Shown here: positions 1-64,000 of the stretch, one piece after another | Position numbering within the stretch: position 1 is the first letter of the stretch | Layout: every line of letters begins with the position of its first letter | Virus record (IMG/VR): IMGVR_UViG_3300044568_003163 | Location: 202,879-266,878 of that record | Length of the DNA: 64,000 bases | Direction: 5' to 3' (one strand) | DNA from: a virus | The notes under the pieces: model-generated | What the model was told of the DNA's origin: nothing | Seen by the model: only the letters and a program-made list of their open reading frames with translations | Databases searched by the model: none | Made by a program: the position numbers and the translations under genes

Positions 1-139
1 GTACATTGTACAATCTAGACACATCACATAAGATATAAGCCTCTAAAGCTCCAATTGCAAAGATAGTTGTAAGGATAACAAATATTCCACCAACTAATGC
101 TAATAATGCGGTTCCTAATTCTGATTCTGATTTTGACAT
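1..139 (-). CDS. Small membrane protein (C-terminus beyond window)
   Basis: The start codon is at 139 and the frame stays open to the window edge, so only 46 residues are visible. After a short polar N-terminus (MSKSESE) there is a long hydrophobic stretch, about residues 9-34, that would span a membrane once. It has its own early-type promoter (TATATTTG at 171-164) and lies downstream of a terminator, so it opens a new transcription unit. I do not recognise the family; a small inner-membrane protein is all that can be said. Confidence 0.6.
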   Translation of the reverse strand, partial: MSKSESELGTALLALVGGIFVILTTIFAIGALEAYILCDVSRLYNV

Positions 140-148
140 TTTATTAAG

Positions 149-220
149 TTTTAAATTATAAGACAAATATAACAAATTTAAGTGATAATTAAAAATTTTA
201 GAGACTGAAGTTATTAACAA
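149..220 (-). promoter_or_regulatory. Early-type promoter with upstream GTTAATAAC dyad
   Basis: On the minus strand TATATTTG (171-164) matches the Bacteroidota -7 box TAnnTTTG, followed by TTATAATTTAAA. The dyad TTGTTAATAAC lies at 220-210, 49 bp upstream of the box. It drives the gene starting at 139. Confidence 0.55.
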
Positions 221-236
221 TTTTTTGAAGGCAACA

Positions 237-265
237 AAAACCAGGAGTAGCGAATTCCTGGTTTT
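237..265 (-). terminator. Rho-independent terminator after the 330-995 gene
   Basis: A perfect 10-bp inverted repeat (237-246 with 256-265, nine-base loop) ends in TTTT on the minus-strand transcript. It separates the 330-995 gene from the membrane-protein gene. Confidence 0.75.
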
Positions 266-283
266 CTTTATAGCCGTAACTAT

Positions 284-322
284 ACCGGTCCTAAAATGGA
301 GACCTCTAAGAAGTCTCGCCGG
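284..322 (-). other. Possible nested RNA hairpin in 3' UTR
   Basis: ACCGG (284-288) pairs with CCGGT near 318-322 and encloses a second stem, GAGAC with GTCTC. It sits between the stop codon at 330 and the terminator at 237-265. It could protect the 3' end of the transcript or be an accessory terminator stem; there is no U-tract directly after it. Confidence 0.3.
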
Positions 323-329
323 TTAATCT

Positions 330-995
330 TTATTCAGTGATAAATTCTTCGAATTCTCCTGCTTTGTATTTTTCATTAAGAGCTTTCCACATTTGGTAGT
401 TATTCTCAATGATAGTTTTCTTTCTCGATCTTTCTGTTTCTTGTGCAATAAGGATATTTGCCTTTCTAATTTCCGAAGCTCTTTTTACCATATCGTCGAA
501 TAGAGGATTAGATTTTAATTGAGATTCTATTTCATCTGATTCCATAATTACGGTATTAGATATTTGAACTTGATGTTTCGACCAAGCATGCTCAGTATTA
601 AGTTCATCAATCGCTAATGTCATAAAAATTCTTTCAACGATTTGAAATTTATAAAGTTTCTCATATGCCGGATCCGGACATTCTATATCATCAATCCAAT
701 TCATCATAGAATCTTCATCTTGTAAAAATTGTTCAATTAATTCTTCTGGTGTAGATTTATATTCTTCGAATTTAATGTTTAATGGAATCTTATTGAAAGT
801 TCTAGCAGATTGGTAAGGAGTTACTAATTGATAAGATTTTTCAATAGGACAAGTAAATACATCATCTTCGATTTTATATTTCTTAACTATTCGTTGTTCT
901 TTCTCGGCAAAATCCCATACTCCTTTCGGAAACATGTTACGAGTAATGTTAATTCCATCTAAGATGTTTTGTGTTTTTTCTATGGTATCAATCAT
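330..995 (-). CDS. Hypothetical protein, 221 aa
   Basis: I do not recognise this family. The protein is acidic in its middle (residues about 75-110) and has a basic, probably helical C-terminal third (about 165-205). There is no signal peptide, membrane segment or metal motif. It starts four bases after the stop of the upstream metallophosphoesterase-like gene, so the two are probably co-transcribed and coupled. It is the last gene of a unit that closes with the terminator at 237-265. Confidence 0.75.
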   Translation of the reverse strand: MIDTIEKTQNILDGINITRNMFPKGVWDFAEKEQRIVKKYKIEDDVFTCPIEKSYQLVTPYQSARTFNKIPLNIKFEEYKSTPEELIEQFLQDEDSMMNWIDDIECPDPAYEKLYKFQIVERIFMTLAIDELNTEHAWSKHQVQISNTVIMESDEIESQLKSNPLFDDMVKRASEIRKANILIAQETERSRKKTIIENNYQMWKALNEKYKAGEFEEFITE

Positions 996-999
996 AAAT

Positions 1000-1503
1000 T
1001 TAAGGTGTTTGTGTGTCTATTAATTCTTTAAAAAATTCGAATTCTATAGGTGAGCCATTCCAATTGTGAATATTGGCATTAAATCTTTTTTCGTCTAAAT
1101 CCATTGGTAGACTTCCTCCATGTACATGAATAGCACCTTCGGCTTTTCCTGGCCAATCTCGTAATGGCCAATGAGATATTACAACATTTTCTTCAGGAAG
1201 TACTGCAATTGCACCATACAATACATGATGTCTTTTTAATTTGATTAGAGACATTTCCGGTAAATGTGAATCATATTGTCCACCTAGAAAAGTTATTTTG
1301 CCATTAAGAAGAGCCATCGCAGCTTCGCATGAAAGAGGATCCCAACTGAAATTTCCTAAATGATAGACGACATCGTTTTTACCTACACGAGAATTCCAAT
1401 TCTGTACATAAGAATCCATCATGGCATCTTCATCTTCAAATTCTCTTTCTATTGCAGTAAGTTTGCGACCAAAGTAACAGTCGCTTGTAAAGAATATCTT
1501 CAT
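1000..1503 (-). CDS. Calcineurin-like metallophosphoesterase with lost metal ligands
   Basis: The overall pattern is that of small phage or bacterial metallophosphoesterases: IFFTSD at 3-8, an NWN..VG....VYHLG segment at 35-50, LNGKI at 66-70, ISHWPL at 109-114 and IHVHG at 125-129. Compared with the family motifs (D-x-H, GD, GNHD, H-G-H-x-H), several ligands are replaced: His10 to Tyr, Asp51 to Asn, Asn76 to Gln, His77 to Tyr, and both His of the last motif (130 and 132) to Gly and Leu. Asp8, Asp78, His111 and His128 remain. The 167-residue length is normal. It is probably an inactive or repurposed pseudoenzyme. A TATAAT-like element (CATATAATAAAC) lies directly before the start. Confidence 0.75.
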   Translation of the reverse strand: MKIFFTSDCYFGRKLTAIEREFEDEDAMMDSYVQNWNSRVGKNDVVYHLGNFSWDPLSCEAAMALLNGKITFLGGQYDSHLPEMSLIKLKRHHVLYGAIAVLPEENVVISHWPLRDWPGKAEGAIHVHGGSLPMDLDEKRFNANIHNWNGSPIEFEFFKELIDTQTP

Positions 1504-1536
1504 AGTTTATTATATGAGAGATTAATAAATAAGTTT

Positions 1537-2109
1537 CTAAATTATTTCTAAAAAGGTTTTGTCAGGTACTACTGCAGATATACTTCCTTCGTCTTCTGCA
1601 ATATTCGTATAATAGAATCCTGACTTTGCATTTCCGGCTTTAAGGGCTCTCATCATCATACCATTAGCTCTCATATCACTATGTGGTTTATTAGGAGTAT
1701 TAGACATAGAACCTATTATTTTAACAGGAAATACTATAGGCTTGCATTTCATAGAAACCTTTGTACGATCAGAATAAGTTGCAACTTCTCCTCTTTGAGT
1801 AGGATAATAATCTTCTTCTGGTACATCACTACCTGCATTATAACCAGTTATACACCATTTGCCTTGTTTTTGTAAAGCTCTTAGTGTAGCTTTACCGGCT
1901 AATAAAGTTTTACCGTATTCAGTTTTTCCTTCCCATCCACCAATTGCTGGAACTCCTATTCTAGCTTCTAAGGCTTCTGTTGCTGCCAATTTAGTTCCAA
2001 TATGAATTCCATTCTTACCTTCAAGGTTTTTGTCGGTAGATCCATGATAGTATTGAGTTACATTATATGATTCGTTGATGAATTGGTTATATGTAGGTAA
2101 ATTTTTCAT
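1537..2109 (-). CDS. Tagged internal protein, possible ADP-ribosyltransferase fold
   Basis: Residues 1-13 (MKNLPTYNQFINE) form a capsid-targeting-like tag with a predicted prohead-protease cut after Glu13. After the tag, YYHGS at 20-24, then GIHIGT at 34-39 and an A..AL helix, resemble the first strands of His-Tyr-Glu type ADP-ribosyltransferases. A later FYYTN and the C-terminal FLEI could provide Tyr and Glu, but I cannot confirm the triad. T4 Alt is a head-packaged ADP-ribosyltransferase, so this would be a functional parallel. The stop-start boundary overlaps the upstream phoH gene by one base. The tag is clear; the enzymatic guess is tentative. Confidence 0.7.
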   Translation of the reverse strand: MKNLPTYNQFINESYNVTQYYHGSTDKNLEGKNGIHIGTKLAATEALEARIGVPAIGGWEGKTEYGKTLLAGKATLRALQKQGKWCITGYNAGSDVPEEDYYPTQRGEVATYSDRTKVSMKCKPIVFPVKIIGSMSNTPNKPHSDMRANGMMMRALKAGNAKSGFYYTNIAEDEGSISAVVPDKTFLEII

Positions 2110-2846
2110 TATGCTTGTAATTCGTTGAAAACTTGTTCTATTTTTTTGATTAAAGGATTTCTTACAATATCTTCATCAGAAAGTGCAATACATCCGAATT
2201 CTTCTACTTTAGAAAATTTCTCCATTATCATAGGTAGTGATGAATTTTTCTTCATCTTAAGGTCAATCTGTCCGGTGTCTCCTAGGAAAATCATCTTACA
2301 ATTAGAACCTATACGGGTCATAATAGTACGCATGTTGTCATGAGTGATATTTTGACATTCGTCTATTAATACTATACAATCATCGAAATTAATTCCTCTA
2401 AGGAATGCTATTGGCATCACTTCGATTGAGCCATTATCTCTAAGAGTTTTAGTTATAGAACGACCAACAATTTTTTCAAAGTTGTGAATGAATGAGTAAA
2501 TATAAGGCTCCATCTTTTCATCAAGAGTTCCTTTTAAGAAACCAATCTCTTCATCTTTTAATGTAGTAACCGACTTAACGATATAAATCTTTTTGTATCT
2601 TTGATCGTTTTTAAACAGCTTAAGAGCTTGAGCGCAAGCAACATAAGTTTTTCCAGTTCCAGCAGGACCTGAACAGATTACTATTTCTTTATCTTCAATA
2701 TATGAAGCAAACAGTTTTTGGTTTGGGTTTTTTGCCTTTAGTTCGACTTTTACTTTAGTAAGTGTGCCGTTTTTAGGTGCAGTCATAATAGATTCTAGAA
2801 CTTGTTGTTCTTCCTCTTCAGTCAATTTCTTTCTACGATTACTCAT
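2109..2846 (-). CDS. phoH: PhoH-like ATPase
   Basis: A 245-residue P-loop NTPase of the PhoH family. Walker A is GPAGTGKT at 60-67. The lead-in KNPNQKLF at 39-46 is typical of PhoH, where Q contacts adenine. Walker B is VLIDECQN at about 159-166, followed by a sensor-like LGDTGQID. The N-terminus (1-35) is charged and carries no PIN domain, so this is the short phage form. PhoH is frequent in marine and T4-like phages; its role is unsettled (RNA or nucleotide metabolism is proposed). It lies between the tape measure and tagged-protein genes, in what looks like a late operon. Confidence 0.9.
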   Translation of the reverse strand: MSNRRKKLTEEEEQQVLESIMTAPKNGTLTKVKVELKAKNPNQKLFASYIEDKEIVICSGPAGTGKTYVACAQALKLFKNDQRYKKIYIVKSVTTLKDEEIGFLKGTLDEKMEPYIYSFIHNFEKIVGRSITKTLRDNGSIEVMPIAFLRGINFDDCIVLIDECQNITHDNMRTIMTRIGSNCKMIFLGDTGQIDLKMKKNSSLPMIMEKFSKVEEFGCIALSDEDIVRNPLIKKIEQVFNELQA

Positions 2847-2859
2847 AAATTTTTGTTTT

Positions 2860-5800
2860 TTAGAACATAGATACTTTAGTCTTAACTGTAACTTGAGATA
2901 AAGCAGCTACCATAGCAGTTTCTATATCTCTTGCGGATATAGAAGCTCCTGGTTTAGAAGATGCATGAACTATTGGTTTTTCTTTCATAGCTTTTCCTGC
3001 AGGAGTAGCAGCAGTAGGAGTAGAAGCAGTTTCTGTACCACCAGTTGCACCAGCACTTGAACCTGAATCTTCATTAAGTTTCTTAAGTCCATTTAATAAA
3101 TCTTCAAAAGCCTTTTCAATAGATTCTGCAATTTTTTCACCAATAACTTCAGGCGATTTAGACATAATAGCTAATGATTTCATCATTGAGTCGGTTGTTG
3201 TAAGTTTTTCTAAGTCCATGCCATTAACATGACCTTTGAATAACTGCATAGATTTTTGAATTTTGTCGAAATTCACTGCTACTTTGTCTAATGAATTTTT
3301 AGGAGAAGCCATCGTAACAATGTTAGATGTAAACTTGTCCATATATTCTAATTTCTTAGGTAAACCTTTATTTAATGCAGGATCGAATACTTTAAATATC
3401 GAACTTGTGAAATTTTGGAAATTTAATGTGGCTTTATCGGTAGATTCTAATTTAGAAAATGTATTAATTCCAGTCGACAAAGATGACATTATTTTAATCA
3501 TACTAGGTAAATTATTAAGAGCTCCATTAATAACGTCTTGATTTTTATTATAGAAATCTCCTACATTATAAACTTCAGTACCAAATAAAGAAAATCCCTT
3601 TAAATTATTATTAGCCTTTTCGAATATTGCTAAATCGGAAAATTTAACAATAGACTTAGACATATCTAATAATATCTTAATCATATTAGGTAGAGTACTA
3701 AGAGCTCCGTTGATAATACCTTTGTGAGTTTCGAAATATCCTCCTATTTTATAGATTCCTGTACCGAACGTAACTAATTTAGGTATAGTTTCAATTGCTT
3801 TATCGATACTATCTAATTTAGAAAATGTTGTAACTGATTCTGCTAATGAAGACATAGATTTTACCATTTTAGGTATAGAACTTATACCACCATCAATGGT
3901 TTCAGCATGTTGCTTATAAAAAACTCCGACATTATAGATTCCTTTACCTATAATCATCATTACTGAATTGATAGTTGTTCCTGCCTTTTTAAGCATAGCA
4001 TCTGTTATAGCTACTGGAGTTCCTGGTACTAATTTAGTATTTGTGCCTGTACCTACTGCAGTCATTGGAGTAATTGTACCAGTAGCAATTTTTATTACAG
4101 AATCAGTAACTTTAGCAACTACATCTCCAACTCCAGAGATAGCCTTTATACCTTTTGCGATATATCCATCTCCCCAGAAAGAAGAAGAATCATCCTCTTT
4201 TTTACCTATATCATAAAATCCAGTAGCTATAACTTTAAGGATATCCATTATTGTAGTAGCAGCATTAGTTAAATCTTTATCTGAAAGTATTTTTGGTTTT
4301 CCTGGTACTAGTTTAGCTTTAGAGGTTCCACCATCAATTAAATCAAAAGTGGGAATTTCTCGTTTAGCCATCATTAGAACTGAATCTACTATGTTTTTAA
4401 GATTTTCTCCTACTCCGGCTAAAGCTTTAACACCTCTAGCAATAAAACCACCAGCGAAAACTCCTTCAGAAGCTGCTTCATCTTTACCAATATCACTAAA
4501 CGCTTTAGCTACAACTCCGATAACAGTAGCTATACTTTTACCAGCAGATTCAATTTCCTTTTCACCTATTTTGGTTACACCTTTAGGTACTAATTTAGCT
4601 TTCGAAGTACCAGCATTAACAACCTCAAATTCAACAAATTGCATAGTAGCAAATTGCTTTACACCTGCTGCAAGAGAAACAATAGTATCTCCTGAATTTT
4701 TAAGAGATGCAACACCAGCAGAAACAAAACCTCCGCCGAATACCATATCATATAAAGGATTTCCTGATGGTTGTCCTTTATCGAGTCTTCCTACTAATGC
4801 AAATGGTTCAGCTATTGCAGTAATAACTTTTGCCATTCCGTTAGCCGCATTAGTAAAATCAGATTCACCTAATTTTCTTCTTGATTTTATAACTAACTTA
4901 GCTTTTGAAGTTCCTGCTCCAATAACTTCATATTCATTTACTTCTAAATTTGCCCATGCTTTAACTCCTTCGGCTAATGACGATAGCACATTACCTGCCA
5001 TACTAAGTGAAAGTATACCAGTCATCAAATCAATTGGATCTATATTAATTCCTAATTTTTTCTGTCTTTCTTTATCTGTAACTATTGTAAATGCTTTTGC
5101 AATAGAACCTATAGTTGATTCCAAAGCAACTCCATCTTCTGGAGTAAAACCAGAAGTTTTAAATATAGTTAGTCCTTTAGATATTGCAATTAATGCAATA
5201 CCTGCACCTACCATTGCTGGAACGGTTATGGTTAATAAGGCTGCTCTAGCTGCTGCTTGGCCAGCAAATTTAAGTCCTTCGAGAACTCCTCCAGGGAATC
5301 TACCTCCTAAGAATCCGTTAATTATTGAACTTAATCCATATTCTAAATTATCTCCATCTTCTTTATTAAATCCAGCACTTTTAAATATCGCTAATGCACC
5401 AGTTATAGGTAATAAAGCTACCGATGCAGCTGTCATTGCAAGTGAACCTAATAGTATAAGAGGAGAACCTAAACCAGCAAGTGCCATAGAACCTGCCAAA
5501 CTTTTAACTGATGCACCTAATGCATCTGCATCAGGAATTGTCATTCCGGCAGTTTTAAATACGGCAAGAGCACCGGTTATAGGTAATAGGGCTACTGAAG
5601 CTACTAACATCGCAGCTGAACCTAAAAGAATAAGTGGAGAACCTAAACCAGCAAGTGCCATTGAACCAGCTAAACTTGAAATAGATAAACCTAATGCTAT
5701 CGCATCATCTTTTGTTACTCCTATAGTTTTAAATACTGCAAGTGCTCCAGATATAACTAATAGAGAAACTCCAGCTAAAATCATCGAGGCTGAACCTAAT

Positions 5801-8688
5801 GCAATAAATATAGCACCAGCACCAGCAGCAGCCATTGCAAGTCCTAAACCTACAACAATTGCACCTAATATTAAAGCATCTTCAGTAGTAACACCTGCTT
5901 TTTTAAATACTAAAACTCCTGCAGCAATAACAACTAATGCAATTCCAGCAAGAATCATTACTCCAGCACCAAGACCAATTTCTACGAAATTATCTCCGGC
6001 TATTTTCATTGCTAGTCCTAGACCTGCAACAATAGCACCTAATAAAATGGCATCGCCAACTCCTACACCGGATTCTTTAAATTTAGTAAGAGCGTATGCT
6101 AATATTAATATTGCAATAGAAGCAAATCCTAATACCATAGAACCTAATCCTATTTCTTTCCAATATTGACCGAAAAGATACATCGCCATTCCAGTTACGG
6201 CTAAAATTCCTCCTAGTAATAAAATATCTGTTACCTGTAAGTTTATTGATTGAAACATCGCTAAACTATATGTAAAGAATAAAATAGAAAGAGCCATAAA
6301 AGATAAAGCCAATGTTCCCATTGCAATAGTTTTCCAATTCTTACCTATTTCATATGCAATAAATGCAAGTAATCCTATTGCCAATCCAGTAAATAAAACT
6401 GCCATAGGTGTGACCGAAGCTGCAAATAACATTACAACTGATCCTATAATTAATGCACCGAGTGCAAATAAAGTTAATCCAATTACTGCTTTTGCAATAT
6501 TTCCTAAGCTTTTATTTAACATTTCTCCTACTTGTTTAGCAATCCAAGCAATAAGTCCAATCATTATACCAAAAGCTATTACTTGTAAAACTCCTGCTGC
6601 TCCTACTGATTGTGCAAAATGAATAACTAATTGAGTTATCAATACAAGTCCTAACATAAATAAGGACATAGCTATTAGAGTAGATCCTTTCATATTAGCG
6701 CCACCCATAGCTTCAATAACCATTGTAGTAGTTTTTGCTAATATATAAGTCATCAAACCAAATAATAATATAGATTTAAGAGACTGAGGTGGATTTTGCA
6801 TTGCCTTTGAAATAACAACTAAAGATACTGCTTGTATTAAACCTGTCACTGCCGCAGATAAAAGATCCATATTAGTTAAATCAGTCTTAGACTCACCTAC
6901 CTTTTTAGCTAACATAAGGGTTATTTGAGATAGGATAAAAATAGCTCCAGTAAATAAAACAATATTTAATGCGACTGTCGTCAAATCGTTTTGAGTATTA
7001 AATGCCATAATTGTTGCTGCAGCAGTAACTAACACTCCAAGTATAGTAGCTATAACCATTACGGTTTGAACATCACCTTCAGTAACACCAGCATCTTTTA
7101 TTCCTTGATTAACTGCAGTAATTCGTTTAACCATAAATCCAAGAACCATAGCACCAACTAATACAAATGGAGCTAATAATCCGGCAATCACACACATAGT
7201 TAATAAAGTACCAATAGAAAAACTTAATGCAACTACAAATACTGCAGCAGCTAAAATATTTTCTGAATCTTTAACTACTTCCGAAATACCTCCTATTAAA
7301 GTTTTAATTGCAATATTAGTGATTTTCACACCTAATATAATAAAAGGATTCCAAATAGCAGCTCTCCTTAAAGCACTTATAAGAATATCGACACCATATG
7401 CTAATAATGTAAATGAAAGTACACTCTTAATCGCAGTTTCATTATCAATTCCTTTAGAAGTAAGTAACATTGCTCTAACTGCTCCAGATAGATCTTCAGC
7501 TCTTCTAGTTAACACATTAGGTTTACTAAATAGGCCAGAAAGAAATCCAGGAGTTAAGGCTTTTATTAATTTGCCTATATTAGAAGCCGATAATACATTA
7601 ATAGCAAAAACAGATTTTATAATAGTTTCTGGTATTAATCTTGAACCTGTCTTAAGTAAAATATTTACAGCCTTAGATAAATCTTCGGCTCTTCCAACCA
7701 TAGATCCACCACCAAAAAGTTTAGATAAAAACGATTCAGAAAGAACTTTTATCAATTTACCAATATTAGAAGCCGATAACATTGCATATGCAGTTATAGA
7801 TACTGCAGCAGTTTTAAGATTGATTCGATTTCCTGCTTTTAATAAGATATTTGTTGCATCTGAAATATTTTGAGCTAATCTAGACCAAAAACGACTTAAA
7901 ATAAAATTCTTTATCGTCATATTCTTATTAAAGAATTCAACAAATTCACCTAGTTTCGAAGCTACTATTAAATTATATGCAGCAATAGAAACTGCCGCTT
8001 GAGTTAAATCTATTCCTTTACCGGCATTAAGTAATATTCGAGTCGTATTTGATATAACAATTGCAAAATCCTCATACATTGAACCGAAAATCATATTCTT
8101 AATAGTCAATGTAGAACCTAGAAAATCAACAAATTCTTTTAATTTAGACGAACTAATTAATCCATATATTAGTAATGAATTTGCCGCAGTTCCCATATCC
8201 ACTTCTTCAGACACAGAAAGTAATTTAATCATTGCTTGATTAAGATAACCTGCACCTTCTACTAGGAAATCTCCAAACAAATAAGAAACTGCTAATACTT
8301 TAACTAATTTCATTAATGCTTCGGGAATTGAACCTATGGCAGCAGCTAATCCACCATCATTGGCTGCACCTCCACCACCGACTGAGTCGCTTTTAGATAG
8401 TTTAGCAACTTTAATTTCAATAGATGATAATAAAGAGTTTTGTATAACCGAATGTTGTTCTATTCGATTCATAAGTTCTGCACTTATTCCAAATACGGAT
8501 TTAAGGTCAGATAAAAGAGTTGTATGCTTCTTTAGCTCGAGAGAAACGTCATTTTTTACAACGGTTTCTATCGAGCCAAGAAGTATTAAGGAATTGTCTT
8601 CTGCTAGTTTAGTAGCACTTACCATTGCATCCATCTTCTTAAGAATGGATAACATTGCTTGATTTACACCTTCTGCCCTAACAGCCAT
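2860..8688 (-). CDS. Tape measure protein, repeat-built, 1942 aa
   Basis: The largest gene in the window. It sits right after the baseplate/chaperone pair, as tape measures usually do. The N-terminus (1-110) is coiled-coil-like, followed by a Gly-rich hinge. The rest is modular: about 75-residue repeats (roughly 160-420), hydrophobic helices (430-800), five 58-residue repeats at 816-1105, about 95-residue repeats each containing GTSKAKLV (roughly 1250-1560), three 61-residue repeats at 1590-1772, and a low-complexity Ser/Thr/Ala tail ending in a conserved-looking segment. T4 gp29 has 590 residues. At the usual 0.15 nm per residue this predicts a tail near 290 nm. The hydrophobic stretches suggest membrane penetration on ejection. 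Function is inferred from size, repeats and position. Confidence 0.85.
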   Translation of the reverse strand: MAVRAEGVNQAMLSILKKMDAMVSATKLAEDNSLILLGSIETVVKNDVSLELKKHTTLLSDLKSVFGISAELMNRIEQHSVIQNSLLSSIEIKVAKLSKSDSVGGGGAANDGGLAAAIGSIPEALMKLVKVLAVSYLFGDFLVEGAGYLNQAMIKLLSVSEEVDMGTAANSLLIYGLISSSKLKEFVDFLGSTLTIKNMIFGSMYEDFAIVISNTTRILLNAGKGIDLTQAAVSIAAYNLIVASKLGEFVEFFNKNMTIKNFILSRFWSRLAQNISDATNILLKAGNRINLKTAAVSITAYAMLSASNIGKLIKVLSESFLSKLFGGGSMVGRAEDLSKAVNILLKTGSRLIPETIIKSVFAINVLSASNIGKLIKALTPGFLSGLFSKPNVLTRRAEDLSGAVRAMLLTSKGIDNETAIKSVLSFTLLAYGVDILISALRRAAIWNPFIILGVKITNIAIKTLIGGISEVVKDSENILAAAVFVVALSFSIGTLLTMCVIAGLLAPFVLVGAMVLGFMVKRITAVNQGIKDAGVTEGDVQTVMVIATILGVLVTAAATIMAFNTQNDLTTVALNIVLFTGAIFILSQITLMLAKKVGESKTDLTNMDLLSAAVTGLIQAVSLVVISKAMQNPPQSLKSILLFGLMTYILAKTTTMVIEAMGGANMKGSTLIAMSLFMLGLVLITQLVIHFAQSVGAAGVLQVIAFGIMIGLIAWIAKQVGEMLNKSLGNIAKAVIGLTLFALGALIIGSVVMLFAASVTPMAVLFTGLAIGLLAFIAYEIGKNWKTIAMGTLALSFMALSILFFTYSLAMFQSINLQVTDILLLGGILAVTGMAMYLFGQYWKEIGLGSMVLGFASIAILILAYALTKFKESGVGVGDAILLGAIVAGLGLAMKIAGDNFVEIGLGAGVMILAGIALVVIAAGVLVFKKAGVTTEDALILGAIVVGLGLAMAAAGAGAIFIALGSASMILAGVSLLVISGALAVFKTIGVTKDDAIALGLSISSLAGSMALAGLGSPLILLGSAAMLVASVALLPITGALAVFKTAGMTIPDADALGASVKSLAGSMALAGLGSPLILLGSLAMTAASVALLPITGALAIFKSAGFNKEDGDNLEYGLSSIINGFLGGRFPGGVLEGLKFAGQAAARAALLTITVPAMVGAGIALIAISKGLTIFKTSGFTPEDGVALESTIGSIAKAFTIVTDKERQKKLGINIDPIDLMTGILSLSMAGNVLSSLAEGVKAWANLEVNEYEVIGAGTSKAKLVIKSRRKLGESDFTNAANGMAKVITAIAEPFALVGRLDKGQPSGNPLYDMVFGGGFVSAGVASLKNSGDTIVSLAAGVKQFATMQFVEFEVVNAGTSKAKLVPKGVTKIGEKEIESAGKSIATVIGVVAKAFSDIGKDEAASEGVFAGGFIARGVKALAGVGENLKNIVDSVLMMAKREIPTFDLIDGGTSKAKLVPGKPKILSDKDLTNAATTIMDILKVIATGFYDIGKKEDDSSSFWGDGYIAKGIKAISGVGDVVAKVTDSVIKIATGTITPMTAVGTGTNTKLVPGTPVAITDAMLKKAGTTINSVMMIIGKGIYNVGVFYKQHAETIDGGISSIPKMVKSMSSLAESVTTFSKLDSIDKAIETIPKLVTFGTGIYKIGGYFETHKGIINGALSTLPNMIKILLDMSKSIVKFSDLAIFEKANNNLKGFSLFGTEVYNVGDFYNKNQDVINGALNNLPSMIKIMSSLSTGINTFSKLESTDKATLNFQNFTSSIFKVFDPALNKGLPKKLEYMDKFTSNIVTMASPKNSLDKVAVNFDKIQKSMQLFKGHVNGMDLEKLTTTDSMMKSLAIMSKSPEVIGEKIAESIEKAFEDLLNGLKKLNEDSGSSAGATGGTETASTPTAATPAGKAMKEKPIVHASSKPGASISARDIETAMVAALSQVTVKTKVSMF
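3373..3921 (-). repeat. Three 61-codon repeats in tape measure
   Basis: Tape-measure residues 1590-1650, 1651-1711 and 1712-1772 align without gaps (183-bp period). Each has an aromatic start (FY or YF), then an I(D/N)G.L..(I/L)P.M(I/V)K core and an FSKL/FSDL segment. Confidence 0.7.
5374..6243 (-). repeat. Five 58-codon tandem repeats in tape measure
   Basis: Residues 816-1105 of the tape measure form five gap-free units of exactly 58 residues (174 bp). Each has the pattern (D)(A/I)..LG....GLGMA.., then a hydrophobic core ending in a (V/I)FK(K/T/S) motif. The two units at the C-terminal end are nearly identical (LAGSMALAGLGSPLILLGS in both), indicating recent duplication. Confidence 0.8.
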
Positions 8689-8696
8689 TTACGTTT

Positions 8697-8987
8697 TTAT
8701 AATTTTAGAGAAGAGGGGATTCCAGGGAATGCTGCCGGAGAATATGATGGCATTTTTGGCATTTTAACTCCAGAATTTTTCATCATCTGATTAGGATTCA
8801 TATCTGCGTGGGACTTAGTTTGTCCTTCTTCAGCTTCCTGTTTCTCTTTTAGTATATATATCAAGTTTTGGACGATGTACTCAAACTCATAAAAGGGCAG
8901 CCTTTCCACTTCAGAAGGCTGCAACCTAAGATGATATAGAAGATACGTTTTAGTCTTAAAGAAGTTCTCCAGAGATATCTGAAACAA
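8697..8987 (-). CDS. Small tail-assembly chaperone-like protein (TTG start or +1 frameshift)
   Basis: A 96-residue reading frame between the gp26-like gene and the tape measure. The first half is helical (FYEFEYIVQNLIYILKEK); the second half is Met/Pro/Ser-rich. No ATG precedes residue 62. It must start at the TTG at 8987, 32 bases inside the upstream gene, or be read as a +1 frameshift product. The upstream gene ends GGA GAA CTT CTT TAA, and a +1 slip on CTT-T gives TTT AAG, exactly this frame. Position and shape fit a tail chaperone or gp51-like assembly factor; no firm homologue is recognised. Confidence 0.6.
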   Translation of the reverse strand: MFQISLENFFKTKTYLLYHLRLQPSEVERLPFYEFEYIVQNLIYILKEKQEAEEGQTKSHADMNPNQMMKNSGVKMPKMPSYSPAAFPGIPSSLKL

Positions 8988-9927
8988 CGAAAAGACCTTT
9001 GATGCCTCCGGGAAAGCTGATCGGGGTTGTCACCTCCGAATGACACTTTTCACAGATTGTATTAAATTTTTCTTTAACTCCAATTCTACACATATCAGTT
9101 AATGAATATAGAGTTTGGTATTTTGTAGTTGACCATGACATAGCTTCTATTTCTAAATTGTTAATAGCAGCTTCATTAAATCCTCGCCAGTCTTGAGACA
9201 TATATGGCAAGATTTTAATAAATGATTGGTCAATCTTTTTACCTTCTTGCTGACGTTTTTGAATATATTTAGTTACTTCCATCATAACTCCAATTGATGG
9301 CGGTACTAATTTTATAGTTCCACTAGATTTTGTAGTTACATGAAACATTCTTGAATCATAATCGTAGTACTTCATTAGTTTATCATCTATCTCGGTAGCT
9401 TCGAAAACATCATTTTTGATTTTAATTTCGTTTTCATGATTACATTCTCCGCATGGAGCTTTAATAATTAATTGATTTTCTCCATTAGGGAAAGTTAATT
9501 CTCTGATAGCTAATATCAGGTGGATTCTATCTTCTTCTCGTAAATCCTTAAACGAAGATTGTCTACCTGGTTGTCTAGTCATCATACAAGATTTTAAAAT
9601 CTCATTTAATGCTTCATCAATAGAAAATGGATCCTGTTCGTTGATAGTAGAGAAATGTCTAATTTCTTTTACTTCTGCGGCACGAATAAAAAATCTCGTA
9701 TTTTCTGGATAGAATAAACCTTTTGATGGAAAGTTTTCTGCCCATATTTCATGATAACCTGGTAATAATGCCGGTTCATCACTTCTGTCATTTTCGTAAC
9801 CTGCTGCTTTACCAAGCGATGTAGGTTTAACGTCTATTTTTATTGTTTCTGGTTTTTGAGTTTCCTCAGCTTGAAATTCTCTTTGTTGTAAATCTCTTTC
9901 AGCAGCTTCTTCGAAGTTTGTGTCCAT
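8956..9927 (-). CDS. gp26: T4 gp26-like baseplate hub / tail assembly protein
   Basis: A 323-residue protein with the layout of the T4 base plate protein family (gp26-like): a variable acidic N-terminus (1-50), a PSKGLFYP turn near 68-75, an FIRAAEVKEI strand, and a helical region with Asp-Glu pairs. Two CxxC pairs (CGEC near 158-161 and CEKC near 296-299) could bind one zinc. It is followed by a small gene and the tape measure, as in many contractile-tail phages where this product acts in tail assembly. The final codons CTT CTT TAA look like a +1 frameshift site. Family assignment is by pattern only. Confidence 0.6.
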   Translation of the reverse strand: MDTNFEEAAERDLQQREFQAEETQKPETIKIDVKPTSLGKAAGYENDRSDEPALLPGYHEIWAENFPSKGLFYPENTRFFIRAAEVKEIRHFSTINEQDPFSIDEALNEILKSCMMTRQPGRQSSFKDLREEDRIHLILAIRELTFPNGENQLIIKAPCGECNHENEIKIKNDVFEATEIDDKLMKYYDYDSRMFHVTTKSSGTIKLVPPSIGVMMEVTKYIQKRQQEGKKIDQSFIKILPYMSQDWRGFNEAAINNLEIEAMSWSTTKYQTLYSLTDMCRIGVKEKFNTICEKCHSEVTTPISFPGGIKGLFVVSDISGELL

Positions 9928-9928
9928 A

Positions 9929-10168
9929 TTATGTTGTTTTTTGGAAATTTGTTTGTTTGATTATATCCTTTATCTTTGCATCGACAAAGGAACATTGTTC
10001 ACCCTCATACTCTTTAATGTGATTAAGTATTAGCTCTCGAACATAAGCCGAAGATGTCATAAGTCTATCATTCACCATGGAATAATTCAATATGATATTT
10101 TTCAATTTATGATTGTCAGTGCTAGAGAGAAGAACTTGGATCTTTTCGCCTTTGTTCTCTTTGCTCAT
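9929..10168 (-). CDS. Hypothetical small protein, 79 aa
   Basis: A short, charged, helix-rich protein with Ile/Leu-rich core segments (KIQVLLSS, LKNIILNY, AYVRELILNHI). The sequence has the feel of a ribbon-helix-helix or other small DNA-binding fold, but no signature is decisive. It is the first gene after a strong late-type promoter (10183-10195) and precedes the gp26-like gene by two bases, so it belongs to the baseplate/tape-measure operon. Confidence 0.65.
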   Translation of the reverse strand: MSKENKGEKIQVLLSSTDNHKLKNIILNYSMVNDRLMTSSAYVRELILNHIKEYEGEQCSFVDAKIKDIIKQTNFQKTT

Positions 10169-10182
10169 TAGTACTTGATTTT

Positions 10183-10195
10183 CTATTATATATCC
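10183..10195 (-). promoter_or_regulatory. Late promoter GGATATATAATAG
   Basis: TATATAATA on the minus strand, 15 bases before the start at 10168. It matches the T4 late TATAAATA type and heads the 10168-330 gene block. The stretch 10196-10310 between this promoter and the next terminator holds nothing else I can see. Confidence 0.6.
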
Positions 10196-10310
10196 AGGAA
10201 AGATAATAAAATAATATAAAAATCAAATAATATTTTATCTAAAAAGTTGATGATATATGTGACATCTAAGGAACGGTATTATGAGATATAAGATATCATG
10301 TCAAACAACA

Positions 10311-10345
10311 AAAGGTCCACTAGATTTATTCCAGTAGACCTTTTT
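10311..10345 (-). terminator. Rho-independent terminator after gp52
   Basis: AAAGGTCCACT pairs with AGTAGACCTTT; the single mismatch becomes a G-U wobble in the minus-strand RNA. It is 16 bases past the gp52 stop codon and is followed by a short T-run. Confidence 0.65.
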
Positions 10346-10360
10346 ATTGAGTAGGTAAGT

Positions 10361-11737
10361 TTATTTAGCTAACTTTTTTCTTAGCTCTTTTAAATCGTCT
10401 CGGTACATATCTTTAGGTAAGATAGATTTGATTCTTGTCAATTCAATTTCGTTTTCAGCTATTTGTTTTAATAACTCTTCATAACGTTCTTTCGTCATTG
10501 AGTAAATAGACATATTAAGTAAGTAATCAAAAGCATCTTCTTTCTTTTCGAATTTAGCCTTTTCCATATCTTCAATAATATCGGCTTTCGGTCTATTACT
10601 AACTTTTAATTTGCCATCAATAATCATTTTGATGAATTTGGCTCTATTAGACATTGTTTTGTGTTGTTCTAATAAAATTTCTATCAATTTTGCTTTTCGT
10701 TTATCGTAAAAAGATAGACGGAATTTTACAAAATAATTAATAAGCTCAGTTGTAGATTTGAAAATTATTAACTTACCATTTTCATCTAAACAAGTAAGAT
10801 TTTCAGTTTCATTTTCAACTAATTTTAGTAAACCTTCTAATTGACCTTTCTCAATTCGAGAAGCTAATTCTGCTCTTTGAAATTTAATATTGATAGTAAA
10901 TTCTTTCTTGGTACTTACATCATCATATTGTTGAATGTAACCTTTGTCTTGTAATGAATTAAGATGTGCTTCATATTTTTGATATGTCATTGATGGTGGC
11001 AACTCGGTAATTTTTACTGTAGTTGTATTGACAACTTCAAATTTACCTCGGATTTGAAATGATGAAGTTTCACCTTCGTTTTTAGTTACGATACCATTGA
11101 AAGCTGACCACCATGGAAGAGGTTCGCTGAATTTTTTACCTTCTAAAGATTTCATCGAAGCATCAATCAAATCGATTGCATTTCTATTTAAGATGTTAGT
11201 TGAGAAACCAACTGCAATTCCTGATGAACCATTAAGCAAAACTGCAGGTATAATTGGCAAGAAATATTTAGGTTCAATTTCATAGCCTTCTTCAAATTGA
11301 GATTCTAGTAAATTGAAGTCTTTATAAAGCAATCTAAAGTTACCATTTAGCTTTGTTGAAATATATCTAGCAGCACCTGGTTCTGGTGACCGTAGTGAAC
11401 CGAATTGACCAATACCGTCAAGTAAAGGCATAGAGTTCTTAAATGTTTGAGCCATACTGATAATACCAGAATTTAGAGAAGTATCACCATGATGGTATTG
11501 AGCATCAGATGCAATTTTACCACCTAATTGAAAAACTTTAAGAGGTTTATCATTACCACCTTTCCAAACTTGATTTGCAATGTAAATAATCTTACGTTGA
11601 GTAGGTTTGAATCCATCGATTACCGAGGGAATTGCTCGATTTTCGATTGTGTACATACCATATGCAGCATAATCTTTATCTAAGAATTCAGTAATAGATT
11701 TCTCGGTTATTTGTTTGGTTTTACTAGATATAGACAT
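10361..11737 (-). CDS. gp52: DNA topoisomerase II medium subunit (gp52, GyrA-like)
   Basis: The 458-residue breakage-reunion subunit of type IIA topoisomerase (T4 gp52 has 442). It contains the winged-helix CAP-like region (FKPTQRKI at 43-50, QYHHGDTSL at 80-88) and the catalytic tyrosine in GAARYISTKL, Tyr125, preceded by the QFGS..SPEPGA loop. The C-terminal coiled-coil ends at about 450 and no GyrA beta-pinwheel follows, as in T4. It lies downstream of the ATPase/toprim subunit with a 46-residue gene between. Together the two subunits would relieve supercoiling during phage replication. Confidence 0.95.
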   Translation of the reverse strand: MSISSKTKQITEKSITEFLDKDYAAYGMYTIENRAIPSVIDGFKPTQRKIIYIANQVWKGGNDKPLKVFQLGGKIASDAQYHHGDTSLNSGIISMAQTFKNSMPLLDGIGQFGSLRSPEPGAARYISTKLNGNFRLLYKDFNLLESQFEEGYEIEPKYFLPIIPAVLLNGSSGIAVGFSTNILNRNAIDLIDASMKSLEGKKFSEPLPWWSAFNGIVTKNEGETSSFQIRGKFEVVNTTTVKITELPPSMTYQKYEAHLNSLQDKGYIQQYDDVSTKKEFTINIKFQRAELASRIEKGQLEGLLKLVENETENLTCLDENGKLIIFKSTTELINYFVKFRLSFYDKRKAKLIEILLEQHKTMSNRAKFIKMIIDGKLKVSNRPKADIIEDMEKAKFEKKEDAFDYLLNMSIYSMTKERYEELLKQIAENEIELTRIKSILPKDMYRDDLKELRKKLAK

Positions 11738-11752
11738 ATAATTTTTGTTGTT

Positions 11753-11893
11753 TTAATTATTGAACATCTCAACATATATTTTAGCCTGAGATTTAATATT
11801 TGTTATTTGACTTTTTGTACGTCTAAATTTTTTAGGAGTGTTATCAAAAATTGTTTGATATTGCATTTTCCAAGTAATTGTAGAATTTGACAT
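11753..11893 (-). CDS. 46-residue protein between topoisomerase subunits
   Basis: A short frame (MSNSTITWKM...EMFNN) with an early-type promoter (11917-11924) and the ATTATG start context shared by other early genes. It ends 15 bases before the gp52 start. It is basic and probably helical. I do not recognise it. The matching promoter and leader suggest it is real and that it leads gp52 transcription. Confidence 0.6.
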   Translation of the reverse strand: MSNSTITWKMQYQTIFDNTPKKFRRTKSQITNIKSQAKIYVEMFNN

Positions 11894-11902
11894 AATGTAG
11901 TT

Positions 11903-11930
11903 GTTTAATTATAATGTAAATATAATCATA
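11903..11930 (-). promoter_or_regulatory. Early-type promoter, TTATATTTA box
   Basis: GATTATATTTACATTATAATTAAA on the minus strand, with the -7-like box TATATTTA at 11924-11917. It shares the downstream TAATTAAA leader of the other early promoters. No GTTAATAAC dyad is present at -49 or -59. Confidence 0.5.
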
Positions 11931-11964
11931 ATTCCCGAAAGAAAAAAATAAAATGTAACTTATT

Positions 11965-13794
11965 TTATGCTAAAAGTTTCTTTTTTCTTAATCCAGAATC
12001 ACCACCAAACCAAGCATTTAAGGATTCCTTACCTAATTTATCGTTTGTAATTTTGATAGTCTTAGGATTTTGAATGATTTGCTCATATTCAGCATCTTCA
12101 AGTGCGGCAAGTCCTTTCTTATATTCTGAATTCCAACCTTTAGTATTTGTTTTAGATTCCCATTCTTGATATTCCTCTTTTGAATAGAATGATAACCAAT
12201 CTTTGCCTTTTTGTGACACCACGATTGGTGTGAGTACTCTATAGATTCTGCCTTGGTCAAATAGTTCAGGCCAATATTTTGCAAGAAAGTTTATTAATAA
12301 ACCTGCAATTGCATCACCATCAGGATCGGCATCGGTGTAAATTAAAATCTTACCGTATCGTAGGTTGTTAGGTTCTTCACCTAAACGAAGTCCTAATGAA
12401 CCCATTAGGTTGATTACCTCTTCGTTCTTAATTACTTCAGTGTTTTTCATTTCTGAAACATTTAAGAACTTACCTTTAAGAGGAAAGGCACCAAATAATT
12501 GAGGGTCTCTAAATTGTCGAACTGCAGATTTAGCTGAATCACCTTCAAATATTCCTAATGTACAGCCTTCTCGATTGTCTTTTGATTTTGCATCGATTAG
12601 CTTAAGAATTTTAGAAGTATTTAAGTCTTTATTTAATTTTCTTAATTGAGCTCTTTCTTCTGCTTGTTTTTTACTTTCAATCCAATCTAAAATAGAGGCA
12701 ACGATTTCAGATCCAAAGATTTGCTTAATCATTTTCTCACTAACTTCATGAGTTGAACCGAAATCTTTAGGTTCAGTAATTAATTTTTCTTTTGTTTGTG
12801 AAGAGAAGGCTGGATTAATGATAGTAGAATTGATAAACACCATCATATGATTTTTAATATCTGCAGGTCGAATATCTACTTTATGTTTTTTCTTAATCAT
12901 AATACGTAGCTTATCGATAATTTGATTTGCTATGTAATTTACATGATTACCGCCTTCTTTAGTTTCAATAGAGTTAACAAATGATATTGAGGTGTAACCT
13001 AAATTGGTAGGTGCAATGGCAACTTCCCAATTATTTGAACGTTCATAGAAACATGAATCAACATAAAGTTCTGCGTAATCTTTGAATGTTCTAAATTTAA
13101 ACTTTTCGTTATTGTATTGTATTTTCACATTTGGATTACAAGCAGCAATGTCCATTAGACGTTTTCTCATCATATTGATGTGAACTTGGTCAACGCCATC
13201 CATTCCAAATTGTTTGTAATCTACGATGTAAGATAATTCAGTAAAGTTTTTATCTGAAGGTGTAATTTTAGGTTCTGTACGTTTTGACATATTGTCTGAA
13301 AATACTTGAACAAATTGATTTTTACCATCAGAAGTTTTGATAGTAAATTTTTGTGAAAATATATTAGTAAGTGAAGCACCTACTCCATTAGTTCCTGCAA
13401 CTGTTCGGTCTTGAGTATCGTCGAAATTAGAACCAGCTCGAAGATTTGAGAAAATTAATTCTGGAATCCAAATTCCATGGTCAGTGTGTTTTATTACAGG
13501 AATTCCACCATTATCCCATACGGATATTTCACCATTCTTAGGATTAAAAGTAACATGAACTTGATTTAACTTAGGATTTCTTTTCGATTCATCAATTGAA
13601 TTTGAAACAATTTCATCAAATAATTTCAGGAATCCTGGATTGTAAGTAACTTCTTCTTGATGGAATTTTTCGCCATCAAATAAAAATTCTTTTGAATTAT
13701 GTGGTTTTGTTGAACCAACATACATACCTGGCCTTTTAAGGACATGTTGTATCTCGTCTAATAATTCATATTTCTTACTTATTTCTTTTGACAT
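11965..13794 (-). CDS. gp39: DNA topoisomerase II large subunit, gp39-gp60 fused (GyrB-like)
   Basis: The 609-residue ATPase plus toprim subunit. The GHKL ATPase region shows EIVSNSIDE near 62-70, DNGGIP near 93-98 and a GTNGVGAS glycine loop. The toprim region shows IFEGDSAK near 414-421 and YTDADPDGD near 486-494, with the catalytic Glu and metal-binding DxDxD. T4 splits this polypeptide into gp39 and gp60; here it is one continuous gene, the ancestral arrangement. It would work with gp52, encoded directly downstream. The preceding leader has a weak TATAAAA element (TTGCATAAAACG). Confidence 0.95.
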   Translation of the reverse strand: MSKEISKKYELLDEIQHVLKRPGMYVGSTKPHNSKEFLFDGEKFHQEEVTYNPGFLKLFDEIVSNSIDESKRNPKLNQVHVTFNPKNGEISVWDNGGIPVIKHTDHGIWIPELIFSNLRAGSNFDDTQDRTVAGTNGVGASLTNIFSQKFTIKTSDGKNQFVQVFSDNMSKRTEPKITPSDKNFTELSYIVDYKQFGMDGVDQVHINMMRKRLMDIAACNPNVKIQYNNEKFKFRTFKDYAELYVDSCFYERSNNWEVAIAPTNLGYTSISFVNSIETKEGGNHVNYIANQIIDKLRIMIKKKHKVDIRPADIKNHMMVFINSTIINPAFSSQTKEKLITEPKDFGSTHEVSEKMIKQIFGSEIVASILDWIESKKQAEERAQLRKLNKDLNTSKILKLIDAKSKDNREGCTLGIFEGDSAKSAVRQFRDPQLFGAFPLKGKFLNVSEMKNTEVIKNEEVINLMGSLGLRLGEEPNNLRYGKILIYTDADPDGDAIAGLLINFLAKYWPELFDQGRIYRVLTPIVVSQKGKDWLSFYSKEEYQEWESKTNTKGWNSEYKKGLAALEDAEYEQIIQNPKTIKITNDKLGKESLNAWFGGDSGLRKKKLLA

Positions 13795-13840
13795 AGATTT
13801 AATGATTTTACGTTTTATGCAAGTTTTTCAATTTTGATTA

Positions 13841-14185
13841 TTATAGTTTAGTTACTGAAACGAATCCATCAAAACCTTTACATTTACCATCTTTGCATGT
13901 AGTAAAAGAAACGTGATAATTATCAGTTGCTTCTTTAAGAGTTTTACGTTCATCTGATACTGACCATTCGTCGATCAAAGTAACCATAATGTCTGCATTT
14001 GTACGATTAGAATTTACTACCTTAGTAGTTTTATCACCATACCATTCAGTAAGTTGTTTCGTTAGATTCCATATTGAATCTCCTTTTTTGCAAGGTACAC
14101 CATAGTCACATGCATCTGAATAAATTTGAATTGATTGAGATTCGATTTCTGAAATTGCGTAGTAACCTTCTTTATAAACTGACAT
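13841..14185 (-). CDS. Hypothetical protein, 114 aa
   Basis: I do not recognise this protein. It is soluble, with four cysteines (two in the N-terminal third, two close together as CKDGKC near 97-102) and several beta-strand-like segments. It has a well-formed early-type promoter abutting the terminator of the CAP lipoprotein gene and lies just upstream of topoisomerase gp39. Expression is probably early. Confidence 0.65.
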   Translation of the reverse strand: MSVYKEGYYAISEIESQSIQIYSDACDYGVPCKKGDSIWNLTKQLTEWYGDKTTKVVNSNRTNADIMVTLIDEWSVSDERKTLKEATDNYHVSFTTCKDGKCKGFDGFVSVTKL

Positions 14186-14192
14186 AATTTGA

Positions 14193-14222
14193 GTTTTTAA
14201 TTATAGTGTAAATATAACAAAA
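14193..14222 (-). promoter_or_regulatory. Early-type promoter abutting a terminator
   Basis: TTTGTTATATTTACACTATA on the minus strand, with TATATTTA at 14216-14209. The T-run of the preceding terminator runs straight into it. The dyad TTGTTAATAAC lies at 14275-14265, 59 bp upstream. Confidence 0.55.
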
Positions 14223-14249
14223 AAACTCGATACTTAAAAATATCGAGTT
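14219..14249 (-). terminator. Terminator after second CAP lipoprotein gene
   Basis: A nine-bp perfect stem (AACTCGATA 14224-14232 with TATCGAGTT 14241-14249) followed by seven T on the minus strand. Confidence 0.8.
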
Positions 14250-14275
14250 AGAAAGTTTCAAAAAGTTATTAACAA

Positions 14276-14734
14276 TTATTTTGCAAATGTTAGAGTATAA
14301 TATTTTTTGCCGTTTACGTTAGTTGTTATAGACACTCCTACGTCAGTAAAATCTCCTCGTAATATTTGTTGAGTTTCAATATTAGTATTAATTGCATTTA
14401 ATGCGCTTTGATTTGTGCTATAATTATAGCAAACTATAGCACTAACTCGTTGATAGCCTAGTCTTTTTAGATTTTCTACTCTATCGTGAAAGTGATAATG
14501 TTTAATGTCATTATAAGAAATCATATAGTTATTACTCTGTTCGCAAAGAGCACTTATATGTTGAACTTCATTTAGTGAAGTTACTAAGTTAGATGTTCGA
14601 TATTGATTTATGAGTTGTATCATCTCTAACTCTTGAATATTATATTCGTAAGGTAGTAAAATAATAGGTGGCTCGTCGTTAGTTGAACAACTAAAAGACA
14701 ATAAAAGAGTTAGTATTAATATAATTTTCTTCAT
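14276..14734 (-). CDS. Degenerate CAP-domain lipoprotein
   Basis: I choose the ATG at 14734 because MKKIILILTLLLSFSC is a complete lipoprotein signal with lipobox LSFSC (Cys16); an in-frame ATG 15 bases upstream is less likely. After Cys16 comes STNDE, acidic like Bacteroidota lipoprotein surface-export signals. The remainder is clearly a diverged copy of the gene upstream (LINQYR, HISALCEQ..YM, H.RV.NL, GDFTDVGVSIT). It has lost the GEN glutamate (now VCYN) and the SPGH segment. It may be a tandem duplicate that kept only a structural role. A TTGCATATAATAATAATG element overlaps the start. Confidence 0.8.
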   Translation of the reverse strand: MKKIILILTLLLSFSCSTNDEPPIILLPYEYNIQELEMIQLINQYRTSNLVTSLNEVQHISALCEQSNNYMISYNDIKHYHFHDRVENLKRLGYQRVSAIVCYNYSTNQSALNAINTNIETQQILRGDFTDVGVSITTNVNGKKYYTLTFAK

Positions 14735-14763
14735 TATTATTATATGCAATAGAGATAAAAAGG

Positions 14764-15225
14764 TTATCTACTTATTAGAATAAGAGTTATGTAATTTCTT
14801 TGATTGGAGCTTCGAGTTATAGATAATCCAAAGTCAGTGTAATCGCCTTCAATATTTCTTTTATGTCCAGGACTATTTAACCATGCATTTAATGTCGATG
14901 AAGGATTTTGATAATTATAAGCTATATTTTCACCGACTCTTACTGCACCTAAAGTATTTTGTAAATTATTTACTCGTTGTTGAAAATAGTCATGATTTAC
15001 AACATTATTTTCTATCATATAGATATTGTGCTCATAACATACATACGATATATGTTGATTAGGTTGAAGCTCATTAAGACCTATGTTATTTCGATAGGCA
15101 TTTATTACATCAAATAATTCTATTTCCCTTTCAGAATATTGATAACTATATACTTGTGGTATAATCGATTCATCATTTTTAGTACACGATAAAATCAAAA
15201 TCATTAAAATTAAAAATTTTCTCAT
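14764..15225 (-). CDS. CAP-domain (SCP/YkwD-like) lipoprotein
   Basis: Signal peptide with lipobox LILSC (Cys14) followed by TKNDE. The mature part is a compact CAP domain: INAYRNNIGL near 41-50, NHDYFQQRV near 78-86, VGENIAY near 97-103, and WLNSPGHKRNIEGDYTDFG near 117-135. The two His and the Glu of the usual CAP cavity are present. Such a protein would be anchored in the envelope of the infected cell, perhaps at its surface. Superinfection exclusion or envelope remodelling is an inference. An AATAAATATTCTAAAT late-like element lies just upstream of the start. Confidence 0.85.
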   Translation of the reverse strand: MRKFLILMILILSCTKNDESIIPQVYSYQYSEREIELFDVINAYRNNIGLNELQPNQHISYVCYEHNIYMIENNVVNHDYFQQRVNNLQNTLGAVRVGENIAYNYQNPSSTLNAWLNSPGHKRNIEGDYTDFGLSITRSSNQRNYITLILISR

Positions 15226-15257
15226 GAGAATCGATATTTAGAATATTTATTCAACAC

Positions 15258-15286
15258 AAAAGGTCCGAATTAATTCGGACCTTTTT
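15258..15286 (-). terminator. Terminator after the holin gene
   Basis: A perfect palindrome AAAGGTCCGAATTAATTCGGACCTTT with flanking A and T runs, 17 bases past the holin stop codon. It could work in both directions. Confidence 0.75.
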
Positions 15287-15302
15287 AAATGTATAAGTTT
15301 TA

Positions 15303-15479
15303 TTATTTTGTTGCTGGTTTCTGTTTATCTACAATTGACCATACAACACCTACTAATGTTAAAGCTGCACCAGAAAGTTCAGCCCAAGCTCCATCAGCAA
15401 TAAAGCCTTTAGCGATTAGGATTCCACCAACTGCAGTCATAGTGTGTCTTAGTACTCCAAAAATTTGTTCTTTTGTCAT
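15303..15479 (-). CDS. Small holin (Pam3 gp28 type)
   Basis: A 58-residue protein with the pattern of small phage holins: MTKEQIFGVLRH, then a hydrophobic segment (about 14-26), AWAELSGAALTL, a second hydrophobic segment (about 36-48), and a basic tail KQKPATK. Family members of this size form lesions in the inner membrane that release endolysin. No endolysin is obvious in the window. A TATAAATA late promoter lies at 15522-15529 and an inverted repeat occupies the leader, which suits tight timing of lysis. Confidence 0.7.
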   Translation of the reverse strand: MTKEQIFGVLRHTMTAVGGILIAKGFIADGAWAELSGAALTLVGVVWSIVDKQKPATK

Positions 15480-15499
15480 GATATTAAATTTGTTTTTTC

Positions 15500-15519
15500 G
15501 TGTGTGGTATTACACACAT
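15500..15519 (-). promoter_or_regulatory. Leader hairpin of the holin mRNA
   Basis: GTGTGT...ACACAC inverted repeat in the 5' leader, between the late promoter and the holin start. It could stabilise the message or regulate holin translation. Confidence 0.4.
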
Positions 15520-15521
15520 TT

Positions 15522-15529
15522 TATTTATA
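15522..15529 (-). promoter_or_regulatory. Late promoter TATAAATA (holin)
   Basis: An exact match to the T4 late promoter core on the minus strand, within TTTATAAATAAAATG, 43 bases before the holin start. Confidence 0.7.
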
Positions 15530-15550
15530 AATGCTTCACGTCGACATAAA

Positions 15551-15573
15551 AAAAGGACTCAGTGAGTCCTTTG
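15551..15573 (-). terminator. Terminator after tail tube gene
   Basis: AAAGGACTC pairs with GAGTCCTTT around a three-base loop and is followed by seven T on the minus strand, 19 bases past the gp19 stop codon. Confidence 0.8.
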
Positions 15574-15591
15574 TAATTACTTTTAGTAAGA

Positions 15592-16143
15592 TTAAACGAT
15601 GTTTTCTTCCCACCAGTCGCTTCTCCATTTAACGGCAAGCACTTGTGCATCTCCTGAACCATAATCTCCACCATAATCTGGCATATCTCCTGTAGGGAAA
15701 CAATCATGGAAAGTACGTTGCCAGAATATATCTCCTTTACGGTTATAGTTGGTAACGATAATAGTTCCTACGTAATCTTTCTTAAGACCTTGTTCACCGG
15801 TTAAAGGGTTATAAATAAGTCTCTGCCAATTACGAAGAGTTTTGTATACATAAAGTTCGTTAGCGTCATTTAAGTTAAGAGAAAATTCAACCTCAATATC
15901 ATTGATAGTATCAGTTGGATCTCCTTTAGCATAAGAACGTTTTGCGAATTTATATTTTTGTTCGATAACTTCTGAACCTCTATCTTGAGTAAGACCAGAA
16001 ATCTTATTTACGTGTTCAAGTAGGATAGACCCACCAGCAACAGTATTTGGAGGAAGTATTGTTACTTCAAATAAGTTTTGGTAAAATGGTTCGTAATATT
16101 TGGTAGAAGCTTTTGCGTTTAAAAAATGTGGTAAACCTGGCAT
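15592..16143 (-). CDS. gp19: Tail tube protein gp19
   Basis: 183 residues (T4 gp19 has 163). The N-terminus MPGLPHFLNAKAST...YEPFYQNLFEVTILPP is typical of T4-type tube subunits that start with a short arm and a first beta strand. The middle has the AKGDPTDTINDIEVEF strand pair and the C-terminus a VKWRSDWW segment. It forms the inner tube through which DNA passes, polymerising on the baseplate to the length set by the tape measure. It follows the sheath gene, as in T4, and has its own late-type promoter and terminator, which fits a high-copy product. Confidence 0.9.
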   Translation of the reverse strand: MPGLPHFLNAKASTKYYEPFYQNLFEVTILPPNTVAGGSILLEHVNKISGLTQDRGSEVIEQKYKFAKRSYAKGDPTDTINDIEVEFSLNLNDANELYVYKTLRNWQRLIYNPLTGEQGLKKDYVGTIIVTNYNRKGDIFWQRTFHDCFPTGDMPDYGGDYGSGDAQVLAVKWRSDWWEENIV

Positions 16144-16187
16144 GTTCTAATATTCTTTTTTATTTTCAATTTTTTAATTGAGATTTA

Positions 16188-16197
16188 GTTATTTATC
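16188..16197 (-). promoter_or_regulatory. Late-type promoter GATAAATAAC (gp19)
   Basis: GATAAATAACTAAA on the minus strand, about 45 bases before the tube gene and just after the sheath terminator. Confidence 0.5.
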
Positions 16198-16212
16198 TAC
16201 GTGATGATAAAA

Positions 16213-16240
16213 AATAAGCCGACCGATTAGATCGGCTTAA
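16213..16240 (-). terminator. Terminator after tail sheath gene
   Basis: AAGCCGA pairs with TCGGCTT, followed by ATTTTTT on the minus strand, a few bases past the gp18 stop codon. Confidence 0.65.
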
Positions 16241-16246
16241 TTTATA

Positions 16247-19200
16247 TTAAATGTAGTTACCTGTTGCGATAGTACCAGTTCTAAGAATTGTAGTTCTATG
16301 AACTAATACACCCATTCCTCTTACTGGTTCGATGTAAGTATCAAGAATACCGATGTTGTTATCAATAATCTCGTTAGTATTATTAGTCGAATCCATGATG
16401 TTGTTGAAATCGTAAAGACCTCCATCAGAAAGGATTTGAGATAAGAAATTATCTGCAAGAGTTTTAATTTCTAATCTATTTTGAGCTGTGTTAAATTCCC
16501 AACGGTAATTTTTAAGAATAGCTTCGATACCATCTTGAATGTATATCAATAATTCTCTTACGTGAATTTGAGAAAGTGCAGATTTAACTGTTTGTTGAGC
16601 AGTTTGGTTAGCATTAATAGTTAATCCAAAACCTCTCTTGTTAACTATTGCGTTATATCCGAATGGTTCGATCCAATCTAAATCAACTCTATCGAATGCG
16701 TATTCAACTCCAACTAATCCGGCTCCAGTTACAACACCTCTACGAGGACCAGCAACTATTGAATATGGAAGAGCTAAGTTATATTTGTCAATGTACAAGT
16801 TAGAAACATGTGCAGCACATGGAACTGATGTATTACTTCCATTTTCTCTTATTACTAAGTTAGGACCATAGAATGCTCCATAATTAGCACCATCAGCAAT
16901 ACCTGGTAAGGTAAATACATTAGATGGGTTAGATGCTAAATTACCTCCAGTAGATACATATTGAGTGTCAAATGAAGTAGTTGAATCCATTTTAAATAAT
17001 GGATTAGTACTTTCTTTAAGTTGCTTAACCGATGGCATATTTAAGATAGCTAAAGCTGATTGACGATTCTTAGCTAACTTAGTTAATCTAATTTTTGAAG
17101 CTGGTTCAATTAATCCTTCGAATGAATCGACGATATAACGGAACGTAATAGTTTCTCTATCAACTAATCCTTGAGCAATGTTTGTATCGGTCATTACATC
17201 TAAGATAGCGTTTTGTCTGTCTCCTGAACCGTTAGGTACTTGAGCATCTCTTAAAGTATAACCATTAAGAGCCGAGAATCTATAATATTGAACGAAGTTT
17301 CTAATATCTTTATATCTTTCTACTTCATTAGTAGGAGAAATGTATATCGGATCATTAGTTGTTACTTTAATATAACCATAGTTAGCAGAAAGTGGATCAG
17401 AGATTTTAACTACTGAGATAATTCTAGTTAAACGAGATTTTCCAGTATGAAGTTTACCATCATTTGGAGTAGGTACTAAATCTAATTTAGAAGGAGTTCC
17501 TGTACCACCAAAGTTTTGTACTAAGTATTGTCCTTTAGCAATTTGACCAGTAAATCCTGAAGCTCCTAATGGACCAGTTACAGTATCATTCAACCAAATA
17601 ACGTTAGTTGGATTAGCAGTTCCAGTTCTAGCAACATCAATCAATAAAGATTCGTTAATGTCTCCAGTATATGTTTTAAAATCAAAAGTTGCAGTAGCAC
17701 CAATCGAAGTAGCACCTGTTACTAAATCTACATTTTCAAAAGCTGAAACAGTAACATAATTAACTTTGTCACTTAATGTTGGAGTTGTTGAAGCAAATGC
17801 AGATGTAAATGTAGCTCCAGTGAAATCATTAGTACTAAATCTATCGAATTGAACATATGAATATACTGCAGTAGAACCAGTAGCTGAGATATTAATTCTA
17901 TCTCCATCGGTAATGATACCTGAAAGATTAGTCTGATAAACATCAGAATCTTGACCGGCATAAACAATTTTAGGAGATGCACTAGTATCAGCAAATTCCC
18001 ATTTATTTGAACGGATTATTTTAAGACTAGCAGTTCCACCACCAGCGGTAGTTCCAGTTCCACCAACGAATAAGAATCCATTAGAAGTACTAGTAGGACC
18101 GGTTACACCATCACCTACAACTAATTTAACTTTAAGAGTTAAGATGTCGTTAGTATCATCGTATATTTTAGAGTTAATAGAAATATAATTAGCCGAACTT
18201 GTTGGACCGGTAGTTACGTTAGATGAACCTTGAACGAATGTTTTATTAACTGCAAGTGAATCAATAAATTCAGTAAATAATGCACGAGTAGCAAAACCAG
18301 TAACTAATGAACCTGTAGCAGCAGCTGAAGGACCGTAAATAGTTATCGTGTCATAAAAACCAGTAGCACCAGTTGATGTATAACCAGTAGCACCTTGGAT
18401 TGCAGAAGATGCAGAATAAAGTGCATTAGCAACAACTCCATTAGTAGCACCTACTGTTAAGGTAAATACTACTGCAGTAGCACCAGAAACTTTTGCGTAA
18501 GATAAATCTTCTTGAATTCCACCAAAATATGATAGGAAATTAAGAGCGCCAGGTTGTTCTGATTCTAAGGTGTGACCTACAGTATCAATTAAATCTCCAG
18601 AAATCAATCTTGAAACTCCACCTAAATTATAAGGTTGATCGTCATAAGCTGCTGGATTAAGTGCCATTAAAACTCCAGTTCTAGAAGTTTCAAGGTTAAC
18701 TAAATCTTGAATATAAATGTTATTACCGTTTTTGTCTTGGAAATCAGGAATCATAGCACCAGTATAAACACCAAGTACATTAACTTGAGGTAATGCAAGG
18801 AATTCGGTTAGACCATCTCTCACAAAACCATATTGGTCAGTGAATACTTTTCTAAGTCCAGTATTAGTAAAATAAGGACCGAAAATAGGATCGATTGCTA
18901 ATGTTGTGTAATTAGAGAAATCTCCTTCTACAATAATTACATCTATAAGATAATCTGAGATATAATCATTTTCATTCATCCAGAATGGTACTTGACCAAC
19001 ACCAAACCAATCTTTAGCAATTACATCAAATCCAAGAGTATCAGATTTTCTAGTAACCACAGAAACAGGTCTTCTACCAACGTTTGCATAATTAAGTAAA
19101 CGTTGAGTTGCTGGTGAAGCATTGTTGGTTGGTAGATCAGTTGCAGCTGATTGAACTAATGCAGCAGGATCAGTGAACCAGAATTTATCTTTATTAAAGA

Positions 19201-19579
19201 AAGAAGAAACTGGAGCAGAATCTACTAATGCGTTATTATTAGTAGCACAAGTTGAGACAGATTGGAAATTAGATGTATCTAATGTGTCATTTAATTTAAG
19301 TAAGTTAAGAACGATCACTGGTCCTCTATCCAAACAAGTTAAAACTGTTCGGTGGAAATATGAACCTTTTCTTTCTAATACTGCGTCGATTTCACCGAAT
19401 ACAGATTTAAAAAATACTGAATCCTGTACAAATACTGGTGTATTAAAAGGCCCTTTTTTAGAGAATCCGATTATAAGACGAATAGTCTCAGAAGGGATGT
19501 TAGTGATTTGGCTCTTGTCGAATTCAAGTCGGTAAACACCCGAAGATTTGAATTGTTGTAATGATGGTGATAGTGCCAT
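16247..19579 (-). CDS. gp18: Tail sheath protein gp18, enlarged
   Basis: 1110 residues, against 659 in T4. The N-terminal part (1-350) has the sheath start (SSGVYRLEFD, a GFSKKGPFNTPVFV arm, an ALNPAAYDD region). The C-terminal part (about 750-1110) holds the conserved sheath core, including an RYIVDSFEG segment and the KNYRWEFN...I.TLADNFL end that makes inter-subunit contacts. Between them, about residues 360-750, is a Gly/Thr/Ser-rich insertion with several GATG/GPTG turns, beta-rich and probably exposed on the outside of the tail. Such insertions may decorate or stabilise a long sheath. It is followed by tube gp19. Confidence 0.9.
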   Translation of the reverse strand: MALSPSLQQFKSSGVYRLEFDKSQITNIPSETIRLIIGFSKKGPFNTPVFVQDSVFFKSVFGEIDAVLERKGSYFHRTVLTCLDRGPVIVLNLLKLNDTLDTSNFQSVSTCATNNNALVDSAPVSSFFNKDKFWFTDPAALVQSAATDLPTNNASPATQRLLNYANVGRRPVSVVTRKSDTLGFDVIAKDWFGVGQVPFWMNENDYISDYLIDVIIVEGDFSNYTTLAIDPIFGPYFTNTGLRKVFTDQYGFVRDGLTEFLALPQVNVLGVYTGAMIPDFQDKNGNNIYIQDLVNLETSRTGVLMALNPAAYDDQPYNLGGVSRLISGDLIDTVGHTLESEQPGALNFLSYFGGIQEDLSYAKVSGATAVVFTLTVGATNGVVANALYSASSAIQGATGYTSTGATGFYDTITIYGPSAAATGSLVTGFATRALFTEFIDSLAVNKTFVQGSSNVTTGPTSSANYISINSKIYDDTNDILTLKVKLVVGDGVTGPTSTSNGFLFVGGTGTTAGGGTASLKIIRSNKWEFADTSASPKIVYAGQDSDVYQTNLSGIITDGDRINISATGSTAVYSYVQFDRFSTNDFTGATFTSAFASTTPTLSDKVNYVTVSAFENVDLVTGATSIGATATFDFKTYTGDINESLLIDVARTGTANPTNVIWLNDTVTGPLGASGFTGQIAKGQYLVQNFGGTGTPSKLDLVPTPNDGKLHTGKSRLTRIISVVKISDPLSANYGYIKVTTNDPIYISPTNEVERYKDIRNFVQYYRFSALNGYTLRDAQVPNGSGDRQNAILDVMTDTNIAQGLVDRETITFRYIVDSFEGLIEPASKIRLTKLAKNRQSALAILNMPSVKQLKESTNPLFKMDSTTSFDTQYVSTGGNLASNPSNVFTLPGIADGANYGAFYGPNLVIRENGSNTSVPCAAHVSNLYIDKYNLALPYSIVAGPRRGVVTGAGLVGVEYAFDRVDLDWIEPFGYNAIVNKRGFGLTINANQTAQQTVKSALSQIHVRELLIYIQDGIEAILKNYRWEFNTAQNRLEIKTLADNFLSQILSDGGLYDFNNIMDSTNNTNEIIDNNIGILDTYIEPVRGMGVLVHRTTILRTGTIATGNYI

Positions 19580-19592
19580 ATTGCTATTATTT

Positions 19593-19606
19593 TTTTATTA
19601 TATATC
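19593..19606 (-). promoter_or_regulatory. Late promoter GATATATAATAAAA (gp18)
   Basis: A strong match to the window's late consensus, ending 14 bases before the sheath start codon. Confidence 0.65.
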
Positions 19607-19627
19607 ATCAGATAGATGAAATTTGGT

Positions 19628-21427
19628 TTAAAACATAGAACTATAAAAATCTTCTTCTTCTCCAGGATCAGAATTTTCTAAGATAGAATCTATTTTATCT
19701 TGTAAGTCTTCGTCGATATTATCAAAATATTCTTCGATGATTTCGTTGTAATCTAAGGTTTCAAAAAATGAAGAAGCGGTAACACAAGTCATTACACAAT
19801 CATCATTTCCGGTTTGAGCTGAATATGTGCCATTAGGATTTCTAGAAAACATCTTAGCCTCTAAGATAGTTCGAGGATCTTTAATAATTAATTGACCTTT
19901 TTGTACACATTGCTTTAACTTTTCACAGTATAGCATCTTATTCTCTCTATTTATCCTTACACCAAATTCTTTTGTTTTATTACCTAAACGGTGAGCATAT
20001 TTCACTAAAGTTTCTTCATCGAAATCATTACTTGAAGGATATAATGTAGTTAAGTGTTTAATTAGAGTAGATCCGTATGTATTATATTCAATAATTAGTC
20101 GTAAATTGTCTTGAAAGAAATATTTAACTGACAGGCAATAGAGTATTTTTGCAAATTCTCCTAAATTATGAATATTCGATCTAAATATTCCTATTTGTTC
20201 TAGACCAAAGAAATCAGAAACGTGACCTGGTGCAATTAATGCATCCATATCGAATTCTCGTAAAGGAACTACCTTAAAAATATTCAAAATAGTATAATCT
20301 CTACCAATTCCTTCTGCTAAATCGATTGTACAAATAAAGAAATTTGATTTATCTTCTATTTCATCAACGTCAAAGTCTGGATCCCATTTTAACTGAGAAT
20401 AATCAATACATAAATCATCTAACGTATCTATTTCTCGAAATTCAAATTCTTTCTCTTCTTTTACTAACTTATTTATCTGTTCAGATGTAAGTAATAATGA
20501 AGATGATGATAAGAATTGGCAACCATATTGTTGATTAAATGCTTCTTCAGAACCTAAGTTACCAATTTCTCTAGCTCTCCATGCTTCATCTCTTCCAGGA
20601 ACATCCCACCAATCTACTCTTAATGGAGTATATTCGTTAGCTCCATCAATAGCTCCTTGATATAGTTCTTGAAACAAATCAAATCCGTTAGGAGTTGATG
20701 TAATAATCATTCTTGAAATTTTCGATGAGGACAGCGTAGGATAAACGTTCTCATAAAATGGTCGTTTAATTCCTTCAGGAATATGAGCAAACTCATCTAA
20801 AAATAGAAGGTGGATAGTAAAACCAATACCACCGGTTTTTGTAGTATTTTGACCAATGATTCGACATCGATTATCGAACATCATTGTCATTACGTCCTTT
20901 TTAAGTACACCTGGTTTAAGGAAAAATGGAAGTCCTTCCATAATCGCCTTAATTTTATCCATAATTTCCTTTGTTGTAGCACCTTTATTTGACATAAGAA
21001 GTACGTTTTTATCAAAGTGAAATAGCAGATACCAAGTCAAAAATATAGACGAAGTAATTGTTTTACCTATCTGACGTGGTGCAACAAATATGCTCCATCG
21101 ATTGTCTTGATAGGATTTAAGTACTGTTTCTTGATATGGACGAAGTTGTATTTTCATATAACCTTCATCTGTCATTACTTGACAATAAGTATTTGCAAAG
21201 TGAATGATGTCCCTAGCACATAATTTAATTTCCTCATACTCCATATCGGTGTATTCGTAAACTATATTGCCTTTTTTATAATTTGGATCTCCTTCATAAA
21301 ATGGATGATCCGAAGCTTGATAACCTTCTTCCATGGCATCAAGTAATTTATAGACCTTTTCAGTTGTCCAAATTACTCTACCGTCATCTTTTTGTTTATC
21401 TTCTTTGTATTCTTTTACTTTAAACAT
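19628..21427 (-). CDS. gp17: Terminase large subunit gp17
   Basis: The packaging motor: an ATPase followed by a nuclease. Walker A is RQIGKT (residues 118-123 from this start; T4 has RQLGKT). Walker B is LLFLDEFAHI, with catalytic Glu, near 230. The C-terminal RNase H-like nuclease has TIDLAEGIGRDYT and a late NDDCVM acidic motif. I prefer the ATG at 21427 (MFKVKEY), which overlaps the upstream stop as ATGTTTAA, over an ATG 39 bases further upstream inside the preceding gene. Length is about 599 residues (T4: 610). It works with gp16 and portal gp20. Confidence 0.95.
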   Translation of the reverse strand: MFKVKEYKEDKQKDDGRVIWTTEKVYKLLDAMEEGYQASDHPFYEGDPNYKKGNIVYEYTDMEYEEIKLCARDIIHFANTYCQVMTDEGYMKIQLRPYQETVLKSYQDNRWSIFVAPRQIGKTITSSIFLTWYLLFHFDKNVLLMSNKGATTKEIMDKIKAIMEGLPFFLKPGVLKKDVMTMMFDNRCRIIGQNTTKTGGIGFTIHLLFLDEFAHIPEGIKRPFYENVYPTLSSSKISRMIITSTPNGFDLFQELYQGAIDGANEYTPLRVDWWDVPGRDEAWRAREIGNLGSEEAFNQQYGCQFLSSSSLLLTSEQINKLVKEEKEFEFREIDTLDDLCIDYSQLKWDPDFDVDEIEDKSNFFICTIDLAEGIGRDYTILNIFKVVPLREFDMDALIAPGHVSDFFGLEQIGIFRSNIHNLGEFAKILYCLSVKYFFQDNLRLIIEYNTYGSTLIKHLTTLYPSSNDFDEETLVKYAHRLGNKTKEFGVRINRENKMLYCEKLKQCVQKGQLIIKDPRTILEAKMFSRNPNGTYSAQTGNDDCVMTCVTASSFFETLDYNEIIEEYFDNIDEDLQDKIDSILENSDPGEEEDFYSSMF

Positions 21428-22124
21428 TTGGGAGTTTATCGAAAGTATATCCTCGTTCTTGAGCAATTTTATTTAATTCTTCAAGTATTTCAAGGGTATC
21501 AATACCGGTGCCGTTTGCATGTAAAATCAGCAAATCTCCGGATCTTAAACTAAGATCGAAGAAAGTTCGGTATTCTTTCTCATTTTTTTGTGATATTTCT
21601 TTAACTTCTCTATCAAGAACTGGTCCTGACCAAGAGGCACATTTTAAGCCTAATTTAGAAAGTTCTTTAAATGTAGTTTCAGTTGGATGTCCAAAAGGAA
21701 CTCGATACCATTTAATAGGTTCTTTAAATCTTTTACTTAAATCGTCATAACATGCATGAATATCTAATGCCTGTTGAAAATTGGATTGCTTTAGTGTATC
21801 GACATGTTTAAAACCATGTCCACCTATTGTAAATTGAGGATTAGTTAAGAACGAAAGATCTTCATCTTTATTTACATTAAGCCAATCAACATTAACAAAA
21901 AATGTTGCACCTGCTTTATTATCTTCTAACCACTTAATTACTTTCATGTCTAAACTATGAGAAGGACATAAATCAAAAGTTAAGTAAATCGAAGAGGATT
22001 TATAAGCTGAATTTTCGTCATTAATTCTAGTTATTTGTCGAGAATCTAGCTCTTTTTCCATATGGCCTTTTCTTTGAAAATCTCCAAATTTAAGAAAAGT
22101 GCTAGCAATATCTAAGTTTTTCAT
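21420..22124 (-). CDS. Polysaccharide deacetylase (NodB domain)
   Basis: A 234-residue NodB-fold protein. Motif 1 is TFDLCP (catalytic Asp), motif 2 is GGHGFKHVD (two His spaced by three residues for metal), motif 3 is RVPFGHPT, and a late LLILHANG supplies the last His. Enzymes of this family remove N-acetyl groups from peptidoglycan, chitin-like or capsular sugars. There is no signal peptide, so it would act in the cytoplasm, in the virion, or after lysis. It overlaps gp16 (ATGA) and gp17 by a few bases, so it is translationally coupled between the terminase subunits, an unusual place. Substrate unknown. Confidence 0.8.
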   Translation of the reverse strand: MKNLDIASTFLKFGDFQRKGHMEKELDSRQITRINDENSAYKSSSIYLTFDLCPSHSLDMKVIKWLEDNKAGATFFVNVDWLNVNKDEDLSFLTNPQFTIGGHGFKHVDTLKQSNFQQALDIHACYDDLSKRFKEPIKWYRVPFGHPTETTFKELSKLGLKCASWSGPVLDREVKEISQKNEKEYRTFFDLSLRSGDLLILHANGTGIDTLEILEELNKIAQERGYTFDKLPNV

Positions 22125-22753
22125 ATTTCGTTTTGTGCTTCAGAATCAAAATCGTAAGGATCTTCTTCAGGCTCTTCGTTTCCTAATTCAGCTTGAATTT
22201 CTCTCATTAAATTTCGAGTACCTCTAGATGTTTGACTTCCTTGTTGTTCTATTTTTGCAGTGGTAGTATTGATCGTATTTTGATAGATATCGATGTCTCT
22301 TCTCATTTTTTTCATATTTTCCTCAGCAGCCATCATATGAAGAGTTTGATGCTTCATAATGTCTAAAAGAGTCTTTTGTAAGCCTCCTAAAACTTCAAAC
22401 ATACGAGGTGAGGTTTCTCCGGTATCGATACTTCTCATCAAAATGGTAATTGCTCTTTCCGACATTTCCATTTGTTGTATTAATGAAGATAGAGTAGTTA
22501 TTTCTAAATTAGCTTTTGCTCTGATGTATTCGTTTTTATCTATCAATTCTTGTGAAAGATAAAATTTAAGTAGTGAACCCATTACCTTTTTCGATTTGGT
22601 CATTGAAGAAGTTTTCAATTCATCATAGTCCATAGGTTCTGAAGGTAAAAATGCAGGAAGCCCTACAGATGGAGCCGGTAGCCCTTGAGTGCTATCTTCT
22701 CTTAATAAATCTTCTATTGATTTTCTAATAGGGTCTTGGTTGTTTTCTTCCAT
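22121..22753 (-). CDS. gp16: Terminase small subunit gp16
   Basis: A 210-residue, largely helical protein directly upstream of the deacetylase and gp17, the place of gp16. The centre (about 55-160) has long amphipathic helices (YLSQELIDKNEYIRAKANLE, then ERAITILMRSI and LQKTLLDIMKH) consistent with the coiled-coil oligomerisation core of T4-type small terminases. The C-terminus is strongly acidic. The small subunit recognises DNA and regulates the gp17 motor. Assignment rests on position and fold pattern. Confidence 0.75.
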   Translation of the reverse strand: MEENNQDPIRKSIEDLLREDSTQGLPAPSVGLPAFLPSEPMDYDELKTSSMTKSKKVMGSLLKFYLSQELIDKNEYIRAKANLEITTLSSLIQQMEMSERAITILMRSIDTGETSPRMFEVLGGLQKTLLDIMKHQTLHMMAAEENMKKMRRDIDIYQNTINTTTAKIEQQGSQTSRGTRNLMREIQAELGNEEPEEDPYDFDSEAQNEI

Positions 22754-22770
22754 ATAATCTTGTAGTATTG

Positions 22771-22783
22771 TATTATATATCCT
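22771..22783 (-). promoter_or_regulatory. Late promoter GGATATATAATAC (gp16)
   Basis: Minus-strand GGATATATAATAC, 18 bases before the gp16 start; it would transcribe the terminase block. Confidence 0.6.
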
Positions 22784-22904
22784 TTATACAAACCTCGGTT
22801 GGGTCCTTGGCTCGGCTGGGCTTTCCTCGGAACTAGATATATCATTTTCCTCGAATCCAAGTAATCGTTATATGACCTCGAGAGTGGCCAAGTTTCATCT
22901 AAGC
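22784..22904. other. GC-richer non-coding segment
   Basis: About 120 bases between a terminator and the gp16 promoter that are much richer in GC than the surroundings. They contain imperfect direct repeats (CCCAGCCGAG and CCCAACCGAG; TTCGAGGAAAA and TTCCGAGGAAA). A frame crosses it but uses codons unlike the phage and overlaps gp16, so I do not call a gene. It could be a small RNA, a packaging or cleavage signal near the terminase gene, or a decayed insertion. Confidence 0.4.
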
Positions 22905-22941
22905 AAAAAATGTGCAAAAAACCTAAAAAGTTTCTCGCACA
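22905..22941 (-). terminator. Terminator after the 22964-23191 gene
   Basis: A 12-bp stem (TGTGCGAGAAAC with GTTTTTTGCACA, allowing G-U pairs) followed by TTTTTT on the minus strand. Confidence 0.7.
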
Positions 22942-22963
22942 TCATTATATGGCTTATATGTGG

Positions 22964-23191
22964 TTATTTTATATTGCAAATAGCTTTAAATTCTTCATAG
23001 TCAAAATTAATTCCTTCTCTTTTAAAATCTTCAATTGATGCATCTACCATTTCTCTTTTATTTGCAGGATCTTTTACTCGATTAATAATTTCAGCAATTC
23101 CTTTAATCATAGGTTGTTCATCTCTAGTAGATAAATCAGATATAGATTTAGCTTCATTTAAGAATTCGTTAAATGTTAGTATGTGTCTCAT
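22964..23191 (-). CDS. Tagged internal protein, 75 aa
   Basis: The N-terminus MRHILTFNEFLNE is a capsid-targeting-like tag; the predicted cut after Glu13 would leave a 62-residue acidic helical protein. No enzyme motif is visible. It overlaps the stop of the next tagged gene by one base and is closed by the terminator at 22905-22941, so the two form a small unit just before the terminase genes. Confidence 0.7.
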   Translation of the reverse strand: MRHILTFNEFLNEAKSISDLSTRDEQPMIKGIAEIINRVKDPANKREMVDASIEDFKREGINFDYEEFKAICNIK

Positions 23192-23523
23192 TATATAAGT
23201 TTAAATACAACTACAAAGTTGCTATCTTTAGGCCAAGGTTTAAAATCATCGTATGAATCAACAATTTCTATTTCAATTCCTTGACTACTTAAAGCTCCTT
23301 TTAATCTATCGGCAACACTTTGAGGAGATTGACCATGTCTGTAAAAATATCCACGTTTACCTACAATCGTACCATCTTTTTTAAATGTTAATTTATCTAC
23401 TCCGGTTACAACAGATTCAAAAGCGTTTTTAAGTTTTTTCTTTTCGGCAGATGTTAAAATTTTATCAACCGACACTTCATCGGCTTCATTTATAAATTCG
23501 TTAAATTTTGGTATATGATTCAT
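23191..23523 (-). CDS. Tagged internal protein, 110 aa
   Basis: Tag MNHIPKFNEFINE (1-13), cut expected before Ala14. The mature part has an alpha segment (about 24-42) and a beta-rich C-terminal half (TFKKDGTIVGKRGYFYRHG, IEIEIVDSYDDF, FVVVFKLI) with an Arg/His/Gln-rich turn. The fold is unknown. A GATAAATATAAAAA late-type element lies directly before its start codon. Confidence 0.7.
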   Translation of the reverse strand: MNHIPKFNEFINEADEVSVDKILTSAEKKKLKNAFESVVTGVDKLTFKKDGTIVGKRGYFYRHGQSPQSVADRLKGALSSQGIEIEIVDSYDDFKPWPKDSNFVVVFKLI

Positions 23524-23532
23524 AATTATTTC

Positions 23533-23546
23533 TTTTTATATTTATC
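23533..23546 (-). promoter_or_regulatory. Late-type promoter GATAAATATAAAAA
   Basis: It overlaps the stop codon of the large structural gene and lies 10-23 bases before the tagged gene starting at 23523. The same sequence recurs at 48372-48385, also before a tagged gene. Confidence 0.55.
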
Positions 23547-25410
23547 TTACGTATTCTCTTACTAATTTAATTGGTGGTACTGCATTATCTACTATCAATC
23601 CGAAATCATTGTCTTTAACCACATATTGATTTAACATAATAGGTTGTTTTTCTTCTTCGATAGATTCTTTCCAAACTCTAATATTTGTTTGATATATTGT
23701 ACCAGCTCTTAATATGTAAGGTGTGTTAGTTGGATCGATAGCTTCTTTATAATTGATGTCAATTACTTCGGAATACATCAATTGTAGATTAGTAGTTTTT
23801 TGTTGTCCTTTCGGTGGCATTGTAGAATCATAACCCATCTTCCAAATATAAACTGCAACCTGTCCAAATTCATTCATATGATTAACACAAAGTCCATACC
23901 AATCGTTATTACTTAATGTAGGGAAATTCTTACCGAATTTTAATATATGAGCATTTGATTTGACCGTTATTCCTGATGCAGATTGTCCAGTATAATCTAA
24001 GTTAATTTGAATACCTTTACTTTCAGTAGAATTAAATCCGTCAATCAAAGTATCATAAGTATTAGAGCTTGTTGATAGATGTTGAGGTTTAAACCACATA
24101 GTAAACGAAGTATTGTCATTATCACCTCTATTAACTAATTGTTTGTATTGAACTGCGATATCTTGCCATGTCATTCCTTTCGTCATATCATACAAATATT
24201 TACCAACTACCGTAAAGTAATTAGTTAAGTCTTTTGTTTCGATTATTAACTTTTCGTTGATATGACTTCTAATATGATCGTATCCACCAATAGCTATTGT
24301 TTGATAATGTTGAGGTTTTGTGATTTCGATGTATTCTTTTTGTATCTCTTCATCTAATGCTTCATCTAAACTAACATGTATGCTATCAACATATTGATCG
24401 ATTTCTGGATTGTCTCTCATTACATTCAATTTATCTTGCCATTTATATAAGCTCAATTTGTAATAAACTTGATCGGCCATGAAATCTCTAAATAGGTAAC
24501 ATGAATGAACTTCAAATATTCTATCTAATAGAGGAAAGTAAATGTAATCTTTTTGTTCAGGTAAATTATCATCACCAAAAGCTCGGTGGAAGTGTTCTCT
24601 AACAATATGAACTTCTAAAGACTCGCCAAAATCCATATCATAAGGCAAGAAGTTAATTGCATTATCTGGAATATTGTTATCCGGGAGTAATATTTTGATG
24701 TCCTTAACATCATTTACTGTATACAACGAATATTCTTTAAGTATAGGATCTGCTGATTCTAATTTAGCTTCGGTTTTAAAGTACCTAACACAATGACCAA
24801 ACATTTCAGAAACTGAACAAGCCATTTCGTGATATAATTTGATAGCAGGACCCATCATATCGTATGGTCTAAATAAATTAGAATCACATGCAATAGTAAC
24901 ACCTGAACCAAAATTGGTAGTAGGACATGAATTGGCTTTGCAACCATTCTTAGTTATTACAGGTATTGCCGGATTTTCAGGGATGTAACCATCAACTACA
25001 TCAATAGTAATGTTAGTTAATTGTCTACCTCCACTCGAAGTTCCTCTTCTAACTAATCTAACTTGTAAGTCAAATGAATCTGAATTTCTTTCAGTATAAG
25101 GATTCGTTTGTCTAATTATTTTATCAAATATTCTTCTAGAAAATTCTCCTTGAACTCCGTTTTCGGTTATTTGTTCCCAAGCAGACCATACCACATGAGG
25201 CTTTCCTACTGCTCTATCTAATTGTTGAATATCATAAGTCCATCTAATAAAAATGTCATGACCATTGTCAATAGTTTCTAGAGGAGATAAATCAAACTTA
25301 ATTGATTCAATAGATTTAACGTAAGGAAAGTAATTTGTGAAGTCTACTAACAGAGTATCACCGGCATTATATGTAAGGTTATTAGAGGTAAACTCGTAGC
25401 TATAACGCAT
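23542..25410 (-). CDS. Large structural protein with lectin-like domain
   Basis: 622 residues, no signal peptide. Residues 1-140 are beta-rich (DTLLVDFTNYF; IRWTYDIQQLD), and a Cys-containing loop follows (CKANSCPTTNF). Residues about 410-540 resemble a concanavalin/LamG-like sandwich (SFTMWFKPQHL, then WYGLCVNHMNEFGQVAVYIWK). The gene lies between a putative XhlA-like gene and the terminase block, near where T4-like phages encode neck proteins gp13/gp14. It could be a neck or fibre component. I am confident it is a virion protein but not which one. Confidence 0.6.
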   Translation of the reverse strand: MRYSYEFTSNNLTYNAGDTLLVDFTNYFPYVKSIESIKFDLSPLETIDNGHDIFIRWTYDIQQLDRAVGKPHVVWSAWEQITENGVQGEFSRRIFDKIIRQTNPYTERNSDSFDLQVRLVRRGTSSGGRQLTNITIDVVDGYIPENPAIPVITKNGCKANSCPTTNFGSGVTIACDSNLFRPYDMMGPAIKLYHEMACSVSEMFGHCVRYFKTEAKLESADPILKEYSLYTVNDVKDIKILLPDNNIPDNAINFLPYDMDFGESLEVHIVREHFHRAFGDDNLPEQKDYIYFPLLDRIFEVHSCYLFRDFMADQVYYKLSLYKWQDKLNVMRDNPEIDQYVDSIHVSLDEALDEEIQKEYIEITKPQHYQTIAIGGYDHIRSHINEKLIIETKDLTNYFTVVGKYLYDMTKGMTWQDIAVQYKQLVNRGDNDNTSFTMWFKPQHLSTSSNTYDTLIDGFNSTESKGIQINLDYTGQSASGITVKSNAHILKFGKNFPTLSNNDWYGLCVNHMNEFGQVAVYIWKMGYDSTMPPKGQQKTTNLQLMYSEVIDINYKEAIDPTNTPYILRAGTIYQTNIRVWKESIEEEKQPIMLNQYVVKDNDFGLIVDNAVPPIKLVREYVR

Positions 25411-25414
25411 AGAA

Positions 25415-25798
25415 TTATTTTGTTTTTACCGTAATAAGAGAAAATATAAGAGCGATAACTAAACCAGCAATAGAAGTAAATACAAACCAAAGAGCTTTAT
25501 TAACTCCTCCTTGCCATTTTTCTAAATTATCTACTCGGTTACTTATTGTATCGATTTTATCAATATCCTCTTCGTATCTAGCAATAGATTCGGTGTTTTT
25601 GTTTATTCTAACAATAACTCCATCGTCAGGATTAAAAAGTCTCTTTTTGAAATATTCAAGATCCTCTTTAATCTCGGATTGAGTGTTAGAAAAGGAATCC
25701 ATTACACGTTTGATGCTTTCTAATTCACCATTTGGTAATTTCTCAGTAATTAATTTAAGAGAATTTAAGATTTCCTCTATTTTAGGATCTGTTGCCAT
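25415..25798 (-). CDS. XhlA-like coiled-coil membrane protein
   Basis: 127 residues: a long amphipathic coiled coil (about 1-95), then EKWQGGVNKALWFV and one C-terminal transmembrane helix (about 102-122) ending in basic residues. This is the arrangement of haemolysin XhlA-like proteins, membrane-tail-anchored holin partners in several phages. A TATAAATA late promoter lies 26 bases upstream. A role in lysis or in membrane-associated assembly is inferred from topology only. Confidence 0.6.
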   Translation of the reverse strand: MATDPKIEEILNSLKLITEKLPNGELESIKRVMDSFSNTQSEIKEDLEYFKKRLFNPDDGVIVRINKNTESIARYEEDIDKIDTISNRVDNLEKWQGGVNKALWFVFTSIAGLVIALIFSLITVKTK

Positions 25799-25823
25799 AT
25801 CGAAAATAAGATTTTTGTTTAGT

Positions 25824-25831
25824 TATTTATA
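25824..25831 (-). promoter_or_regulatory. Late promoter TATAAATA
   Basis: Exact T4-type late core within AGTATAAATAACTAAAC, upstream of the XhlA-like gene and the structural gene. Confidence 0.7.
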
Positions 25832-25844
25832 CTAAAAGTTCCTC

Positions 25845-26507
25845 TTATTTTTGCAATATTAACAGGCAAGTAGCATTATCTCGTTCTAATTTGTTTCCAA
25901 ACATCATCATGATGTCTACTATGTCTAGGTACTCATCGTCGTCTTTGTCAAATTCTTCTCGATAATCGATAAGTTTATAAAATAAATCTCTAACAGGGAT
26001 TTCTAAGTAAGGTTGTGGATAGAATGTAGAGGTATGATAGACTCCTATTTTTTTAAAGACGCTAACGCACATTTCTAAAAACTCTTCGTCAACTGAATTA
26101 GCCAAGTCCATTTTAGAATGAATGACCTTATATTCAAATAAATTCGTTGTATCTCTGGATATGCTCTTGTCTGATACGTTAACCTTAAAGTACTTTAATG
26201 AATCAAATTCTCTTAAAATAGCTTCAATATAAAATACAGAATTTGCCGATTCAGCGAAAGTAGATACTGGTGTAGATTGAAAATTCTTAATGTCCTTTCG
26301 ATATTTCTCATACAGAATATCACTAACTTCTTCGGCTTTTACATAAAAAGCAGAATCATCAATCATATGCATTTTTACGATATGTGCCTTCTTTCTTAGA
26401 TCGGTTATTAGTAAACGATCTTTGTAGTTGTTACTGTTTAGGTAAATTTCAAGAATAAGCGGTTCAATCATTTCGTCAATATCGGTAAAATCAAGTTTAT
26501 CTGACAC
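25845..26507 (-). CDS. Hypothetical protein, 220 aa
   Basis: Not recognised. An acidic, mostly helical soluble protein with a DDDEYLDIVDIMMMF segment near the C-terminus. It overlaps the upstream gene by 11 bases, so the pair is probably coupled. It is separated from the downstream late unit by the late promoter at 25824-25831. Confidence 0.7.
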   Translation of the reverse strand: MSDKLDFTDIDEMIEPLILEIYLNSNNYKDRLLITDLRKKAHIVKMHMIDDSAFYVKAEEVSDILYEKYRKDIKNFQSTPVSTFAESANSVFYIEAILREFDSLKYFKVNVSDKSISRDTTNLFEYKVIHSKMDLANSVDEEFLEMCVSVFKKIGVYHTSTFYPQPYLEIPVRDLFYKLIDYREEFDKDDDEYLDIVDIMMMFGNKLERDNATCLLILQK

Positions 26508-26907
26508 TAGTATCGATCTGTTTTTCGATCAAAGTAAAAGTACGTTTCATTTCTTCTGGATTGAATTTGATTGCGAGATTTAATTCTCGTTCACCAAGTC
26601 CATTTCTTTCCATCCATAGCTTTGCAACTTCTGGATTAGGTTTCCATATTTTTTCAGTCGGAGCTTTCTTTGTTTTAGTATATATCCAACCTGGAACCCT
26701 TTGAAATCGAGAACCTACGATTTGCCATAAATCTACGACAGCCCAGCCGGTGATGCCATTTCGATTTAACGATTGTGCAGTAGTAGGATGTTTGATTGCC
26801 ATAAATCTTTGAGTCATAAAGAAATGACGTTCTTTCTCAGAATTCTTAATTGTAGAATATTGCTTAGGGTTTGAGAAGACCACCTTCATAAAATCGAATA
26901 GTTCCAT
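26497..26907 (-). CDS. Hypothetical phage protein, 136 aa
   Basis: A basic protein with conserved-looking aromatic motifs (FFMTQRFMAIKHPT, GWAVVDLWQ, PGWIYTKTK) and a helical tail (PEEMKRTFTLIEKQI). The style resembles small conserved proteins of T4-like and crAss-like phages, but I cannot name it. A CATATAATAAAC element sits immediately before the start codon. Confidence 0.65.
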   Translation of the reverse strand: MELFDFMKVVFSNPKQYSTIKNSEKERHFFMTQRFMAIKHPTTAQSLNRNGITGWAVVDLWQIVGSRFQRVPGWIYTKTKKAPTEKIWKPNPEVAKLWMERNGLGERELNLAIKFNPEEMKRTFTLIEKQIDTSVR

Positions 26908-26927
26908 GTTTATTATATGAAGATTAT

Positions 26928-27746
26928 CTATATTTGTATTTGAGGAACCCAGTGAGTTGTTCTTCCATCTCGAGTTAATTCTCTCACTACTTCAAATCCA
27001 TTTTCGCAGGTTTCTCTGCCATATACTTTAAATGAAAATACAAAATCACCATCTTCGCCATCCATACTTTTATAGGTTTTGATTGATGCTCCTCGATTAG
27101 CAAATGAACTTTGTACAACTTCTTTAGTTGCTTTATTTAGATTTGTAAAATCTTGAAGAGACAAAGAATCTACGATTCGGTTTGGTGATAATTTAGCTCG
27201 ATATAAAATTTCGGCTTTGATGTAATTGCCTATACCACCTATCAATCCTTGATTCATTAGTACTTCTGGCAAAGTTTTATTTTTATATTTCATTAGACGA
27301 GTTTTAAATAAATCGTCTGAAATTTCATCGGCTAAATGATTAGGTCCTATCGAAGATTTTTTCTTTGTAGTTTCTACTTCGCTATCGACAAATTTCATTG
27401 TGCCAAAATTACGAGCATCAGTAAAGAAAACTGATCCATTAGCAGTTTTAAATTCGACATGTCCATGCTTTGAATGTTGGTATCGCCATCCACCTGACAT
27501 TCCTAGAGTATTCCAAACCCACCATTTCTTGCCAGTCTTTCCGGTAAATTCAAATACTATGAGTTTACCGCAAAATTCAACTTTATCTACGTTTGCAGGT
27601 AAGTCTTCTTGGAATTGGTCTAAGCCAACAGGATTACCATGCTTAGCATATCGACCAGAGTGAACTATTACTTCATTTAATTGTTTTCCTTGAATTGCGC
27701 TATTTAATGATAATGCAGTTCTTGCTACTTCTGGTAATTCTGGCAT
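26928..27746 (-). CDS. Fpg/Nei-family DNA glycosylase without zinc finger
   Basis: The 272-residue protein starts MPELPEV, with the catalytic Pro (N-terminal after Met removal) and Glu of formamidopyrimidine-DNA glycosylases. A Lys in FCGKLIVFEF (about 60) and the helix-two-turn-helix GGIGNYIKAEIL (about 170-181) are present. The C-terminal DNA-binding hairpin keeps GRTTHWVPQ but lacks the four zinc-binding Cys; only one Cys (ETC) remains. This is a zincless finger, as in some eukaryotic Nei-like enzymes. It would remove oxidised bases from phage or host DNA. Unusual cargo for a T4-like phage. Confidence 0.85.
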   Translation of the reverse strand: MPELPEVARTALSLNSAIQGKQLNEVIVHSGRYAKHGNPVGLDQFQEDLPANVDKVEFCGKLIVFEFTGKTGKKWWVWNTLGMSGGWRYQHSKHGHVEFKTANGSVFFTDARNFGTMKFVDSEVETTKKKSSIGPNHLADEISDDLFKTRLMKYKNKTLPEVLMNQGLIGGIGNYIKAEILYRAKLSPNRIVDSLSLQDFTNLNKATKEVVQSSFANRGASIKTYKSMDGEDGDFVFSFKVYGRETCENGFEVVRELTRDGRTTHWVPQIQI

Positions 27747-27750
27747 ATTT

Positions 27751-28062
27751 TTAAAGTTTATCGTATTCTGTTAAATTTAATTCAGTTCCATCAGCGCATT
27801 TAGCTACAACAAATTCACCAATTCCGGTAACCATAAATTCTACTGAAAAATGACCACCTATAGCACCGATATATTTTAGTTTTTTAGTTCTTTGCCAAGC
27901 AACAAACTTAGCATTTTGTTCAGGCGACAAATAGAAATTTCTTTCAGTTTCGATTTCATCAATTACTTCTGGCAAACATTTTTCACTACAAGTTTTACCA
28001 TTGCATAAAGTGCAACTATTTGTTCGACCAGTTTTCTTGAAGAGATTCAGTATTTTTAGCAT
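27751..28062 (-). CDS. Small Cys-rich protein, 103 aa
   Basis: The N-terminal CTLCNGKTCSEKC cluster (about 17-29) could bind a metal. The rest is a small beta domain (KYIGAIGGHFSVEFMVTGIGEFVVAKCADG). It overlaps the upstream 72-residue gene by 47 bases in another frame and ends four bases before the glycosylase gene. Function unknown. Confidence 0.6.
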   Translation of the reverse strand: MLKILNLFKKTGRTNSCTLCNGKTCSEKCLPEVIDEIETERNFYLSPEQNAKFVAWQRTKKLKYIGAIGGHFSVEFMVTGIGEFVVAKCADGTELNLTEYDKL

Positions 28063-28234
28063 TTGAATTTCGTTTTTCGTTTAAGAATCTTTTTTGTTCT
28101 AATACTAATTTCTTTTCTTCGATTTTATTAGATTCAGTCATAGCTTCGGCTAGTCTTTCTAGCGCATCGGCTAATTTAGGAATGTCCATTTCTAAGAACT
28201 TTTTTCCTGCTCGGGTTTTTGCAAAGTCTTCCAT
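28016..28234 (-). CDS. Hypothetical coiled-coil protein, 72 aa
   Basis: A highly charged helix (residues about 18-60, ALERLAEAMTESNKIEEKK) with no other feature. Probably an early accessory protein in the run of small genes from 29845 to 27751. Not recognised. Confidence 0.55.
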   Translation of the reverse strand: MEDFAKTRAGKKFLEMDIPKLADALERLAEAMTESNKIEEKKLVLEQKRFLNEKRNSNAKNTESLQENWSNK

Positions 28235-28235
28235 A

Positions 28236-28505
28236 TTAATTTGTGTATTTTTTTATTTTATTTACGAGACTAGTATATGAGAAATAGATTATATGAAAAG
28301 GAATGTAAATAGGCCAAGCAAAAGACCACGAAATATAGGCTTCTGCATTGCTATCATAATCATCGTAATCGGAATAGCCTCGAATTCTGTTAGAATCATA
28401 TTTGTCAAATCCAAATTTCTTACCAAAGGTAATTAAAAATCCAAGCATCGAAACATATCCTAAAATATAGATGCCAACTATAATTGCTAAATTTACGTAA
28501 TTCAT
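28236..28505 (-). CDS. Small membrane protein, 89 aa
   Basis: Start taken at 28505 (MNYVNLAII), which overlaps the upstream stop by four bases. One strong membrane helix at about 5-25 (AIIVGIYILGYVSMLGFLI), a Asp/Tyr-rich loop, then a second hydrophobic aromatic stretch (FAWPIYIPFHIIYF). A two-pass inner-membrane protein. Such early membrane proteins in phages often modify host envelope functions; nothing specific can be said. Confidence 0.6.
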   Translation of the reverse strand: MNYVNLAIIVGIYILGYVSMLGFLITFGKKFGFDKYDSNRIRGYSDYDDYDSNAEAYISWSFAWPIYIPFHIIYFSYTSLVNKIKKYTN

Positions 28506-28897
28506 TGTTCTATTTTTGTTAATTCCCAGCAAACATCGGTTAAGAACCTATGATTTTCCGGTAGTTTTAATAATTCGTTTTTATGTAGTATACAATGTTT
28601 TTTTGCTTCTTCGAGCAAATTAGAGTTAGTCCATCGATCAATTAAATCGTAATGATTGAGATATGCCAATCTAACAAGCTCATTATAATCTTCGTTTCGT
28701 AAATAACCTTTGAGTGGCATAATTGGACCAACACAGGTATTCCATTTGAATTTTCTACCGTCGTAAGTAATCCAATAGTAATCCATATCATCTTCACCAA
28801 CTGCTACTAATCTTTGAATTTCCCAACAACCATTAATAACGAATTGACCTTTTAGTTCTTCAAACTTCCGAATGATGAGTGTTTTATTATCTTCCAT
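28502..28897 (-). CDS. Hypothetical protein, 131 aa
   Basis: Start at MEDNKTL (28897), two bases after the upstream stop; an ATG further upstream would overlap the neighbouring gene. It contains a small beta-type domain (GCWEIQRLVAVGEDDMDYYWITYDGRKFKW) with a WITYDGR motif, then helices. Not recognised; one of a string of short, tightly packed genes. Confidence 0.6.
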   Translation of the reverse strand: MEDNKTLIIRKFEELKGQFVINGCWEIQRLVAVGEDDMDYYWITYDGRKFKWNTCVGPIMPLKGYLRNEDYNELVRLAYLNHYDLIDRWTNSNLLEEAKKHCILHKNELLKLPENHRFLTDVCWELTKIEQ

Positions 28898-28898
28898 C

Positions 28899-29135
28899 TT
28901 ATACTTTAAATAATTTATAAAAAACGCTTCTATCAATACGTTTACTTAGATAAGCTGCATTTATTGCAGGAAAACCTGTAATCCCTTCAGACTCGATGAT
29001 GGCATAAACTTCTTTATCCCACTGTGAGATTTCTAAGTCTGTCATTTTGTTCATCCATTCCTCATCAAAATCTTCTCGGATGATAGGACGTTTGATTAAT
29101 TCTGGAATGGTTATTGAGTATGTAATGTTATTCAT
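28899..29135 (-). CDS. Hypothetical protein, 78 aa
   Basis: Start at MNNITYSI (29135) rather than the far-upstream Met, because this leaves an eight-base overlap with the preceding gene. Small, mildly acidic, helical (WDKEVYAIIESEGITG). No known family. Confidence 0.6.
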   Translation of the reverse strand: MNNITYSITIPELIKRPIIREDFDEEWMNKMTDLEISQWDKEVYAIIESEGITGFPAINAAYLSKRIDRSVFYKLFKV

Positions 29136-29481
29136 ATCGATAGATTGCAGTTTTGTCTTTATATGTGAGCGTATAGAAGTTTTTTGGTGTAGTTTCTTTA
29201 GCAATCTCTTCTACAATATAAAGATTTTCTAATTCAACATCGGTATTTCTCATAACCCATTGAACTTGCTCTTCCCATGTCATTGCTTGTTTTCCTAAAA
29301 TAACATTGTGCTTCTTACCAAAATATTCCGGTTGTATTTTGCACATATAAGCGAATTCACTCTCGGAAAGCATTCGCATTAGGTATGGTCCTCCAAAGGG
29401 TGGATTTTCTAAATTCCATTCAATCACATAATCTTTATATGCTTCTTCAAATAAAATATCAAGTTCAGTTTTAGTATTCAT
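29128..29481 (-). CDS. Hypothetical protein, 117 aa
   Basis: Aromatic and acidic, with an IEWNLENPPFGG-like turn and EEQVQWVMRNTD helix. It overlaps both neighbours by about ten bases, a sign of translational coupling. No family recognised. Confidence 0.6.
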   Translation of the reverse strand: MNTKTELDILFEEAYKDYVIEWNLENPPFGGPYLMRMLSESEFAYMCKIQPEYFGKKHNVILGKQAMTWEEQVQWVMRNTDVELENLYIVEEIAKETTPKNFYTLTYKDKTAIYRYE

Positions 29482-29845
29482 TTACTTCTAAATTAAATTT
29501 TTCAAATATTTTTAAGGCTTCTTCAATGGTAACTTTTATCCAAATGAAAACTTCACCATAGGCATTTTCACCTATATTACAGCCACCAAATTCCCAATAA
29601 TCATCTTCTCTGCTCACATAAGAAGCATTTCGAAAGGAAACTACCCAATGAGGTTTGTTTGCTTCTATAATATTATATGCTTCTTCGTAGGTTAAGTCAC
29701 TTGGTTGTCTTTGCCAAACCGAAGGATGCTTTGCAGTTCCTTTCTCATCAACCCAAAAGTCAAAAGATTTACTCAGTGCATAATCAAAAATCTCCTTAGG
29801 GTTGCTAGGGAGATTCTTTATATTTGCATGTTTATAGTGTGACAT
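29471..29845 (-). CDS. Hypothetical protein, 124 aa
   Basis: Soluble, Trp/Tyr-rich protein with an alpha-beta pattern (KPHWVVSFRNASYVSREDDYWEFGG). It lies one base past the end of the RNase H gene, so it is probably expressed with it. No family recognised. Confidence 0.6.
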   Translation of the reverse strand: MSHYKHANIKNLPSNPKEIFDYALSKSFDFWVDEKGTAKHPSVWQRQPSDLTYEEAYNIIEANKPHWVVSFRNASYVSREDDYWEFGGCNIGENAYGEVFIWIKVTIEEALKIFEKFNLEVNEY

Positions 29846-29846
29846 A

Positions 29847-31115
29847 TTATTTCATTAGGTCTTCCCAAAATGATGGATTGAATCCATCACCTGCCGGAGT
29901 TGAAGTTATTACTACATCCTTATTTACCATTGGATCGGCTTTTGGCATTGCCGAACGGAAAATTCCAGATTCATTAAATGATTCGGCTTTTTCTTTTGTG
30001 TATGTGGTACCTTCAAGAATTTTATCTTTGCTCATAAGCGAATGTAAAGCCATTGCAGAAAACGAACTTAATGGAATAGATTCGATGTGTTCGAACATAT
30101 CGCTAATAACCTTTTCCGGAATGCAACGTTTATGTAGCATCATTAAATCTCGATTCAATAACCAACGTTCTTTGATTTCGGCTAATGGTTTGTCGATTTT
30201 AATTACTCGTTGAGCAATTGAAACGATTTGGTCGATATATTCTTCGTTAAAGAAATGTGATTGATTGATGTAAATTTTATCATCTTTAAATTCGGACATA
30301 ATTGCAGCAGCATGAGTATCAGTTACTTTGAATGTGCGTTCTTTACCAGATTTATCAGTTTTAATTGTAGTGTGTAATGGTGGAACGTTATCGCCTGAAT
30401 CGCCTACTAAGATTTTTCTAAAGACAAATTCATTGACATTGACTTCGTCTAATTTCATTTTATTTAAGCGTACAATATCCTTAAGGTGAGATTTTGCATT
30501 TGATACAATATCCTTAGGTAAGTTAAAGATATCGGTAGGCATTTCTTCGACTTCAATCCATTGTTTAAATCCTGGAAAAACATGAAGGTCTTTGTCGAAT
30601 TTATTGTAATAAACAGTATTTGCACCTGATGAATTGTCCTTATTTACTAATTGAAGTAAATCATTATCGCCTGAGATAATTAAAGCATTTTGACCATTTT
30701 GATTTAAGTAAGAAGACCAAGCAAATATTAAATCATCGGCTTCGGCACCTTTAACTCGAGAAATAATAACACCTAGTTTTTCAAGTGCTTTAGCAAATTC
30801 ATCGTGAACTTCATAAATCATAGACCAATTGATTTCATTGGTTTTGATGCGATTTGCTTTGTATTCGGCAGCTGGATGATAAGATTTACGCCATGAGCTT
30901 GAATCGACGGTATATACGATTCGATGAGTAATTCCTTCGAAACGTTTTATTTCGGCAGCAAAATCGACAGCTAATTTCCATAGCAATAGATTTTTATCTT
31001 CTTCAGGTTCGTCAATAAAATTAAAAGGTTTTCCTTGTTTAATTTTTTGACCGATATGAAAAGTTTTATGAAGCCAAAAATTGGCATCGAATTCCAAGGT
31101 ATATTTACCTGTCAT
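29847..31115 (-). CDS. rnh: T4 RNase H-like 5'-3' exonuclease
   Basis: A FEN-1/5'-3' exonuclease family protein that removes primers from lagging-strand fragments. Acidic residues of the two-metal site appear in LEFDAN (about 6-11), VKGAEADDLIF (about 135-145), ISGDNDLLQL (about 155-164) and VGDSGDNVPP (about 248-257). I take the start at 31115 because the promoter box lies at 31140-31147 and would overlap a start at 31151. Length is about 422 residues against 305 in T4, the extra being in the C-terminal part. The neighbouring gene gp44 also belongs to the replisome. Confidence 0.9.
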   Translation of the reverse strand: MTGKYTLEFDANFWLHKTFHIGQKIKQGKPFNFIDEPEEDKNLLLWKLAVDFAAEIKRFEGITHRIVYTVDSSSWRKSYHPAAEYKANRIKTNEINWSMIYEVHDEFAKALEKLGVIISRVKGAEADDLIFAWSSYLNQNGQNALIISGDNDLLQLVNKDNSSGANTVYYNKFDKDLHVFPGFKQWIEVEEMPTDIFNLPKDIVSNAKSHLKDIVRLNKMKLDEVNVNEFVFRKILVGDSGDNVPPLHTTIKTDKSGKERTFKVTDTHAAAIMSEFKDDKIYINQSHFFNEEYIDQIVSIAQRVIKIDKPLAEIKERWLLNRDLMMLHKRCIPEKVISDMFEHIESIPLSSFSAMALHSLMSKDKILEGTTYTKEKAESFNESGIFRSAMPKADPMVNKDVVITSTPAGDGFNPSFWEDLMK

Positions 31116-31129
31116 AATGATTTTGTTTA

Positions 31130-31196
31130 ATGTGTTATACAAATATAACAAAATTAAGTGTTATATAAAAATGTTTTAATGGAAAGTTATTAACAA
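31130..31196 (-). promoter_or_regulatory. Early-type promoter with GTTAATAAC dyad (rnh)
   Basis: TTTTGTTATATTTGTAT with the box TATATTTG at 31147-31140. The dyad TTGTTAATAAC is at 31196-31186, 49 bp upstream, overlapping the stop of the preceding gene. It decides the rnh start at 31115. Confidence 0.6.
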
Positions 31197-31675
31197 ATAA
31201 CAACTGCTCTAGTTCGTGTAGAGTTTACTAAACGATAGGTTAAGTCAATATAAATAGCTCCAGTATCTCCATTTATGTTTACAATATAATCAGTAGGTCT
31301 AATTAATTCCCAGAAGATCGAAGTATTTTCTTCGGTTTCAGGATCTATGAACGCGGAATTAACTCTCCATAATTGAATTTGAACATCCGCTAAGGAAGGA
31401 GCCATCCTTCTACCGATTAAAAATCCTGGAGTATATAGAGATATTTCTGCCGCTTCGATTATAAGTCTTTGATTTCCTGCAGAAATCCATTCCTTAATAA
31501 ATTTTGATGTTGCTGCAGTGGATCCAGTAGGTCCAGTAATTCCAGGTAATCCATTTATACCGGTTGCTCCTTGCGGACCAGTAGGTCCTTCTGATGATGG
31601 TAAGTATACCGGATTTCCAAAAAAATCTACTAGGATTCCATTTATTAAATATACTTGTTGACTACTTGTAGGCAT
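31190..31675 (-). CDS. Collagen-like repeat protein, 161 aa
   Basis: Residues about 29-52 form a run of Gly-x-y triplets (GPTGPQGATG..., ending GPTGS), which would make a short collagen-like triple helix. They separate a small N-terminal domain (YLINGILVDFFGNPVYLPS) from a beta-rich C-terminal domain (about 60-161). Trimeric fibre or adsorption proteins are built this way. It is odd that it lies between clamp loader gp44 and rnh. A GATATAAGAAAAG late-like element precedes it. Confidence 0.65.
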   Translation of the reverse strand: MPTSSQQVYLINGILVDFFGNPVYLPSSEGPTGPQGATGINGLPGITGPTGSTAATSKFIKEWISAGNQRLIIEAAEISLYTPGFLIGRRMAPSLADVQIQLWRVNSAFIDPETEENTSIFWELIRPTDYIVNINGDTGAIYIDLTYRLVNSTRTRAVVIC

Positions 31676-31698
31676 ATGTTTCTTTTCTTATATCTATC

Positions 31699-32652
31699 TT
31701 ACGAACGAACTATATGCTGAATTTTATAAACTAATGAAAGCATACAAATTACCGGATCGATAACAAATCGAAGTTCATATGAATGTCGATTAACTTCATA
31801 ACATATTTCACCGGCTTTTCTCATTAATTGAGGACGTTCTAATTGAATGTATTCGATGAAATCTGTACCTAAAGATTGAACCACATCATCGACTTTTGAT
31901 GAGTAATTAGAAACTAAGTATTGATAGTTTTTAACTTCATCATTTGAAGGATTGAAGATGTGTTCGTAAAGGTCTTTGAAAACTCCGTGGAATTTTTTGA
32001 CATCTTCGGCAGTAATTTTAGTTTTGCCTTCAGCATGATAACCTTGTAAGATATTGATAATTGAACGCAAATCTGGAAACTTACGCTTAACTAATTCAAC
32101 TAAAGCTTCTTTCTCAATATCCATACCTTCGGTTTTGATGATATCGTAAACTCGCTTATAGTATTTCTTTTCAATTTCAGCTTCTTCCTCTTCGGAGAAA
32201 TCAAAATTAAAGCATTCAAAACGAGATTGAATGTTGTCTGGAATTTTATTGATGTAATTGCAGGTAGCAATAAAACGAGCAGTTTTTTCAAATTGTTCAA
32301 TTGTGCCACGTAAAGCTTTCATGTATGCATCAGAGACACCATCGAACTCATCTAATATAACCACTTTTAATTTTCTTTCGCCATCAATAACAGATAACGT
32401 AGAACAGAATTCAGATATTTTTGTACGAACAGTATCTACACCGGTTTCAACTGAACAGTTGATGTACATAGTTGGATTATCTTTTGAAATAGCTTTTGCA
32501 GTCGATGTTTTACCTGTGCCTGGAGAACTATGAAATAAGAAATTCATATACAAACCATTTCTAAGTTTGGTTGCAATTCTTTCAGGTAATATCAATTCAT
32601 CTAATGTGGATGGACGATATCTTTCGGTCCATAGAGCTTTTTTAGGATTCAT
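31699..32652 (-). CDS. gp44: Sliding-clamp loader large subunit gp44
   Basis: 317 residues (T4 gp44: 319). It begins KALWTERYRPSTLDELILPE, typical of clamp loader ATPases. Walker A is SSPGTGKTS (about 43-51), Walker B VVILDEFDG (about 98-106), and the arginine-finger SRF motif follows IPDNIQ (about 142-150). It loads the gp45 clamp (62164-62910) onto primer-template junctions. The small subunit gp62 is not identifiable in the window. An ATCATATAATAACTC element lies 21 bases upstream. Confidence 0.95.
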   Translation of the reverse strand: MNPKKALWTERYRPSTLDELILPERIATKLRNGLYMNFLFHSSPGTGKTSTAKAISKDNPTMYINCSVETGVDTVRTKISEFCSTLSVIDGERKLKVVILDEFDGVSDAYMKALRGTIEQFEKTARFIATCNYINKIPDNIQSRFECFNFDFSEEEEAEIEKKYYKRVYDIIKTEGMDIEKEALVELVKRKFPDLRSIINILQGYHAEGKTKITAEDVKKFHGVFKDLYEHIFNPSNDEVKNYQYLVSNYSSKVDDVVQSLGTDFIEYIQLERPQLMRKAGEICYEVNRHSYELRFVIDPVICMLSLVYKIQHIVRS

Positions 32653-32705
32653 ATAAATAGTTTAGAGTTATTATATGATAGTAATCCTAAAAGGTATTAA
32701 CAAAT

Positions 32706-33107
32706 TTATGAGTTCAGCTCTTGTAAAACTTCCTTAAGATTTCTAGCAGTTCGATCATTGTATTTTTGTTGAGAGATTCTATCTCTTTTTTCAATTACTC
32801 TATTGAAAAGAGCTTTGACTTCGTCCACTTTTTTCTCTGGTAAATCTACATGATAGGAAAATTTACCATTTTGAAGAATAATGAATTTGTCGAAAATTTG
32901 AACATAGTATTTTGAAGTTTCTACCGTGTATTTTTTCTTGTCGAAGATATAACGTAAAGCAGTATTAGGTTCACAAATCAATTTATTGACGATCCGCAAA
33001 CAATCAATTTGTTTATCTTCGGTTAATTCATTATTAGAAACCGTTAATAATTTTACAATTTTTCTCTTTACTCTTCGTGCTCTTACTTGTAATCTTACCG
33101 GTCTCAT
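32706..33107 (-). CDS. Hypothetical basic protein, 133 aa
   Basis: Very basic N-terminus (MRPVRLQVRARRVKRKIVK) and a basic C-terminus (about 108-125), with an alpha-beta core between. A nucleic-acid-binding role is plausible. It precedes gp44 by about 50 bases, but size and sequence do not let me call it gp62 or RegA. A GTATTAACAA dyad-like site follows its stop codon. Confidence 0.6.
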   Translation of the reverse strand: MRPVRLQVRARRVKRKIVKLLTVSNNELTEDKQIDCLRIVNKLICEPNTALRYIFDKKKYTVETSKYYVQIFDKFIILQNGKFSYHVDLPEKKVDEVKALFNRVIEKRDRISQQKYNDRTARNLKEVLQELNS

Positions 33108-33301
33108 TATTTGTTAATTTTTTCAAATGAGCAAAATAATAAGAAAGCACCTATCAAAGTAGTGCACATTGCAGTTGCAAGTTCATTAAGGGTACCAGCG
33201 AACGGTATGTATTTTTGAGCGGTTCCAGTTAATAAGGAATATGTAACCCAAAACGCGATTAATGAACCTAAGGCCGGAAAGATGTTGATGGTGATTTTCA
33301 T
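33107..33301 (-). CDS. Small membrane protein, 64 aa
   Basis: Two hydrophobic helices (about 5-25 and 43-58) separated by a short polar loop; both ends are charged. It overlaps the next gene by one base. It has an early-type promoter at about 33326-33333. Function unknown. Confidence 0.6.
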   Translation of the reverse strand: MKITINIFPALGSLIAFWVTYSLLTGTAQKYIPFAGTLNELATAMCTTLIGAFLLFCSFEKINK

Positions 33302-33309
33302 AGTTCTTT

Positions 33310-33340
33310 GTTTTAATTAGATATGTAAATATAATCAATA
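33310..33340 (-). promoter_or_regulatory. Early-type promoter (TATATTTA)
   Basis: GATTATATTTACATATCTAATTAAAAC on the minus strand, box at 33333-33326, before the gene starting at 33301. The -49 position holds only a weak dyad (TTTAACAG). Confidence 0.5.
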
Positions 33341-33385
33341 TTGCGGAAACTAAAAAACTTTAAATGTTAAAAATCTGTTAAAGTT

Positions 33386-33862
33386 TTATGCAGCCTTTTC
33401 ATATTGGAACAATGCTTTACCCCATATAGGAGCAATTTTCTGGGCAATTCTCTTACCGTAAGCTGAGTACAAAATACCTTGATTCCAAAGAAAGTGCTCA
33501 TAATCATAACCGTATTGTTCTACCGCTCCTTCAGCGATCCAACGTAAGGCAGTAATCTCATCATTAGCACCCATTTGGATAGTATTAGTAATAAGGGTTT
33601 GGAAGGCTTTATCAGCTTCAAATTCAGCAGCCAATTCCTCTTCACGATTATCAGCACAAACCTGTTCGAAACGATCAAAATCAGCCTCTAACTCCTCAGT
33701 GGTTAATGCATGTACATTAATAGTACGAGGACGGAAACCATAAGCATCTTTATGGAAATCCGAATATAAGAGAAGCATATTCTCTCGATGAGACAACTCA
33801 TAGTTATGAGCTAATTTAGATTCAAGTTCTTTTTGTTCGTGGATTTGTGATTCTGTCATCAT
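33386..33862 (-). CDS. Hypothetical protein, 158 aa
   Basis: Acidic helical protein with a run of Glu/Asp-rich helices (EELEADFDRFEQVCADNREEE) and a C-terminal aromatic segment (YDYEHFLWNQGILYSAYGKR). Its codon usage looks slightly different from its neighbours, with more GC-ended codons, which could indicate a different origin. Early-type promoter upstream. Function unknown. Confidence 0.65.
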   Translation of the reverse strand: MMTESQIHEQKELESKLAHNYELSHRENMLLLYSDFHKDAYGFRPRTINVHALTTEELEADFDRFEQVCADNREEELAAEFEADKAFQTLITNTIQMGANDEITALRWIAEGAVEQYGYDYEHFLWNQGILYSAYGKRIAQKIAPIWGKALFQYEKAA

Positions 33863-33870
33863 AATGTGTA

Positions 33871-33943
33871 GTTTTAATTAGATATGTAAATTTAATCAAA
33901 TAATTAGAAACAAGGAAATTTATTTCAATAAAGTTATTAACAA
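33871..33943 (-). promoter_or_regulatory. Early-type promoter with GTTAATAAC dyad
   Basis: GATTAAATTTACATATCTAATTAAAAC, box TAAATTTA at 33894-33887, before the gene starting at 33862. The dyad TTGTTAATAAC is at 33943-33933, 49 bp upstream and directly after the previous stop codon. Confidence 0.5.
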
Positions 33944-33944
33944 T

Positions 33945-34118
33945 TTATAGACACCATTTTATGCTTTTAACTTCGGATTCATACGAAAGCCTATATTCAA
34001 GTTCTTTCCAAATCTTAGTAAGTGAAGGACATTTGCAATACTTAGTAGCAATAAGTGTTTCTACGTTGTTTATTGTAATGTAAAAATTCCAATTTTTAGG
34101 TTCGTTAAATCCTTTCAT
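33945..34118 (-). CDS. Hypothetical protein, 57 aa
   Basis: A short frame (MKGFNEPKNWNFYI...IKWCL) that fills the space between two early genes with five bases to its upstream neighbour. It has two Cys separated by one residue (CKC). It starts and ends in the same tight packing as the neighbours, so I consider it real. No function can be proposed. Confidence 0.55.
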   Translation of the reverse strand: MKGFNEPKNWNFYITINNVETLIATKYCKCPSLTKIWKELEYRLSYESEVKSIKWCL

Positions 34119-34123
34119 AATAC

Positions 34124-34414
34124 TTAGTATATGTAGTTAAGAGCAATATTCATAGAAGTTGAATTGAAATCTGATGGTATTGGTTTGATTACTTCCCAAA
34201 CTCCATATTTAACGTTTTTGATAAATTCTAATCTTCGTAAATTTGATAGATATTGACGAGTACGATATCCAGGATTATTGTTCCATCTCTTCCAATTAGT
34301 AACATTTTCGATACCAGTGGTATGTTCGATTAAATCTGATACCTTAAATTGTTGACCGTTACGTTCGTTTAAAAATGTTTTAACTGACGTGAATAATGAA
34401 TTTTGATTTGACAT
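34124..34414 (-). CDS. Possible winged-helix protein, 96 aa
   Basis: The sequence reads helix-turn-helix-wing: VKTFLNERNGQQFKVSDLIEHTT, then RTRQYLSNLRRLEFIKNVKYGVWEVI, where TRQYLSNLRR would be the recognition helix and YGVWEV the wing. A small transcription regulator is a reasonable guess. It is the first gene of an early unit with promoter box at 34446-34439 and dyad at 34505-34495. Confidence 0.6.
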   Translation of the reverse strand: MSNQNSLFTSVKTFLNERNGQQFKVSDLIEHTTGIENVTNWKRWNNNPGYRTRQYLSNLRRLEFIKNVKYGVWEVIKPIPSDFNSTSMNIALNYIY

Positions 34415-34420
34415 AATGTG

Positions 34421-34450
34421 TAGTTTTAATTAGTTATGTAAATATAAGCA
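34421..34450 (-). promoter_or_regulatory. Early-type promoter abutting a terminator
   Basis: GCTTATATTTACATAACTAATTAAAAC, box TATATTTA at 34446-34439. The dyad TTGTTAATAAC is at 34505-34495, 59 bp upstream; the intervening space holds the terminator. Confidence 0.55.
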
Positions 34451-34479
34451 AAAAATCCGACACTAGGAAATGTCGGATT
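34451..34479 (-). terminator. Terminator after the 34507-34734 gene
   Basis: AATCCGACA (34454-34462) pairs with TGTCGGATT (34471-34479) and runs into TTTTTT on the minus strand, immediately upstream of the early promoter. Confidence 0.8.
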
Positions 34480-34506
34480 AATTATTTTCAAAAAGTTATT
34501 AACAAT

Positions 34507-34734
34507 TTATTGTTCGTTAGTAAAGAATTTTGTTACTTGGTCTAAGTTTTCGTTTGCTACTGAGATGTGGTCTTCTGCCCAATCATGTCCATTCTTTAAG
34601 ATTTCGTCCATTTTAATAGGATCCATAGCTAAAAGAATTTCAACATTTCTTTTGATGGTTTTAAGATTTCCAATTGTCATATAGTTTTCAGCCTTTTCGT
34701 TTACAAATTCACTGAATGTAGGTAAGTGTTCCAT
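34507..34734 (-). CDS. Tagged internal protein, 75 aa
   Basis: Tag MEHLPTFSEFVNE (1-13), cut expected before Lys14. The remaining 62 residues are helical and acidic (IKMDEILKNGHDWAEDHISVANENLDQV). It directly follows another tagged gene (one-base spacing) and is closed by the terminator at 34451-34479. Confidence 0.7.
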   Translation of the reverse strand: MEHLPTFSEFVNEKAENYMTIGNLKTIKRNVEILLAMDPIKMDEILKNGHDWAEDHISVANENLDQVTKFFTNEQ

Positions 34735-35142
34735 TTACTTCAATAATTTTCTAATATTTTCAATAACTATTGATCGATGATTGATAACTGCCTGAGCTTC
34801 TTTAGGATGTCTTTGCATAAGTTTTATCGTTTCTCTTGCCCAATTTTCTATTTCCTTTGTTAGCTCAAGAGTTTTAGGCCAGGTTGAATCGTTAACGACA
34901 TCAAAATCTGGATTACCTTCTAGTGATTCAATTCCAGTTTCTACGCTTTTATCGATGTTCGACCAATATCCACCTCCTTTAGAACTTATGATAGTTCCAA
35001 CTGATACTTTTACTTTTCTAGTTCCTCTGATATTTTTAACTTCAGTGTCTTTATTAGCAATATATACATTCCAATATTCTCCACCTTTATCTAAAAATGT
35101 AGATTCATTTAAGAATTCTTCGTATGTAGGTAGTTTACTCAT
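34735..35142 (-). CDS. Tagged internal protein, 135 aa
   Basis: Tag MSKLPTYEEFLNE (1-13), cut expected before Ser14. The mature part has a small beta region (YWNVYIANKDTEVKNIRGTRKVKVSVGTII) and a helical C-terminal half. Middle gene of a three-gene run of tagged proteins (36638 to 34507) with near-zero spacing. Function unknown. Confidence 0.7.
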   Translation of the reverse strand: MSKLPTYEEFLNESTFLDKGGEYWNVYIANKDTEVKNIRGTRKVKVSVGTIISSKGGGYWSNIDKSVETGIESLEGNPDFDVVNDSTWPKTLELTKEIENWARETIKLMQRHPKEAQAVINHRSIVIENIRKLLK

Positions 35143-36638
35143 TATTTCTTTGTTTTCTTATTTTCAAATGTTATTCCAGCATGTGCACTTCCTTTAGCTT
35201 CACCTGGATGATATTCACCATCAAATGAAGTTACTACGAAAGTTTTATATGGCGATACTGAACAACCAATTCTTTCCATAAATTTACGATTAACTAAAAA
35301 TTTAGTAGATTTATCTGTTCTATTAACTAATGAAACCTGAACCTCTTTGTAAGTTTTACCTGCAAATGCAATATCCATTTCAATTATAGGCCTTTCATCT
35401 ATATCGTTACCAACTTCTGCGTTAGAAATTCCAATTATCTGATGTACGTATTTTTTGCCGTTCAATTCCCAATTACACTGTTTACCATCTTCGCTAATTT
35501 TCATTTTATCATAAGTCATAGAACATGAAAGTGAACCGTTTCCAGTATCAAATTTAGCAACAACATCACCAATTCCAGGAATTGTAATTACTTCTCTAAA
35601 TCCAATAACTCTACGAGAACGAATCCAATTTTGTCTATCTGATAGAAAATCGATGATGTCTTTAATAACATCTACACCAGTAGCTTTTTTTAATCCTTGT
35701 GTACCTGGAGATGAGTTAACTTCCAGTACATAGTTTTTACCTGTTTTCTCATCAACGATAATATCAACTCCACACCAATTACAACCTACTGCCTTAGCCG
35801 ATTCGATTGCAATTCTTTCTTGTTCTGGTGTTAATTTAGTTTTTTCAACAGAACCACCTAATGAATAGTTAGTTCTAAAGTCTTTATCGACTTTGTTTCT
35901 TCTCATATAACCTAAAAGTACCGAGTCAGTATCTTCTGGTTTAGGCGAATTGAAACGTTTAGTTAAAACGTGAATACGTAAGTCATATTCTGATTCGATT
36001 TTTTCTTGTATAAGAGTTTCTACAGTTGGATCTACTTTCCATAAAGTTTGTAATACTGATTTAAGAGATGCCAATGAATCTATAATAGAAACTCCAATTC
36101 CTTGAGAACCAGAAAGCATTTTAAGAATTACAGGAAATTGTCCGCCGATTTGTTCAACTGCCGGTTCGATAGAATCTTCTCCATCGACCATTGCCATTTT
36201 AGGAACTGGAAGACCAGCATCCATAAGCATTTTCGAAGTAACGTATTTGTTTTCGCATGCTAAAACTGAACTTAGTGTGTTTACTACAAAAAAGTTATTG
36301 TCTTCTAATTGAGATACAATATCTCGAGTATAAGTATTTCTAACGATTCCTCTACGAGTTAAAATCGCAGTATCTTCGGAATCAATTTTAAAGGGTTTCT
36401 TGGTTTTATCAACGATAGTAAAATAATCTCCATCAGTACTTTTAGTTAACGAACATGTGTTAACGTCAATGATACGGAATTCAATTCCACGTTTTTTACA
36501 TTCTTTCTCAACTGCAGGAACGGTATATGATTCCTCACTGATATTTGAAAGGAGTACAACCTTAACAGGATTTTTAGGTGTTGATTTTGTAGCCTCATTA
36601 ATTACAAATTCGTTAAAGTATGCGAGACGGTTTTTCAT
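35142..36638 (-). CDS. Tagged RimK-like ATP-grasp ligase with retropepsin-like domain
   Basis: 498 residues. The N-terminus MKNRLAYFNEFVINEA is a tag with the cut expected after Glu15. Residues about 25-330 are an ATP-grasp ligase of the RimK type: LKMLSGSQGIGVSI (ATP loop), a IQEKIES.YDLRIHVL segment, WCGVDIIVDEKTG and EVNSSPGTQGL (metal-binding Glu/Asn). RimK-type enzymes add amino acids, often Glu, to a protein or peptide C-terminus. Residues about 345-490 match the RimK-associated aspartic-protease-like domain, with AKFDTGNGSLSC as the DTG motif. Both domains in one packaged protein would let the virion deliver a protein-modifying enzyme. Domain recognition good; packaging inferred. Confidence 0.8.
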   Translation of the reverse strand: MKNRLAYFNEFVINEATKSTPKNPVKVVLLSNISEESYTVPAVEKECKKRGIEFRIIDVNTCSLTKSTDGDYFTIVDKTKKPFKIDSEDTAILTRRGIVRNTYTRDIVSQLEDNNFFVVNTLSSVLACENKYVTSKMLMDAGLPVPKMAMVDGEDSIEPAVEQIGGQFPVILKMLSGSQGIGVSIIDSLASLKSVLQTLWKVDPTVETLIQEKIESEYDLRIHVLTKRFNSPKPEDTDSVLLGYMRRNKVDKDFRTNYSLGGSVEKTKLTPEQERIAIESAKAVGCNWCGVDIIVDEKTGKNYVLEVNSSPGTQGLKKATGVDVIKDIIDFLSDRQNWIRSRRVIGFREVITIPGIGDVVAKFDTGNGSLSCSMTYDKMKISEDGKQCNWELNGKKYVHQIIGISNAEVGNDIDERPIIEMDIAFAGKTYKEVQVSLVNRTDKSTKFLVNRKFMERIGCSVSPYKTFVVTSFDGEYHPGEAKGSAHAGITFENKKTKK

Positions 36639-37122
36639 TTTTGCGTATATATTTTATGAATGATTTCTGATTATCTATCATCATTCTCTTACATTTTTCA
36701 GTAAAAGCTAATGAAGATTCAATAACTCGTTGGTCTATTTTTTCGTTACCTTTAAGGTAGTATTTAAAACATTTTTCACAAGTAAAATTACTTGGAATGT
36801 ATGTATCTATTCGAGATTGAATCTCTTTATTGCAATAAGCACAGTTCCAATCAAATATCTTATACGAATCTTTTACTAATGAATAAGAAGATATGTCTTT
36901 TGACCCTGGTTGAACAAATGGCCTATTCAAATGAGATACTCTTATTCTTCCATCTTCGATCCTAAAGATGGCATTTATAAAAAGGTCATCATCAGCATAT
37001 TTCTTAACTACTGGATTTTCCTTTAGTATTCGTTGATGCCTAGGTGGAAGTCCTTTAAGTACGATTCCATATTTAGTAGGAGTTTTACCTAAGTTCTGTC
37101 TTTTTATATGATAATTAGCCAT
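36613..37122 (-). CDS. Zinc-ribbon protein, 169 aa
   Basis: Two CxxC pairs (CAYC near 94-97, CEKC near 114-117) make a small zinc ribbon in the middle. The N-terminal part is basic (IKRQNLGKTPTKYG) and the C-terminal tail has mixed charge (RKNEKPSRIL). The gene overlaps both neighbours by a few bases. Possibly a nucleic-acid-binding or assembly protein. Not recognised. Confidence 0.65.
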   Translation of the reverse strand: MANYHIKRQNLGKTPTKYGIVLKGLPPRHQRILKENPVVKKYADDDLFINAIFRIEDGRIRVSHLNRPFVQPGSKDISSYSLVKDSYKIFDWNCAYCNKEIQSRIDTYIPSNFTCEKCFKYYLKGNEKIDQRVIESSLAFTEKCKRMMIDNQKSFIKYIRKNEKPSRIL

Positions 37123-39226
37123 TTATAGGATATTCATTCCATAAATTATTTAATCGTTCCTCTGCTAATGAAAGTATTGCGGATATTGTCCATAAATCAG
37201 TAGAATTACCTTCTTCGGCAGTTTCTTTATATTTATCGATAGCTGCTTTAGCTATATCTAAATTAGCTTGAATTTTATCTACTTCAGTTTGTAGGATTTC
37301 CTTTTTAGCTTCATCGGTTTCATTCTTAAGCTCTTCTTTCTTTGAATCTAATCCGGTTTTGATTGCATCGTACTTTTCAGTTGCAGTACGAAGTTTAAAT
37401 TCTTCGATAGTTTCTGTTTGTTCTTCTTCAGGAGCTTCTTTAGGAGATTCACTAGTAGCTTTCTCTAATTTTTCTGGATCAGTCTTTTTTGCTGATGCTT
37501 CACCTTGCTTTTCTGCTTCGTCTGACTTTTTTTCTAAGTCCTTCATCATTTCTATAGCCTTGTCTAATTGACCTTTAAGAGCTTTTTTCTTTTTATCACT
37601 AGGAATTAAAGTAGCAAGTTGAGTAAGAAATTCAACACGATTTTTAGCACGTTGTTTCGATATGTACAACCACGAAAAGAAATTAGCTTTACCTAATAGA
37701 CCTCCAACTAATTCGTTGGTAGCATCTTTTTGATTTTCTACTGCTGAATCAATATCTTTCAATTGAGAAACATATGAATCGGTAGCAATTTCTACTTGTT
37801 CTCTAAAAGCTTCAAGTTTTTCTTCGTCAGTCATATCCGTATCTTCGCTTTTGAAATTATCTTTAACGTCATCAACTTCTACTTGTGCCTTTCTTTTAGC
37901 AGTAGCCGCATCAGATATTTCCTTTTCTAGAGCTCTAATTTCAGCAGCATCTTCTTTTGGATCTAAATTAGCCTTTTCTTTTCTAAGTCTATTAAGTTTT
38001 TTATCGGCATTAGATAAATTAGACTTAGCTTGCTCTAATTTTTCTTTTGTCTTTTCGTTAGACTTTTTAATGTTTTTAAGTTCTTCTTCGTCTGAATCTT
38101 CTTCCTCTTCGGCATTTATATCGTCAGCAGTATCATCAGTTGCAGTTGCACCAGTAGGTCCAGTAGTTCCTTCTGGTTCTTTTTCGGTCGATGTAGTTGA
38201 TCCGGTAGGACCTGTAGTTCCATCAATTGCAGTAGTTCCTTCTGGTTCCCTTTCAGAAGATGAAGTTGCACCAGTAGGTCCAGTAGTTCCTTCTGGGTTT
38301 TTAACTTCTGGCTCTTCTGCTGGAGTTTCTTCTTGCTTTAATTTTTCTATTTCGGCTTTAAGATTATCATAAGCTTCTTTTGCAGATTGTTTACCTTCAA
38401 CAGATGAATTATCTAATTCTAATTTAAGTCGATCTAAATCAGCTAATTTAGACGCAAGTAAAGCTTCTTTTGCTTTTTTCTCTAATTCGGCTTTATCTAA
38501 TTGGTCTTCTCCATCTTCTTTAAGATTAGAAATTTCCTTTTTGATTTTAGCAAATTTTTCATAGTTAACATAAGATTCCTGTCTTGCTTTTGCTATTTTC
38601 TTAGCGTCATTAGCATCGTCAGCCTTCTTAATGTCTTTCTGTTCAGCAGATAATTTAGCATTTTCTGCTTGATATTTTTTATGAGTTACTTCTAATTCTC
38701 GTCTCTTTTCTGGATCGTCGACAACAGAAGTTATTTTTTTCTTAATTGATTGAATTTCGTCTTTAACCTTAGCCTTAATTTTACTAATCTTTTCTAATTT
38801 ATCAGTATCTGAAGCACCTTTAGGTTGTGGAGTAGTTTTAGGTTCAGTTGGTTTAGGAGTTTCCTTTGCCTTAGGTTCTACCTTAGGCTTAGGTGCATCT
38901 TTTTTCTTTGGTTCAACTTTGGCTTTCTTTGCAGGAGTTTTATCCGGTGCTTTAGGTTTAACTTTTTTAGATACCTTCCTAGCTTGTTTTCTTGCTGCTC
39001 TTTTTTGTGCAGCAGTTTGAACTTCAACTAAAGCAATATATTGTGGTAGACTTGAAAAGTCATATTCTTTTAATGATTCAAATACATCTCCTAATGTGGC
39101 ATCCTCATCGACAAAAATATCGAAATCTTCACATATCGTTTCAAAAAGAGATTCTAACAGATCTAAGTATATTTGATCGTTTACTTCTTCTTCGTATTTT
39201 TCTAATAAATAGTTGTTTAATTTCAT
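37115..39226 (-). CDS. Long coiled-coil protein with GPTG repeats, 703 aa
   Basis: Begins MKLNNYLLEKYEEE, whose LLE could be a prohead-protease site, though it is not the standard tag. Residues about 75-145 are Lys/Pro/Ala-rich, like histone tails. Residues about 150-310 and 375-620 are charged coiled coil. Residues about 310-365 hold three EPEGTT...GPTGAT-type units. The composition (Lys/Glu/Ala, low complexity) resembles scaffold or internal core proteins that share the head with DNA. It lies between the capsid genes and the packaged-enzyme gene. I propose a scaffold or DNA-associated internal protein; identity not certain. Confidence 0.6.
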   Translation of the reverse strand: MKLNNYLLEKYEEEVNDQIYLDLLESLFETICEDFDIFVDEDATLGDVFESLKEYDFSSLPQYIALVEVQTAAQKRAARKQARKVSKKVKPKAPDKTPAKKAKVEPKKKDAPKPKVEPKAKETPKPTEPKTTPQPKGASDTDKLEKISKIKAKVKDEIQSIKKKITSVVDDPEKRRELEVTHKKYQAENAKLSAEQKDIKKADDANDAKKIAKARQESYVNYEKFAKIKKEISNLKEDGEDQLDKAELEKKAKEALLASKLADLDRLKLELDNSSVEGKQSAKEAYDNLKAEIEKLKQEETPAEEPEVKNPEGTTGPTGATSSSEREPEGTTAIDGTTGPTGSTTSTEKEPEGTTGPTGATATDDTADDINAEEEEDSDEEELKNIKKSNEKTKEKLEQAKSNLSNADKKLNRLRKEKANLDPKEDAAEIRALEKEISDAATAKRKAQVEVDDVKDNFKSEDTDMTDEEKLEAFREQVEIATDSYVSQLKDIDSAVENQKDATNELVGGLLGKANFFSWLYISKQRAKNRVEFLTQLATLIPSDKKKKALKGQLDKAIEMMKDLEKKSDEAEKQGEASAKKTDPEKLEKATSESPKEAPEEEQTETIEEFKLRTATEKYDAIKTGLDSKKEELKNETDEAKKEILQTEVDKIQANLDIAKAAIDKYKETAEEGNSTDLWTISAILSLAEERLNNLWNEYPING
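38146..38305 (-). repeat. Three direct repeats encoding EPEGTT..GPTGAT
   Basis: The stretch GCACCAGTAGGTCCAGTAG recurs near-identically with short spacers inside the 37115-39226 gene. This encodes collagen-like turns and would be prone to slippage or recombination. Confidence 0.7.
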
Positions 39227-39227
39227 T

Positions 39228-39797
39228 TTAGTTTTCTGAGTTTAATGATGGAGCTGATGGTTTTTCTAATTCAGTCGAAGGAGGAGTCATTGAAGGTATA
39301 ATACTTCCTAATTCAGGAATTTCTTTATTTTCTAATTCAGCTAATTTAACTTGCAATTTAACCACTTTCTTAAAGCCTTTTAGTTTTTCTAGCTCTAATT
39401 TACGTTCTTGTTCTAAAGATGATTTAATTTTTCCTTTTTTAAATAAGAATGCAATGTAAATTCCAGTAAGTGCTGCACCGACGGCTAATCCTTTAACAAT
39501 ACCTTTAGCTGTACTAATTGCAGTTCCTGCAGCAGTATCAAATTCAGCTTCACCTCCGGCTTCAGCATAAGCTTCGTTTAAATCTTCTAAAAAAGATTCA
39601 TATAGATAATCGTATGAGGATGAACTTTCGTTTATTACTGATTCACTAATTCCATCACCAGAAAATAATAACAAAAATCTAACGATCTCTTCATATTCTT
39701 TTTGTGCCGGTGTATAATTATACTGAGTGCATAATTTTCGGTAATCTTTCATCTCGTTTTGAATTCCGAGAACGTTTGTAGGTAGGATAAAAGTCAT
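39228..39797 (-). CDS. Hypothetical single-pass membrane protein, 189 aa
   Basis: An acidic N-terminal half (YLYESFLEDLNEAYAEAGGEAEF), one Gly/Ala-rich membrane helix (about 97-117, GLAVGAALTGIYIAFLF), then a Lys/Glu coiled coil and a Pro/Ser tail. It follows the capsid gene and precedes the coiled-coil protein, so it is probably a late gene, perhaps an internal protein with membrane activity during ejection. A GAGATATATAATTAAAT late promoter precedes it. Confidence 0.6.
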   Translation of the reverse strand: MTFILPTNVLGIQNEMKDYRKLCTQYNYTPAQKEYEEIVRFLLLFSGDGISESVINESSSSYDYLYESFLEDLNEAYAEAGGEAEFDTAAGTAISTAKGIVKGLAVGAALTGIYIAFLFKKGKIKSSLEQERKLELEKLKGFKKVVKLQVKLAELENKEIPELGSIIPSMTPPSTELEKPSAPSLNSEN

Positions 39798-39821
39798 AAT
39801 ATGATGTAGGGTTACTATTCA

Positions 39822-39838
39822 ATTTAATTATATATCTC
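39822..39838 (-). promoter_or_regulatory. Late promoter GATATATAATTAAA
   Basis: 25 bases upstream of the gene starting at 39797 and directly after the capsid terminator. Confidence 0.6.
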
Positions 39839-39851
39839 TAAAATTTGTGAC

Positions 39852-39884
39852 AAAAAAAGAGCTCTTCGTAAGAAGAGCTCTTTG
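39852..39884 (-). terminator. Terminator after major capsid gene
   Basis: A perfect 11-bp stem (AAAGAGCTCTT with AAGAGCTCTTT) followed by seven T on the minus strand, 21 bases past the gp23 stop codon. Confidence 0.85.
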
Positions 39885-39904
39885 AAATATATGAAGTATA
39901 AAGA

Positions 39905-41527
39905 TTATACTAAAGAACCAAGAAGGTTAGACATAAATACACCTGAAGTGATATACATAGTTTCTGGTTTGAAACCTGCTTCAACTAAAGCGTATCTTGA
40001 TTTAACAGCTACTTTAGGAGCCATAGTTCCTTCAGCAATTGTTTGTACTGATTCAGCCATTAAGTAAGGCATGAATACTAAACCTGGAGAGTTACCATCA
40101 CCTTTACGTCCAACTAAGAAACGAGTATCGTTCCAAGCCATGTTAGGATCGTTGTAGATAGCAAGACCTGCAACAGTTCCAATTGGGTAAAGTGAACCAC
40201 TCATTTGGTTAATAGTATTAGCCATAGGAGCAGGAACGAAACCAGCTATATCTTGTAGGGCAGAACATACTTGACCGTTTGTAACGATGAAAGTAGCTGG
40301 ACCTCTACGACCTCTAATTGCAATAAGGTTAGCGATTGCAAGGATCTTAGACATAATTTTTCTCTGACGAGTTGAAAGATTCTCAGAAGCTGAGTTTGTA
40401 ACCTCAGAAGCAAGAATAGTTGCAGCTCTAAGAGTAGTATCTTGGATGTAAGCACCAAAGTTAGTTTGAGTGTTAGCAGATGTACCAGATACAACAATTG
40501 AAGTAGCACCAATGTTCAAGAAGAAGTTGATTCCTTGAGAGTTAACAACATTTTTGTGGTTAGTTTCTCCAAGAGCAAATAATCTAGAAAGGATGTTTTT
40601 GTTGATTGATTGAGTCAATTCATTGATAAGTACTGATTCTACTTGAGATACAGCATCTACTCCGAATTGTTTCAAATCTTGAACTTGCTCTCTAGTAACA
40701 GCAGCTGCAACTTGGAAAGTTTTAGCTTCAACTGATTTGTTGAAAAGACTTAAGTTCATTACGTTGTCTGGAGTAGACTCACCTAAAGATCTAGAATATG
40801 GATCGTTAATATCATCTCCAGTATAATCGTTGTTAGTTAAAGCTTGACCTGAGAATCCAGTGATGTGGTCTTCTAAAGCTTTTACTAATTCTACGTTTAA
40901 TCCAGAAGTAGCACCAGTTACACCTGAGATACCTGAAGCACCTAAGATAGTAGTAAAAGTTGAAAGGATAGTAGCACCAGAAAGAGTACCTCTAACGTGG
41001 AAGATTGGATAACCATCTAAACGAGAAGATCCTACATAAGCAAGAGTAACTCCATTAGTTGAAGCAGAAGTTCCACCAACTACAAACGAAGGAACTGTAG
41101 CAGAACCATAGTTTACTTTGATTAATAATGGAGAATTTGTAGTAGAAGCAGTTTGACCACCAGCATATACGAAGTCTAAGTAAGTTAATACTCCCATTGG
41201 ACCAGGCATTGGTACAACAGGTACTAAGTCAAGACCAATAGTTTGAGCAGCAACTTGCATTGCTAATGGAAGAAGTGTGTGAGCTTTATCACCTGAACCA
41301 GCTTCTTGACCTGGGAAACCAGCTTGAGTACCTGGATCTCCAGGGAAACGAGTTGCACCCATACCGTTTACAGAACCTAATTGAGCTAAGCTATTGTTTT
41401 CATACAATTCATGATAATGACAGTATTTAGACATCCACTCTACTCTATTACGCTCTTGAATTCCTGTAGTAGACTCAATGATTGGAGCCCATTTACCGAA
41501 TATTTCTTGTTCGTTAATTAAATACAT
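39905..41527 (-). CDS. gp23: Major capsid protein gp23
   Basis: 540 residues (T4: 521). The N-terminus MYLINEQEIFGKWAPIIEST parallels T4 gp23 (LLNKWKPLLEGE) and serves as the delta segment removed by the prohead protease. Candidate cut sites of the (I/L)-x-E type occur at Ile4-Glu6 and in PIIE. The HK97-like core includes a PMPGPMGVLTYLDFVYAG segment near 105-120 and late conserved motifs (RRGPATFIVTNGQVCSAL; KVAVKSRYALVEAGFKPETM). It forms the hexamers of the head. Late promoter at 41597-41611 and a strong terminator flank it, consistent with the most abundant product. Confidence 0.95.
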   Translation of the reverse strand: MYLINEQEIFGKWAPIIESTTGIQERNRVEWMSKYCHYHELYENNSLAQLGSVNGMGATRFPGDPGTQAGFPGQEAGSGDKAHTLLPLAMQVAAQTIGLDLVPVVPMPGPMGVLTYLDFVYAGGQTASTTNSPLLIKVNYGSATVPSFVVGGTSASTNGVTLAYVGSSRLDGYPIFHVRGTLSGATILSTFTTILGASGISGVTGATSGLNVELVKALEDHITGFSGQALTNNDYTGDDINDPYSRSLGESTPDNVMNLSLFNKSVEAKTFQVAAAVTREQVQDLKQFGVDAVSQVESVLINELTQSINKNILSRLFALGETNHKNVVNSQGINFFLNIGATSIVVSGTSANTQTNFGAYIQDTTLRAATILASEVTNSASENLSTRQRKIMSKILAIANLIAIRGRRGPATFIVTNGQVCSALQDIAGFVPAPMANTINQMSGSLYPIGTVAGLAIYNDPNMAWNDTRFLVGRKGDGNSPGLVFMPYLMAESVQTIAEGTMAPKVAVKSRYALVEAGFKPETMYITSGVFMSNLLGSLV

Positions 41528-41596
41528 TTAAAATGTTTTATTTTGTTTTATGTTTTGATTTACGCTGATGCTTTTTGTGTTTTAGCAGTATTTAGC

Positions 41597-41611
41597 GTTT
41601 AAGTATATATC
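41597..41611 (-). promoter_or_regulatory. Late promoter GATATATACTTAAAC (gp23)
   Basis: A strong late element about 70 bases before the capsid start, identical in its ATATATACTTAAAC core to the portal promoter. Its first bases pair in a small hairpin (41609-41626). Confidence 0.65.
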
Positions 41612-41637
41612 TAAGTCTCCTTAGATTTTTATCTATT

Positions 41638-42258
41638 TTATAATAAGTTAACCTTTTCTAAAGATTCTAAGTTAGATTCAATTCCGTCTATTAGATTCGA
41701 TATTAAAGTTTCGTATTGTTTAACATATTCATCAGTTAATATAGAAGCTCTTTCTGGATTATTTGCAAACATACTCCAATCAATACCTGAAGGTTTTAAT
41801 AAAGGAGAATTTTCATCTGCAGCCGGTTTAGAATTTACTGAACCTTTTCTCATTTCTAACCCAAAATCATTATACCAGAAAGTCATTGCATTTCTTACAT
41901 CAGTTATGTCTAACCTTGGTTCTTTTGATCGGTTTAAATTAGGAGCAAGAGTTCCGTAATTTTGATGTTCTTTGACAATTACTTTACGAATTTTAATAAG
42001 TTTTGAATATCCCATCATTGGTGAATATTCGATACAAAAAAGAGCTTGACCCTTAGAATTGTAAAGTTGTACACTTTCATAAGAAGGAGCTGTTTGTATA
42101 CCATATTTAGAAAATATTCTTTTCAAATCTTTTCCTAGAAAATCTTTTGTGATTTTCGAAACTTGTTTGGCTATATCTAATTGATTAGGTTCTAACGAAG
42201 CTTTTTCATTAAGAATGGATTCATTAATAAATTCAGCAAATGTTAATAAATTCTTCAT
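41638..42258 (-). CDS. Tagged internal/core protein, 206 aa
   Basis: Tag MKNLLTFAEFINE (1-13), cut expected before Ser14. A second (I/L)-x-E site follows in ILNE (15-18). The mature protein is alpha/beta with a Lys-rich middle (MGYSKLIKIRKVIVKEHQ) and an acidic helical C-terminus. It lies between the protease-scaffold and capsid genes, the place of T4 scaffold gene 22, so it may be a prohead core component as well as packaged cargo. Confidence 0.75.
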   Translation of the reverse strand: MKNLLTFAEFINESILNEKASLEPNQLDIAKQVSKITKDFLGKDLKRIFSKYGIQTAPSYESVQLYNSKGQALFCIEYSPMMGYSKLIKIRKVIVKEHQNYGTLAPNLNRSKEPRLDITDVRNAMTFWYNDFGLEMRKGSVNSKPAADENSPLLKPSGIDWSMFANNPERASILTDEYVKQYETLISNLIDGIESNLESLEKVNLL

Positions 42259-42284
42259 TTATGTTGTTTTTTTTTACTTAGCAC

Positions 42285-42312
42285 AAAAACTCACTCTTTC
42301 AAATGAGTTTTT
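42285..42312 (-). terminator. Terminator after protease-scaffold gene
   Basis: AAAAACTCA pairs with TGAGTTTTT; the minus-strand run of T follows. It lies 17 bases past the stop codon. Confidence 0.7.
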
Positions 42313-42329
42313 ATAAATTTTAATATTTA

Positions 42330-44243
42330 TTATCTGTTAAATCTTCTTCTTAATTCAGCTTCTACGGTTTCCATGTAATTAGCCGGAGTTTTATATTCTG
42401 CAGTTTCATTAACAATTGCTGGTGCAGCACCTTCATTTAATGGAGCATCAATTTTAACTGATCTTAAATCTCTAGTAGCCCAGAAATCATCGATTTTATA
42501 TTGATTATCTAAAACTTTTACTGAAGCTTGAGCCTTAATTGAATTTCTTTGAGATTCATTTAAGTTATTCCAAGAGTCTTTGTATTTAGCTGGCATATTA
42601 GTTAACCAATTTGTAACTGGTCTAAATGCAATAAATGCAGATTCATATAATCTTTCAGCATCAACTGAACCATAGAATTTGTTATTTTCAAAAACTGCAA
42701 TAACTTCGTCTTTTTTCTCAGGAGTTAATGCATCAAATTGATTTCTCTTGTTTTCTGATAGGAAATTCAAGAAGTGTAATTTGTTAGCATCTACTGATTC
42801 ATTAACAGTTTTTGCATTTTCTAAAATAGTATTTAATTTGTCGGTTAATGTCTTTTGGAAAGCATCTTCTTCATTACCTTCAATTTTATCTACGATAGTT
42901 CTTTTTGGATTTGAATGTAATACTAAGTTTTCGTCGATTGATTGAGTACCTTCTAAACCAGTAACTTTACCTTCATTAATTTCTTTAACGATGTGATTAA
43001 GATAACCTGCAAGATTTTGTGTATTTTCTTTTAAGTACTCAGTATATTCAATGATTGATGATGTACCTTCAACAATATAATCGTTATGAGAAATTACATT
43101 ATCTAATTGCTCATTCATATGTTGTTGATAAGCCCAACGTGAGTTAGATTCATTAGCAAGATATTTACTAAATTCAATATTTTGATCTGCCTTTTCTGCA
43201 ACAACTTTAGTATATTCAATACCTCTATCGCTCATTTCAGCAACTAATTTAGTATACTCAATTAAGTGGTCAACCGATTCAGAAAGTTTTTCTGAGTAGT
43301 TAATTCCTTGATTAGATTTTTCACCAACTAATTCTGCATAATTTTTAACTCTTTCAAGATTTTCAATGATATAATCATTATGAGAAATTAAGCCATCAAC
43401 TGATTCTGCTAGTTTTTCAACATAAGAATTAATTTGATTAACTCTTTTTGCAGTTTCTTCGGTGTAACGTATCAATCCTTCATTAACAGATGAAGAATCT
43501 TTAGCTGATGATTCGGTTAAAGACTTTTTAAGATTTTCTACTTCGTTTTTAACATGTTTAGTATATTCGTTAAAATCTTCAACGGTAATGTATTTTTTAG
43601 GATCCATTTTGTCGTTTTTTGTTTCGTTTATTGGGTTTGGGGTTGGTTCTTCTTGTTGATAGATTAAAACAGGCATATCAGATTCGCTCAAATCAGACTC
43701 TATTTCATAGATCTGTGTTAATGAATCGTTGTCTAATCCAAAAGATTCGTTTACTCTTTTCAATTCGGCATTAGCAAATCCAGGATCTGCAACTAAATCG
43801 TAAGTAAACATTTTTTTAATTTTAACATGGCCATTAGATTCAACAACACCGGCAGCTCTAGAAGAAATATGAAGAGGTACACCAGCATCTACTAATGCCA
43901 TTGCTTGTTTTCCAGCATCAGTATTAAGTAATCTGATTCTACCAGTAACTTTTTTGCTAGCTTTATCGTATTGAATGTCTTCAATAATATGTGAAGCATT
44001 CTTTAACGATATATCAAAAGATTTAGGGTGGTCAAGTTCTCCAAGAAGTTTATTACCTTTAAGTTTTTCTTGTAAGTCTTGTATGTGTGGCATTAACTCA
44101 GCTTCATCGTAAATACGATTATTCTTGTTTCTAATGCCTATTTCGGTGAAAACACCTTCCAACACATATTTATCTCCATCCTTAGAAGATGTAAGATTTC
44201 CTTCCGATCTTTCTAATACAAGTAGATATTTATTATTGCTCAT
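42330..44243 (-). CDS. gp21: Prohead protease gp21 fused to scaffold-like coiled coil
   Basis: 637 residues; T4 gp21 has 212. Residues 1-165 are the protease: GVFTEIGIRNKNNRIY, ELDHP with His72, ISSRA with Ser127/128, and YDLVADPGF, the S80/herpes-assemblin-like set. Residues about 213-440 are a long helical region with recurring short units (EYTKLVAEMSDRGIEYTKVVAEK), and residues 440-637 form a mixed C-terminal part. The fusion brings protease and scaffold (gp21 and gp22 roles) into one chain. A Met at 213 (43607) could be an internal start giving scaffold alone, as in other phages. The protease would release itself, cut tags from internal proteins and trim gp23. Confidence 0.85.
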   Translation of the reverse strand: MSNNKYLLVLERSEGNLTSSKDGDKYVLEGVFTEIGIRNKNNRIYDEAELMPHIQDLQEKLKGNKLLGELDHPKSFDISLKNASHIIEDIQYDKASKKVTGRIRLLNTDAGKQAMALVDAGVPLHISSRAAGVVESNGHVKIKKMFTYDLVADPGFANAELKRVNESFGLDNDSLTQIYEIESDLSESDMPVLIYQQEEPTPNPINETKNDKMDPKKYITVEDFNEYTKHVKNEVENLKKSLTESSAKDSSSVNEGLIRYTEETAKRVNQINSYVEKLAESVDGLISHNDYIIENLERVKNYAELVGEKSNQGINYSEKLSESVDHLIEYTKLVAEMSDRGIEYTKVVAEKADQNIEFSKYLANESNSRWAYQQHMNEQLDNVISHNDYIVEGTSSIIEYTEYLKENTQNLAGYLNHIVKEINEGKVTGLEGTQSIDENLVLHSNPKRTIVDKIEGNEEDAFQKTLTDKLNTILENAKTVNESVDANKLHFLNFLSENKRNQFDALTPEKKDEVIAVFENNKFYGSVDAERLYESAFIAFRPVTNWLTNMPAKYKDSWNNLNESQRNSIKAQASVKVLDNQYKIDDFWATRDLRSVKIDAPLNEGAAPAIVNETAEYKTPANYMETVEAELRRRFNR

Positions 44244-44255
44244 TATGGCTTCTAT

Positions 44256-44270
44256 TTTTAGTTATATATC
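44256..44270 (-). promoter_or_regulatory. Late promoter GATATATAACTAAAA (gp21)
   Basis: 13 bases upstream of the protease-scaffold start codon. Confidence 0.65.
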
Positions 44271-44299
44271 AATGACGTTTGGAAACAATTGAAATTCAA

Positions 44300-45913
44300 T
44301 TACATTCCTGTTGCTTCGGCATCCTTTTTGGCTGCTTCTCTTCTTTCTACATCTTCGATGTCTTTTAGTTTCTTGTTAAGACGTAAATCGTCATTAGATA
44401 AACCTAAGAATCTTTGTATTAAGAATTCAGAAGCAAAGTATTTTACTTCGTTCATGTTTGCATCAGTATCAACAAGACCATCTTTCATCGAAGTTACGAA
44501 GTCTAATCTTTTCTGTAAGATTTCAATTTCTTTCATCTCTTCAAAGATGTTCATTGTGTTATATTTTACACCGATTTGGGCTTTAAACGCATCGTCTTCT
44601 TTTATTTCAGGAAAGTCTAAACACATTTGAATCCAAAGTGGTTTTGTAAGTATTTCTTGGAAAACTGAACGTAAACGAGTAACAAAACGTCCAAATTTAA
44701 TCTCGTCTCTAGTCATACCCTCGGCATTCATTTCCCATGAAGGTGGGGATTCCATATCAAAACGGGAAAGTGGAATTTTAGATACTTTAATTAATTTCTC
44801 TCTGAAGTATTTAAGAGCATCAGTATCTGAAAGGTCTGGACCATCGTTTCCAATAGTCTCTATTGTAGGTTCACCAGCATCACCTGATGGCAACCAATAT
44901 TCTTTGTTAAATGGCATCATTGCTTTACCATTAACTTTTAATTCACCAGATTCAGTATCAAAATCTATTTGCTCTCGGTAGTTTTGCATTAAAACTCCAA
45001 GAGATTGTTTTGCTCTAGTTTTTGATTTACCACCAACCGGAATTACAAATTTAGTTTTAAACGAAGCATTAACAGTAGCCCAAATAACTCTTGAGTGTTC
45101 CATAATTCTAAGTAAGTTAAAAGAACGAATAAGTCTTTCAACATAAGAAACTCGATTTACAGTATTAACGTTAGCATAAGAGATGTAAATAACTTGAGAA
45201 TCATAAACAACTCTTTCCTTATTTGGCATACCTTTAAATTGTTTCCAAATTTTCTTACCTTCTTTATCGATTCCAGGTTCAAGATTTATTGGATCTAATT
45301 CTTTAAATCCTATAATTCTTGATTGTTCTTTGTCGTAAATTATCTCAAATGCAAGATAACCATCAACTAACCATTTTCTAAAGTAAGACCAAGCGGCAAT
45401 ATCATTATTGAATCCAAAGTATTGATAGATTCTTTTAAAATTAGTATCTAAAGCGATTTTAACTGCTTCTAATGTTGTAGGTTCTAATGTATCATCATCA
45501 AAAGATAATGGCATACAAAAGTAATTTTTATCATCATAAACTACACATTCATCACAAAGAGTATCAAGAATATCTTCTATCTCATCTTGGATAGCGAATT
45601 TTCTAAGGTCTTCTCTTTTCTTAGGATATGATTTATCAAAGATGGAAATTGATTTACGAAGATTGATATCGGTCATCGATAGATTAGCGAAAAGTGCATA
45701 ATCATCGTATTCTCCTCCAGCAACATTTCTCGGATCAAGTCTCCAACCATATTGGTCTTCGTTGATACCGATAGCTTTGGAATTCTTCAGCACCATATCA
45801 TCATACATCATTCCAAAGGAAGATAATGATTTAAGTGCTTTGCTGACGATATTTCTCGAAGCCGGTGTTGGTTTACCGTTTGAGGTTTCGTCTCTATTTA
45901 CAAATCCTGGCAT
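44300..45913 (-). CDS. gp20: Portal protein gp20
   Basis: 537 residues (T4: 524). It shows the T4-type portal pattern: an N-terminal wing (YGWRLDPRN...YALFANLSMTDI), an RVSYVERLIRSFNLLRIMEHSRVIWATVNAS stretch in the middle, and the stem/crown region with EIGNDGPDLSDTDALKYFREKLIKVSKIPLSR. Twelve copies form the vertex ring through which gp17 packages DNA. The order gp4, gp2-region gene, gp20, gp21, gp23 is the T4 head-gene order with insertions. Confidence 0.95.
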   Translation of the reverse strand: MPGFVNRDETSNGKPTPASRNIVSKALKSLSSFGMMYDDMVLKNSKAIGINEDQYGWRLDPRNVAGGEYDDYALFANLSMTDINLRKSISIFDKSYPKKREDLRKFAIQDEIEDILDTLCDECVVYDDKNYFCMPLSFDDDTLEPTTLEAVKIALDTNFKRIYQYFGFNNDIAAWSYFRKWLVDGYLAFEIIYDKEQSRIIGFKELDPINLEPGIDKEGKKIWKQFKGMPNKERVVYDSQVIYISYANVNTVNRVSYVERLIRSFNLLRIMEHSRVIWATVNASFKTKFVIPVGGKSKTRAKQSLGVLMQNYREQIDFDTESGELKVNGKAMMPFNKEYWLPSGDAGEPTIETIGNDGPDLSDTDALKYFREKLIKVSKIPLSRFDMESPPSWEMNAEGMTRDEIKFGRFVTRLRSVFQEILTKPLWIQMCLDFPEIKEDDAFKAQIGVKYNTMNIFEEMKEIEILQKRLDFVTSMKDGLVDTDANMNEVKYFASEFLIQRFLGLSNDDLRLNKKLKDIEDVERREAAKKDAEATGM

Positions 45914-45929
45914 AAGTTTATTATTATGG

Positions 45930-45945
45930 GTTTAAGTATATATTC
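45930..45945 (-). promoter_or_regulatory. Late promoter AATATATACTTAAAC (gp20)
   Basis: 17 bases upstream of the portal start; same core as the capsid promoter. Confidence 0.6.
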
Positions 45946-45957
45946 GTGTTGAAATGA

Positions 45958-46701
45958 TTACTTTATAAATTTGAATTTATTACTACTTTTTGATTTTTCT
46001 CTAGTAATTTTAACTTCGGATACGTTAGATTTTTGATATATGATATATTTCTTATAGTCTTCGTAAATACTATTTAAACTTGTCCCAGCAGCATTTATCC
46101 TAAGTTCTGGAAAAATTCTAGGCTGATCTAATTTTATTGCTTTATCCCAATCTTCGTAACAAACGCAAACTTTTGGTGAGAGTACTCTAGATGGTATATA
46201 TTGTCTTAAGGCAAAAGATAACCCAAACTGATCTAAAGCTACTTTTAATTGATATAAATCTAACATAACTGGACCTTGTTCTTTAGCATTAAAAGATTTA
46301 CCCTTTATGTTTTTTTCGTAACTAGATTTGTATAAATGCCTAATCTTTTCTACAATATATTTTCTAGCAGCTGGAGGATACCAACTAATGTTAAGGCCTA
46401 CCATTAGTTTTCCTTTATTTGCTTGAACCATACCTAAACATAAAACAATAGGATGTTTATCCCAATAATCTAATGTAGTTTTTCCTTTAGCATCGTATTT
46501 AAAAATATAAATCTTACCAGGTTGAAAATTAGGGTCTCGGTCTACTTGTACTCGAGTACTCTTTTTATTATTAGATTCATCAAGAAACCATTGATATGCT
46601 GCCTTAGAATCTAAAACCGTCTTTGGTTCTTCTGAACCCATTTTAGATTGAAGGTTCAGTAACTTAATAATGTCTTGTAAAAAATCTAAAACTAAGCTCA
46701 T
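45958..46701 (-). CDS. Conserved T4-type head protein in gp2 position
   Basis: 247 residues with the pattern GKIYIFKYDAKGKTTLDYWDKHPIVLCLGM and GLNISWYPPAARKYIVEKI, which recurs in T4-like phages next to gp4, where it is often called a gp2-like DNA-end protector. The C-terminal tail is basic, consistent with DNA contact. It overlaps gp4 by four bases (ATGA) and precedes portal gp20. If gp2-like, it would guard the ends of injected DNA from host exonuclease. The family is clear to me by pattern; the function is tentative. Confidence 0.55.
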   Translation of the reverse strand: MSLVLDFLQDIIKLLNLQSKMGSEEPKTVLDSKAAYQWFLDESNNKKSTRVQVDRDPNFQPGKIYIFKYDAKGKTTLDYWDKHPIVLCLGMVQANKGKLMVGLNISWYPPAARKYIVEKIRHLYKSSYEKNIKGKSFNAKEQGPVMLDLYQLKVALDQFGLSFALRQYIPSRVLSPKVCVCYEDWDKAIKLDQPRIFPELRINAAGTSLNSIYEDYKKYIIYQKSNVSEVKITREKSKSSNKFKFIK

Positions 46702-47174
46702 GATTTACCGGCAAAAAAATCTTCCGTAACATACATAAATTTCCAACCTCTAGCTTTAGAATAGGCTTCAGCGGCATTCTTTTTACTTAGATTAGTAATC
46801 CAAGTTTCGTAACTCCATTTATAGGAATTTAATGCCTTAGCGGTTTTTCTAATAGGTAAAGTTGGCTTTAGTAATTGAGATTTTGGTTTAATTTCTACGA
46901 TGATAATTTCACCACTAGAAAGCCTCAATATGTAGTCAGGGAAGTATTTATGATATTTGTTGTCCAATGGAAGGAAATAAGGTATCGAAAAAGATTCCGA
47001 AGACCAACTAAGTATCTCCGGATTTCTTTCACAATATAGACAAAATTTCTTTTCCCAAGAAGATCGGTATATGATAGGACCACTTCCTGAATATTTCTTG
47101 CATTCATTAATAGGAAAATATCCTTGAATAAACCCTGATTTTTTAGAAGGTTTATTACCTTTTATTGAATGCAT
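46698..47174 (-). CDS. gp4: Head completion endonuclease gp4
   Basis: 158 residues (T4: 150). T4 gp4 motifs are clear: FIQGYFPINECKKY, IIYRSSWEKKFCLYCERNPEI, FSIPYFLPLDN..HKYFPDYI and IIIVEIKPKSQL. The last two contain the Asp and Glu-x-Lys of the TnsA/restriction-type nuclease site. It acts in completing the packaged head. Its stop overlaps the next start, so the pair is coupled. Confidence 0.95.
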   Translation of the reverse strand: MHSIKGNKPSKKSGFIQGYFPINECKKYSGSGPIIYRSSWEKKFCLYCERNPEILSWSSESFSIPYFLPLDNKYHKYFPDYILRLSSGEIIIVEIKPKSQLLKPTLPIRKTAKALNSYKWSYETWITNLSKKNAAEAYSKARGWKFMYVTEDFFAGKS

Positions 47175-47182
47175 ATTTTAAT

Positions 47183-47926
47183 TTAGAATTTAGATTTAGC
47201 AGTAAACCAATAGATTTCAAAGCCTCCGTATTTCTCTCCCATACATAATACATTCATTGTCGAATCAAAAGTTATATAATCATCTGCTTCTGCCTTTGGG
47301 AAATCCTTGATTTCCGCACCTCTAAATTTAGATTTCAACGCTTTATATGTGTCATATAAATCATCGTCAAAATTTTCATCGAGACCAAATACATCTTTTG
47401 GTTCGGCTCCTAAATGTTTACATATTTCTCTTACTAATTCCTGTAACGGTTTGTCATCACCTTTCTCATCAATATAAGTTTGAGCATCGAATTCTCCACT
47501 TAATTCAGCGATGGCTTTAGCAACACTTAGTTTACCTTCGTTAATCGTAGAAGAACTAGAAGTTCTTACTAATCTACGAGAGTTTTTTTTAGAGGTAGAA
47601 ACACCTTCTAAAACTTGTACAAAACCACCTTTAGCAATAACATCAGCAATTTCAACATCGGTCATCTGAACGTCATTAGCTTTGTCTTCACCATTAAATA
47701 AGTGAACTCCATCGGTTACACCTGCATAGTACATGTCAGTGTTAACGTTTCCATCTACTGTGATAACATATTCTTTACCAGGTAACAATTCAGAAACTGA
47801 AGTTAAAGCTGGACCAGTTGGATCTTGTCCTGTAGTATTTTGTGGGTTGAATCCATCAGCATCAGTAGCCTCCTGAATCTTGTAATGTTCGTTTACGAAC
47901 TCGTCAAATGATAATAATTTTTTCAT
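47183..47926 (-). CDS. Tagged internal protein, 247 aa, two paralogous modules
   Basis: Tag MKKLLSFDEFVNE (1-13), cut expected before His14. Residues about 43-105 (SELLPGKEYVI, a hydrophobic MYYAGVTDGVHLFNGED and MTDVEIADVIAKGGF) match the C-terminus of the 49527-51191 protein (LTAGKEYTVKG, GAYIFNQKD, MTEIEVTDLIKSG). Residues about 165-247, ending in WFTAKSKF, match the C-terminus of the next tagged gene (FFTAKSKF). It is a mosaic of domains reused in packaged proteins. Function unknown. Confidence 0.75.
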   Translation of the reverse strand: MKKLLSFDEFVNEHYKIQEATDADGFNPQNTTGQDPTGPALTSVSELLPGKEYVITVDGNVNTDMYYAGVTDGVHLFNGEDKANDVQMTDVEIADVIAKGGFVQVLEGVSTSKKNSRRLVRTSSSSTINEGKLSVAKAIAELSGEFDAQTYIDEKGDDKPLQELVREICKHLGAEPKDVFGLDENFDDDLYDTYKALKSKFRGAEIKDFPKAEADDYITFDSTMNVLCMGEKYGGFEIYWFTAKSKF

Positions 47927-47951
47927 TTTTAATTTATTGTTGTTTTTATTT

Positions 47952-48359
47952 TTATTTGATAAATTTAGATTTAGCAGTAAAGAAATAACTAATCATTCCA
48001 TTATCTTCTGCTCTAACTACATTAGATTTTGTAAAATGATTTAAGTCTTCTCCCATACTGAAATCATTACTTGCAATAGATTTTGTTTCCGGAGTCATTC
48101 CGTTATATTCACTATCGATTTCATCAAAAAGCTGAACAAGATCGTCTTCCATTTCTTCTGAGCTTACCATAAAAATTTCAGTTGGTTTTGCTTTAAGAGC
48201 TTTAATTATTAAGTCGTATCCGTGATATTCACCTTCTATCTCTGTTATGTTCGGTAAATCTCTTGATTTTATAGCATCTTTGAAGAATGTTTCTTCATTT
48301 AGTGAGTTTAATTTGCTTGATTCATTTATAAATTCAGCAAAAGATAGTAAATTTTTCAT
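47952..48359 (-). CDS. Tagged internal protein, 135 aa
   Basis: Tag MKNLLSFAEFINE (1-13), cut expected before Ser14. The mature part (KAKPTEIFMVSSEEMEDDL through FFTAKSKFIK) is a paralogue of the C-terminal domain of the gene downstream. The pair probably arose by duplication. Late-type promoter at 48372-48385. Function unknown. Confidence 0.75.
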   Translation of the reverse strand: MKNLLSFAEFINESSKLNSLNEETFFKDAIKSRDLPNITEIEGEYHGYDLIIKALKAKPTEIFMVSSEEMEDDLVQLFDEIDSEYNGMTPETKSIASNDFSMGEDLNHFTKSNVVRAEDNGMISYFFTAKSKFIK

Positions 48360-48371
48360 TTGTTGTTTTTG

Positions 48372-48385
48372 TTTTTATATTTATC
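48372..48385 (-). promoter_or_regulatory. Late-type promoter GATAAATATAAAAA
   Basis: It overlaps the stop codon of the upstream gene and precedes the tagged gene at 48359; identical to the element at 23533-23546. Confidence 0.55.
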
Positions 48386-48905
48386 CAATGTATGTTGGGT
48401 AACTTCCTCCAGATGCAGAATCCGTAGTGTTTCGATACCCTTTAACTTTTGGATTAGAATCTGCAGCAGATACAGGATTTAATGTACCAGTACCAACCAT
48501 TTCCGCTTCTTCAACTTCTTCTCCTTCTTTTTTCTTAGGAGGATTTTCTTCTAATTCCTTTTTTAATTCCTTTTGAGCAACTACAGCTTCTGGATTTTGA
48601 ATCTTTTCAGCTTTATCTCTGATTTTATTCATTTCTTCTTGACTTAATTCATCCTTAAGAATAAAAGTAGAAGGCTTTTCATTAGTAAATATTTTACTTC
48701 GGAAATAATCAAATACAAAAACTAATTTGTCTTGATCGTATACATTAAAAGTTTTAGAAAATGCGTCTTGTTCAAATCTATATTTTTCTAGATTTTCTAT
48801 TTTCCATGCAGACCACCATTCTGGAGTCATAGCATATACTCGATTTAGATTAGATAGGCTAACGGATTCATTAACAAAATCTGCAAATTTTAAAAGACGA
48901 TTCAT
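48381..48905 (-). CDS. Tagged internal protein, 174 aa
   Basis: I take the start at 48905 (MNRLLKFADFVNE, the tag), because the further-upstream Met lies inside the gp55-like gene and would add a foreign N-terminus. Cut expected before Ser14. Mature part: an aromatic alpha/beta section (VYAMTPEWWSAWKIENLEKYRFEQDAF), then a Glu/Lys/Pro-rich linker and a Ser/Gly-rich tail. Function unknown. Confidence 0.75.
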   Translation of the reverse strand: MNRLLKFADFVNESVSLSNLNRVYAMTPEWWSAWKIENLEKYRFEQDAFSKTFNVYDQDKLVFVFDYFRSKIFTNEKPSTFILKDELSQEEMNKIRDKAEKIQNPEAVVAQKELKKELEENPPKKKEGEEVEEAEMVGTGTLNPVSAADSNPKVKGYRNTTDSASGGSYPTYIG

Positions 48906-48918
48906 TTTGTTTATTATT

Positions 48919-49278
48919 TTAAACGGAATAAATACCTTCAGAATCACCATTACCTCCACTTAGAGAAATAGTTCCTTTGTATTTTCCTGGATGTAATTTA
49001 TTCCATCCTTTTGCATATCCATTTTTTGCTATTTGAGTAAAATATGAAAATGCGTTTTTTGTTTTTTCTGGCTTAAATGATTTCCAGTATTTAAACAAAT
49101 CCAAAAGGGCAAAAGCTATACAATCTTCTCTGTCCATCGGATCTTCATACGTTAATCGTGTATTAGCTCGATAGGCAATTAAGATCAGCATTTCTTCTGC
49201 CTTCTTGGTTAATTTTTCTTGTTTTAAGGAAATGCATATTTCCTCGTAGAGTTCTTTTGGTTTTACGTAAATTGACAT
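48919..49278 (-). CDS. gp55: Late sigma factor gp55-like
   Basis: 119 residues (T4 gp55: 185). The segment DREDCIAFALLDLFKYWKSFKPEKTKNAFSYFTQIAKNGYAKG (about 46-90) has the T4-type gp55 pattern (alternation of helix and F-x-P-E-K...NAF.YFTQ) that corresponds to sigma region 2, which recognises the -10 element. It would direct host RNA polymerase to TATAAATA late promoters, which precede many structural genes here. The protein is shorter than T4 gp55, and its C-terminus (GGNGDSEGIYSV) lacks an obvious clamp-binding SLDFLY-type motif. It is nested among tagged late genes. Confidence 0.8.
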   Translation of the reverse strand: MSIYVKPKELYEEICISLKQEKLTKKAEEMLILIAYRANTRLTYEDPMDREDCIAFALLDLFKYWKSFKPEKTKNAFSYFTQIAKNGYAKGWNKLHPGKYKGTISLSGGNGDSEGIYSV

Positions 49279-49290
49279 TGATTTGAGGTT

Positions 49291-49512
49291 TTAAAATTTA
49301 ACGTCTAAAAACTTTCTTTCAATTAACTCCTTTTTACCTGTCGGAAGAACGATTTCAACTTTATCAGAATTTCCACTTTTAGTGTATTGTAAAGCATTAA
49401 CTTTAACCACATCTCCTTTTTTATAATTTTTAAAAGGAGATGTAATCGAAGCGTTTACGTATTCATCTGATTTTGATTCATTCAACCATTCATCAAATGT
49501 AGATAGTTTCAT
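49291..49512 (-). CDS. Tagged internal protein, 73 aa
   Basis: Start at 49512 (MKLSTFDEWLNE), since this Met begins the tag; the 24 codable bases upstream start with TTG and overlap the preceding stop. Cut expected before Ser13. The 60-residue remainder is a small beta domain (YKKGDVVKVNALQYTKSG, KVEIVLPTGKKELI), SH3-like in rhythm. Function unknown. Confidence 0.7.
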   Translation of the reverse strand: MKLSTFDEWLNESKSDEYVNASITSPFKNYKKGDVVKVNALQYTKSGNSDKVEIVLPTGKKELIERKFLDVKF

Positions 49513-49526
49513 ATTAGAATATGTTT

Positions 49527-51191
49527 TTAGCAGCAAGTGATTTGTCCGCTTTTAATTAAGTCGGTCACCTCTATCTCAGTCATATGCAAAGGTTGTGCAT
49601 TAGTTTCAAGATCTTTCTGATTGAATATATAAGCTCCACCAGTTTCACCTACAAATATGTAACCTGCAACACCTTTAACGGTATATTCTTTACCTGCGGT
49701 TAAATCAGTAATTGATTGTACTGGAATATTTCCAGGAACTGCAGTTTCTCCAGCTTTAGGTAAGAAAGGAGTTTCAACACCTTCAACAACTTCTCCTTTT
49801 AATTTAGCAAGAATTACGTTTTGTTCTTTGATTTGTGATTCTAATAAAGATTTTGCTTGATCGATAAACTCAGATTTCCCTAAAGTTCTTTCTGCAGCAT
49901 CAATATCCGCAAGTTTTTCGATGATAAATTTGATTCTACCTTCAACTTTTCCAAGTTCAGCATTTTTTCTAGAGATTTCAGCCTTTTCGTTTTCAACTAA
50001 ATGAGATAATGATTCAGTTATATCGTAGTTCATAAAATCTTTTACCATTTCAACTGCTTCATTAGCAGAAGAAGCTTCAACAAGAGAATTTTCTTTCATT
50101 CCTTTGTTTATCTTTTGTACAAATACTCTATCTTCAACATTGAAGATAGAAACTGAAAGACCTTCAAAAACTGAAGATGATACTTTATAACCAAAGTCAA
50201 GTTCTTTAACTTTAGCACCTTCATTTACTGCTCTTTGAATAAGAGCAAGTTTATCTTGCTCATTAAATCTAACAAATCCAGAAGTAACTAATTGAGTAGC
50301 AAGTGAAGTAGATTCAACAAGTTTACCATTAAGAGTAACTTTAGGTTGTTCACCAAATGTAATATCTAATACTGAGTTAGGATTAGGGTACATTCTCATT
50401 TGATTATCTCCAAATTTAGCAGATTCAGTAATCTTAACTAAAGAATTAAAATCGTTATTACCAGCAAAAGCAGATTCAGAAATTGTATTTCCTTTAATTT
50501 CTAAGAATTTACCAGAAGAGTAAAAAGCAAAAGTATTTTCATCAATAGTTTCGATTGGTGAATATATTTTTTGAACTTTAAAATTAGGGTTTTGTCCATT
50601 TACTGCACCTTTTTGTGCTGAACAATACTCATAAAGTCTTTTAACAATAGGAATCCAAACTTCAGTTTCTAAACCTTCAACTACAGCAAATGTAGGATTT
50701 TCAGCATTAGAAGCTTCTCTAAGAGAATTAATTGCTTTTGTGTAATAAGCTTTGTTTCTATCTAATTCTAAGTCTCTAATTATAGACTCAATAAGAATAT
50801 AAGTTTGATTAGCTTTGATAAATTCTTGACCTTCAGTGATGAAAGTTTTGATTTGTGGCATCCAAGAATAAGCATTTAATTCTTTGATCGCTGACTCAAG
50901 AATAGCAATTCTACCTAAAAGGTAAGAATCTGCGATTTGAGTTTTAGCTTCCGATAAAGTTGAAGCAGTAGCAATATGTTTAGCTCTGTTTTGTTCAACA
51001 CCTTTACCGATTAATTCAGCATAAGCATCTTTAGCAGAAACCGAACCTTCAGCAATTTCTAATGAAGCTATGTTACCGTAGTGTCTTTCAACAATCAATT
51101 TCGATGTATTGTTTCTGTCGATACTTTCAAGTAATTCAGAGAATTTAGCTTTAAGAGATGCAGAATCAAAGGTAGTTTTTAATTTTGACAT
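49527..51191 (-). CDS. Large probable internal/head protein, 554 aa
   Basis: Start at 51191 (MSKLKTTFDSAS), placed after the TATAAATA late promoter at 51221-51228. The N-terminus is not the standard tag but contains ELLES, an (I/L)-x-E-type site. Residues 1-200 are helical, about 200-400 beta-rich, about 410-470 coiled coil, and the last 60 form the GKEY..AGYIFVGETGGAYIF module also found in the 47183-47926 protein. Virion core or decoration protein is likely. Not recognised. Confidence 0.65.
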   Translation of the reverse strand: MSKLKTTFDSASLKAKFSELLESIDRNNTSKLIVERHYGNIASLEIAEGSVSAKDAYAELIGKGVEQNRAKHIATASTLSEAKTQIADSYLLGRIAILESAIKELNAYSWMPQIKTFITEGQEFIKANQTYILIESIIRDLELDRNKAYYTKAINSLREASNAENPTFAVVEGLETEVWIPIVKRLYEYCSAQKGAVNGQNPNFKVQKIYSPIETIDENTFAFYSSGKFLEIKGNTISESAFAGNNDFNSLVKITESAKFGDNQMRMYPNPNSVLDITFGEQPKVTLNGKLVESTSLATQLVTSGFVRFNEQDKLALIQRAVNEGAKVKELDFGYKVSSSVFEGLSVSIFNVEDRVFVQKINKGMKENSLVEASSANEAVEMVKDFMNYDITESLSHLVENEKAEISRKNAELGKVEGRIKFIIEKLADIDAAERTLGKSEFIDQAKSLLESQIKEQNVILAKLKGEVVEGVETPFLPKAGETAVPGNIPVQSITDLTAGKEYTVKGVAGYIFVGETGGAYIFNQKDLETNAQPLHMTEIEVTDLIKSGQITCC

Positions 51192-51219
51192 GTTTTTATA
51201 TTGGTTTTTTTGTATTTTA

Positions 51220-51897
51220 TTATTTATACACAGCACATGTAATAGATTTACCATATAGTGGTATTAATGCTTCCATGTGTGCAGATTCAATGTAATCAAC
51301 CATAGTACCAGTAAATAATGGTCTACCGGTTTGATCGTGACTGAAATGTCCTTGAGTTCCTATTTGCCATAATGGATTAGAACCTGAAGTAATTACTGCT
51401 CTGTATTTTTCGTCTCCATTAGTTTTCCAAATTTCAATAGTAGAAGCACCATTAGTTTTTACGTTGAAGTACTTATTTTCACCTGAAGTAAGATTTAAAC
51501 TACCACAAGGTAAAATAGCACAACCACCACCTCGATAACCACTACTAAATTGTCTAGTAGTTTTGAATTGTTCAGAAGAAGGTCTTTTTGAGCCAGGTAA
51601 AACGTTGATGGAATTCATCGATTTATCAACATCCATTCCTAATGAACCAGCTCGATCAAAGAATACCTTTGTTACTGGATGATCTGATCCGAGAATTTGA
51701 TCTGCGGCAACACCTCTATCGAATGCTTTATTTTTGTCTGTAATTAACTTACACATTGTGTTAGCTAACATTAACATTTTAGATTCATCTCCTTTAGATT
51801 TTGTAACAATATCATTAATTCGTTGTAGGTCTTTTTGAGTAGCTTCAAGAACTAAAGACTCTAAAATAAAATCTTCGTATGTTTGTAAATTTTTCAT
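51220..51897 (-). CDS. Tagged internal protein, 225 aa
   Basis: Tag MKNLQTYEDFILE (1-13), cut expected before Ser14; a second (L)-x-E site is LVLE (15-18). The mature part starts with a helical region (about 20-60), contains several Cys, and ends in a beta-rich area (YRAVITSGSNPLWQIGTQGHFSHD). A possible papain- or lectin-like fold cannot be decided. It follows another tagged gene by one base. Function unknown. Confidence 0.7.
   Translation of the reverse strand: MKNLQTYEDFILESLVLEATQKDLQRINDIVTKSKGDESKMLMLANTMCKLITDKNKAFDRGVAADQILGSDHPVTKVFFDRAGSLGMDVDKSMNSINVLPGSKRPSSEQFKTTRQFSSGYRGGGCAILPCGSLNLTSGENKYFNVKTNGASTIEIWKTNGDEKYRAVITSGSNPLWQIGTQGHFSHDQTGRPLFTGTMVDYIESAHMEALIPLYGKSITCAVYK
51221..51228 (-). 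promoter_or_regulatory. Late promoter TATAAATA
   Basis: Exact T4 late core (GTGTATAAATAATAAAAT) 30 bases before the start at 51191, inside the 3' end of the upstream gene. Confidence 0.7.
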
Positions 51898-51898
51898 G

Positions 51899-52888
51899 TT
51901 ATTTAGCAGCTCCTACACCTTTAAGGTTAGGATATCTTTTTAAAACTGATGCAACTACTTGTTTTTTCAAGTCTGCATATTGTGGCCATGTAGCCCAAAC
52001 TAATGCAGTTTTTGCATGTTTCTCGTCGTGTATTGGCCATGCTTTACGATCAGGAAATACAAAATCTGTAGGTTTCAATTTATCCTTTTCGGTTTGAGAT
52101 AACTTCTCAAGAACTTTATGATAGTCTAAAACAGATTCTAAAACCTCATCTTCAAGACCAGTCATATCAAATCCCATAGATTCAGAAAGAATCTTTTTGA
52201 TTTTTTCCATTTTCTGAGCATCTTTTAGAGCATCTTTTAGAGCATCAATTTTTGCAGTATCTTCAGAACTTTCTCCTTCAGGTTTTTCTTCACCTTCTTT
52301 AGATTTTTCTTCATCATCTTTAAGTTTATCTAAAGCTTGTTTAACTCCGTCATCAGTTTTTGCTTTTGATGGGTCAATTCCTTTAGCTAAATCTTTTGTG
52401 TCAGCTTTAAGGATATCGTCCTCTTCTTCATAGAGACCACCTTTAGATTCTTGTATGAAATCGATATCTTCAACATCAAATTCGTAATCTGAACCATCTT
52501 CGGTATATCCGGTAAATTGAGTTCCCTTTTCACCTTTTAATTCTTTTGGATCGACACTATACCAATCGTTCTTAATGAAAACGGTTACTGGCTTTCCATT
52601 AGTTTGAGTATATAGGTCATGAGCAGTTTTTCCTTTGAATCTACTTCTAGATGCTTCACTTAATGCATCAGTGTCTATTGATTCGTTTAAGAATACCTTT
52701 TTAAGTACATTTATTTTTCTCTCTTCATCGACTCCAATTGTAGTCAAGAAAAGATATATTTGTTCTGGATTTTTTCCTTCAGATGCTAGTTTCTGAACAA
52801 TTGGAAATAAAGAACCAGCTCCGTAATACGAATATTGACCGAATAGATTCTCATTTACGAATTCTTCGTATGATTTAATTTTTGACAT
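51899..52888 (-). CDS. Tagged acidic scaffold-like protein, 329 aa
   Basis: Tag MSKIKSYEEFVNE (1-13), cut expected before Asn14. Further (I/L)-x-E sites occur (VFLNE near 66-70, SYDEAL-type, MTGLEDEVLE), so it may be cut into small peptides like T4 gp22. Residues about 160-240 are a Lys/Glu/Asp-rich low-complexity stretch. The remainder is helical. Prohead core or internal protein is the best guess. Late promoter GATATATAAATAAAAA at 52901-52916. Confidence 0.7.
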   Translation of the reverse strand: MSKIKSYEEFVNENLFGQYSYYGAGSLFPIVQKLASEGKNPEQIYLFLTTIGVDEERKINVLKKVFLNESIDTDALSEASRSRFKGKTAHDLYTQTNGKPVTVFIKNDWYSVDPKELKGEKGTQFTGYTEDGSDYEFDVEDIDFIQESKGGLYEEEDDILKADTKDLAKGIDPSKAKTDDGVKQALDKLKDDEEKSKEGEEKPEGESSEDTAKIDALKDALKDAQKMEKIKKILSESMGFDMTGLEDEVLESVLDYHKVLEKLSQTEKDKLKPTDFVFPDRKAWPIHDEKHAKTALVWATWPQYADLKKQVVASVLKRYPNLKGVGAAK

Positions 52889-52900
52889 TGATAGACTAAA

Positions 52901-52916
52901 TTTTTATTTATATATC
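52901..52916 (-). promoter_or_regulatory. Late promoter GATATATAAATAAAAA
   Basis: Contains TATAAATA and TATATAAA overlapping; 13-28 bases before the tagged gene starting at 52888. Confidence 0.7.
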
Positions 52917-52928
52917 TTAGTTAATATG

Positions 52929-54125
52929 TTAGTTAGGTGTTGTGGATGGATTATCTCCAGTTGGCCATGGATTATCTCCAGGGAAAGGTCGATTATATGG
53001 TGTTGCTGGTGCAACATAAAGACCCCAGTATGTAGGATTAAGTGATGGCGGTATAGCTGCAATTGTTGGATCTGTTACGTCGGCAATGCAATTATAAGAA
53101 ACTCCATTATAAACTACTAAATCTCCTACAATCACAGAAGCATAAACTCCGGTTCCTCCAATTGTTCCAGGAGTAGGTAATCCACTCGGAGTAGGAGTTC
53201 CTATCGGTATACTTGTAGTAGAAGAATATGTAGCACCTGGAGACCAAGGTCCTTTCCAGTTATATCCGGATTGTCCAATATAGCTATTAGAAAGTGGATC
53301 AGAATTTATACCACTCATTTCACCTATAGTTGTACTATCACCAGCTACTGCATTGCCTCCTATTCTCGGTCCTGGATCGTTAGTAGTCATTGAAGTTGAA
53401 CCTTGAATATCTCCTGAAAGTAAGATATTAGATTGAATATTACCCATATTGTTTCCGGCAAATAATGTAGTTCCATCTTTGAATACTGGTATATGAGATT
53501 TAATTTCTAAATCAAAAGTTAGTTTAAATTCTTTCTTTTCAGTAAAAGAAAATTCAACAGATCTTTCTGATGTTATTTCATCCGGAAATAACATCAGACA
53601 TGGAATTCGAGTATATCCAATATCTACATTATAGGCTTTTGCTTTAAAGAAAGTTCTAATAATAGCTTCTGAACATTTTAACTGATCTAAAATTGAGTCT
53701 AAATAAATTTCGACACTCAGATTCATTAATATAGGAACCATAAAGGCTTCAGAATTATATTGGTTTAAAGTTCCATCGTCTTCTTGGACGATATGGTCCA
53801 TTCTAACATATTTATTAGTTATAGATTGAGTTTCAATAGAAAACGAGCTAAAATCTACAATACCTCTAGGAATTTGATTGTAAAATGTTTCTGCCTGTAA
53901 AAATTCAGGATCGAAATCAATATTATTAAGGAAATTATCATTTAAGTATCTTTCAGCACCAGTTGTACTAAAATAGAAAGGAACCTTAATAGGCATTTTT
54001 TGCTCTATTGAGGTCCCTATTTGGTTATTCCACCCTATATGATCTGATAAGGTAGCTAAACTTCCTACTAAAATGTTACGTAAAGCAACATTGTCTTTAT
54101 TAAAATGTAAATCGTATGCTGACAC
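52929..54125 (-). CDS. gp15: gp15-like tail completion protein with carbohydrate-binding tail
   Basis: 398 residues. Residues 1-230 fit the T4 gp15 tail sheath stabiliser/terminator pattern: KMPIKVPFYFST..AERYLND, an IPRGIVDFSSFSIETQSITNKYVRM section, and an EIYLDSILDQLKCSEAIIRTFF helix. Residues about 250-398 are Ser/Thr/Pro/Gly-rich and contain a CBM5/12-like module: GDLVVYNGVSYNCIADVT..., PPSLNPTYWGLY. The N-terminal half would cap the tail; the C-terminal half would be displayed and may bind sugars. The gp15 call is tentative. Confidence 0.55.
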   Translation of the reverse strand: MSAYDLHFNKDNVALRNILVGSLATLSDHIGWNNQIGTSIEQKMPIKVPFYFSTTGAERYLNDNFLNNIDFDPEFLQAETFYNQIPRGIVDFSSFSIETQSITNKYVRMDHIVQEDDGTLNQYNSEAFMVPILMNLSVEIYLDSILDQLKCSEAIIRTFFKAKAYNVDIGYTRIPCLMLFPDEITSERSVEFSFTEKKEFKLTFDLEIKSHIPVFKDGTTLFAGNNMGNIQSNILLSGDIQGSTSMTTNDPGPRIGGNAVAGDSTTIGEMSGINSDPLSNSYIGQSGYNWKGPWSPGATYSSTTSIPIGTPTPSGLPTPGTIGGTGVYASVIVGDLVVYNGVSYNCIADVTDPTIAAIPPSLNPTYWGLYVAPATPYNRPFPGDNPWPTGDNPSTTPN

Positions 54126-54136
54126 TAATTGTACTT

Positions 54137-54152
54137 ATTTTAGTATATATCC
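54137..54152 (-). promoter_or_regulatory. Late promoter GGATATATACTAAAAT
   Basis: 12-27 bases before the gp15-like start at 54125; marks the boundary between replication genes (above) and head/tail genes (below). Confidence 0.65.
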
Positions 54153-54159
54153 ACTTTTC

Positions 54160-55830
54160 TTATGTGATGTTTTCGATTATCAATTTAGAGAATCCACCTT
54201 CTTTGATTGCTTCTACTTTTTTATCAAAAAGTTCCATCGGTAATTCAGTGTGATTGATTACCCATGTATTTAAGTTGTTTTCTTTTGATACTTCATTTAG
54301 GATTTTAACAATCTCGTAAACACCGGCAGAATCAACTGAAGAAAAAATCTCATCCAAGAAAAGAATATTTAATGAAGGATATCTAATCTTAAGAATTTTA
54401 AGTAAGGCAATAATGATAATAAAATCAGCTTTCTTTCTTTCACCAGTAGACATACTTCGAGGATTAATTTCTTCACCTAATGCATTTATTACACAATCAA
54501 ATTTGTCGTTAAATTTAACCGAATACGGCAAGTGCATTTGTTTGCTCATATTAGAGATGTTTTGATTTAATGAAGGTAGAATTGTTTTCATTGCTAAATT
54601 CTTAACACCATCTTCGCCAAGAACAGCTTCAACCGTTTCTAGGAAATTATCTTCCATAGATTTAGCTGAGTGTGATTTTCTTTTGTCTTCTCTTTTCGTA
54701 ACGTTTTCAACAACTAATTGTTGAAGATATTCTGAATCTAGCTCTTTACTTTCAGTTACCGCCTTTTCTACTTCTCGTTTATATTGATTAACGAGCATAG
54801 TTATTCTAGTCATACTCGCATCCATTTCTTTTACTTTCTCTTTTACCGAATCGATTTTAGTTTTACTTTCAGTAAGATCAGCTTTTAGGATATCAAATTC
54901 TGTTTTCTTAGTAGATTTACTTTCGGATAACAATTCTTGTGTATGGATATGATCGGCAGTATCAAAAGAAGATCCACAGGTAGGACATTGAGAGTTTTCA
55001 TACAGGTTTATTTTTTCGTCAATCGATTTTAGCTCATATCCTAAAGCTCCAAATTCGGTTTTCTTTTCATCAAATACTTTCGATATGTTCTTTTCAGCTG
55101 CTTTTAATTTAGTAAGATTGTCTTCAATTTTCTTTTTAGATTCAATCAATTCAACGATTTTATCTCTAAATTCTTGAGCTAATTTAGTTTTGTCTTCTTT
55201 CTTAGTTTCTTCTAGATTTTTTATTTTTTCGTTGATAGACTCGATTCCTTCTTCAATAACACCTAATTCATCTTGTAGAGTTTTTACTTGTTCTCGGATT
55301 TCTTTACGTTCATTTCTTACAGAATCTTTCATTTGGTTAATTAAAGTGAAACCAAAAAGCCTATCTATAATGTTTCTCTTGTCCCCAGGAGACATCGTAA
55401 GGAACGATCTAAAATCGTTAATGGACAATACAATAATATTTTTAAAGACCTGATATGGTATGTCAAACATTTCAAGTTCTAAATAATCTTGTACATTTGA
55501 ATTACCTGCAGTTTCGTATGGTAGACCGTCGATAAGTACTTCAAATAAACCTGGAGAAACTCCTCTACTTATTTCTACTTTTTTATTTTTACAACGAAGA
55601 ACTATTTTACACCAAAGGTTTTTGTTAATCCGATTCGGTAAATCGGATTTGTTTTTCTTTTCGATTCTACCGTAAAGAGCAAAAGTAATTACTTCAGCGA
55701 TTGTTGATTTTCCATGGCCATTACCACCTAAAAGGAGATATAAATCTCCTCTAGTTTCGGCAAATTCAATATGTTGTAATTGATTACCGTATGAATTAAA
55801 ATTCTTAAATGATATTGATTCGATTCTCAT
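54160..55830 (-). CDS. gp46: Recombination endonuclease subunit gp46 (Rad50/SbcC-like)
   Basis: 556 residues (T4: 560). Walker A GGNGHGKST (about 35-43), a coiled-coil region with zinc hook CPTC (about 283-286), ABC signature MSTGERKKADF (about 447-457) and Walker B LNILFLDEIFS (about 480-490). With gp47 it resects DNA ends for recombination-dependent replication. One-base overlap with gp47. Confidence 0.95.
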   Translation of the reverse strand: MRIESISFKNFNSYGNQLQHIEFAETRGDLYLLLGGNGHGKSTIAEVITFALYGRIEKKNKSDLPNRINKNLWCKIVLRCKNKKVEISRGVSPGLFEVLIDGLPYETAGNSNVQDYLELEMFDIPYQVFKNIIVLSINDFRSFLTMSPGDKRNIIDRLFGFTLINQMKDSVRNERKEIREQVKTLQDELGVIEEGIESINEKIKNLEETKKEDKTKLAQEFRDKIVELIESKKKIEDNLTKLKAAEKNISKVFDEKKTEFGALGYELKSIDEKINLYENSQCPTCGSSFDTADHIHTQELLSESKSTKKTEFDILKADLTESKTKIDSVKEKVKEMDASMTRITMLVNQYKREVEKAVTESKELDSEYLQQLVVENVTKREDKRKSHSAKSMEDNFLETVEAVLGEDGVKNLAMKTILPSLNQNISNMSKQMHLPYSVKFNDKFDCVINALGEEINPRSMSTGERKKADFIIIIALLKILKIRYPSLNILFLDEIFSSVDSAGVYEIVKILNEVSKENNLNTWVINHTELPMELFDKKVEAIKEGGFSKLIIENIT

Positions 55831-56921
55831 TAGTCTCGTGTTTCTTTTATTACGTTTGTATATAGGGAATTGATTTTTGCCAAAACTCGCTCTTTTGTAG
55901 TATCATCTAACGTAGATATATTTTTCACATATCTTTCACATAAACCATAGATATTATATGATTGTTCAACGTCATCGGATAAATCTAAGTCTGATGTCAA
56001 ATCATCCTCGAATGGTATTACTTCTAGTTTTTTAGTTATCAAACTTAAAATATCAATGATAGGATTTATTTGATATTTGATTAAGAAACTCGAAGGAACA
56101 TACAAATCTACTCTATTGTTTCTACATATATCTTCTAATTCTTTAGTAGTTTTATCTAAGAATTTATTCAAATATACTCTAACGAACTTAGGAGAGTATT
56201 CATTTTCATAAAAAGTTTCTTCTGCCTTTTCGAAATCTAAGATATAAAATCCCTTTTTGTTTCCAGCATCAGAGCGAGTCATTTGATATGGATTACCTAC
56301 CATTGTGACGTTTCTTCTGGATTGACCCCAATGAATATGTCCTGAATATACTCGTTTAAAGTCGTTCAATTCAGAAATATTTAAGCCTTCTTCGACATCT
56401 CGATTATTATCAAATTTTAAATTTCGAATATTTGTATGACAGAATAAATATTGCAATTCATGAACATTATGAGATTTGATACACTCTCGTTCTTCTTCGT
56501 CATTAGTTCTCCATGGCATAAAAAGTGCTTTAACTTCACCAATTTCTGCAATTACAGGTTCTTTGATAATGTTGATTCGTGGAATGTATTTTAGAGAATC
56601 TAATGAAGAAACATCATTTGTTGTTTTTCTCATCACATCATGATTACCAGCAATAACATACACACCATCAGCAAATATTCTTGAAAATTCTTCAAATAAT
56701 CTAATGCCTTCATGAAGTACTAACAAGTTAACTGATTGTCGATTATCAAAAACATCACCACAATGAATAAGAATATCTCCTGGTCGATATTCCTTTTCTA
56801 CTCTAGGTAAAAAATCAGAATAGAACCAATCTCGCATTACTTCTAACCACTCAACCGAATTCGAACGAGCTCCTAAATGAGTATCGGATATAATAAATGC
56901 TCTTTTAGCTTTAATCTCCAT
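55830..56921 (-). CDS. gp47: Recombination endonuclease subunit gp47 (Mre11/SbcD-like)
   Basis: 363 residues (T4: 339). All phosphoesterase motifs are intact: ISDTHLG (about 11-17), HCGDVFDNR, AGNHD, FCHTNI and SGHIHWG. It is the nuclease partner of gp46. The intact motifs contrast with the degraded ones of the 1000-1503 gene. Confidence 0.95.
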   Translation of the reverse strand: MEIKAKRAFIISDTHLGARSNSVEWLEVMRDWFYSDFLPRVEKEYRPGDILIHCGDVFDNRQSVNLLVLHEGIRLFEEFSRIFADGVYVIAGNHDVMRKTTNDVSSLDSLKYIPRINIIKEPVIAEIGEVKALFMPWRTNDEEERECIKSHNVHELQYLFCHTNIRNLKFDNNRDVEEGLNISELNDFKRVYSGHIHWGQSRRNVTMVGNPYQMTRSDAGNKKGFYILDFEKAEETFYENEYSPKFVRVYLNKFLDKTTKELEDICRNNRVDLYVPSSFLIKYQINPIIDILSLITKKLEVIPFEDDLTSDLDLSDDVEQSYNIYGLCERYVKNISTLDDTTKERVLAKINSLYTNVIKETRD

Positions 56922-56924
56922 ATT

Positions 56925-57395
56925 CTAAAATAATGTGTTTCTATCTTTTAAATAACCTCTACCTCTTAGTTCAGTTATTAATTCGGTTTTAAATGAATTT
57001 GATAATGAATCGTAAAATTTCTCAGAATTTATATCAAACATTGAAGATACAATCGAGAATATTTCAATTCGAGGTTCATTTGGTAATTTAGTAGTAACAT
57101 AAAGATAAATTTCGTTTATGTCGCTTTTGTGCATTTTCCTGTAATTTCCTAATTCATCAGGTATTTGAAACTTTGAAAACTTAGTTTCTTCTGATAAAAC
57201 TTCTTCTACCTTTTCGAGAATCATTTTCTCGTCGATAGTGTATTCGTAAGTTTTAGGTTGATATGCTGGATCTACCGCAAAATTGATTTCTGAAGTATCA
57301 ATCTCTATTTCATCGTATGAATTATCAAATATCTTGTCTTTTTTATGACCGTCATTTTCAAATTCATCCGGAATTACTTCTTCTGGATTTATCAT
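56925..57395 (-). CDS. Hypothetical protein, 156 aa, between gp41 and gp47
   Basis: Acidic N-terminal third (about 1-50, rich in Asp/Glu) and a helical C-terminal two-thirds (LEKVEEVLSEETKF, FYDSLSNSFKTELITELRGRGYLKD). It is packed one base after gp41 and three bases before gp47. Its conservation with replication genes suggests a helicase loader or recombination accessory role, but I recognise no family. Confidence 0.65.
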   Translation of the reverse strand: MINPEEVIPDEFENDGHKKDKIFDNSYDEIEIDTSEINFAVDPAYQPKTYEYTIDEKMILEKVEEVLSEETKFSKFQIPDELGNYRKMHKSDINEIYLYVTTKLPNEPRIEIFSIVSSMFDINSEKFYDSLSNSFKTELITELRGRGYLKDRNTLF

Positions 57396-57396
57396 A

Positions 57397-58695
57397 TTAA
57401 ATTGATGTGTTTATGATGTCAGTAGTTTCTAGAAGTCTCATATATGAGTAATCTATATTGTACCTGCATCGACTGTTTTTACCTGATCCATTTCTCACTT
57501 TCAATAGCTTCAACCAATACTCATTACTAATGTGCATTGACGAATCTTGAATGATACCATAAATGATATCGGCAGTATGAGAAAGGCCTGCTGATTCTGC
57601 AATATTTCCTAGAGAGATTTCAGTTGAATCGTAACCACCTCTATTGATTTGCGTTGCTGATATAACTATCCAATCATTTCTTACAGCCATTGCTCTTAAA
57701 TCTTCAGCAATTTGTTTGATTTTCATGTAGGTATTTTCAGTATTTGGATTTCTGTAATTTGCAAGAATATTGATGTAGTCAATAATAATTGCTTTTAATT
57801 TTATTCCATTGACTGTTTCTAATTCTTTTAAGTATGTTTCTATATCCGGCACTGTTGCTTGTGAAGTTGGATATTCTTTAACGAAAAGATTTCCAGGTGG
57901 AATTACACCATTCGTTAAATTTGATAATCGACCTTTAATGAAGTTAGGTTGTTTTGATAGCTTTTCGTATTCGGAAACTTTAACACTCAGTAAATTTGAA
58001 CCAATACGGTGAATAAAATCAATATCTGCCATTTCGGCAGTAATTACTGCAACATCATAACCTGCTTTAACATAATTTACTGCATCATTAGCTAACCATA
58101 TAGATTTACCGATGTTTTGTTCACCTGCATAAATTACAAGGGATTTTGTACGATAACCACCGGTGTATTGGTCAATCCAATTATGACATGTAGTAATTTT
58201 CGAATTTGCTTCGGGTATGTGAGAAGCGGCTTCAAAGAAATTCTTACCTAAGTCTTGATTAAATGTGATGTTGTTTCTCTCATTAATCAGAGTTTTAACC
58301 TTTTGAATTATTTCCTTAACATTGTTTGGATTAACTTTAACTGTTTTTACATATTCTAAAGTATCAATCAATGATTTATCTAAAGACTTCCATAAAATCC
58401 AAGATTGACAAGTTTCTTCAACCCATTCTTGATCGTATGAAGCTATAGGTTCATCAAATATTAAATTGATAATAGATTCAGTAACGTTGTCTTTAAATTT
58501 ATCTTGTTTTGCTACAATTTGCAATTGTTCTTGCGAAGGAACTTGATTAAATCTATCATAAAATTGTTTAGTGATTGTATGTAATGTACCTATTTGGTCA
58601 TTTTCATAAAATGCTTCACTAATGTTTCTTAGATATTTAGGGTTCTGTAGTGTGTAAAGATAAAAGACCTTTTCGAATTCGGTTGCACCAATCAT
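57397..58695 (-). CDS. gp41: Replicative DNA helicase gp41 (DnaB-like)
   Basis: 432 residues (T4: 475). RecA-like domain with Walker A GEQNIGKS (191-198), Walker B LKAIIIDYINI near 300-310, and helicase motif 4 (WIVISATQINRGGYDS) with the conserved Gln. The N-terminal 150 residues are helical. It forms a hexamer that unwinds DNA ahead of the polymerase. A GGCATATTATATAAAAAC element lies before the start codon. Confidence 0.9.
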   Translation of the reverse strand: MIGATEFEKVFYLYTLQNPKYLRNISEAFYENDQIGTLHTITKQFYDRFNQVPSQEQLQIVAKQDKFKDNVTESIINLIFDEPIASYDQEWVEETCQSWILWKSLDKSLIDTLEYVKTVKVNPNNVKEIIQKVKTLINERNNITFNQDLGKNFFEAASHIPEANSKITTCHNWIDQYTGGYRTKSLVIYAGEQNIGKSIWLANDAVNYVKAGYDVAVITAEMADIDFIHRIGSNLLSVKVSEYEKLSKQPNFIKGRLSNLTNGVIPPGNLFVKEYPTSQATVPDIETYLKELETVNGIKLKAIIIDYINILANYRNPNTENTYMKIKQIAEDLRAMAVRNDWIVISATQINRGGYDSTEISLGNIAESAGLSHTADIIYGIIQDSSMHISNEYWLKLLKVRNGSGKNSRCRYNIDYSYMRLLETTDIINTSI

Positions 58696-58713
58696 AGTTT
58701 TTATATAATATGC

Positions 58714-59049
58714 CTAAATAGGCATTTTGGTTTTAAGTATTTCATAATATGAAGTAAAACGAGTTTCTTTCAAAACTTGAATTACACCTTCAGTGATTAA
58801 AGTTTCTATAAGTTTTTTAGATAGAGCTTCATCACCATTAAGTTTTTCTGTAAGAATTGAACCAGTGAAAACTGGATTTGTAGTTTGAGTTTCATCGATT
58901 CTACGATATTCCATAAAATCCTTACCACCTTCATTGAAATACCAATTAAGTATTAGGTATTCGAAATCTTCTTGAGATGGGTATTGAGGGTCATCGCGAA
59001 ATGACCCCATCAAATACTTTATTTTTATCGAATCTTTATTCATCGTCAC
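58714..59049 (-). CDS. Hypothetical protein, 111 aa, coupled to uvsX
   Basis: Start overlaps the uvsX stop by 14 bases (or eight if the next Met is used), so translation is coupled. Small and mixed alpha/beta: DFEYLILNWYFNEGGKDFMEY then helices. The position after uvsX might suggest an UvsY-like mediator, but the sequence gives no support. Unknown. Confidence 0.6.
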   Translation of the reverse strand: MTMNKDSIKIKYLMGSFRDDPQYPSQEDFEYLILNWYFNEGGKDFMEYRRIDETQTTNPVFTGSILTEKLNGDEALSKKLIETLITEGVIQVLKETRFTSYYEILKTKMPI

Positions 59050-60220
59050 TTCCTATAAGGAATTCTTCGAATTCTTCAATTTCATTAGCATCAATACCAT
59101 AACTAAATTTAGGTTTGATTTTCTTTTCGTTGATTTCAGTAAGAACTTCTGTCGTAAATACGGTTTCAGTAAATAATTCGTAAGGACTTACACCTTTACC
59201 TAAGTGCTTAACAATAAAATTACGAGCAGTATCTCTAGCTACGAAATAATGAGTTACACCTTCGATTTCGAAAGGTTTAGCGGATGGACGATCCTTTTCG
59301 GTAAGTTTATCATAATCTTTTTGAGTGATGATGTTACCTTTTTGAATTCCGCAAGTTTCCCATGAGATGTACTCTTCCATTCCAATGAATCGATTCATAC
59401 CTTTATCCCAACGAATATGGAATTTGATTGGAATTGGTTTACCGAAACGATTCTTAAGAGTCTTAACCGATACGATGATTCCTGTCTGTACAGTACCTTC
59501 TTTGATTTGCGCTTTAGAAAGAGCTAAAATTACTGAAGCTGAATAAACTAATCCACCACCTCCTGAAAGGTTAATCGTTGGAAACATACCAGTAGATGCA
59601 TATGTGTGGTTTGTGAATAAGAAAGGTATTCCAAGACCAGTTAAATCCGATGTAATGATACGGAATAATGAACGAACCATTTTAGCACGAGTCATATCCG
59701 CTGCACTATTTCCTGATTGTGCATCGTCAATTTCTTTTGTAGTTGCAAGCATACCTAATGAATCTAGGCAAATTGCGATTTTAGGAGTTTTGTGACCTTT
59801 CTCTTTAGCTTCCATCATCTTCTTACATAAAGTTGTAATTGATGTACGGAATCTAGCTAAATCAGACATTGGTTGATGATCGAATCTTTCTGGATCTACA
59901 CCAAAATTCTTAATATTATCGATATCTACTGCACCTTCAGTATCGTAATAAATCACGTAATAACCTTTCATTTGCATTTCTCTTACCATGTTAAGCATCA
60001 AGAAGGTTTTACCTGTTCCTGATTCACCTGCTAAACAGATAGTTCGATTGTTTGGGATTCCACCGAAAAGATCGCCTGAAAATACCGCATTTAAGTGATA
60101 GTTTCCTGTGTCGATCCATTCATAAATTTTTGAGAAGTCATTTTTACTGATGACATCTCCAAATGGATTAATTTTCTTTAATTCCTTTTGTAGTTCTAAG
60201 ATTGAATACTCTTTACTCAT
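59036..60220 (-). CDS. uvsX: Recombinase UvsX (RecA-like)
   Basis: 394 residues (T4: 391). Walker A GESGTGKT (65-72), VIYYDTEGAVD near 88-98, KIAICLDSLGML (Walker B) near 146-157, and a loop with GNSAADMTRAK. It coats ssDNA and drives strand invasion for recombination-dependent replication, working with gp46/47 and gp41 encoded next to it. Promoter: nothing strong within 28 bases upstream, so probably read from further up. Confidence 0.95.
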   Translation of the reverse strand: MSKEYSILELQKELKKINPFGDVISKNDFSKIYEWIDTGNYHLNAVFSGDLFGGIPNNRTICLAGESGTGKTFLMLNMVREMQMKGYYVIYYDTEGAVDIDNIKNFGVDPERFDHQPMSDLARFRTSITTLCKKMMEAKEKGHKTPKIAICLDSLGMLATTKEIDDAQSGNSAADMTRAKMVRSLFRIITSDLTGLGIPFLFTNHTYASTGMFPTINLSGGGGLVYSASVILALSKAQIKEGTVQTGIIVSVKTLKNRFGKPIPIKFHIRWDKGMNRFIGMEEYISWETCGIQKGNIITQKDYDKLTEKDRPSAKPFEIEGVTHYFVARDTARNFIVKHLGKGVSPYELFTETVFTTEVLTEINEKKIKPKFSYGIDANEIEEFEEFLIGSDDE

Positions 60221-60248
60221 GTTTTTACTTACTTTTTATTTTAGTTTT

Positions 60249-61442
60249 CTAGAATAATCCACCAATCGTATATGCTAATGAAGGATGCAAAGGAGGCAAT
60301 CCAGCAGGAACAATGATTCGATTAAGAGGATCTAGAATAGTTTTTTGGAATTGATGTTCGAGGTCCATCTTAGGTGCAAATTCAATAGGATAATTTCCAG
60401 AAGTATAGGCAAATACATCGCAGAATTGATCTGATGAATGATACCATTTTACTTTGTCACCAGCTTGTATTAGTTGATATTTACCTTTTAATTTAGCATC
60501 CTGATTAAGCAAATAGTTATGATAACCGCCTGCTCTGACGTGAATTGGACAACCTGATTTCATTTCAAAGGACGTTTGGTCGTTGATAATGAATTTATTG
60601 TAATCAGAGATTCCTCGAGACATTGATATTTTTTCAATGTTTGAAAGTTTAAACTCTTTCTTAATTTCTTTGATAATTTTTACTAATTCAGCATTATCTT
60701 TTGGTGTGATTTTTTTCTTTGTGAAAATAAATCTTACGGCATCGGTGAGTTTTTGTCTACAAAATACCGGAGTTGATGATTGAATAATCTCTAGACCAGT
60801 AGTTTTCACATAGGATAGATTATCATAATCTTTACCATCTTTCCAGATGATGTTTTGGATGTATTTCTTTTTAGCAACCCATATTGCATTTTCTGCAATT
60901 GTTTCTAGTTCGAAATCTAAGTAATTTTCAGTATTACGTTGTTTTGCATAATCGTCTAATACCTTTTTGATATATGCAGCAAGTCGATTTGCGTTAATAT
61001 TTAATACGAAATCCTTAACTGTACCTTGCCAATCGACGGAATCCATAACTTCTTCGAAAATAAGATAACCGGAATCGGTATCGGTGTATTTCCATACCTG
61101 ACCTTTGATTGGTTTTACTTGAACGCCTTCGGGAACACCTAACTTTTCTAATAAAGCTCGGTCTTTATGAAAGAATTCTTTAAAGTACTTGTCAACCATT
61201 ACTTCAGTAAAACGAATAGCATCTTGTCCTTGTAATGTTACAGTTTCAGCAATTGCAATATTATAGAAATGAAAGTACTCGTTAGCGAATGCACCATAAA
61301 TTGAATTAATGATTAGCTTTATTGCCTGTTCAGAAGATGCACATCGTAAGGATTCATTTTTAAATTCATTTAGTTCTTCAGGACTTAAAGTCGAGAAATC
61401 TAAATTTTGTATATCTTCTAAGGTAAGTTTTTCTATATTCAT
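60249..61442 (-). CDS. gp43: DNA polymerase gp43, C-terminal half (split gene)
   Basis: 397 residues that begin just before motif B (IKLIINSIYGAFANE, 41-55) and continue through motif C (YTDTDS, 119-124), the KKKYIQNI thumb-palm motif and a C-terminal LAYTIGGLF that resembles the clamp-binding tail of T4 gp43 (SLDFLFG). The exonuclease domain and motif A (DxxSLYP) are absent, so the polymerase is split between motifs A and B. The N-terminal half is not in this window. An FkbM methyltransferase gene sits directly upstream, perhaps part of the event that separated the halves. A GCATATAACTTAAATATG element runs into the start codon. Confidence 0.9.
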   Translation of the reverse strand: MNIEKLTLEDIQNLDFSTLSPEELNEFKNESLRCASSEQAIKLIINSIYGAFANEYFHFYNIAIAETVTLQGQDAIRFTEVMVDKYFKEFFHKDRALLEKLGVPEGVQVKPIKGQVWKYTDTDSGYLIFEEVMDSVDWQGTVKDFVLNINANRLAAYIKKVLDDYAKQRNTENYLDFELETIAENAIWVAKKKYIQNIIWKDGKDYDNLSYVKTTGLEIIQSSTPVFCRQKLTDAVRFIFTKKKITPKDNAELVKIIKEIKKEFKLSNIEKISMSRGISDYNKFIINDQTSFEMKSGCPIHVRAGGYHNYLLNQDAKLKGKYQLIQAGDKVKWYHSSDQFCDVFAYTSGNYPIEFAPKMDLEHQFQKTILDPLNRIIVPAGLPPLHPSLAYTIGGLF

Positions 61443-61460
61443 ATTTAAGTTATATGCAAT

Positions 61461-62159
61461 TTATTGTCTTTGGAATTTCCAAATAGATGCAAGATGTTTA
61501 TTGAAGACTCTTATTACACGCTCTTCACCGTGACCAAATAATTTAGTAAATCTATCTCCAATTCGCATATTCCATTCAATGCCATATTCTTTGTCTCGGT
61601 CTAAGTGCAATTCAACATAAAATATTCTAACGCCATCAAATACTGAATCTTCGACGTTATTAAGAATATCAATTTCAGCACCTTCAATATCCATTTTGAT
61701 GATAGTAGGTTTTATTCTTTTAACTTCTTCGGTAAAAGAAATAGTAGGAACAGTTACTTCAATTTGAGTTTTTACTCTTCGTTTATACATTGAAGCAGTA
61801 ACATGGCAACATTTAGCCGCATCGTTCAAGTACATTGTCAATGTTCCGTTATTCGTAGATATAGCAGAATTAGAAATTTCACAATTAGCATAACCGTTTA
61901 CTTCTACATTCATCTTTAAAATATCAAATGTATCTGGTATTGGTTCATAGCTATAAATTTTACCTACCTTATTTGCAAATCTTAATGGTATATCACCCAT
62001 ATTAGCACCAACATCCATCATTACATCTTCCTGAGTTAAATTAGGAAGTTTGTATTGATTTTCTAAGTAAGCATATAAGTCAGATGAGTTTTCTCGATAA
62101 TAAATTCGAGTACCATCTTTTACCTCTTTTAGCATTAAGTTTCTTTCGTACTTACTCAT
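61461..62159 (-). CDS. FkbM-family methyltransferase
   Basis: 232 residues of Rossmann-type SAM methyltransferase: MMDVGANMGDIPLRFA (SAM motif I, about 48-63), YSYEPIPDTFDILKMNV (motif II), and TIIKMDIEGAEIDIL (about 150-164), the FkbM hallmark. FkbM enzymes O-methylate sugars or small molecules. Its insertion between clamp gp45 and the polymerase half is unusual. Substrate unknown; glycan, nucleotide or host metabolite are all possible. Confidence 0.85.
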   Translation of the reverse strand: MSKYERNLMLKEVKDGTRIYYRENSSDLYAYLENQYKLPNLTQEDVMMDVGANMGDIPLRFANKVGKIYSYEPIPDTFDILKMNVEVNGYANCEISNSAISTNNGTLTMYLNDAAKCCHVTASMYKRRVKTQIEVTVPTISFTEEVKRIKPTIIKMDIEGAEIDILNNVEDSVFDGVRIFYVELHLDRDKEYGIEWNMRIGDRFTKLFGHGEERVIRVFNKHLASIWKFQRQ

Positions 62160-62163
62160 GGCA

Positions 62164-62910
62164 TTAATCTAATATAGCTAAATTTAAAGCAATTTTAGAA
62201 TTTGATTCAGTAGAAATAAGCAAGATTTTGTTTTCACATACAACTGCATCGTATGTTTCTTTGTCGACTCTTGCTAAGAAAGATTTGAAAATTGCTGAAG
62301 GTGCATTTACGGTTTTGACATGGTCGTCGATAATGATATCGAAAGATTCTGATTTTACATGAACACCTTGTTCATCTGAATAAATTGTAAACAATTCGCT
62401 TTTATCTAAGGTTTGTAGTGATAAAAGTTTATTGAAATCTTCGGATGCAAGTTTGAATTTGAATTTTTCTGAAGATGTATCAAAGGCTCTTTTGATTTGG
62501 TCTTCGGACATTGCAGTGAAACCTAAAGAAATATCTTGACAATATACTTCAATTTTAAGTTGGTTATCTCTAAAGATAATTTTTTCGGCATATACAATAC
62601 CATCATCTTCATCTTTAAATGCGCTAATTTCGGCAGTTAAATTATGTGGATCGAAATATCCAAGACAATTTAATAATTTTTGGCCAGAGTGAAACGACAA
62701 TTTAATCGTTTCGGTTAGCGGTGTATCGAAGGTAAATACATCTTTTGCTGGTAGGTGAATTGATTTTACAACATCTTTAGTTGGTGTAAATACACTTGAC
62801 CATACATGGTCTGGATCTACGTTTAAGTAAATCGACGTATCCATCAATAACATCTTCTTACATAGAGACATTAAATTAGGAACAGATACTTTAGTAATTT
62901 TTATTTTCAT
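62164..62910 (-). CDS. gp45: Sliding clamp gp45
   Basis: 248 residues (T4: 228). The two-domain, all alpha/beta pattern of clamp proteins: FKFKLASEDFNKLLSL near 148-163, a GVHVKSESFDIII turn, and DAVVCENKILLISTESNSKIALNLAIL at the C-terminus, which matches the last strands of T4-like clamps. It tethers the polymerase and, in T4, activates late transcription with gp55 and gp33. A GGCATATAACAAATAACC element lies about 20 bases upstream. Confidence 0.8.
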   Translation of the reverse strand: MKIKITKVSVPNLMSLCKKMLLMDTSIYLNVDPDHVWSSVFTPTKDVVKSIHLPAKDVFTFDTPLTETIKLSFHSGQKLLNCLGYFDPHNLTAEISAFKDEDDGIVYAEKIIFRDNQLKIEVYCQDISLGFTAMSEDQIKRAFDTSSEKFKFKLASEDFNKLLSLQTLDKSELFTIYSDEQGVHVKSESFDIIIDDHVKTVNAPSAIFKSFLARVDKETYDAVVCENKILLISTESNSKIALNLAILD

Positions 62911-62959
62911 TCTTTAAATGTTAAGGTTATTTGTTATATGCCATTTTTAGATATTTGGT

Positions 62960-63205
62960 TTATTCTTCGTAATGCGCAAGAGATTTCATAAAACTTCCAG
63001 GAGCAAGTTGAGCAAATTTCATATACGAATCCCAATGCCCTTGAATTTGAAATGTGTAATAACCGTTAGGGTCATCAAATTCATTTAGAATTTCTACTTT
63101 GAATTTCCAATCACAATGAGCATCGTCGTTTAGATAATCAACATACTCTTCGAATTTTTCTCGATCTTCAGGCAGAATGCCTACGTAATACTCTACTTTT
63201 GCCAT
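62960..63205 (-). CDS. Hypothetical protein, 81 aa
   Basis: Start at MAKVEYYVGIL (63205), one base after the upstream stop; the more upstream Met would overlap the neighbour by over 100 bases. Small alpha/beta protein (REKFEEYVDYLND, WKFKVEILNEF). Function unknown. Confidence 0.6.
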   Translation of the reverse strand: MAKVEYYVGILPEDREKFEEYVDYLNDDAHCDWKFKVEILNEFDDPNGYYTFQIQGHWDSYMKFAQLAPGSFMKSLAHYEE

Positions 63206-63206
63206 A

Positions 63207-63572
63207 TTATTTAGTTTCTTCGTTTTCTTCATAATCATCATACCAAGCGAAATTATCTTCTTCTTGATCGTAATCGTATTCAACACAAGGCCAAGGTCTG
63301 CCTTTCTCGTCAAGTTTTACCCAAACTTTATCTTCGAGTGTAATAGGACCTAAATATGCATCTCCTTCTTGTACAACCCATTTCCAATCTACTCCTTCAA
63401 TTCCTTCTGGATTTTCACCATATTCACCTTTTACATATTCCCAATTACATGAACACCCCATACTATCTACTGAAGATATGCAATCATCACATAAAAACGG
63501 ATTAGCACCGCTCGAATATCCAGGTGCATAACACCATTTAGCTGGTTTGCCGCAATCACAATGTTTTGCCAT
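63207..63572 (-). CDS. Cys-rich acidic protein, 121 aa
   Basis: The N-terminal 45 residues have seven Cys in CxC, CxxC and spaced pairs (CDCGKPAKWC...CDDCISS...GCSC), a likely treble-clef or rubredoxin-like zinc site. The C-terminal part is very acidic (DYDQEEDNFAWYDDYEENEE). The acidic tail could mimic DNA. Not recognised. Promoter-like TCATATAACTTAAAAATAAAATAG lies immediately upstream. Confidence 0.65.
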   Translation of the reverse strand: MAKHCDCGKPAKWCYAPGYSSGANPFLCDDCISSVDSMGCSCNWEYVKGEYGENPEGIEGVDWKWVVQEGDAYLGPITLEDKVWVKLDEKGRPWPCVEYDYDQEEDNFAWYDDYEENEETK

Positions 63573-63604
63573 ACTATTTTATTTTTAAGTTATATGAAGA
63601 CAAC

Positions 63605-63638
63605 AAAAGCGAAAATCAACTAAATGACTTTCGCTTTA
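63605..63638 (-). terminator. Terminator after nrdA
   Basis: AAAGCGAAA.TCA pairs with TGACTTTCGCTTT, with one G-U wobble on the minus strand; T follows. It lies 25 bases past the nrdA stop codon. Confidence 0.7.
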
Positions 63639-63662
63639 AATTTGTTAACAATTTTAATTTTA

Positions 63663-64000
63663 TTAGCTGTGACATGAAGCACAATCTAAAATATCTCTAG
63701 CAAAAGATTGAGCAGAACTTTGACTAAATTGATAGTATAAAGTTTTAACTCCTTCTTCGTGGGCATAAAGATACAATGCATTAATATCCTTAGCCGAAAC
63801 TGATGGATGTATCATTAAATTTAATGATTGTGATTGGTCAATGAATTTCTGTCTTTGAGCCGCTTGTAGTACTATTTCTTTTGGAGAGATTTCAACAAAA
63901 GATTTAAAAACTTCTTTAGTAGGAAAGTCTAAATGTTGAACACTTCCGTCTCTTTTTAATATTCCTTCCCAAACATCTGGAGTATTTAAACTGTATTTGT
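63663..64000 (-). CDS. nrdA: Ribonucleotide reductase alpha subunit, C-terminus (NrdA)
   Basis: The last 112 residues of a class I ribonucleotide reductase large subunit; the rest lies beyond the window. Visible family features: the AAQRQKFIDQSQSLNLM segment, the EGVKTLYYQFSQSS helix and the C-terminal redox pair in DCASCHS (CxxC), which passes electrons from thioredoxin or glutaredoxin to the active site. It makes dNDPs for phage DNA synthesis. Closed by the terminator at 63605-63638. Confidence 0.9.
   Translation of the reverse strand, partial: KYSLNTPDVWEGILKRDGSVQHLDFPTKEVFKSFVEISPKEIVLQAAQRQKFIDQSQSLNLMIHPSVSAKDINALYLYAHEEGVKTLYYQFSQSSAQSFARDILDCASCHS

What the first reader, a model, noticed from the sequence alone, without database searches (positions are those of the whole stretch)
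1537..52888. At least 13 proteins share a capsid-targeting-like N-terminal tag
Genes starting at 2109, 23191, 23523, 34734, 35142, 36638, 42258, 47926, 48359, 48905, 49512, 51897 and 52888 begin with variants of M-x-x-L-x-(T/S/K)-(F/Y)-x-(E/D/Q)-F-(I/V/L)-N-E followed by S, A, K, N or H. Only this peptide is shared; the rest of each protein differs. T4 internal protein III begins MKTYQEFIAEA, and gp21 cuts T4 internal proteins after (I/L)-x-E. The protease gene here lies among the tagged genes. I infer a large set of head-packaged, ejected proteins, so the tag acts as an index of virion cargo. The number and the variety of cargo (75 to 498 residues) are far beyond the few internal proteins of T4.
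Basis: partly seen in the sequence, partly recalled or inferred. Interest (0 to 1): 0.9.

Follow-up and report, generated by a model that had tools for sequence, protein, structure and literature searches.

The report
Over fifty phage proteins share head-packing tag
A large phage, probably of Bacteroidota, puts the same short peptide on the front of about fifty otherwise unrelated proteins, very probably a label that packs them into the virus head, where a protease cuts it off, so that the genome itself lists what the virus is likely to inject into its host.

Summary
All 13 window genes carry the tag. In the whole 294,034-base phage record, 53 of 457 called genes score as tagged, 0.2 in shuffles. 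With the tag removed, 55 tagged proteins form 54 families.

The core, (F/Y)-x-x-F-(I/L/V)-x-E, matches the residues that matter in T4's capsid targeting sequence; on T4 the profile picks out ipII and ipIII. A T4-type S77 protease lies between tagged genes and carries eight (I/L/V)NE sites.

New: several tagged proteins look like small polyproteins. Internal sites share the tag's S/A/G preference after the cut (53 of 82; elsewhere 137 of 556), though not in every genome, and lie exactly where a related phage's separate tagged protein begins at 18 of 49 junctions (2.6% expected).

Best reading: a T4-type head-targeting tag expanded into a genome-wide cargo system. Packaging, cutting and ejection are inferred; I found no virion data. 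Half of the tagged genes (26 of 53) lie nearest a host-like, not a late-type, promoter.

The parts
1537..2109 (-). tagged cargo gene, 190 aa, MKNLPTYNQFINE|S; resembles an ADP-ribosyltransferase by eye only
   Evidence: homologue L211 58% identical, with a diverged start in which E13 still aligns; no Pfam or PHROG match; fold failed
22964..23191 (-). tagged cargo gene, 75 aa, MRHILTFNEFLNE|A
23191..23523 (-). tagged cargo gene, 110 aa, MNHIPKFNEFINE|A
   Evidence: a homologous domain follows an internal INE in a 238-aa protein of G007
34507..34734 (-). tagged cargo gene, 75 aa, MEHLPTFSEFVNE|K
   Evidence: relatives in 14 loci, some without a recognised tag
34735..35142 (-). tagged cargo gene, 135 aa, MSKLPTYEEFLNE|S
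35142..36638 (-). tagged cargo gene, 498 aa, MKNRLAYFNEFVINE|A; RimK-type ATP-grasp ligase with a C-terminal RimB-like region (DTG motif)
   Evidence: Pfam RimK 1.9e-34, PF05618 only 0.025 and under its cut-off; Foldseek to RimK structures; E15-A16 invariant in 12 aligned sequences
41638..42258 (-). tagged cargo or core gene between protease and capsid gene, 206 aa, MKNLLTFAEFINE|SILNE|K
47183..47926 (-). tagged cargo gene, 247 aa, MKKLLSFDEFVNE|H
   Evidence: relatives in 27 loci, most of those printed are tagged
47952..48359 (-). tagged cargo gene, 135 aa, MKNLLSFAEFINE|S
48381..48905 (-). tagged cargo gene, 174 aa, MNRLLKFADFVNE|S
   Evidence: relatives in 25 loci
49291..49512 (-). tagged cargo gene, 73 aa, MKLSTFDEWLNE|S
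   Evidence: relatives in 25 loci, several inside longer proteins, some right after an xE site
51220..51897 (-). tagged cargo gene, 225 aa, MKNLQTYEDFILE|SLVLE|A
51899..52888 (-). tagged cargo gene, 329 aa, MSKIKSYEEFVNE|N
   Evidence: tagged relatives in G013, G016, G018
42330..44243 (-). S77 prohead protease fused to a scaffold-like region; eight (I/L/V)NE sites, each followed by S, G or T
   Evidence: Pfam S77 1.5e-12; PHROG head maturation protease 2.1e-40; sites
39905..41527 (-). major capsid protein (Gp23 family) with conserved INE or LNE and (I/L/V)(I/L/V)E near its N-terminus
   Evidence: Pfam 4.9e-36; both sites in 41 of 49 distinct N-termini
44300..45913 (-). T4-type portal protein, not tagged
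   Evidence: Pfam 1.1e-72; score -10.1
37115..39226 (-). scaffold-like protein (by eye) near the capsid gene; a weak regex hit that I dropped
   Evidence: no family match; dropped from the 56 hits
52908..52916 (-). late-type promoter motif GATATATAA, 28 nt before the ATG of a tagged gene
44262..44270 (-). late-type promoter motif, 27 nt before the ATG of the protease gene
41603..41611 (-). late-type promoter motif, 84 nt before the ATG of the capsid gene
19598..19606 (-). late-type promoter motif, 27 nt before the ATG of the tail sheath gene

Best explanation
The tag is a T4-type capsid targeting sequence, used here as a genome-wide sorting signal. The first 12-15 residues bind the prohead core through two aromatic residues three apart (F/Y7 and F10) and carry each protein into the head. 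The S77 protease then cuts after the glutamate of (I/L/V)-x-E and frees the mature protein, and some proteins are cut again at internal sites to give two or more separate cargo domains. The mature proteins leave with the DNA and act in the new host cell. Shown here: the tag, its number, its modular use, the protease and the matching sites. Inferred: binding to the core, cutting, presence in the virion, ejection and action in the host.
For: Tag in 53 of 457 genes, 0.2 in shuffles; 54 families among 55 tagged bodies. Correspondence with IPIII residues 4, 7, 8 and 10 (PMC9026906 passages); T4 ipII and ipIII each score 13.8 bits, the only two of 277 T4 genes at 8 bits or more. S77 protease with eight sites where shuffles give 1.2. 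Residue after the tag's E is S, A or G in 152 of 210 tags (210 of 224 tagged genes of eight genomes could be read; background about 19%), and after internal sites in 53 of 82, against 137 of 556 in untagged genes (Fisher 3e-12). Fusion junctions: site exactly at the aligned tag end in 18 of 49, 2.6% expected. Capsid protein sites. RimK cargo: E15-A16 invariant in 12 of 12 aligned sequences (window plus 11 of the 23 loci with hits) while tag and linker vary; the tag is an addition, since the RimK of two cyanophages begins at query residue 25. Residues 6-84 of one 313-aa tagged protein match the PHROG 'internal head protein' at 6e-4, and its first internal site is at 84-86. Sphingomonas phage PAU has its own tag on about 18 ORFs, two annotated 'internal capsid protein'. 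None of 20 core genes tagged.
Against: I found no proteomics for this phage or a close relative (paper searches). The nearest upstream promoter is host-like for 26 of 53 tagged genes and late-type for 27 (untagged: 207 and 167), and two tagged genes have their own host-like promoter. Only 18 of 49 junctions have a site exactly in place; 25 have none within one residue. Untagged genes also hold more (I/L/V)NE than their shuffles, 93 against 65 (tagged 23 against 6.8). The S/A/G preference at internal sites is carried mainly by G000 (16 of 23) and G023 (15 of 19); in G011 it is 3 of 8 against 28 of 66 in untagged genes, no difference. Genes with two or more internal sites: 5 of 53 tagged against 9 of 404, P 0.015, a modest excess. 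Counts across relatives are not independent. Of T4's four known internal proteins the profile finds two. The RimK relative of phage YerA41, annotated structural, has no such tag.
Confidence: 0.83

Rival explanations
1. The tagged proteins are prohead core (scaffold) components: targeted into the prohead by the tag, but mostly chopped up and lost during maturation, so that few reach the host.
For: T4 core proteins are cut into several fragments (PMC9026906 passage). One 130-aa tagged protein has three internal sites, and the protease-scaffold itself has eight.
Against: Internal sites are few: 23 in 52 bodies, 14 of them in five genes. Some cargo has domains unlike a scaffold: RimK 1.9e-34, KTSC 8.4e-14, a nucleotidyltransferase 2.8e-5. 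54 families are far more than a scaffold would seem to need.
Confidence: 0.1
2. The tag sends proteins somewhere else in the infected cell (membrane, replication site, a phage-coded protease), and its likeness to T4's sequence is convergence.
For: Mixed promoter types; no virion data.
Against: Match to the T4 sequence at the residues that matter; link to the S77 protease sites and to the S/A/G preference after the cut; no hydrophobic stretch in the tag (by eye); no tag on the replication genes looked at.
Confidence: 0.05
3. The shared start is a translation-initiation or DNA-level feature, or a set of paralogues with fast-evolving bodies.
For: Position is fixed at the start codon; the genes lie in clusters.
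Against: 51 different 21-mers for 51 cores, with synonymous codons at most positions; bodies are in different families; an internal copy of the tag occurs mid-protein in the 395-aa protein.
Confidence: 0.02

Closest known systems
T4 capsid targeting sequence and internal proteins IPI, IPII, IPIII and Alt
   Same: Short N-terminal propeptide, aromatic residues three apart, then I/L-x-E; unrelated mature proteins; S77 protease in the genome
   Different: About 53 tagged genes against four known T4 proteins; N before the E in 44 of 51 cores; several probable polyproteins; a RimK-type enzyme as cargo
Sphingomonas phage PAU tag set (seen here)
   Same: About 18 ORFs share MKTLxxLYE-like starts, many around portal, protease and capsid genes; two are annotated internal capsid protein
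   Different: Different peptide; the window's profile finds only 1 of 302 genes at 10 bits
Salmonella phage SPN3US and phiKZ head ejection proteins
   Same: Many head proteins, some with propeptides cut by a gp21-like protease; gp53 and gp54 of SPN3US have identical N-termini (PMC5694885, PMC10052503 passages)
   Different: There the propeptides are mostly much longer (only gp45's, 20 residues, is of T4 size) and 42 head proteins are not cut (same passages); no short tag shared by many proteins is described in them
Polyvalent proteins of phages and plasmids
   Same: Several effector-like domains released into the host (PMC5512222, abstract start and passages)
   Different: Those are single chains of 2 to 15 domains; here most domains are separate tagged proteins or short fusions with sites at some joints
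RimB-RimK hybrid enzyme of bacteria
   Same: RimK ligase joined to a retropepsin-like domain with a DTG motif (PMC11957791 passages)
   Different: Phage-coded and tagged; the RimB part is weak by profile (E 0.025)

Membership tests
T4-type capsid targeting sequence | short N-terminal propeptide (7-19 residues in T4) | tested here: met
   tag ends at residue 12-15 in the 13 window genes; T4 lengths from passages
T4-type capsid targeting sequence | targeting residues 4 and 7 (aromatic) and processing residues 8 and 10 (I/L, E) of IPIII | tested here: met
   F/Y7, F10, I/L/V11, E13; T4 ipII and ipIII score 13.8 bits
T4-type capsid targeting sequence | unrelated mature proteins behind the same tag | tested here: met
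   54 families among 55
T4-type capsid targeting sequence | gp21-type protease in the same genome | tested here: met
   Pfam S77 1.5e-12
T4-type capsid targeting sequence | cut after the tag's glutamate | tested here: inconclusive
   site conservation and S/A/G preference fit; no cleavage seen
T4-type capsid targeting sequence | tagged protein in the head, tag necessary and sufficient | not testable with these tools
   needs virion proteomics and a tagged reporter
ejected internal proteins | enter the host with the DNA | not testable with these tools
   inferred from T4
ejected internal proteins | late expression | tested here: inconclusive
   27 of 53 nearest a late-type motif, 26 nearest a host-like one
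polyvalent proteins | 2-15 effector domains in one chain | tested here: inconclusive
   some proteins look like two or more modules; ART-PolyVal 1.1e-3, below its cut-off
RimB-RimK hybrid | RimK ATP-grasp domain | tested here: met
RimB-RimK hybrid | RimB retropepsin-like domain | tested here: inconclusive
   PF05618 0.025, under cut-off; DTG invariant in 12

The most novel reading that the evidence does not exclude
The head of these phages works as a protein-delivery machine with a portable address label, carrying some fifty different effectors per genome. Small polyproteins are loaded under one label and cut inside the head into separate effectors, so effectors can be gained, fused or split simply by moving the label or a three-residue cut site. 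The tag then works as a readable index of what a phage injects.
Probability: 0.5. Interest if true: 0.88.

Novelty: new variant of a known kind. Interest (0 to 1): 0.76.

Why it matters
Which proteins large phages inject is mostly unknown, because head cargo has few recognisable relatives. If the tag is what it appears to be, the injected set of a whole group of phages can be read from the DNA: 53 genes here, and 14 to 34 at 10 bits or more in eight other contigs of various lengths, some of them fragments. Most of the cargo has no known function, so this gives a ready list for finding takeover and anti-defence proteins. The cut-site joints suggest how such proteins are exchanged, and the tag could serve for loading chosen proteins into phage heads.

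Tried and rejected
ADP-ribosyltransferase reading of the first window cargo (1537-2109): no Pfam or PHROG match, no PDB relative (best E 1.4), and the fold failed (mean pLDDT 35.5, three sequences); kept as a guess by eye only.

bS21-phage group: no ribosomal S21 match in this record, G016, PAU or T4 (0 of 4), so not filed there.

Plain late expression: not supported as a general rule, because 26 of 53 tagged genes lie nearest a host-like promoter.

'Genes with three or more sites are eight tagged ones plus the protease': true, but it counts the tag itself; the fairer count after residue 20 is 5 of 53 against 9 of 404.

T4 tag hits: of four regex hits two are ipII and ipIII; one lies inside uvsW and one overlaps 61.4, read from a start upstream of the annotated one. 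At 6 bits the profile adds 61.1 and one further ORF.

PTm1 and the Pelagibacter phage Mosig show no shared start in the motif-free count; PTm1, PAU, pT24, MA9V-2, MaF61, Lak-A2 and syn9 have no match to the strict DNA pattern, which does not exclude a different tag, as PAU shows.

YerA41: its RimK relative is annotated structural, but that phage's list of 63 particle-associated proteins also includes polymerases and helicases, and I could not see the table, so it is weak support.

Search for a published tag set of this size: five searches with different terms showed none, judging by the listed titles and abstract starts and the passages read; subscription papers are largely not held.
Full report
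What was claimed. I tested the two parts separately.

The observation. All 13 genes are there, on the minus strand, with the stated starts; a profile finds the same 13 in the window. The window is part of a 294,034-base virus record. Its capsid protein is closest to large phages such as LR756500, Lak, PTm1, PAU and MA9V, several of them from Bacteroidota hosts, so a Bacteroidota host is likely but not shown. I fetched the rest of the record in stretches and scanned all of it. A regular expression hits 56 of 3,332 in-ORF ATGs (shuffled mean 2.05, maximum 7; reversed 0). I dropped four hits and kept 52. A profile from 51 cores gives 53 of 457 called genes at 10 bits or more, shuffles 0.2. A count without any prior motif has F10-N12-E13 as its strongest triple, 32 proteins against 1.28 expected. 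The genes lie in clusters at about 33-41, 109-117, 167-184, 204-256 and 272-282 kb. Some diverged tags are missed, for example one at 41854-42216 that scores 5.3, so 53 is a rough figure.

It is a peptide signal and the bodies differ. Fifty-one cores are 51 different 21-mers and 39 peptides. In an alignment of 52 proteins only M1 and E13 are invariant. With the tag removed, 55 tagged proteins form 54 families at E 1e-4, and 186 tagged proteins of seven genomes form 137 (these sets come from the looser regular expressions and hold a few false ones, and T4 and PAU are among the seven).

Likeness to the T4 signal. In T4 IPIII (MKTYQEFIAE) targeting depends mainly on residues 4 and 7 and processing on 8 and 10 (passage in PMC9026906). 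Here the matching positions are F or Y at 7 (49 of 51 cores), an aromatic at 10 (51), I, L or V at 11 (51) and E at 13 (51). Since the regular expression asked for such classes these counts are partly by construction; the motif-free count is the independent check. The profile, built without T4, scores T4 ipII and ipIII at 13.8 bits each, the only two of 277 T4 genes at 8 bits or more. It does not find the other two known T4 internal proteins, IPI and Alt.

The protease and its sites. The gene at 42330-44243 is an S77 prohead protease fused to a scaffold-like region; a tagged gene lies between it and the capsid gene. It holds eight (I/L/V)NE sites where shuffles give 1.2, each followed by S, G or T. 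Tagged bodies hold 23 such sites, shuffles 6.8, that is 2.7 per 1,000 residues; untagged bodies hold 93, shuffles 65, that is 1.3 per 1,000, so untagged genes show a smaller excess too. The residue after the tag's E, which was not part of the motif, is S, A or G in 152 of 210 tags of eight genomes (224 genes reach 10 bits there; 14 did not fit the pattern used for reading). After internal sites of tagged proteins it is S, A or G in 53 of 82, but only in 137 of 556 sites of untagged proteins. Per genome this rests mainly on G000 (16 of 23 against 19 of 94) and G023 (15 of 19 against 13 of 62); G011 shows no difference (3 of 8 against 28 of 66). The capsid protein has INE or LNE and then (I/L/V)(I/L/V)E near its start in 41 of 49 distinct N-termini; the other eight, all from the phages collection, vary, and PAU was read from a wrong start there (its true start holds KLNES).

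Polyproteins. Several tagged proteins carry further sites between what look like domains, and one has a second complete tag in its middle (KVPTFKKFINES in the 395-aa protein). I asked where a domain that starts right after a tag in one phage lies inside a longer protein of another: at 18 of 49 such junctions an (I/L/V/F)xE site sits exactly at the aligned position, where 2.6% is expected by chance; 24 of 49 within one residue. An example: LNE|GNW at the start of a G016 protein against VNE|GVW inside a 216-aa protein here. The junctions are not independent of each other and 25 show no site within one residue.

Cargo. Most of the cargo matched no known family. Of 52 scanned, Pfam gives RimK (1.9e-34), KTSC (8.4e-14) and a nucleotidyltransferase (2.8e-5), the other listed families being ATP-grasp relatives of RimK; PHROGs add an RNA 2'-phosphotransferase at 2.5e-4 and an 'internal head protein' at 6e-4 that covers residues 6-84 of a 313-aa protein, with a site at 84-86. 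The RimK cargo, near the capsid genes, was found in 23 of the 82 loci searched. In 12 aligned sequences E15 and A16 are invariant while tag and linker vary. Its model has the tag poorly defined (pLDDT under 50 for residues 1-21) and matches RimK structures. Its C-terminal part has an invariant DTG and resembles RimB only weakly; RimB-RimK hybrids are known in bacteria (PMC11957791 passages). The RimK proteins of two cyanophages lack the tag and start at query residue 25, whereas a Methylophilales phage has a tag-like start on its RimK, the only gene of that genome over 8 bits. Tagged proteins are also poor in cysteine in nine of nine genomes, and T4 ipII and ipIII have none.

Spread. The strict DNA pattern of the tag occurs in 33 of 51 records searched, with five control hits in all. 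Those are this record, ten named phages and 40 IMG/VR records; the latter come from the best 80 of 535 loci. Sphingomonas phage PAU has a different shared start on about 18 ORFs, many of them around its own portal, protease and capsid genes (20 regex hits, at least one of them inside another gene; shuffles 0.2), and its depositors call two of them internal capsid protein; on what ground I could not see.

Against the reading. I found no virion data. Two promoter types stand out: GATATATA(A/C), 27 sites, all on the coding strand, 26-29 nt before the ATG of sheath, protease and several others; and a host-like TTATATTTGT, 25 sites on that strand and four on the other. The nearest upstream one is late-type for 27 of 53 tagged genes and host-like for 26, and two tagged genes have a host-like promoter directly in front. 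'Late' and 'host-like' are my labels, from the genes behind the sites and from recall of Bacteroidota promoters. I also recall, without a source in hand, that T4 internal proteins are made early too, so this need not exclude packaging, but it does not help the reading. Genes with two or more internal sites are only modestly over-represented among tagged ones (5 of 53 against 9 of 404, P 0.015).

Judgement. That unrelated proteins share only this signal is already stated for T4 relatives (PMC3012670; PMC9026906). New, as far as my searches show, are the size of the set, its use as an index across a group of large phages, and the probable polyproteins cut in the head. I therefore rate it a new variant of a known kind.

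Noticed in passing
G000 genome-wide; in the window e.g. 19598-19606, 44262-44270, 52908-52916: Late-type promoter motif GATATATA(A/C), 27 sites all on the coding strand, often 26-29 nt before a start codon.
   Followed up: partly
G000, e.g. upstream of genes 78103, 84331, 91283, 149946: Host-like TTATATTTGT promoters, often preceded by an imperfect palindrome TCGAYATTT...TRTCGAG that might be an operator.
   Followed up: no
window 14276-14749 and 14764-15225: Two tandem small proteins with lipoprotein-like signal starts and CAP-domain-like sequence (by eye).
   Followed up: no
window 37115-39226 and 31190-31675: Collagen-like G-x-T-G-P-T-G repeats in a scaffold-like protein and in a short protein (by eye).
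   Followed up: no
L096 and L117-L128 (Sphingomonas phage PAU): A different shared N-terminal start (MKTLxxLYE) on about 18 ORFs, so such tag sets may have arisen more than once or drifted far.
   Followed up: partly
L189-L208 (G026, first 390.5 of 429 kb): Tag variant MKYIxEYEEFLxE; 25 of 617 genes in the part read score 8 bits or more.
   Followed up: partly
L007:2583-2963: A tagged 126-aa protein contains HELTH, a zinc-peptidase-like HExxH motif (by eye).
   Followed up: no
NC_000866 18966-19130: T4 gene 61.1 of unknown function starts MKTFKEFIKED, close to the capsid targeting sequence.
   Followed up: no
nine genomes with the tag (G000, G001, G007, G011, G013, G016, G018, G023, G026): Tagged proteins hold less cysteine than untagged ones in each (e.g. 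5.0 against 10.3 per 1,000 in G000); T4 ipII and ipIII hold none.
   Followed up: partly

What the first reader, a model, noticed from the sequence alone, without database searches (positions are those of the whole stretch)
8900..8990. Candidate +1 frameshift CTT-TAA joining the gp26-like gene to the pre-tape-measure gene
The upstream gene ends GGA GAA CTT CTT TAA G. A +1 slip of the CTT tRNA onto TTT gives TTT AAG, exactly the frame of the next gene, which lacks any early ATG. The E. coli RF2 site is CTT TGA with an upstream SD-like sequence; here GGAG lies just upstream, though this genome shows no SD at normal starts. Tail chaperones just before tape measures often use frameshifts.
Basis: partly seen in the sequence, partly recalled or inferred. 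Interest (0 to 1): 0.7.

Follow-up and report, generated by a model that had tools for sequence, protein, structure and literature searches.

The report
Conserved +1 frameshift in phage tail gene

Summary
The gp26-like gene (8956-9927, minus) and the small pre-tape-measure ORF are joined by a conserved +1 frame relation, but CTT-TAA is not the shift site. In 102 dereplicated relatives the +1 frame is open across the 3' end of the upstream gene every time, and the conserved +1 peptide (FSLFQISLENFF) is encoded upstream of the stop. CTT-TAA occurs in only 39 of 102. Synonymous-site analysis finds one invariant dicodon, TTT CCC (window 9015-9010): TTT 98/98 and CCC 94/96, although CCC is about 1% of Pro codons. 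It is the only in-frame TTTCCC among 18,580 window codons. A synonymously fixed Shine-Dalgarno-like GGAGGT sits exactly 16 nt upstream in 78 of 100 sites. Best reading: programmed +1 frameshifting at UUU CCC N makes a short G-type protein and a long GT-type fusion, as tail assembly chaperones do. T4 gp26 and gp51 belong to the same family, gp51 carrying a C-terminal extension; they may be the duplicated-gene equivalent (weaker evidence). No experiment exists. The 16-nt spacing fits no precedent, and three lineages lack the canonical dicodon.

The parts
8956..9927 (-). 0-frame gene, G-type product, 323 aa, PF12322 (T4 gp26/gp51) family
   Evidence: Pfam PF12322 E 5.9e-5, just under the curated cut-off; E 7.8e-6, above the cut-off, as the fusion P0001; relatives L108, L010 and L189 pass the cut-off; AlphaFold model mean pLDDT 80.6 matches T4-like 'baseplate hub' proteins in BFVD.
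9030..9037 (-). Shine-Dalgarno-like GGAGGTGA, 16 nt between GGAGGT and TTT
   Evidence: GGAGGT at exactly 16 nt in 78 of 100 sites; GGAGG otherwise 15 times in 81,315 nt of these genes; GAG codon 96/98, obs/exp 0.13.
9009..9015 (-). +1 slip site TTT CCC G (TTT 9015-9013, CCC 9012-9010, G 9009)
   Evidence: TTT 98/98, CCC 94/96; CCC 1.6% of Pro codons in the gene family and 7/635 in the window; only in-frame TTTCCC in 18,580 codons.
8956..9009 (-). dual-coding overlap (end of G in frame 0, start of T part in frame +1)
   Evidence: +1 open in 102/102, frame +2 in 12/102; third-position entropy falls from 1.39 to 0.53 while first position stays 0.95.
8697..9014 (-). +1-frame T-type domain, 105 aa from the slip
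   Evidence: homologues found in the same place and frame in relatives; helical model, confident only over residues 12-60.
8697..9927 (-). predicted GT-type fusion product, 409 aa (P0001)
   Evidence: Translated with one four-base step CCCG=P.
8956..8961 (-).
   Evidence: Present in 39 of 102 relatives only; explained by the overlapping +1 reading NFFK.
2860..8688 (-). 1942-aa tape-measure candidate directly downstream
   Evidence: Starts 8 nt after the T ORF; a long ORF follows directly in the close and marine groups. Named tape measure from length and place; no family hit.

Best explanation
A programmed +1 ribosomal frameshift. Ribosomes reading the gp26-like gene pause at the very rare Pro codon CCC. 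The peptidyl-tRNA slips one base forward (tRNA-Phe UUU to UUC with CCC in the A site, or tRNA-Pro CCC to CCG; both give the same protein ...SFP-EASKVFSLFQ...). Most ribosomes terminate at TAA 8956 and give the 323-aa G-type protein; a minority read on in +1 and give the 409-aa GT-type fusion with a helical C-terminal domain. A fixed SD-like element 16 nt upstream probably modulates the event. The two products probably act as tail assembly chaperones on the adjacent tape-measure protein. Shown by comparison: the frame relation, dual coding, the invariant dicodon and the SD-like element. Inferred: that slippage occurs, its efficiency, which tRNA slips, the role of the SD-like element, and the chaperone function.
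For: +1 frame open in 102/102 dereplicated relatives, frame +2 in 12/102; joint expectation over 14 lineages (<55% identity) 4e-10 with synonymous codons shuffled. Conserved +1 peptide upstream of the stop with no ATG/GTG/TTG between slip and stop in 33 of 102. In 17 of 102 a +1 stop lies directly 5' of the TTT codon (+1 opens at -59), so the +1 frame can only be entered at or after TTT. TTT 98/98 and CCC 94/96, the flanking codons on both sides varying normally. CCC is 1-2% of Pro codons. Where CCC is replaced (CAA, CCA, CGA) TTT C is usually kept. SD-like GGAGGT at fixed spacing. L024/L025 have CCA, no SD, no overlap, and the downstream ORF has its own ATG. Phage tRNA set found: two Pro(UGG), no Pro(GGG). 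Precedents: CCC-based +1 shifts in SPP1 (PMC6316719) and Listeria phages (PMC5009743).
Against: No protein or reporter data. MA9V-1/2 (L007/8), PTm1 (L009) and LR756504 (L017) lack the TTT CCC pair at the aligned place though their +1 overlap is kept; L017 keeps CCC. SD spacing of 16 nt is unlike the short spacing of RF2-type +1 sites. No downstream RNA structure found (mean z -0.2 to -0.5). Efficiency unknown. L024 shows that the T domain can exist as a separate ORF.
Confidence: 0.87

Rival explanations
1. RF2-like +1 shift at CTT TAA (8961-8956).
For: Sequence present; CTT-U slips in prfB; exact +1 frame.
Against: Only 39/102 have CTTTAA, 43 have GAATAA; conserved +1 coding starts upstream of it; third positions already constrained upstream.
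Confidence: 0.03
2. No frameshift: the small ORF is translated on its own from TTG 8987 or another start in the overlap, by coupling or re-initiation.
For: Some relatives have ATG or TTG in the overlap; annotators placed starts there in pT24 and MaF61; L024 has its own ATG.
Against: 33 of 102 have no ATG/GTG/TTG in the overlap before the stop; the TTG of the window is TTA in others; does not explain invariant TTT CCC, which lies upstream of any such start.
Confidence: 0.07
3. +1 slip at the later CTT TTC (about 8993-8988).
For: TTC is 96 of 101 Phe codons at this column and is followed directly by the constrained overlap.
Against: The Leu/Ile codon varies freely: CTT, CTC, CTA, CTG, TTA, TTG, ATT; TTC is explained by +1 Ser (TCN).
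Confidence: 0.03
4. Assembly or sequencing frameshift in one genome.
For: None found.
Against: Same +1 relation in isolate genomes (PAU, pT24, PTm1, MA9V, MaF61) and about 100 independent contigs.
Confidence: 0.01

Closest known systems
Phage lambda G/GT-type tail assembly chaperone frameshift (Xu, Hendrix, Duda)
   Same: Gene before the tape measure; short product and longer fusion with a small C-terminal domain; both ends conserved.
   Different: Shift is +1 not -1; site is UUU CCC N; G protein is of the T4 gp26/gp51 family with zinc-ribbon-like cysteines; SD-like element upstream.
+1 shifts at CCC in SPP1 gp17.1* (CCCUAA) and Listeria PSA/A118/A500 tsh (CCC UGA) and PSA cps (CCC UCC)
   Same: +1 direction at a rare Pro codon CCC in phages (PMC6316719, PMC5009743).
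   Different: Those are major tail or capsid proteins, mostly next to a stop; here CCC is 18 codons before the stop, paired with invariant TTT, with an SD-like element, in a chaperone-type gene.
prfB (RF2) +1 frameshift
   Same: +1 direction; SD-like sequence; kept in Bacteroidia despite an occluded anti-SD (PMC8710568).
   Different: No stop codon at the slip; spacing 16 nt instead of about 3; no autoregulation expected.
T4 gp26 and gp51 (hub assembly chaperones)
   Same: Same Pfam family; gp51 has a C-terminal extension, gp26 has none; fused profile aligns end to end with gp51, only its N-terminal part with gp26.
   Different: Two separate genes, no frameshift; homology of the extension alone is not significant.

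Membership tests
Programmed +1 ribosomal frameshifting | Downstream coding frame is +1 and conserved across relatives | tested here: met
   102/102 open, frame +2 12/102.
Programmed +1 ribosomal frameshifting | Conserved shift-prone sequence beyond protein constraint | tested here: met
   TTT 98/98, CCC 94/96, obs/exp 0.00 and 0.09 against mean 1.02.
Programmed +1 ribosomal frameshifting | Trans-frame protein is made | not testable with these tools
   Needs mass spectrometry or a reporter.
Tail assembly chaperone G/GT pair | Located just upstream of the tape-measure gene | tested here: inconclusive
   Window and most close/marine relatives have a long ORF directly downstream; L015, L006, L010, L011, L009 do not within the stretch read.
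Tail assembly chaperone G/GT pair | Frameshift near the 3' end giving G plus a C-terminal T domain | tested here: met
   (by comparison only).
Tail assembly chaperone G/GT pair | Absent from virions; binds tape measure and tail tube | not testable with these tools
   For T4 gp51 a review says it is required but not in the particle (PMC3004832).
PF12322 (T4 gp26/gp51) | Profile match above curated cut-off | tested here: met
   26.2 bits for the fusion against 24.5; G alone 23.3, just below; relatives L108 41.7 and L010 33.9 pass.
RF2 (prfB)-type shift | CUU stop with SD about 3 nt upstream, conserved | tested here: not met
   CTTTAA 39/102; SD-like element is 16 nt from a different codon.

The most novel reading that the evidence does not exclude
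A widespread +1 frameshift class specific to large Bacteroidota-type phages: UUU CCC N plus an SD-like element at 16 nt, acting on ribosomes whose anti-SD is largely hidden at initiation. It makes G/GT chaperones of the T4 gp26/gp51 family, so T4, the noted exception to G-T frameshifting, would be a case where gene duplication (26 and 51) replaced the frameshift.
Probability: 0.35. Interest if true: 0.8.

Novelty: new variant of a known kind. Interest (0 to 1): 0.66.

Why it matters
It would add a clear +1 example to tail-chaperone frameshifting, which is described as mostly -1 and as absent from T4 (PMC5009743). It gives a testable answer to how T4-type phages fill the G/GT role. It offers a natural probe of anti-SD use during elongation in Bacteroidota: the two Chryseobacterium phages, whose host clade has a changed anti-SD (UCUCA, PMC8710568), carry CGAGAC where the others have GGAGGT. 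It would also correct the annotation of many phage genomes in which the T part is missed or truncated.

Tried and rejected
CTT-TAA site: rejected by conservation. CTT-TTC site: rejected, codon varies. Independent start at TTG 8987: not conserved. -2 shift at TTTCCC: no re-pairing possible by inspection. Downstream RNA structure: none. The fused protein could not be modelled (that four-base step is not accepted by the structure tool); G and T parts were modelled apart instead. PDB fold search of G: no hit at E<=0.001. T model against BFVD: nothing at E<=0.001. Profile match of the T domain alone to the gp51 C-terminus: E 0.026 and 0.12 in two builds, with reversed and gp26 controls at 0.075-0.35, so not significant. 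Phage-encoded bS21: none found in the record. Delftia phage PhiW-14 region fetched at guessed coordinates, uninformative.

Full report
What was checked. The window lies in a 294-kb virus record. On the minus strand the gene 8956-9927 (323 aa) ends GGA GAA CTT CTT TAA G, and the next ORF is in the +1 frame with no ATG near the junction.

What the relatives show. Relatives came from annotated phages (LR756500-756504, LR745206, Lak phages, MA9V-1/2, PTm1, pT24, PAU, MaF61) and from IMG/VR. Of 176 usable loci, 102 remained after removing near-duplicates; the loss case L024/L025, the Lak phages (TAG recoded) and NCTB were kept out of this set and looked at apart. In all 102 the +1 frame is open over the last 57 nt of the gene; the +2 frame is open in 12. 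With synonymous codons shuffled, the joint expectation over 14 lineages sharing less than 55% identity is 4e-10. The +1 peptide is conserved ([TE]ESK-[VIL]FSLFQISLxNFF-K...), and its conserved start lies upstream of the 0-frame stop in all but a few. In 33 of 102 there is no ATG, GTG or TTG in the +1 frame before the stop.

Where the shift is. In 17 of 102 a +1 stop sits directly 5' of the TTT codon, so the +1 frame must be entered at or after it. In a per-codon synonymous analysis (297 columns, mean obs/exp 1.02, sd 0.33) the low values gather at the 3' end of the gene: GAG of the SD-like element (96/98, 0.13); then about five codons of ordinary variation; then TTT (98/98, 0.00) and CCC (94/96, 0.09); then a few codons of ordinary variation (GGN 1.27); then the dual-coding overlap. 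CCC is 1.6% of Pro codons in this gene family and 7 of 635 in the window, where this is the only in-frame TTTCCC in 18,580 codons. Among the 14 diverged lineages, eight of the nine with Pro at this place use CCC. In the overlap third positions become the least variable (0.53) and first positions the most (0.95), the reverse of the gene body (1.39 and 1.08), as expected for two overlapping frames. CTT-TAA is in only 39 of 102 and the CTT of CTT-TTC varies freely, so neither is the site.

Elements. GGAGGT lies exactly 16 nt before TTT in 78 of 100 sites; GGAGG occurs 15 times in 81,315 nt elsewhere in these genes. Window genes avoid SD-like 4-mers before their starts (2 of 54 against 6.75 at internal control places), as in Bacteroidota. 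Flavobacterium nevertheless keeps an SD-type prfB frameshift, uniformly absent in Weeksellaceae whose anti-SD is changed to UCUCA (PMC8710568). The two Chryseobacterium (Weeksellaceae) phages L007/L008 lack GGAGG and have CGAGAC there; UGAGA would pair with UCUCA. This is one lineage and only suggestive. No RNA structure was found downstream.

Mechanism. UUU CCC N allows tRNA-Phe to move from UUU to UUC, and tRNA-Pro from CCC to CCN. Both give the same protein, so sequence cannot tell them apart. L005, L144, L012, L130, L187 and the Lak phages keep TTT C without CCC, favouring tRNA-Phe with a slow A-site codon; L017 keeps CCC without TTT, favouring tRNA-Pro. The tRNA cluster read from this phage holds two Pro(UGG) and no Pro(GGG). 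The 16-nt spacing is longer than in prfB and its role is unexplained.

Function. The G protein is a PF12322 member, and its AlphaFold model (mean pLDDT 80.6) matches T4-like baseplate hub and gp51-like proteins among predicted viral structures (59 hits at E<=0.001). A long ORF, the tape-measure candidate, follows directly in the window and in most close and marine relatives, but not in several distant ones. T4 gp26 and gp51 are both PF12322; gp51 carries an extra C-terminal part matched by phrog_634. The fused profile aligns with gp51 over its whole length (E 1.8e-4; reversed control 0.37) and with gp26 only in the N-terminal part. The +1 domain alone against the gp51 extension is not significant. 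A review lists gp26 and gp51 as hub assembly chaperones and says gp51 is not in the particle (PMC3004832); another says G-T frameshifting is widespread except in T4 (PMC5009743). Phage NCTB has two tandem genes (BN7874_211 and 210) matching the family profile weakly, directly before its tape measure. I propose, at moderate confidence, that gp26/gp51 are a duplicated-gene version of the G/GT pair.

Limits. All evidence is comparative. Relatives are not independent, so lineage-level numbers are given. Three lineages lack the canonical dicodon: L007/8, L009 (which has an in-frame TTT CAA 75 nt before its stop) and L017. None of the annotated records read joins the two frames; the T part is annotated as a separate, mostly shortened ORF. 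No paper found in the held library describes this case, but subscription papers are not held.

Noticed in passing
L204:4549-4623 and 4429-4502 (G000:C1 about 67.7-67.9 kb): Two phage tRNA-Pro(UGG): one has G37, the other A37. From general knowledge m1G37 suppresses +1 slips of tRNA-Pro on CCC, so the A37 copy might promote the shift. LR745206 and LR756502 also have one of each; LR756501 and Lak-C1 show only the G37 form in the stretches read.
   Followed up: partly
L204:745-817 (G000:C1:64044-64116): A phage tRNA with an 8-nt anticodon loop (cgAGCGag), a possible four-base decoder; similar odd tRNAs in LR745206 (GTAG) and LR756501 (TTAC).
   Followed up: no
G000:C1:63593-73618: Cluster of about 35-38 tRNA genes in this phage.
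   Followed up: no
L024 and L025, 3' end of the gp26-like gene: Natural loss: TTT CCA, no SD-like element, no +1 overlap, and the downstream ORF has its own ATG 7 nt after the start of the stop codon.
   Followed up: partly
window, starts of 54 ORFs: SD-like 4-mers are rarer before starts (2/54) than at internal control places (6.75), as expected for a Bacteroidota-type host.
   Followed up: yes
L007, L009, L010 (GenBank OR050627, NC_049340, NC_019521): Annotated small genes after the gp26-like gene start late and miss the conserved N-terminal part of the T domain.
   Followed up: partly
window 14276-15225 (-): Two adjacent similar ORFs that look by eye like secreted lipoproteins with a CAP/SCP-type domain; not searched.
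   Followed up: no
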